15,296 nucleotides of DNA, taken from contig QMLW01000006.1 of the NCBI GenBank assembly GCA_003646935.1, positions 1 to 15,296 of the forward strand. The letters are read 5' to 3'. This DNA comes from Deltaproteobacteria bacterium (lineage in GTDB: Bacteria; Desulfobacterota; DSM-4660; Desulfatiglandales; B25-G16). The notes under the pieces are model-generated. The model saw nothing but the letters and a program-made list of their open reading frames with translations. It was not told the DNA's origin and ran no database searches. A program made the translations under genes and the position numbers. Below are positions 1 through 15,296 of this stretch, piece by piece. Numbering within the stretch: the first letter of the stretch is position 1; every line of letters begins with the position of its first letter.

Positions 1-561
1 GCCAATACCCATAACCATGCCGTAGCCTATTCCCAGGGCCAGAAAAAACACAGCCCACCGTTTCGCGCTCCTTCGCAGAAAGAAGAAAGGGGCGAATAGA
101 TAGAAACCGATTGAAGCATGGCCGCTGGGAAACGATTTCCCCTGGCCCGGATTGCCCTTTACCCATACGGGCAAAAACGTATCCTCGCCGCCAAAGATCT
201 CGAGCTGTCCTGGTCGAGGCCTTCCCCAGTGATCTTTAAAAATGGAATAGGTAATAAGTCCCGGGCCGAGGGCCAAGAGAACGGCCAAGAATAGGGCGAT
301 TTTTCTATACCTCAATGCCTTGCGGTATGCAAAGGAGAGGGCCAGCACGATTAAGGAAGCGGCTGCCAAAAAAAGCCCCGGTATATTCCCATAGTCATAC
401 AGGAACTTCCATGGATTTGAGTCCCTCATATACCAGCCTTTATCCGGTGAATAAAAGGCCTCCTGAAGCGCGATATCCACATCTGTGAGCCAAAAAACCA
501 TGGTGAGGCAACCCAATATGAACAGAGGAATCAAGAAATCATAAGCAACCTTTCTTTTCAT
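1..561 (-). CDS. PAP2-family membrane phosphatase, C-terminus beyond the window
   Basis: The 187 visible residues begin at an ATG (559-561) preceded by a good ribosome binding site, AGGAGAG, about ten bases upstream. The N-terminus is a membrane segment (residues about 8-25), and further hydrophobic helices follow at about 62-80 and 86-105. The first two PAP2 phosphatase motifs are present: K-x6-RP in KDHWGRPRP, and the PSGH motif in SFPSGHAS. The third motif (SRxxxxxHxxxD) would lie past base 1, so the active site cannot be fully checked. The family hydrolyses phosphate monoesters on lipids such as undecaprenyl pyrophosphate, phosphatidic acid or lipid A at the membrane surface. The substrate cannot be chosen from this fragment; a lipid A phosphatase (LpxE/LpxF type) is possible. 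It lies 87 bases downstream of the radical SAM gene on the same strand and has its own candidate promoter. The family call is secure, the substrate is not. Confidence 0.85.
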   Translation of the reverse strand, partial: MKRKVAYDFLIPLFILGCLTMVFWLTDVDIALQEAFYSPDKGWYMRDSNPWKFLYDYGNIPGLFLAAASLIVLALSFAYRKALRYRKIALFLAVLLALGPGLITYSIFKDHWGRPRPGQLEIFGGEDTFLPVWVKGNPGQGKSFPSGHASIGFYLFAPFFFLRRSAKRWAVFFLALGIGYGMVMGIG

Positions 562-587
562 TGATAATGGCTCTCCTGTAAAACTAC

Positions 588-615
588 CATATAAAAACAC
601 ATGAGATATGGTCAA
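588..615 (-). promoter_or_regulatory. candidate sigma70-type promoter for the PAP2 gene
   Basis: On the minus strand a -35 box TTGACC (610-615, 5 of 6) is separated by 16 bases from a -10-like box TATATG (588-593, 4 of 6). Transcription would start near 581, giving a leader of about 20 bases that contains the AGGAGAG ribosome binding site. It sits in the 87-base gap after the radical SAM gene, so the PAP2 gene may not depend on read-through. This is a match by eye only. Confidence 0.4.
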
Positions 616-648
616 GGGAAAGGGGTGGCCATTAGCTCCTTATATGCT

Positions 649-1584
649 CTAGATACGAAACAGCAATCGAAAGCCCTGCCTTTGGTCCAAACGCTTCAGG
701 CGCGCGTTTTGAGCCCATGCAAGTGCCTCTGAATACTCCTTTCCCGTGATCCTGCGATTAATATATTCATCCTGATACGCCGTACCGCATGGCCTATACT
801 GATCCATCACATTCACATAGGTATATGGCGATATCTCTTTGGCCAGAAACTCCATGACCTTCCTTGTTCCAGAAACCCCGTGGGGCATTACAAGATGCCT
901 TACCAGCAACCCTCGCTCTGCTATTCCATGGTTGTCCAACACGAGATCCCCAACTTGAGAATGCATTTCCTTAAGGGCACTAACGGCTATTTCTCTATAA
1001 TCCAGCGCATTGCAATACCTCACTGCCCATCGTTTATCCCAAAACTTAAAATCAGGCATGTAGATATCAACGATCCCCCTCAAGAGCTCAAGGGTCTGCA
1101 CCCTGTCATAACCACTGCTATTGTAAACTATTGGAATGGATAGGCCATCCTCAACGGCAAGCAGTAAAGCCTCTAATATCTGAGGCACCACGTGGGTAGG
1201 GGTTACCAGGTTTACGTTATGGCAACCCCTTTGCTGCAGCTCCAGCATTATTGCAGCGAGGTTCTTTGCCTCGATTTCCTCCCCTTCACACTCATGGCTT
1301 ATCTCATAGTTCTGACAAAAACAGCAGAGCAGATTACAGCAGCTAAAAAAAATGGTACCCGAGCCAAATCTACCAACCAATGGCGGCTCCTCGCCGTGAT
1401 GCGCATGAAAGCTTGCAACCCTTGCCCTCCTACCAGTTCGGCAAACCCCTCTCTTATCGTGTAACCGATCTACCTCGCACTGCCTTGGGCAAAGACGGCA
1501 CTCACCCAACAGCTTAATGGCCTTCTGTACCCTTTGCTCCAGCTGTCCTTCTTTATATAATTGAATATAGGCTGGCTCACGCAT
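649..1584 (-). CDS. PflX-like radical SAM protein (COG1313)
   Basis: A 311-residue protein with the radical SAM cluster motif CxxxCxxC at C83, C87 and C90, in the context FFSCCNLLCCFCQNYEISH. This matches the PflX/COG1313 group of pyruvate formate-lyase-activase-like proteins. An N-terminal cysteine set, C29-x2-C32-x3-C36 with C48, precedes it and is typical of this group; it may bind a second Fe-S cluster or zinc. Radical SAM enzymes bind a [4Fe-4S] cluster and cleave S-adenosylmethionine to a 5'-deoxyadenosyl radical. The target of PflX proteins is not established, and no glycyl-radical enzyme gene is nearby. The ATG at 1582-1584 has a GAGG ribosome binding site about seven bases upstream. 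The gene lies downstream of rarA on the same strand, separated by repeat arrays. Confidence 0.9.
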   Translation of the reverse strand: MREPAYIQLYKEGQLEQRVQKAIKLLGECRLCPRQCEVDRLHDKRGVCRTGRRARVASFHAHHGEEPPLVGRFGSGTIFFSCCNLLCCFCQNYEISHECEGEEIEAKNLAAIMLELQQRGCHNVNLVTPTHVVPQILEALLLAVEDGLSIPIVYNSSGYDRVQTLELLRGIVDIYMPDFKFWDKRWAVRYCNALDYREIAVSALKEMHSQVGDLVLDNHGIAERGLLVRHLVMPHGVSGTRKVMEFLAKEISPYTYVNVMDQYRPCGTAYQDEYINRRITGKEYSEALAWAQNARLKRLDQRQGFRLLFRI

Positions 1585-1605
1585 AGTTGCCTCGAATCCA
1601 CCTAA

Positions 1606-1626
1606 GTTTGGCGTTCGCCGTTAGCC
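1606..1626. repeat. short heptamer array (three 7-bp units)
   Basis: Three consecutive 7-base units lie just upstream of the radical SAM start: GTTTGGC at 1606, GTTCGCC at 1613 and GTTAGCC at 1620. They share the frame GTTnGCC. This is the first of several heptamer arrays in the window, and its consensus differs from the arrays at 8402 and 15001. Confidence 0.6.
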
Positions 1627-1668
1627 CCTTACATGCTGATGGTTTGACTGTATGGATTAGACAAGACA

Positions 1669-1730
1669 GGCGCCATAGGGCGCAGGGCACAAGGCTCAGG
1701 GTTCTCATGTTTTGCCCTGTGCCCCGCGCC
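1669..1730. repeat. heptamer array with facing inverted arms, between rarA and the radical SAM gene
   Basis: The left arm holds five 7-base steps: GGCGCCA 1669, TAGGGCG 1676, CAGGGCA 1683, CAAGGCT 1690 and CAGGGTT 1697. The right arm holds the complementary family in reverse: TTTGCCC 1711, TGTGCCC 1718 and CGCGCC 1725. The arms can pair (1678-1691 with 1719-1731, one mismatch) around a spacer of about 27 bases. The array ends six bases before the rarA stop codon, so the transcript of rarA would carry the hairpin and it might act in termination or 3'-end protection. No U-tract follows on the rarA strand, so a classical terminator is not supported. Confidence 0.7.
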
Positions 1731-1736
1731 TTTTCA

Positions 1737-3035
1737 TCATGAATCTTCAACCTGCTTTCTTTCAGTCATCCTCTTCCTTATCTCCTTCTCAAACCCCCTA
1801 TCATTGGGATGATAGAAGGTCTTGCTCCTCATCTTCGAGGGGAGGTATTCCTGTTTCGCTCGGCCTTGAGGGTAATTGTGGCTGTACTTATAGCCCTTTG
1901 AATAACCCAATTCTCTCATCAGCCTCGTGGGGGCATTTCTGAGATGCAGAGGTACCGGCTGAGGGCCAGTCTCCTCGATCTCCTGTAACACGGATTTCTC
2001 CGCTACATAGAGGGAGTTGCTCTTTGGTGCAGTAGCAAGATACACCACTGCTTGGGCGAGAGACAGCCTTGCCTCCGGCGGACCTACCTTTTCCCATGAC
2101 TGATATGAAGTAAGCGCAACTTCAAGCGCATGAGGGTCGGCTAAGCCAATGTCCTCGGAGGCAAATCGAATGAGTCTCCTGCCTATGAAAAGAGGATCCT
2201 CTCCTGCTTCCAGCATCCGGTAGAGCCAATAAAGGGATGCATGCGGGTCACTGCCCCGCATGCTTTTGTGAAGTGCCGATATAAGGTTGTAGTGTTCCTC
2301 ACCGTCCTTGTCGTATAAGAGCGGTTTCCTGTTGAGGGCCTTTGAAATCGCATCCACGGTTACAACCCTTTTACCATTCCCATCCGGCTGGACGTAATAA
2401 GCAGCCGATTCGAGATTATTAAGGGCAGTGCGAGCATCTCCATAGGAAATCTCTATGATGTAGCGGAAGGCATCTTCCTCGAGTTCGACACCCAGGGCTG
2501 CGAGACCTCTCCTGCTGTCCTGAACAGCCCTGTTTAGAATTATCGCCATATCATTGAACTCTAATGGATTAAGCGTCATAACCCTCGTTCTCGAAAGCAG
2601 TGGTGGGATAATCTCGAATGATGGATTCTGCGTGGTGGCCCCTATGAGGATTATCAGGCCGCTCTCCACATGGGGAAGAAACGCATCCTGCTGGGCCTTG
2701 TTGAAACGGTGGATCTCATCGACAAAGAGGATCGTCGGTTTTTGATCGTATCTGTGGTATCTCTTTGCCGCATCAATGATATCTCGTAATTCCTTGACCC
2801 CTGACAGGACCGCCGAGAACGATTCAAAATGGCACTCGCTGTACTGGGCAATCAGCCTAGCAATGGTGGTTTTACCAGAACCCGGAGGACCCCAGAATAG
2901 CACCGAAAACAAACTGCCTGTCTCGAGTGACCTCCTCAGGGCGCTCGCTGGACCGAGAATGTGATCCTGTCCCACGACTTCCTCAAAGCTCTCCGGTCTC
3001 ATTCTGGTGGCCAATGGGGCTGTCGTAAGATCCAT
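1737..3035 (-). CDS. rarA: replication-associated recombination protein A (RarA/MgsA) AAA+ ATPase
   Basis: A 432-residue AAA+ ATPase with the full RarA architecture. Walker [10 protein letters not shown] is at residues 49-57 and Walker [12 protein letters not shown] at 102-112. The sensor-1 stretch GATTQNPSF and the arginine-finger region LLSRTRV follow. The C-terminal MgsA tetramerisation and clamp-loader-like part includes the conserved [15 protein letters not shown] and [13 protein letters not shown] signatures. RarA acts at stalled replication forks, is related to clamp-loader subunits and to eukaryotic Mgs1/WRNIP1, and interacts with SSB. Length is normal. The ATG at 3033-3035 has AGGA about nine bases upstream. 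It is downstream of the receiver-domain gene, same strand, with a 138-base gap, and close to dnaE on the opposite strand. Confidence 0.96.
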
Positions 3036-3173
3036 TGCTTTGTCCTGTTTACTTCTCCTTAACCGCGCACCACATATCTGGGCAGGCCTGGCCCTGCAAA
3101 GGCACTATTGCAATTCCGCCATAAATGTAATCATCTTTTGGAAATAGGCACTATGGTTCCGCTTCTCTCAAGG

Positions 3174-3578
3174 TCACTCATGAACAGAGGCAACGGCATT
3201 CTCTATCATCTCATAGGTTTTATCCATGATGAGGGGTTTACTCATAATGAGATCCACGCCGGCATTACGCAACTCCTCTACGTTAGGCCCTTGCTCCCAT
3301 CGCCTCAGTAGTATGGTAGGTGTAATGTGATTGATCTCCTTGATTTTCTTTGCCACAATTAGACCGCTCATATCGGGAAGTTCCAGATCAATCACCACAA
3401 CAGCGAATTTACCCTTTCCCTTTTTAAAGGTACCTATCCCATTCCAGCCAACCGAACGGTTCACGACCCTATAGCCTTTTGCGGTCAGCATCCTGGCCAA
3501 TATGCCCCTGACCACATAATCATAGGCTATAAGGAGAACAGCAGTCCCTTCCACCTTGTCGTTTAGCGTTACTACCAT
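3174..3578 (-). CDS. stand-alone degenerate response-regulator receiver domain
   Basis: This is a single receiver (REC) domain of about 134 residues with no output domain. Numbering from the ATG at 3576-3578, the phospho-acceptor aspartate D64 is in the normal context VVVIDLELPDMSG, and the lysine is K114 in MSKPL. Two key positions are altered. The acidic pair is reduced to one aspartate (LLIAYDY, D20), and the conserved Thr/Ser after the fourth strand is arginine (TPTILLRR, R92). Phosphorylation or its usual read-out is therefore doubtful, and it may be a pseudo-receiver working by protein contact. No histidine kinase is nearby. The start is uncertain: GTG at 3593 or 3590 and GTG at 3554 are also possible, and none has a convincing ribosome binding site. 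It is upstream of rarA and may be co-transcribed. Confidence 0.72.
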   Translation of the reverse strand: MVVTLNDKVEGTAVLLIAYDYVVRGILARMLTAKGYRVVNRSVGWNGIGTFKKGKGKFAVVVIDLELPDMSGLIVAKKIKEINHITPTILLRRWEQGPNVEELRNAGVDLIMSKPLIMDKTYEMIENAVASVHE

Positions 3579-3593
3579 GAGGATATTCACCAC

Positions 3594-3946
3594 AGGTAAC
3601 GGATAATGAACCTACGCGCTTATCATGGTCACGATTTACGTGCACCATCAACGTTCATCAGCACGCTCGGTATATTCTTTATGCGAGCCATGTGAAGCAT
3701 CAGGAGCCTCTCAGAAAAGCAGTCCCGAGAGGTCCCTGTTGCGGTGAACGATTCGCGGAAAATATTGTAGAATTATTTTACCTAAAAAAGCTTGAAGCTC
3801 TCTTTTCTTTCCCTTATAACAATATGAGAGATCGCGATGGCGGTCGGCACGTTTCGTCCTCCTCATCTGTATCGATCTCGCACTGACGGTCACTGTTTCT
3901 GGGTACTTCGTAATCTATCCAATTTAACAACATTCGTCAAACACAT
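3594..3946. other. intergenic region between the receiver gene and dnaE (353 bases)
   Basis: No credible gene is seen on either strand; the short open frames here have no recognisable motif or ribosome binding site. It holds a candidate promoter towards dnaE (3792-3820). A weak hairpin pairs CCTCTC at 3707-3712 with GAGAGG at 3727-3732. The minus-strand promoter expected for the receiver and rarA genes was not identified convincingly. Confidence 0.6.
3792..3820 (+). promoter_or_regulatory. candidate sigma70-type promoter for dnaE
   Basis: A -35-like TTGAAG (3792-3797, 4 of 6) and a -10 TATAAC (3815-3820, 5 of 6) are separated by exactly 17 bases. Transcription would begin near 3827 and leave a leader of about 120 bases before the dnaE ATG. 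It is the best promoter-like pair seen in this intergenic region. Confidence 0.5.
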
Positions 3947-6900
3947 ATGTCCACAAAGTATACTAGCAGACCCGTAAAGGAAACCGGCCCTCCATTCGTT
4001 CATCTCCATGTGCACACGGAATTCAGCCTGCTCGATGGTGCGATCAGGATGGATAGGATGTTAAAAAAGGCCTCTAACCTTGGCATGGAATCCGTGGCTA
4101 TCACCGACCATGGAAATATGTTCGGCGCAGTGGAGTTTTACTTGCAGGCCATAAAGGAGGGTATCAAGCCTATCATAGGGTGCGAGGTATATATCGCACC
4201 CGGCAGTAGAACGGATAAGTCACCTGCAACGGATGGTCAGCCAAACGCATATCACCTCGTCCTTCTTGTCATGGATGAGAGGGGCTACAGGAATCTGAGC
4301 AGGCTTGTGACATTAGCTAACCTTGAGGGCTTCTACTACCACCCCAGGATCGATATGGAGCTTCTGAGGCAATACAATGGCGGCTTGATAGCCCTTTCAT
4401 CCTGCCTCAAGGGCCATGTGCCCTATTATCTGAGACTTGGAAGGCAAGAAGAGGCCAAGAGGTACGCCCGAGAGTTTGCATCTATATTCGATAATGAGCG
4501 GTTCTACCTAGAGGTAATGGCCAACAAGCTTCCCGATCAGTTGGTGGTAAACAAGGCCCTAAGAGAAATTGCCCACGAGCTTTCACTCCCCATAGTTGCT
4601 ACCAACGACTGTCACTATCTAAACAAAGAGGATGCAGAGGCCCATGATATCCTCTTATGTATCCAGACTGGCAAGAACGTGGAAGATCCCAACAGGTTGA
4701 AATTCTCCAGCGAAGAGTTCTATTTCAAATCCCCAGCGGAAATGGCCAGCGATCTGGAGGAGTTCCCGGAAGCCCTGGATAATACCGTGCGAATCGCTGA
4801 GAGATGTCACTATGAAATGCAGTTTGGTCAGTATAAATACCCTGTGTTCAAGGTCTCAGGCAATGTGAGCCTAGAAGAAAAATTGGAGCAGGAGGCCAGG
4901 GAAGGCCTTAAGGAGAGATTGGCTCGAAAGGAGTCCCTGGAGGGGCATATGGCCGGCGAGATGAAAAGGGAATACGAAGAACGGTTGGCCTATGAATTGG
5001 AAACCATCAAGAAGATGGGATTTGCTGGCTATTTCCTGATCGTCGCCGATTTCATCGATTATGCGAGGAAATCAGGCATTCCCGTCGGTCCAGGTAGGGG
5101 ATCAGCTGCCGGCTCTCTGACAGCCTATGCGCTCAGAATTACCGATATCGATCCAATCAGGTATGGGCTCCTCTTTGAGCGGTTCCTCAACCCAGGCAGG
5201 ATCAGCATGCCCGACATCGACATAGACTTCTGCATCAAGAACAGGGACAAGGTTATCGAGTATGTAAGCGAAAAATACGGAAGGGAGAATGTTTCCCAGA
5301 TAATAACGTTCGGCACCATGAAGGCCCGGGCCGCCATAAGAGATGTGGGACGCTCCCTCAACATGTCCTATGCAGAGGCAGATAGAATCGCGAAACTCAT
5401 TCCAGAGGGAATTAATGTTACCCTGGACGAGGCCATTGAGGCCGAGCCCCAGCTCAAGGCCCTGGAGGAAGGAACCGATGACGAGAGAAGGCTTTTAAGG
5501 ATAAGCAGGTCCCTTGAAGGCCTATCCAGGCATGCCTCTACCCATGCCTCGGGTATTGTCATCTCTGATAGGCCTTTGGTTGAGTATCTGCCATTGTTTA
5601 AGGGCCCCAATGGTGAAGTCATGACCCAGTACACAATGGATCAGGTAGCGCAACTCGGGCTTATCAAGTTCGATTTCCTGGGGCTAAAGACCTTGACCGT
5701 TATACAGCACACAGTGGACCTCATCAAAGAGACCACTGGCGAGGTTGTGAACCTAGATGAGATACGAATGGACGATGAGCAAACCTTCAAGCTTATCAGT
5801 GAGGGAAAAACCACTGGTGTATTTCAGCTGGAAAGCTCCGGCATGAAGGAACTCTTGAGGAATCTAAAGCCGGGCGTTTTTGAGGATGTCGTTGCATCAG
5901 TTGCCCTTTATCGTCCAGGCCCTCTCGGCAGCAACATGGTGGATGATTTTATAAAGAGGAAACACGGTGAAATTACGATCAAATTCCCCATTCCGCAACT
6001 GGAGGAAATATTAACGGAGACATATGGGGTCATAGTATACCAGGAGCAGGTTATGCGCATCGCCCAGCTCCTTGCCAACTATAGCCTCGCAGAGGCAGAC
6101 ATATTGCGGAAGGCTATCAGCAAAAAACAGCCTGAAGAGATGGAGCGACTGAGGGAACGATTTTTAGAGGGCACGAACATAAATCAAATAGATCCCGCAA
6201 AGGCGAGAAACGTTTATGAACTGATAGAGAAATTCGGGGGGTATGGTTTTAATAAATCCCATTCAGTAGCGTACGCTATGATAGCCTATCAAACCGCCTT
6301 TCTCAAGGCCCGCTATCCCGTGCAGTTCATGGCCGCCTTATTGACGGAGGATATGGGGAGTCAGGACAAGACCATTAAGAATATTGCGGAGTGCTGGGAT
6401 ATTGGCATTCCCATTCTTCCGCCCGATATTAACGAGAGCCAGGTCGATTTTGCTGTTGTCGGAGATAGCATCCGCTTCGGCCTGGCAGCGGTAAAAAACG
6501 TCGGCATTAAGGCTGTAGAAGCAATTGTCCAAGAGAGAGAAAGAGAGGGACCCTTTACCTCGCTCACAGAATTCTGCAGAAGGGTGGATAAATCAAAGGT
6601 AAATAAGAGGGTTTTGGAAGGTCTTATTCAGTGCGGCGCCTTTGACTTTACCAATGAATATCGATCTCGGCTCTTCGCCTCTCTGAACGACATCCTTGCC
6701 GCAGGGGGAATAAGCGAAGATCCAAACCAGCTCAATATGTTCGACCTTTTTCCATCAGGAGAGCCAGAAGGCGGTATCATTGAGTCAGAGGGATTGGACG
6801 AATGGGAAGACGATGAAAAGCTGCGGAGAGAAAAAGAATCCCTCGGATTTTACATCACCGGGCATCCTTTGGACAGATTCGCAGAGATTATAGGTCAATT

Positions 6901-7441
6901 AGCAACTTGTACCACACAGGAACTCTCGAACATTCAAGACAAATCAGTCGTTAAGCTCGCTGGCCTCATTAATAGTATGCGAGTAAAGAGAACGAGGAGA
7001 GGAGAGAAAATGGCCCTCATTAATGTGGAGGATAAAAGCGGCTTTGCCGAGGTTATCGTATTTCCGGACGTGTTTGCTCAATGCACCTCGGTGTTGCAGG
7101 ATGACAAGCCGCTTCTTATAACGGGAGAGGTGGAAGCCGGCGAAAATATAGTTAAGCTTAGGGCCCAAGATATCGTTGCCTTGGAAACGGTGAAGCAAAG
7201 ATCAGTAAGCTCGATCGTGATACCCATCAACCGGCAAGGAATCTCCCGTGAGAGCCTTATGCAATTAAGGGATCTTATCTTTAAGTATCCGGGTGAATGT
7301 CAGCTTAAGTTTCGGGTTGACCTTGATGGCAACGAAAAGGCAATGGTAACCACCCATAACCGGTATAGCATCGTGCCCAACGAGAGCCTGCTCGAGGAGA
7401 TAGAATCCCTTGTGGGGGCCAAAGTGATACGTGAGACATAG
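3947..7441 (+). CDS. dnaE: DNA polymerase III alpha subunit, DnaE1 type
   Basis: A 1164-residue replicative polymerase of normal length. Residues about 15-290 form the PHP domain (VHLHVHTEFSLLDG). All nine expected metal ligands seem kept: H21, H23, D30, H55, E80, H103, C153, D221 and H223. The palm motif MPDIDIDFC places catalytic aspartates at D425 and D427, and the third is D576 in KFDFLGL. VGPGRGSAAGS and the finger motifs (VYQEQVMRIAQ, LRKAISKKQ, FNKSHSVAYA) follow. A beta-clamp binding motif, QLNMFDLF, is at 928-935, and an OB fold lies at about 1000-1080. The protein catalyses chromosomal DNA synthesis within the polymerase III holoenzyme. The ATG at 3947 has no evident Shine-Dalgarno, but no other in-frame start lies before the PHP domain. 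It is transcribed divergently from the receiver and rarA genes. Confidence 0.98.
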   Translation: MSTKYTSRPVKETGPPFVHLHVHTEFSLLDGAIRMDRMLKKASNLGMESVAITDHGNMFGAVEFYLQAIKEGIKPIIGCEVYIAPGSRTDKSPATDGQPNAYHLVLLVMDERGYRNLSRLVTLANLEGFYYHPRIDMELLRQYNGGLIALSSCLKGHVPYYLRLGRQEEAKRYAREFASIFDNERFYLEVMANKLPDQLVVNKALREIAHELSLPIVATNDCHYLNKEDAEAHDILLCIQTGKNVEDPNRLKFSSEEFYFKSPAEMASDLEEFPEALDNTVRIAERCHYEMQFGQYKYPVFKVSGNVSLEEKLEQEAREGLKERLARKESLEGHMAGEMKREYEERLAYELETIKKMGFAGYFLIVADFIDYARKSGIPVGPGRGSAAGSLTAYALRITDIDPIRYGLLFERFLNPGRISMPDIDIDFCIKNRDKVIEYVSEKYGRENVSQIITFGTMKARAAIRDVGRSLNMSYAEADRIAKLIPEGINVTLDEAIEAEPQLKALEEGTDDERRLLRISRSLEGLSRHASTHASGIVISDRPLVEYLPLFKGPNGEVMTQYTMDQVAQLGLIKFDFLGLKTLTVIQHTVDLIKETTGEVVNLDEIRMDDEQTFKLISEGKTTGVFQLESSGMKELLRNLKPGVFEDVVASVALYRPGPLGSNMVDDFIKRKHGEITIKFPIPQLEEILTETYGVIVYQEQVMRIAQLLANYSLAEADILRKAISKKQPEEMERLRERFLEGTNINQIDPAKARNVYELIEKFGGYGFNKSHSVAYAMIAYQTAFLKARYPVQFMAALLTEDMGSQDKTIKNIAECWDIGIPILPPDINESQVDFAVVGDSIRFGLAAVKNVGIKAVEAIVQEREREGPFTSLTEFCRRVDKSKVNKRVLEGLIQCGAFDFTNEYRSRLFASLNDILAAGGISEDPNQLNMFDLFPSGEPEGGIIESEGLDEWEDDEKLRREKESLGFYITGHPLDRFAEIIGQLATCTTQELSNIQDKSVVKLAGLINSMRVKRTRRGEKMALINVEDKSGFAEVIVFPDVFAQCTSVLQDDKPLLITGEVEAGENIVKLRAQDIVALETVKQRSVSSIVIPINRQGISRESLMQLRDLIFKYPGECQLKFRVDLDGNEKAMVTTHNRYSIVPNESLLEEIESLVGAKVIRET

Positions 7442-7452
7442 AAGGACAGAAA

Positions 7453-7486
7453 GGGTGAAAGGGGGAAGGGGAGAGAGGGTGAAGGG
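7453..7486 (+). other. polypurine tract with a G-quadruplex motif after dnaE
   Basis: From the dnaE stop codon to about 7496 the plus strand is almost all purine, with about four pyrimidines in 55 bases. Within it are five G-runs: 7453-7455, 7461-7465, 7468-7471, 7477-7479 and 7484-7486. They are separated by loops of 5, 2, 5 and 4 bases. This satisfies the usual G3+N1-7 quadruplex pattern, and in RNA it would fall in the dnaE 3' untranslated region. Whether it folds is not known. Confidence 0.5.
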
Positions 7487-7492
7487 AAAAAG

Positions 7493-7541
7493 TGGTCAGT
7501 GAACAGTAAAAAAGTGTTCAGTTTTCAGCGTTCAGTGTTCG
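7493..7541. repeat. heptamer array, GTGTTCA family
   Basis: Four consecutive 7-base units lie on the plus strand: GTGTTCA at 7514, GTTTTCA at 7521, GCGTTCA at 7528 and GTGTTCG at 7535. Immediately upstream TGGTCAG (7493) and TGAACAG (7500) read as the same family in reverse complement, separated by an A-run. This is again two facing arms. There is no coding potential. Confidence 0.65.
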
Positions 7542-7580
7542 GGCGAAAGAGATTGATCAATTATCAGTCCCCAATAAGTT

Positions 7581-7608
7581 CTGGATGCCGGATCAAGTCC
7601 GGCATGAC
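7581..7608. repeat. dispersed palindromic repeat (hairpin)
   Basis: ATGCCGGA (7585-7592) and TCCGGCAT (7598-7605) form a perfect 8-bp stem with a five-base loop, flanked by CTGG and GACGC. Sequences of the form CTGGATGCCGG...CCGGCATGAC are, from general knowledge, a widespread intergenic repeat in proteobacterial genomes. Downstream of dnaE it could protect or end the transcript. No U-run directly follows, so a terminator call is not made. Confidence 0.6.
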
Positions 7609-7635
7609 GCTTAGAGTACTTTTTACGAAATCATC

Positions 7636-7674
7636 AACCTTTGAACCTCTGAACTTTGAACCTTTGAACCTCTA
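7636..7674. repeat. 7/8-bp repeat array, AACCTTTG family
   Basis: Five units run head to tail: AACCTTTG at 7636, AACCTCTG at 7644, AACTTTG at 7652, AACCTTTG at 7659 and AACCTCTA at 7667. The period is 8,8,7,8,8 bases. The array stops six bases before the ATG of the acyltransferase gene and so occupies the place where its ribosome binding site should be. Confidence 0.7.
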
Positions 7675-7680
7675 TCAAAT

Positions 7681-8391
7681 ATGAGAATCAAAATCTCGGA
7701 CAGGCATCTGAGGGGTCTTCTCTCCTACATGGCGATATTTGTACTGAGGGTTATACTTTACACCTGTAAGGTGGAGTACATAAACAAGGAGTACATAGAC
7801 GAGTATCTCCTGGGGAATAAAAAGGTCGTTATCTCTACCTGGCATAGATGCACCATCTATTTAATGATTAAATATGGTTACCTTCACCCTATGGCTCTCC
7901 TATCTCCAAGTAAGGATGGGGATTTGCTAGCTGATTTTTCTAAAAAATTAGGTTTTGTTATAGCCAGGGGCTCATCAAGCAGAGGAGGGAAGCAGGGCTC
8001 TGAGAAGATGGTCGATTTTCTAAATACCAACGGGAGGATTGCGGCCACTGTTGCAGATGGTCCACAAGGACCAGCTTTGAGGGCCAAGCCGGGGCTTGTC
8101 AGAATTGCCCAGAAATCGGGTGTTCATCTGATGCCTCTCATCTGGTCGGCAACTCGCGTATGGATGTTTAAGAGGGCCTGGGATAGAACGATAATCCCCA
8201 AGCCATTCTCAAAGATCGTGATCTCCGCATCAGAACCATACCTCATTCCCAAGACTGCTAAAGGTAAGGAGTTCAACGCCTACGTGAAAGACATGGAGAG
8301 AACCTTAAATTCCATGACAAGGGATGTCGATAGGATGGTTAATCACCACGATCCCAATGTGGAACGAATCGTTCAAGAAGATGGGCTTTGA
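7681..8391 (+). CDS. DUF374 lysophospholipid acyltransferase-like protein (LpxJ-type)
   Basis: A 236-residue member of the DUF374/COG2121 branch of the LPLAT acyltransferase superfamily. Recognisable blocks are STWHRCTI with H55 (the candidate catalytic histidine), SPSKDGDLL at 75-83, IARGSSSRGG at 94-103, and TVADGPQGP at 123-131. A hydrophobic N-terminal segment (about 13-28) suggests inner-membrane attachment. DUF374 proteins of Epsilonproteobacteria (LpxJ) add a secondary acyl chain to the lipid A precursor, so a similar late step in lipid A assembly is the leading guess. A phospholipid or other substrate is possible. The ATG at 7681 has no Shine-Dalgarno, because a repeat array runs almost up to it; M17 is an alternative start. 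It is followed after 83 bases by the Nudix gene. Confidence 0.85.
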   Translation: MRIKISDRHLRGLLSYMAIFVLRVILYTCKVEYINKEYIDEYLLGNKKVVISTWHRCTIYLMIKYGYLHPMALLSPSKDGDLLADFSKKLGFVIARGSSSRGGKQGSEKMVDFLNTNGRIAATVADGPQGPALRAKPGLVRIAQKSGVHLMPLIWSATRVWMFKRAWDRTIIPKPFSKIVISASEPYLIPKTAKGKEFNAYVKDMERTLNSMTRDVDRMVNHHDPNVERIVQEDGL

Positions 8392-8401
8392 TGTTAATTC
8401 C

Positions 8402-8474
8402 TTACTGGTTGCTGGTTACTCGTTAGCCTATGCTAACAGCCAGTAACCAGCAACGATGAACGAGGAACGATAAG
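8402..8474. repeat. heptamer array forming a long hairpin, TTACTGG family
   Basis: The left arm has TTACTGG at 8402, TTGCTGG at 8409 and TTACTCG at 8416. The right arm carries the reverse-complement family in perfect phase: CTAACAG 8433, CCAGTAA 8440, CCAGCAA 8447, CGATGAA 8454, CGAGGAA 8461 and CGATAAG 8468. The next base begins the ATG of the Nudix gene. The arms pair over 13 perfect bp (8408-8420 with 8442-8454). An inner stem pairs GTTAGC 8422-8427 with GCTAAC 8432-8437 around a four-base loop. The GAGGA ribosome binding site (8462-8466) is itself part of a repeat unit. Confidence 0.8.
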
Positions 8475-8996
8475 ATGGAGCGAAAAATACAGAGCCTTGC
8501 GAGTTTAGGTACCAAGAACTTCACCGTATACCTCGATGAGGTGACCCTCAGGAATGGAGGAGTACGAAAGAGGATTTATGTTGACCATCCACAAGCCTCT
8601 GCAATCGTTCCCTTCGTTTCTGATAACGAGATAATCATGGTGAACCAGTACAGGTATGCCTTGGGCAGAGAGACGCTCGAGATTCCCGCCGGAAAGGTTG
8701 ATAACTCCGAGAGCCCTGAACAGTGTATCATGAGGGAACTCATGGAAGAAACCGGCTATGAGGCCAAGCATATCACGTGGCTCTACACCTATGCGCCAGC
8801 TATTGGGTATTCCAATGAGCTAATCCACCTCTATGTGGGCAGGCATTTAAAAAAGCTAGAGACAAAGATAGATGGAGATGAAATATCATCGGTGAGGATA
8901 CTGGCCCTCGAAGAGGTAGTAGGCATGATAAAGGACCATAAGATACTCGATAGCAAGACGATTCTCGCACTGGCCTTTCTTCGGTCCCTCGTTTAG
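8475..8996 (+). CDS. Nudix hydrolase, ADP-ribose pyrophosphatase type
   Basis: A 173-residue Nudix hydrolase. The full Nudix box Gx5Ex7REUxEExGU spans G73 to Y95, with the metal-binding glutamates of RELMEE intact. The upstream elements QYR (58-60) and EIPAGK (69-74) are typical of the NudF/ADP-ribose pyrophosphatase group, which hydrolyses ADP-ribose to AMP and ribose 5-phosphate in the cytoplasm. Exact substrate preference cannot be read from the sequence. The ATG at 8475 has GAGGA eight bases upstream, supplied by the repeat array. It probably shares a transcript with the acyltransferase gene. It converges with the rhodanese gene with only two bases between the stop codons. Confidence 0.93.
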   Translation: MERKIQSLASLGTKNFTVYLDEVTLRNGGVRKRIYVDHPQASAIVPFVSDNEIIMVNQYRYALGRETLEIPAGKVDNSESPEQCIMRELMEETGYEAKHITWLYTYAPAIGYSNELIHLYVGRHLKKLETKIDGDEISSVRILALEEVVGMIKDHKILDSKTILALAFLRSLV

Positions 8997-8998
8997 CG

Positions 8999-9625
8999 TT
9001 ACTTCTTCTCCTCTTCTTTTTGACTTAAATCAGGAGGGTAAACAAATTTTGTGTTTATCTCGTAGGTCCAGGGAAGGTTCCACCATTGCCATCCATAAAA
9101 ACGGCGGTGATTGTAGCCGGGGATCTTGTTTCTCTTGGCCAATTGTCTATAGAACTTAAGTCTGTTCTCATCTTCAAAATAGGGGAAATAGGGGCCTTCA
9201 AATCCATCCTTCACGTTGTAGATGTTCTTAAATCCACTCTTTATGAGATCCCTGGCTGCAAGGATGCTTCGAGTGCCATCCCTGCATATTATAAGGAGGT
9301 TATTGGTCTTTTGGTATTTCTTGCTTATATCATCCACAAAGGATTTATTCTTTTTAGAGAATTGATATTCCCAGTTTTCACCTTTCTTTGCGAGGTTGCC
9401 ATTCCAAAAATAGTAGGGAAACAGATAGGCCATGGGGGGGTGACCAATGAACTGATACTCTGCCCTTGTTCTCACATCAATTAGGTACGTATTTGGAACG
9501 GTATTGAGCATGTCATAGGCCTCAATGGATAGAATATCCTTGGGTTCCTGTGCAAGAGCAGGCACAAAGGAAAGGGCCCACACTAACAGAAAAACCCCTA
9601 ACGGTAAAATAGGTATCTTCTTCAT
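8999..9625 (-). CDS. exported rhodanese-like domain protein
   Basis: Starting at the ATG 9623-9625 the protein has 208 residues. It begins with a clear signal peptide: MKK, a hydrophobic core at about 4-22, and a signal peptidase I site after ALA (23-25). This indicates a periplasmic location. A rhodanese fold follows, with YLIDVRTRAEY at 47-57 and the active-site loop CRDGTRS, catalytic C114. The family transfers sulfane sulfur or senses sulfur or redox state; the partner is unknown. The aromatic C-terminal tail (GWQWWNLPW) is not part of the core fold. An AGGAGAG site lies 13 bases upstream of this ATG. It would fit a TTG start at 9634 better, and a start as far up as 9652 keeps the frame open. 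It has its own promoter and converges with the Nudix gene. Confidence 0.87.
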   Translation of the reverse strand: MKKIPILPLGVFLLVWALSFVPALAQEPKDILSIEAYDMLNTVPNTYLIDVRTRAEYQFIGHPPMAYLFPYYFWNGNLAKKGENWEYQFSKKNKSFVDDISKKYQKTNNLLIICRDGTRSILAARDLIKSGFKNIYNVKDGFEGPYFPYFEDENRLKFYRQLAKRNKIPGYNHRRFYGWQWWNLPWTYEINTKFVYPPDLSQKEEEKK

Positions 9626-9681
9626 CGTAATCAACGCTCTCCTTGGCAACATGTGCCTTGTCGGTGAAAAATTATCACTAA

Positions 9682-9709
9682 ATTAAACAAAGTTGTAAGT
9701 CTTTGTCAA
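9682..9709 (-). promoter_or_regulatory. sigma70-type promoter for the rhodanese gene
   Basis: On the minus strand a perfect -35 TTGACA (9704-9709) is followed after 16 bases by TTTAAT (9682-9687, 5 of 6 to TATAAT). Transcription would begin near 9675, about 50 bases before the ATG at 9625, and the AGGAGAG ribosome binding site lies inside that leader. This is the strongest promoter match in the window. Confidence 0.6.
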
Positions 9710-9947
9710 TAAAAAAAGAAAAGAGAATATCGGAAGGATAGACACGATAGAGATCGATCCAGCCTATCAGAAAAAAGGTACCGCCTTCCTTTTAATGCAA
9801 GAGATGCTCGACTATATGGAGCAGGTAAGGGCGAATACCCTCTATCCACTCATAAATCGGCTTGATTGGGACCTTCTTCAATGTTTCGATGCCATGGGAT
9901 TAAGGAGAGGCGACATGATCAATCTCGAATTCAAGATGGAAGATTGA
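9699..9947 (+). pseudogene. C-terminal remnant of a GNAT acetyltransferase
   Basis: An open frame without a start codon runs from 9699 to the TGA at 9945-9947. From 9738 it reads as the second half of a GNAT N-acetyltransferase. IDTIEIDPAYQKKGTAFLL carries the acetyl-CoA loop (Q/R-x-x-G-x-G/A form, here QKKGTA). It continues through MQEMLDYMEQ and the motif-B-like LINRLDWDLLQCFDAMGLRR to MINLEFKMED at the end. The first half of the domain is absent: the frame meets a TAA at 9696-9698 and runs into the rhodanese promoter. ATGs within it (9795 onward) would give only a fragment. Most likely a deletion removed the 5' part. Its 3' end overlaps the small cysteine-rich gene on the other strand. Confidence 0.7.
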
Positions 9948-10075
9948 TTGTCTGCGCTCCGTTGATATGCGAGATACTCCTGGCACTCCTCTTTATAGGG
10001 GCACTTCTTCTCGCATATTCGAACATCGATTCTGGGGGTGTTCTTCTTTCTCGTACAGAATAGGTAATCAGCCAT
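9878..10075 (-). CDS. small four-cysteine protein, function unknown
   Basis: A 65-codon frame with a good ribosome binding site (AGAGGT, eight bases before the ATG at 10073-10075). The first 38 residues look like a compact metal-binding protein: C7, then C21-x3-C25-x5-C31 in VRICEKKCPYKEEC, rich in lysine and glutamate. Four cysteines could bind zinc or an Fe-S cluster. From about residue 40 the sequence is antisense to the GNAT remnant and has no such character. The native protein may therefore have ended near residue 38-40 and been extended by the rearrangement that truncated its neighbour. I do not recognise a named family. A TTGACA box lies upstream. Confidence 0.55.
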   Translation of the reverse strand: MADYLFCTRKKNTPRIDVRICEKKCPYKEECQEYLAYQRSADNQSSILNSRLIMSPLLNPMASKH

Positions 10076-10507
10076 AAATTTTTACCTCTTACAATAAAAT
10101 TATTTACAATTAAATATATTTAAATTATAATTTATATATTTAGTAATATAAAGAAATTAATATGTCAATTATTTTTATTAAAATAATAAAATCGTTACAC
10201 GATTTTATCTAACGCCTGCCCGCCATCGGCTTCGCCTTCAGGCGAGGCGGGCGGGCGACGTTATCGCTCCTATGGTGAAAGGCTAAAATCTCTATCCCTG
10301 TCGCAAGTCGTTCGACCAAGAAGCTCTCGACAGGCTACAGGGTATTTCGAAATCTTTGCTTCAGCCCTTGAGGGCTTCAGCACCGCACGTTTGCCTTAAA
10401 AAAGATTTTAACTTCTGTTTTGATCATCCTGCTCGCAAGAAGCGGGGAATTCAAATTTAAAAAATCACATTGTCCCATATAAACCTAATGCGCGACGATA
10501 AAAGATA
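10076..10507. other. gene-free region: AT island followed by hairpin-rich DNA
   Basis: No coding frame is credible. From 10077 to about 10195 the DNA is almost pure A/T and includes, on the minus strand, a perfect TTGACA (10163-10168) that could drive the small cysteine-rich gene; no good -10 at standard spacing is seen. From 10186 the bipartite hairpin repeat begins. From 10284 to 10410 there are nested inverted repeats: TAAAATCT 10284-10291 with AGATTTTA 10403-10410; CCCTGT 10296-10301 with ACAGGG 10337-10342; the palindrome ATTTCGAAAT at 10344-10353; and AGCCCT 10363-10368 with AGGGCT 10371-10376. It could be a structured RNA or decayed DNA. No known RNA family was recognised. Confidence 0.5.
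10186..10257. repeat. bipartite hairpin repeat, copy 1
   Basis: The first part is a perfect 9-bp inverted repeat, ATAAAATCG (10186-10194) and CGATTTTAT (10200-10208), with a five-base loop. The second part is a GC-rich hairpin. Its outer arms CGCCTGCCCGCC (10213-10224) and GGCGGGCGGGCG (10246-10257) pair with one mismatch, and TCGCCT/AGGCGA form the inner stem, with a seven-base bulge. The core CGGCTTCGCC is at 10227-10236. The same design recurs at 12533-12574. Confidence 0.65.
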
Positions 10508-11797
10508 TTGAACCGAAAAATAAACAGATCGAGACGTAGACTTCGATGGGATAGGATTATCCTCATCCTTTTTGGAGCAGGATTACTTGTTGCGACTGTA
10601 TTCTTTCACTTTCGATCTCATGACGATGTAGTAGCAATAGAAATTAATAAGAGCTCGACCGTATCTAGTTACCGTGATTACTTCGAGGAAAAAAAGGGAT
10701 GGGTTTCCAATCATGAAAAGATAGGTCTCACCATAACTGGAGGCAAAAGCTTTTATGAGCTATTAAGCCAATACTACATCTCTGCTCAGGATATCATCCG
10801 AATAAATGAAGCTATCAAGCCATTCTACGATCTGTCGAGGATCAAAGAGGGACAAAGAATCGACGTTTGGCTCAACGGGAAAGAAGAAAAAGTAGACAAA
10901 CTCTCACTTGAACTCTCCCCGGATAAGATACTCCTTGTTACCAGAAATGGCCCTGAATTCCTCCCCAGCATTGTGGCCATCTCTTATATATCGCTTCCGA
11001 CCTTGATCAGCGGGGAGATCCAAAATTCCTTTTATGAATCCGGCATCGAGGGAGGTATGCCACCGGATATAATCATGGATATTGCTGATGTGTTCGCGTG
11101 GGATATAGACTTTCTCGTTGATATTAGACCAGGAGATACCTTTCAGGTACTATTTGAACAGCACTATAGAAAAGGCAATTGTATAGGGCATGGAAAGGTC
11201 CTTGCAGCAAGGTTCGTGAATCAACACAAGCCCTTCACTTCATTCTATTTCACTGACAGCAGCGGTAGATCATCCTATTATGATAAAAACGGTAAAAGCC
11301 TAAGGAAGGCCTTTCTGAAATCCCCCCTTCGTTACAGGAGAATCAGCTCCTATTTCTCTAAAAGGCGATTTCATCCGATTTTAAAAATCTATCGGCCCCA
11401 CTATGGTATCGATTATGCCGCCCCCATAGGCACGCCGGTGGAATCCATTGGAGATGGCAGAATCACGTTCATCGGGTGGAAGGGGGGATACGGACGGTAT
11501 ATAAAAATACGGCACAATCATATCTATGAAACTGCATATGGGCATCTGAGCAGGTTTGCAAGGGGGCTCAAGAAGGGCTCAAAGGTAAAACAAGGGGATA
11601 TCATAGGGTTTGTTGGCTCATCCGGGCTTTCAACCGGGCCTCACCTTGACTTTAGTGTGACTAAAAGGGGAAAATACATAAATCCCTTAAAGATCAAATC
11701 ACCACCTGTCTTAAGGCTAAGCACCCATGATAAAGAACGGTTTCATGCGGTAATTACCCAAATGGAGAGATTATGGCAAGAGGATCAAGCTTCCTGA
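10508..11797 (+). CDS. M23-family murein endopeptidase, MepM/Csd3-like
   Basis: A 429-residue envelope protein. A basic N-terminus is followed by one membrane segment (about 16-34) that anchors it facing the periplasm. An OapA/LysM-like region comes next (about 68-140), then a Csd3-type middle domain (about 170-260) and the M23 peptidase domain (about 285-400). Zinc-site residues are H298 and D302 in HYGID, with H346 in YGHLS. In the last motif the usual HxH reads H379-L-D381 (GPHLDF), so one histidine ligand is replaced by aspartate. These enzymes cut peptide cross-links of peptidoglycan. The start is a TTG at 10508; a stop codon lies nine bases upstream in frame and no ATG or GTG precedes the membrane segment. 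The ribosome binding site is weak. The 3' end overlaps the next gene by 25 bases, so the two are probably co-expressed. Confidence 0.9.
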   Translation: MNRKINRSRRRLRWDRIILILFGAGLLVATVFFHFRSHDDVVAIEINKSSTVSSYRDYFEEKKGWVSNHEKIGLTITGGKSFYELLSQYYISAQDIIRINEAIKPFYDLSRIKEGQRIDVWLNGKEEKVDKLSLELSPDKILLVTRNGPEFLPSIVAISYISLPTLISGEIQNSFYESGIEGGMPPDIIMDIADVFAWDIDFLVDIRPGDTFQVLFEQHYRKGNCIGHGKVLAARFVNQHKPFTSFYFTDSSGRSSYYDKNGKSLRKAFLKSPLRYRRISSYFSKRRFHPILKIYRPHYGIDYAAPIGTPVESIGDGRITFIGWKGGYGRYIKIRHNHIYETAYGHLSRFARGLKKGSKVKQGDIIGFVGSSGLSTGPHLDFSVTKRGKYINPLKIKSPPVLRLSTHDKERFHAVITQMERLWQEDQAS

Positions 11798-12522
11798 GGG
11801 GGCTGCTTATAGTTACATTATTTGTCCTGCCGTCAATGGGGCGTGCCTATATTCTCCCCCCGAGTCAGATCATAGAGTTTATGGTCAGGAAATTTGCCTC
11901 AGTGAACACACTGCGAATAACCCAACTCACGAAAATCGTGGATCTGGAAAGGGAAATGGAAATGGTATTCGGGGAGTCAATCGCCGTGATGTCTCCCGAC
12001 CTTTATAGATCAGAGGTGGCGGGGCAATCGGGCAAACGGATTATCGTTCGCAATGGATTGAGAACAGTCAAGATCATCGATGGTGATATCGTCCACGAAA
12101 AGGAGAACGTGACTTTCCCTTATCATTTTCTCATGGTAGCCCAAGATTCAAGACATCTATTGAAAGACTTGGAGGAGTTGGGTATCAATCTTGATATGGT
12201 CTCCCTTACCAGGTTTGGGGGTAGAATTGCATATCTGATTGGGAATAAGGAAGAGGGAAGCTCACGGCTTCTCGTTGATAAGGATTTCTTCATACCGCTC
12301 CTGCTCCAATATGGTAACGTGGCTTTCTCTGCCTCTGATTTCGCCCAGATAAAGCAGGGATTATGGTATCCCCGCTATATACTCTACTCATATACAGGAG
12401 CGAACATCGAAGATTATATTCAGGAGGAATATAGAATAAAGGACATCTTCATAAACCCTTCCATAGATGCCTCTCTCTTTGATGTATCCACCATTAGATC
12501 CCAATTTGAAAAGAGAAAGTAA
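11773..12522 (+). CDS. exported LolA-like periplasmic protein
   Basis: A 249-residue protein with an N-terminal signal peptide: R9 near the start, a hydrophobic core at 10-21, and possible cleavage after GRA at 23-25. The rest is alternating beta-strand-like sequence such as KRIIVRNGLRTVKIIDGDIV and SSRLLVDKDFFIPLLLQYG. It resembles the LolA/LolB-type open-barrel fold of outer-membrane lipoprotein sorting proteins, but the similarity is by overall pattern and not by a diagnostic motif. The ATG has GGAGAG three to five bases upstream, inside the end of the M23 gene. The 25-base overlap with that gene suggests translational coupling and a shared role in the envelope. No lipobox cysteine is present. 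Confidence 0.78.
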   Translation: MARGSSFLRGLLIVTLFVLPSMGRAYILPPSQIIEFMVRKFASVNTLRITQLTKIVDLEREMEMVFGESIAVMSPDLYRSEVAGQSGKRIIVRNGLRTVKIIDGDIVHEKENVTFPYHFLMVAQDSRHLLKDLEELGINLDMVSLTRFGGRIAYLIGNKEEGSSRLLVDKDFFIPLLLQYGNVAFSASDFAQIKQGLWYPRYILYSYTGANIEDYIQEEYRIKDIFINPSIDASLFDVSTIRSQFEKRK

Positions 12523-12532
12523 TCATTCAAGT

Positions 12533-12574
12533 TATAAAATCGATTCGCGATTTTATATAGCGCGGCTTCGCCGC
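12533..12574. repeat. bipartite hairpin repeat, copy 2
   Basis: A perfect 10-bp inverted repeat, TATAAAATCG (12533-12542) and CGATTTTATA (12548-12557), has a five-base loop. It is followed by a GC-rich hairpin, GCGGC (12562-12566) and GCCGC (12570-12574), with a three-base loop. The stem sequence ATAAAATCG/CGATTTTAT, the loop length and the 10-base core CGGCTTCGCC (12563-12572) are shared with copy 1. Copy 1 has twelve more bases before the core. It begins ten bases after the LolA-like stop codon. An A-run follows on the plus strand, so it would be a terminator only for a minus-strand transcript. Confidence 0.65.
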
Positions 12575-12666
12575 TTAAAAAAATGGGATTTCCTTTACTA
12601 TCAAGTTAAAAGCTTGAAATCCTCAATCCTAAATACTAAACAATATCAAGGGCAAAGCATGATGCG

Positions 12667-15000
12667 ATGATGAGCCATGATGGAGAGAAACAATATATCC
12701 AGGTAGCCGTCTGCCTTCCAGTCAGCGGAACATTTACCTATACCGTGGGCGGTACGCTCGCCCGCGAGATAGAGGCGGGCAAAAGGGTCCTCGTTCCCTT
12801 CTCAAAGCAAAGATCAATAGGCTATATACTCAGGACCATACCCGCTGAAGAAAGGAAAGGCCTAAAGGATATACTATCGGTCATCGATCCATATCCCCTT
12901 TTTCCACCGGACATGGTCGAATTTTTCGAATGGCTATCCAGCTACTACCACTATCCGATAGGCATGGTGATTAAAGCCGCCCTTCCCACCGGACTCAATG
13001 TGGCTGCCAGGGGCGGTCAAGGTATAAGCACTAAAGGCTGGCAAGATAGCGTTGGCCTGTTGAAACGGGTGTTCGTTACCGTAAGGAGTGGCGTCCATAT
13101 CGATGGATCTTTTTTCGACCGGAAGGGAGGATCCAGCCCGATTGTGTCTCGCCATGGCAGGCGGGCTGAAAACGAATCGGCATTTCTTGAGCTCCTTCAC
13201 GCCAAAAGAGAACTCCCCCTGGGAGAGCTCATAAGGAATTTCCGCAATGGGCGTTATCTCGTCGATAAATGGGTTAGGAAGGGAGTTCTCAAGAAATCAC
13301 GCAAACCGGTGGTAAGGGATGTCAGTGGCGAGGAGATCTTTATCTCACCAAAGCCCCCGCAGCTTAATTCTACTCAAAAGGAGATTCTGGAGGTGATCGA
13401 GGGAAAGATCAGGGAAGGCCGGTATCACTCCTATCTTCTTCACGGTGTTACCGACAGCGGCAAAACAGAGGTCTACTACCATGCCGTCAGAGTCGCGATC
13501 CAGCTCGGGAAGCAATCAATCATAATGGTGCCCGAGATAGCACTGACGGTTCAACAGGCATCCCTGTTTAAGGCCAGGCTCAAGAAACGGGTGGCCATTC
13601 TTCACAGCGCGCTGTCGCCGGGACAAAGGTATGAGCAATGGATCAGTATTGTACGGGGGGAAGCAGATGTCGTCATTGGGGCAAGATCAGCACTTTTCGC
13701 CCCATTACCCAAGCTCGGGCTTATTATTCTCGATGAAGAGCATGACCCCTCATATAAGCAGGACGAGAAATTCCGTTACCAAGCGAGAGATGCCGCTGTT
13801 ATGAGGTCAAAACTCCTGAATGCCCTTGTCCTCTTGGGCTCTGGAACACCCTCCATTCAATCCTATCATAATGCAGTAAGCGGAAAATATGGGCTCCTTC
13901 ACATGCCTGAGAGGATCGGCAAGAAAGGGGCTCCTGCAATCAACATAATAGATATGACGGAATTTGAGGATACAAAAAGCAGAGGCGGCATTTTGAGCCC
14001 CCCGCTGCAAGAGGCTATCGGCGAAAACCTGGCGAAAGCAGAGCAGACTATACTATTTCTTAACAGGAGGGGATTCAGCGCCCTGTATTTGTGCAGATTT
14101 TGCGGAAACACGGTCAGGTGTCCGAACTGCGACCTCAGCCTCACCTATCACAAAGATAGCGATACCTTGCTCTGCCACTACTGTGGCTATGGGATACAGC
14201 CTCCAAAGATCTGTCCATCGTGTGGTAAAGAGCAGTTAAAACCGTACGGATTCGGCACGGAACGGGTGGTGGATACCTTAGCTGAGGTGTTCCCGGATGC
14301 GAGGGTAGAGAGGATGGACAGAGATACCATGAGACATAAGGGCGAGGTGCATCAGGTACTGAAGCGTTTCCTCCACCGAGGAACCGATATCCTCGTTGGC
14401 ACACAGATGGTTACCAAGGGACACCACTTTCCCTATGTGACCCTCGTGGGGGTGATCTCGGCAGACCTATCGCTTAATTGGCCGGACTTTCGGGCAGGTG
14501 AGACAACCTTTCAGCTGCTCTCCCAGGTAGCTGGCAGGACGGGGAGAGGGGCTTCTCCTGGAAGGGTTTTCATCCAGACATACAACCCATCCCACTATGC
14601 GATTCGTGCGGCCGAAGATTATGACTATAGAGGATTCTTCTCCAGGGAGATACGGCTCAGAAGACAGCTCAACTATCCTCCCTTTTCCTCCATTGCAAAT
14701 CTCCGTTTTCTCGGAAACAGCAAAGGCAAGACAGAACAAATCGCAGGGCATATGAAAATGAGGATCGGTCAAATCATAAAAAAGCAACAAAAAGGCAAGA
14801 AGGACGTTCAAGTCCTTGGTCCTGTGGAGGCACCCATAGCAAAGCTGAAGGGCAAATATCGACAACAGATTCTTATCAAATCCCGGCGCCCCGCATACCT
14901 CAATCAATTGCTAAACGAGGTTGATAGGATCTCTTCTCAAGTCCTCGGTGCACGCGGCGTGAGGCTAATCATCGATATCGATCCGTATCAAATGATCTAG
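12667..15000 (+). CDS. priA: primosomal protein N' (replication restart helicase PriA)
   Basis: A 777-residue superfamily 2 DNA helicase with the whole PriA layout. The N-terminal 3'-DNA-binding domain begins YIQVAVCLPVSGTFTY. A winged-helix region lies at about 180-235. Walker A GVTDSGKT is at 260-267 (K266) and the Walker B box DEEH at 356-359. The PriA-specific zinc module has all eight cysteines: C476, C479, C485, C488, C503, C506, C516 and C519. GTQMVTKGHHFP and the arginine-rich AGRTGRG motif VI follow. PriA recognises abandoned forks and D-loops and reloads the replicative helicase. The start is ATG 12667 or 12670; the site upstream is weak (AAGGGC, about 13 bases away). The stop codon abuts a heptamer array. 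Confidence 0.97.
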   Translation: MMSHDGEKQYIQVAVCLPVSGTFTYTVGGTLAREIEAGKRVLVPFSKQRSIGYILRTIPAEERKGLKDILSVIDPYPLFPPDMVEFFEWLSSYYHYPIGMVIKAALPTGLNVAARGGQGISTKGWQDSVGLLKRVFVTVRSGVHIDGSFFDRKGGSSPIVSRHGRRAENESAFLELLHAKRELPLGELIRNFRNGRYLVDKWVRKGVLKKSRKPVVRDVSGEEIFISPKPPQLNSTQKEILEVIEGKIREGRYHSYLLHGVTDSGKTEVYYHAVRVAIQLGKQSIIMVPEIALTVQQASLFKARLKKRVAILHSALSPGQRYEQWISIVRGEADVVIGARSALFAPLPKLGLIILDEEHDPSYKQDEKFRYQARDAAVMRSKLLNALVLLGSGTPSIQSYHNAVSGKYGLLHMPERIGKKGAPAINIIDMTEFEDTKSRGGILSPPLQEAIGENLAKAEQTILFLNRRGFSALYLCRFCGNTVRCPNCDLSLTYHKDSDTLLCHYCGYGIQPPKICPSCGKEQLKPYGFGTERVVDTLAEVFPDARVERMDRDTMRHKGEVHQVLKRFLHRGTDILVGTQMVTKGHHFPYVTLVGVISADLSLNWPDFRAGETTFQLLSQVAGRTGRGASPGRVFIQTYNPSHYAIRAAEDYDYRGFFSREIRLRRQLNYPPFSSIANLRFLGNSKGKTEQIAGHMKMRIGQIIKKQQKGKKDVQVLGPVEAPIAKLKGKYRQQILIKSRRPAYLNQLLNEVDRISSQVLGARGVRLIIDIDPYQMI

Positions 15001-15035
15001 TTGCTGGTTGCTCGTCACTCGTTGCTGGTTTCTCG
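15001..15035. repeat. heptamer array directly after priA, TTGCTGG family
   Basis: Exactly five 7-base units start at the first base after the priA stop codon: TTGCTGG 15001, TTGCTCG 15008, TCACTCG 15015, TTGCTGG 15022 and TTTCTCG 15029. It belongs to the same family, on the same strand, as the array at 15267 and the left arm at 8402. Confidence 0.8.
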
Positions 15036-15067
15036 TTTGGATAAAATATAAAGAAGGAGGGACAGGA

Positions 15068-15251
15068 TTGAAAGCGAAAAGCTATAGAGATTTAGAGATT
15101 TATCAACGATGAAACTGAAGTCCATCTAAATTTCTTACATGACTCGGGATACATTAATGATCAGGATTATGATAGTTTAAAGGAAGAAATTTACAAAGTG
15201 GGCAGAAAAATCAATAAATTCATTCAATACGTTGAAAAAGAGTGGAAATAA
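15068..15251 (+). pseudogene. broken S23 / 23S rRNA intervening-sequence (four-helix bundle) protein gene
   Basis: A strong ribosome binding site (AAGGAGGG, 15053-15060) leads with seven-base spacing to a TTG start at 15068. The first 14 codons read like the N-terminus of the four-helix bundle S23/IVP family (KSYRDLEIYQ) and then stop at TGA 15110-15112. In another frame, from about 15108 to the TAA at 15249-15251, comes the family's C-terminal part. DETEVHLNFLHDSGYI is followed by a run ending GRKINKFIQYVEKEW. Members are usually about 115-130 residues, so roughly the middle half has been deleted and the frame lost. The family occurs as ORFs inside 23S rRNA insertions and elsewhere, and is structurally related to the Avd protein of diversity-generating retroelements. 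Heptamer arrays flank it on both sides. Confidence 0.72.
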
Positions 15252-15266
15252 CAAATTGGATAATCG

Positions 15267-15294
15267 TTACTGGTTACTTGTTACTCGTTCATGA
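15267..15294. repeat. heptamer array after the S23 remnant, TTACTGG family
   Basis: Four 7-base units: TTACTGG 15267, TTACTTG 15274, TTACTCG 15281 and TTCATGA 15288, the last diverged. It has the same orientation as the array at 15001 and may continue past the window edge. Confidence 0.7.
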
Positions 15295-15296
15295 AA

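What the first reader, a model, noticed from the sequence alone, without database searches (positions are those of the whole stretch)
1606..15294. At least seven intergenic arrays with a strict 7-bp (sometimes 8-bp) period, in several sequence families
Arrays occur at 1606, 1669, 7493, 7636, 8402, 15001 and 15267. Consensus units differ (GTTnGCC, CAGGGCA, GTGTTCA, AACCTTTG, TTACTGG), yet period, short length (3-6 units) and intergenic placement are shared. Several are paired as facing inverted arms. Shared period without shared sequence suggests a common generating mechanism (slippage, templated addition or a repeat-specific enzyme) and not descent of a single repeat.
Basis: seen in the sequence. 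Interest (0 to 1): 0.75.

Follow-up and report, generated by a model that had tools for sequence, protein, structure and literature searches.

The report
Seven-base repeats ending mobile elements
The short 7-base repeat rows between genes look like the end pieces, or leftovers, of small mobile DNA elements that carry a four-helix-bundle protein gene of unknown function, which would give a source for a class of bacterial repeats that has long lacked one.

Summary
Most of the arrays are real: 5 of the 7 listed exceed shuffled DNA, 1669 is borderline, 1606 is chance-level. In 675,753 bp of the same assembly, periods 7 and 8 are strongly enriched, 51 of 58 segments noncoding. Unit number varies between sister species in 7-bp steps.

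PF05635 genes (TIGR02436, "four helix bundle"/23S IVP/S23) in this family, in other families of the phylum, in other phyla and on cyanobacterial plasmids are often bracketed by period-7 (sometimes 8 or 9) arrays, mostly inverted copies of each other. The unit differs between loci but follows the protein clade even where flanking DNA is unrelated (Mantel, 0 of 999). The window's 15001/15267 arrays enclose a decayed PF05635 gene; that junction is empty, solo-palindrome or PF05635-filled in relatives. Cyanobacterial plasmids show junctions with and without the element at five places, and one solo element inside a PF05635 gene.

Best reading: ends or relics of a PF05635-encoding mobile element. 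Protein-array binding and transposition chemistry are inferred; no constant target duplication was seen, and no reverse transcriptase is consistently present.

The parts
1606..1626 (+). claimed GTTNGCC array (3 units)
   Evidence: score 6.5; 161 of 300 shuffles as good: not beyond chance
1677..1704 (+). GGCRCAR-type period-7 array, left arm of a palindrome
   Evidence: score 8.5; 12 of 300 shuffles; palindrome with 1713-1730, ssDNA fold z -3.4
1713..1730 (-). inverted partner arm (TGCCCTG type)
   Evidence: fold of 1665-1735; as an array alone not beyond chance (240 of 300)
7449..7482 (+). purine-rich period-8 array just after the dnaE stop
   Evidence: score 11; 1 of 300 shuffles
7513..7540 (+). 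period-7 array, TTCAGTG family
   Evidence: score 11; 1 of 300; similarity 0.58 to a PF05635-flanking array of the same assembly, L286
7636..7671 (-). period-8 array, TGAACCTT family, ending 9 nt before the DUF374 start
   Evidence: score 13; 0 of 300; similarity 0.77 to the ends of the PF05635 element of contig C11 (L276)
8402..8425 (+). GTTRCTS period-7 array, left arm of a solo palindrome after the DUF374 stop
   Evidence: score 9.5; 2 of 300; similarity 0.83 to the PF05635 element ends of L169; fold z -6.6
8440..8470 (-). GTTRCTS-type inverted right arm, ending 4 nt before the NUDIX start
   Evidence: score 11.5; 0 of 300; inverted score 13, shuffled-flank maximum 8.5
12618..12640 (+). weak period-7 array before priA
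   Evidence: score 11; 1 of 300; no inverted partner
14997..15038 (+). GTTRCTS period-7 array starting at the priA stop
   Evidence: score 12.5; 0 of 300; similarity 0.63 to L169 ends
15060..15218 (+). decayed PF05635 (four-helix-bundle) gene between the two GTTRCTS arrays
   Evidence: 24.8 bits, below the family cut-off, one TGA and one TAG inside; counterpart without the internal loss at the same junction in G008
15266..15289 (+). second GTTRCTS array, direct orientation, at the contig end
   Evidence: score 12; 0 of 300; similarity 0.75 to L169 ends

Best explanation
The arrays are the end arrays, or gene-less relics, of small mobile elements. The full element is: array of an imperfect 7-bp (or 8/9-bp) unit, a PF05635 four-helix-bundle gene, then the same unit inverted. 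It sits mostly in short junctions between genes, in the best-seen case filling the gap from the stop codon of one gene to the start codon of the next. Loss of the gene leaves a solo palindrome (array, core, inverted array) such as 8402-8470; decay leaves cases such as 14997-15289. Inferred: the PF05635 protein recognises its own unit, so arrays and protein evolve and move together, and solo elements can be moved in trans. Inferred: after insertion the arrays change length by whole units through slippage or recombination. The strand-transfer enzyme is unknown.
For: Bracketing: 12 of 30 PF05635 loci have arrays on both sides against 3 of 498, 1 of 118 and 1 of 42 other ORFs. Larger set: 57 of 88 have both (39 of 60 in the family, 18 of 28 in other families of the phylum); upstream and downstream arrays are inverted copies (median similarity 0.64 inverted, 0.15 direct, 0.17 across loci; inverted above direct in 51 of 57). 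Named genomes, mostly of other phyla or orders: 21 of 29. Cyanobacterial plasmids: upstream array in 10 of 10, both sides in 6 of 10. Control family PF01797 in the same ten genomes: 0 of 26. Specificity: at protein identity of 0.6 or more with unrelated flanks, 18 of 26 pairs share the unit in the same orientation against 0.9-9% in the lower classes; Mantel r 0.307, 0 of 999 permutations. Link to solo arrays: 46 of 57 noncoding arrays of the assembly resemble PF05635-end arrays of the same family, against 9 (column-permuted) and 8 (arrays from outside the family). Mobility: the junction after priA is empty in G009 and G013, solo in G017 and G011, filled by one PF05635 clade in G008 and G003 and another in G014 and G002, decayed in the window; junctions with and without the element on cyanobacterial plasmids; a 182-bp solo element inside a PF05635 gene whose other 419 aligned columns are 412 identical with an uninterrupted copy.
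Against: 31 of 88 PF05635 genes lack arrays on one or both sides. Three genomes of family f11 hold 85-181 GTTRCTS pattern hits but 0-1 PF05635 match. No target duplication of constant length was seen. PF05635 has no known catalytic domain. The whole-flank inverted-similarity test is not specific: 13 of 26 PF01797 loci also pass it. Some pairs of arrays are direct, not inverted (e.g. L336, L356, L388), as is the window's second GTTRCTS array. Many loci are homologous, so counts are not independent. A looser ORF control gave 37 of 660 with arrays on both sides, partly neighbours of PF05635 genes. Window arrays 1677 and 7513 match PF05635 ends only at 0.48 and 0.58.
Confidence: 0.78

Rival explanations
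1. Simple repeats by slippage: the arrays arise independently wherever DNA polymerase slips in 7-bp steps in unconstrained spacers, and PF05635 genes happen to lie in such spacers.
For: Whole-unit gaps between species (13 of 33 against 1 of 16); the published slippage proposal (Mrazek 2007, second-hand); arrays without PF05635 in f11 genomes.
Against: Does not give inverted copies on the two sides of one gene family, shared units between related proteins at unrelated sites, or insertion of a whole palindrome. PF01797 genes in the same genomes have arrays on both sides in 0 of 26.
Confidence: 0.06
2. Intervening-sequence-like RNA element: the inverted arrays pair in the transcript, loop out the insert and are cut by RNase III, so the insert is tolerated in operons; spread is at the RNA level.
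For: PF05635 is the IVS protein and IVSs are bordered by complementary sequences (PMC4990558); PF05635 is co-directional with both neighbours in 60 of 74 against 112 of 179; the element spans stop to start; sense strand more stable in 16 of 23 sister-genus spacers.
Against: No sense G-U excess in the arms (102 against 124, p 0.16); 10 of 20 sense-stable in the assembly's own spacers; two antisense cyanobacterial copies; no rRNA at 40 loci; no reverse transcriptase match in 11 of 18 genomes.
Confidence: 0.09
3. Regulatory arrays: the heptamers are binding sites through which PF05635 proteins (or a host protein) control their own and neighbouring genes, not element ends.
For: Unit follows protein clade; arms abut stop and start codons in the sister-genus set (19 of 24 forward arms, 17 of 20 inverted arms); earlier authors proposed regulator sites or translational control (PMC2700814, PMC4679880).
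Against: Filled and empty states at single junctions, insertion inside a gene, and no common function among the neighbours seen; the arm position is weak in the assembly itself (4 of 8 and 3 of 6). Binding and mobility do not exclude each other.
Confidence: 0.07

Closest known systems
23S rRNA intervening sequence (IVS) with S23p/IVP ORF
   Same: PF05635-family ORF bordered by complementary sequences; sporadic, called selfish or parasitic (PMC4990558 abstract and introduction)
   Different: lies between protein genes, not in rRNA (40 loci); ends are tandem 7/8/9-bp arrays with clade-specific units; many copies per genome
Cyanobacterial STRR heptamer repeats
   Same: period-7 intergenic repeats, hairpin-forming (one passage of PMC2670836; Calothrix heptanucleotides cited in PMC4692102)
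   Different: here tied to a protein-coding element; the passages seen do not mention PF05635
GGGNATC repeats of Xanthomonas/Nostoc and TAACTGA repeats of Beggiatoaceae
   Same: mostly intergenic heptamer arrays, single or as inverted pairs, often between aligned ORFs, unit number varying (PMC4692102; PMC4679880)
   Different: each described as one unit family without an encoded protein; proposed roles are G-quadruplexes or translational regulation
Geobacter metallireducens paired tandem heptanucleotide sites
   Same: tandem heptamers in pairs on opposite strands (passages and figure legends, PMC2700814)
   Different: interpreted as global regulator sites; what lies between the pairs was not examined here
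REP/RAYT systems (recalled)
   Same: a coding element plus many non-coding palindromic intergenic relatives
   Different: RAYTs are Y1 transposases (recalled); PF01797 loci here have arrays on both sides in 0 of 26
Diversity-generating retroelement Avd
   Same: PF05635 resembles Avd (passages of PMC10053308)
   Different: no reverse transcriptase match in 11 of 18 genomes searched, among them G005 with 24 PF05635 matches

Membership tests
23S rRNA IVS | encodes an S23p/PF05635 protein | tested here: met
   one representative matches TIGR02436 and PDB 2gsc. By recall, not every IVS has an ORF
23S rRNA IVS | inserted in an rRNA gene | tested here: not met
   no rRNA in 40 of the 60 PF05635 loci at Rfam gathering scores
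23S rRNA IVS | bordered by complementary sequences | tested here: met
   57 of 88 genes have both arrays, inverted above direct similarity in 51 of 57
23S rRNA IVS | excised from RNA by RNase III | not testable with these tools
   indirect only: no sense-strand G-U excess in the arms
Cyanobacterial STRR | tandem 7-bp intergenic repeats in several unit families | tested here: met
Cyanobacterial STRR | identity with a published STRR unit | not tested
   no published unit list was at hand; the Nostoc units are read
Simple sequence repeat by slippage | unit-number variation between close relatives | tested here: met
   13 of 33 gaps inside arrays are 7 bp against 1 of 16 outside
Simple sequence repeat by slippage | no linked coding element | tested here: not met
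REP/RAYT | association with a Y1 transposase | tested here: not met
   0 of 26 PF01797 loci have arrays on both sides
Diversity-generating retroelement | reverse transcriptase in the genome | tested here: not met
   match in 7 of 18 draft genomes; template and variable repeats were not looked for
Classical DNA transposon | terminal inverted sequences | tested here: met
Classical DNA transposon | target-site duplication of fixed length | tested here: inconclusive
   none constant by eye at the junctions or the L402/L403 insertion
Classical DNA transposon | known transposase or recombinase domain | tested here: inconclusive
   one representative (L276, 132 aa) matches TIGR02436 above its cut-off and two 'hypothetical protein' families below theirs; other proteins were not scanned

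The most novel reading that the evidence does not exclude
PF05635/S23 four-helix-bundle proteins are the mobility factors of a widespread, undescribed class of mobile element. Each protein clade recognises its own 7-, 8- or 9-bp unit, arrayed and inverted at the element ends; gene-less palindromic copies move in trans. This class would be the source of most heptameric repeats reported in bacterial genomes, including cyanobacterial STRRs, and rRNA intervening sequences would be the members that landed in rRNA.
Probability: 0.45. Interest if true: 0.95.

Novelty: new variant of a known kind. Interest (0 to 1): 0.85.

Why it matters
Heptameric tandem repeats in bacteria have been described several times under different names, without a settled source in the papers seen here. 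A protein family of unknown function (S23/IVP/four-helix bundle) that is bracketed by clade-specific inverted heptamer arrays offers one cause for them. It predicts which unit occurs in which genome, gives a biochemical function to test for PF05635, and suggests how intervening sequences spread inside and outside rRNA. It may also explain why such repeats turn up in operon junctions such as cas6-cas4 and nrdB-nrdA.

Tried and rejected
RNA hairpin as the selected form: no G-U asymmetry and no sense/antisense difference in the assembly's own spacers (10 of 20), though 16 of 23 in the sister-genus set were sense-stable. Reverse transcriptase in trans: no match in 11 of 18 genomes (drafts, so absence is not proof). 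23S IVS: no rRNA at 40 loci. Array 1606: chance-level. Whole-flank inverted similarity as a specific test: no longer a main argument, because PF01797 loci pass it in 13 of 26. Phage or viral carriage: no match in phages or viral contigs for the one protein used. Naming by the DUF374 protein failed; the dnaE scan worked. Literature: the listings (no paper found) showed no paper that links heptamer arrays with PF05635; the library lacks most subscription journals.

Rows dropped before counts: one search rejected 28 of 78 pairs (under 85% identity or under 70 columns) and merged reciprocals only partly, leaving 40; the 13 seven-bp gaps include one reciprocal repeat and lie at 6 distinct places. 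One search had 99 hits, 90 with usable flanks; one search dropped 2 duplicates (88) and searched periods 5-12 (54 of its 57 double arrays have both best periods 7-9). One search dropped 2 with short flanks (29 left). One search kept 64 of the 78 loci with both arrays, those with inverted similarity above 0.4. One search kept arrays of at most 80 bp; at least 2 of its 57 are the ends of the contig C11 element that is also in the library. One search skipped 4 of 30. The loci are the 30 that each call returned, not a random draw. Searches took 20 of 30 loci each. Of 15 plasmid records, 10 were fetched; four Riemerella records and the second Calothrix brevissima record were not. The array threshold was 8, 8.5 and 10.
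Full report
1. Observation. A lag-correlation scan finds 5 period-7 and 3 period-8 segments in the window, all noncoding; 100 dinucleotide shuffles average 0.00 and 0.02, and other periods from 4 to 15 give 0-2. The window's genes are ordinary: radical SAM, MgsA/RarA-type AAA, response regulator, dnaE, DUF374, NUDIX, rhodanese, M23 peptidase and priA. The assembly is a 429-contig draft, 73.88% complete. Its nearest named relatives by DnaE are uncultured MAGs: CSMAG_1613 (79%, titled Pseudomonadota) and M55B121 (73%, titled Deltaproteobacteria).

2. Genome scale. In 61 contigs (675,753 bp) there are 35 period-7 and 23 period-8 segments, 51 of 58 noncoding, against shuffle means of 1.7 and 1.0. 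Periods 9, 14, 15 and 16 are also raised (13-14 each), and 12 and 18 mostly in coding DNA; periods 4-6, 10, 11, 13, 17, 19 and 20 give 0-4. Several unit families recur: GTTRCTS, GAWACTK, GGCRCAA, TTCAGTG, AATGCAA, and the 8-bp WTGGAATA. 19 of 51 noncoding arrays have an inverted partner within 300 bp, 0 of 51 with shuffled flanks. Arrays lie in co-directional spacers more than expected by length (23 of 29 against 60%, p 0.037). In a sister genus, on contigs chosen for their arrays and partly orthologous to each other, forward GTTRCTS arms are nearer the upstream stop than the next start in 19 of 24 and inverted arms nearer the start in 17 of 20; the assembly itself shows this weakly (4 of 8 and 3 of 6) (counted).

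3. Unit-number change. Among five genomes of one genus (mostly 91-97% identical DNA), 40 orthologous array pairs gave 33 gaps inside arrays, 13 of them exactly 7 bp, against 1 of 16 outside (Fisher p 0.019). The 13 lie at 6 distinct places, so events are fewer than gaps.

4. Presence and absence at one place. After the stop codon, the dnaE-DUF374 junction is 2 to 3 nt in six relatives (G017, G009, G013, G011, G015, G004), 239 nt with three array types in the window, 80-87 nt with a GTTRCTS element in G003, G008 and G012, and about 300 nt or more of other repeats in G005 and G014. The junction after priA is more telling. It is empty (TAATG overlap, or 3 nt more) in G009 and G013; a solo palindrome in G017 and G011; filled by a PF05635 gene between GTTRCTS-type arrays in G008 and G003; filled by a different PF05635 clade between other period-7 arrays in G014 and G002; and in G005 it holds the arms of that second type without the gene. 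In the window it holds GTTRCTS arrays around a decayed PF05635 gene (15060-15218, 24.8 bits, below cut-off, two stops). L267 of G012 shows a third PF05635 clade just upstream of the same downstream gene, but its contig starts there, so the priA side is not seen.

5. PF05635 is bracketed by arrays. PF05635 has 2 to 24 matches in each of ten genomes of the family and none in 14 control genomes. Of 30 loci, 18 have an array within 350 bp and 12 on both sides; other ORFs give 64 and 3 of 498 in the assembly, 27 and 1 of 118 in the sister genus, 8 and 1 of 42 in other relatives. Over 88 genes, 57 have arrays on both sides, usually with matching periods: (7,7) 41, (8,8) 5, (9,9) 5. The two arrays of a locus are inverted copies (median similarity 0.64 inverted, 0.15 direct; across loci 0.17; inverted above direct in 51 of 57). 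The same is seen in other families of the phylum (18 of 28) and in named genomes, among them Schekmanbacteria, Nitrospirae, Zixibacteria, Omnitrophota and Ratteibacteria (21 of 29 genes; 22 of the 44 genomes searched had a match). A control family of mobile genes, PF01797, in the same ten genomes gives 0 of 26. Cautions: a looser ORF control gave 37 of 660, partly because neighbours share an array; and whole-flank inverted similarity, which 68 of 88 PF05635 loci pass, is also passed by 13 of 26 PF01797 loci, so only the tandem arrays are specific.

6. Unit follows protein. For 64 loci, pairs of proteins at 0.6-0.8 identity with unrelated outer flanks share the array unit in the same orientation in 11 of 19 cases, above 0.8 in 7 of 7; in the four lower identity classes it is 0.9%, 2.3%, 3.9% and 9.0%. 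Opposite-orientation sharing is 0 in both upper classes. Mantel r is 0.307, and 0 of 999 permutations reach it. So array and gene occur together at unrelated places, and the unit diverges with the protein. I infer recognition of the unit by the protein; no binding was tested. A representative matches TIGR02436 and PDB 2gsc, chain XCC0516.

7. Solo arrays resemble element ends. 46 of 57 noncoding arrays of the assembly (periods 7 to 9) resemble PF05635-flanking arrays of the same family above 0.6, against 9 for column-permuted controls and 8 for PF05635 arrays from outside the family; at least 2 of the 57 are themselves ends of a PF05635 element. Window arrays 8402, 7636, 15267 and 15001 match at 0.83, 0.77, 0.75 and 0.63; 7513 and 1677 only at 0.58 and 0.48. 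In a 148-genome sample of the phylum, the 15 genomes with GTTRCTS hits carry 6.5 PF05635 matches on average against 2.1 in the other 133; relatedness is not corrected for, and the reversed control pattern also has hits in some genomes. Against this, the three f11 genomes have 85-181 GTTRCTS hits and 0-1 PF05635 match.

8. Cyanobacteria. tblastn of one PF05635 protein against plasmids found 15 records, 11 of them cyanobacterial. Ten cyanobacterial regions were fetched. All ten have a period-7 or period-8 array upstream (that of L394 is weak) and six on both sides: for example AGTAGGG and its inverse between nrdB and nrdA (Nostoc edaphicum) and AACAGGG/CCCTGTT (Nostoc C052); the long AAAAGCT/AAAAGCC rows between cas6 and cas4 (Pseudanabaena) read in the same direction. 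Gaps beside the gene carry arrays in 16 of 20 cases, other gaps of the same loci in 4 of 12 (p 0.02).

9. Sites with and without the element. On plasmids of Nostoc and related cyanobacteria, homologous junctions exist with and without it at five places: TraM-hyp, two junctions of a three-gene row, cas6-cas4, and nrdB-nrdA. They differ in cleanness: the three-gene row has 0-3 nt when empty, nrdB-nrdA 40 nt, TraM-hyp 52 nt with other sequence, and cas6-cas4 its own 245-nt spacer beside 99%-identical flanks. Two Nostoc strains have the same protein record at the same junction of related plasmids, which may be one old insertion. In a third, the gene is interrupted by a 182-bp solo palindrome whose arms carry the same unit; the other 419 aligned columns are identical in 412. 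This is the most direct evidence that solo elements insert. I see no target duplication of constant length at these joints.

10. What did not support a richer mechanism. Arm mismatches are not biased to sense-strand G-U (102 against 124, p 0.16), and folding does not prefer the sense strand in the assembly's spacers (10 of 20), although it did in 16 of 23 of the selected sister-genus set. PF05635 is co-directional with both neighbours in 60 of 74 against 112 of 179 for small ORFs (p 0.005), which selection on operons could explain; two cyanobacterial copies are antisense to both neighbours. A reverse transcriptase match is found in 7 of 18 draft genomes.

11. Known work. Heptamer repeats are described in Beggiatoaceae, cyanobacteria and Bacteroidetes (PMC4679880: abstract and two sections), Xanthomonas and Nostoc (PMC4692102: abstract and two sections), Geobacter metallireducens (PMC2700814: passages), and as STRR hairpins (PMC2670836: one passage). 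IVS elements with an S23p ORF are described in PMC4990558 (abstract and introduction), and the PF05635/Avd resemblance in PMC10053308 (passages). None of the parts read links the repeats to PF05635, and the searches named in Tried and rejected listed no paper that does. RAYT and general transposon features here are recalled.

12. Verdict. Shown: array statistics, frequent inverted bracketing of PF05635 across phyla, clade-unit correlation, filled/empty/solo/decayed states at one junction, insertion of a solo element. Inferred: protein-array binding, movement in trans, and that most heptamer repeats elsewhere have this source. Unknown: the strand-transfer chemistry. I call it a new variant of a known kind because IVS elements and heptamer repeats are both known; the link between them and the element outside rRNA is what I found no report of.

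Noticed in passing
window 7586-7604: REP-like palindrome (TGCCGGATCAAGTCCGGCA) between the 7513 and 7636 arrays, so the dnaE-DUF374 spacer is a nest of several repeat types (read).
   Followed up: no
window 10211-10260: GC-rich palindrome (GCCTGCCCGCC...GGCGGGCGGG); similar sequences appear in array-bearing spacers of G012 and G014.
   Followed up: no
L166 (G008) against L153 (G014): A 159-bp difference inside a GTTRCTS array: a palindromic element beginning CAGGCTGTTGCCGAAATCCC lies within the array in G014; similar sequence borders arrays in L138, L151 and L155.
   Followed up: partly
DUF374-NUDIX junction of G008 (L089): A large palindromic repeat lies in the core of the GTTRCTS palindrome, which is uninterrupted in G012 and G003.
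   Followed up: partly
contigs C8, C14, C20, C30, C31, C34, C51, C53, C56 of the assembly: Near-identical copies of an 8-bp-period array (ATGGAATAATGGAATGG...), several near contig ends, as expected of a dispersed repeat that breaks assembly; a PF05635 gene of G005 (L318) has similar ends.
   Followed up: partly
G035, G071, G106 (family f11): 85 to 181 GTTRCTS pattern hits per genome with 0-1 PF05635 match: the source of these arrays is unexplained.
   Followed up: no
L157 (G003): The PF05635 gene of the priA junction carries about 100 bp more than its counterpart in G008.
   Followed up: no
L388, L389, L394: Cyanobacterial PF05635 genes sit inside CRISPR-cas operons (cas6-cas4 twice, cas10-cmr3 once), so they could be mistaken for cas accessory genes.
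   Followed up: partly
L336, L356, L388: PF05635 loci whose two arrays read in the same direction instead of inverted.
   Followed up: no
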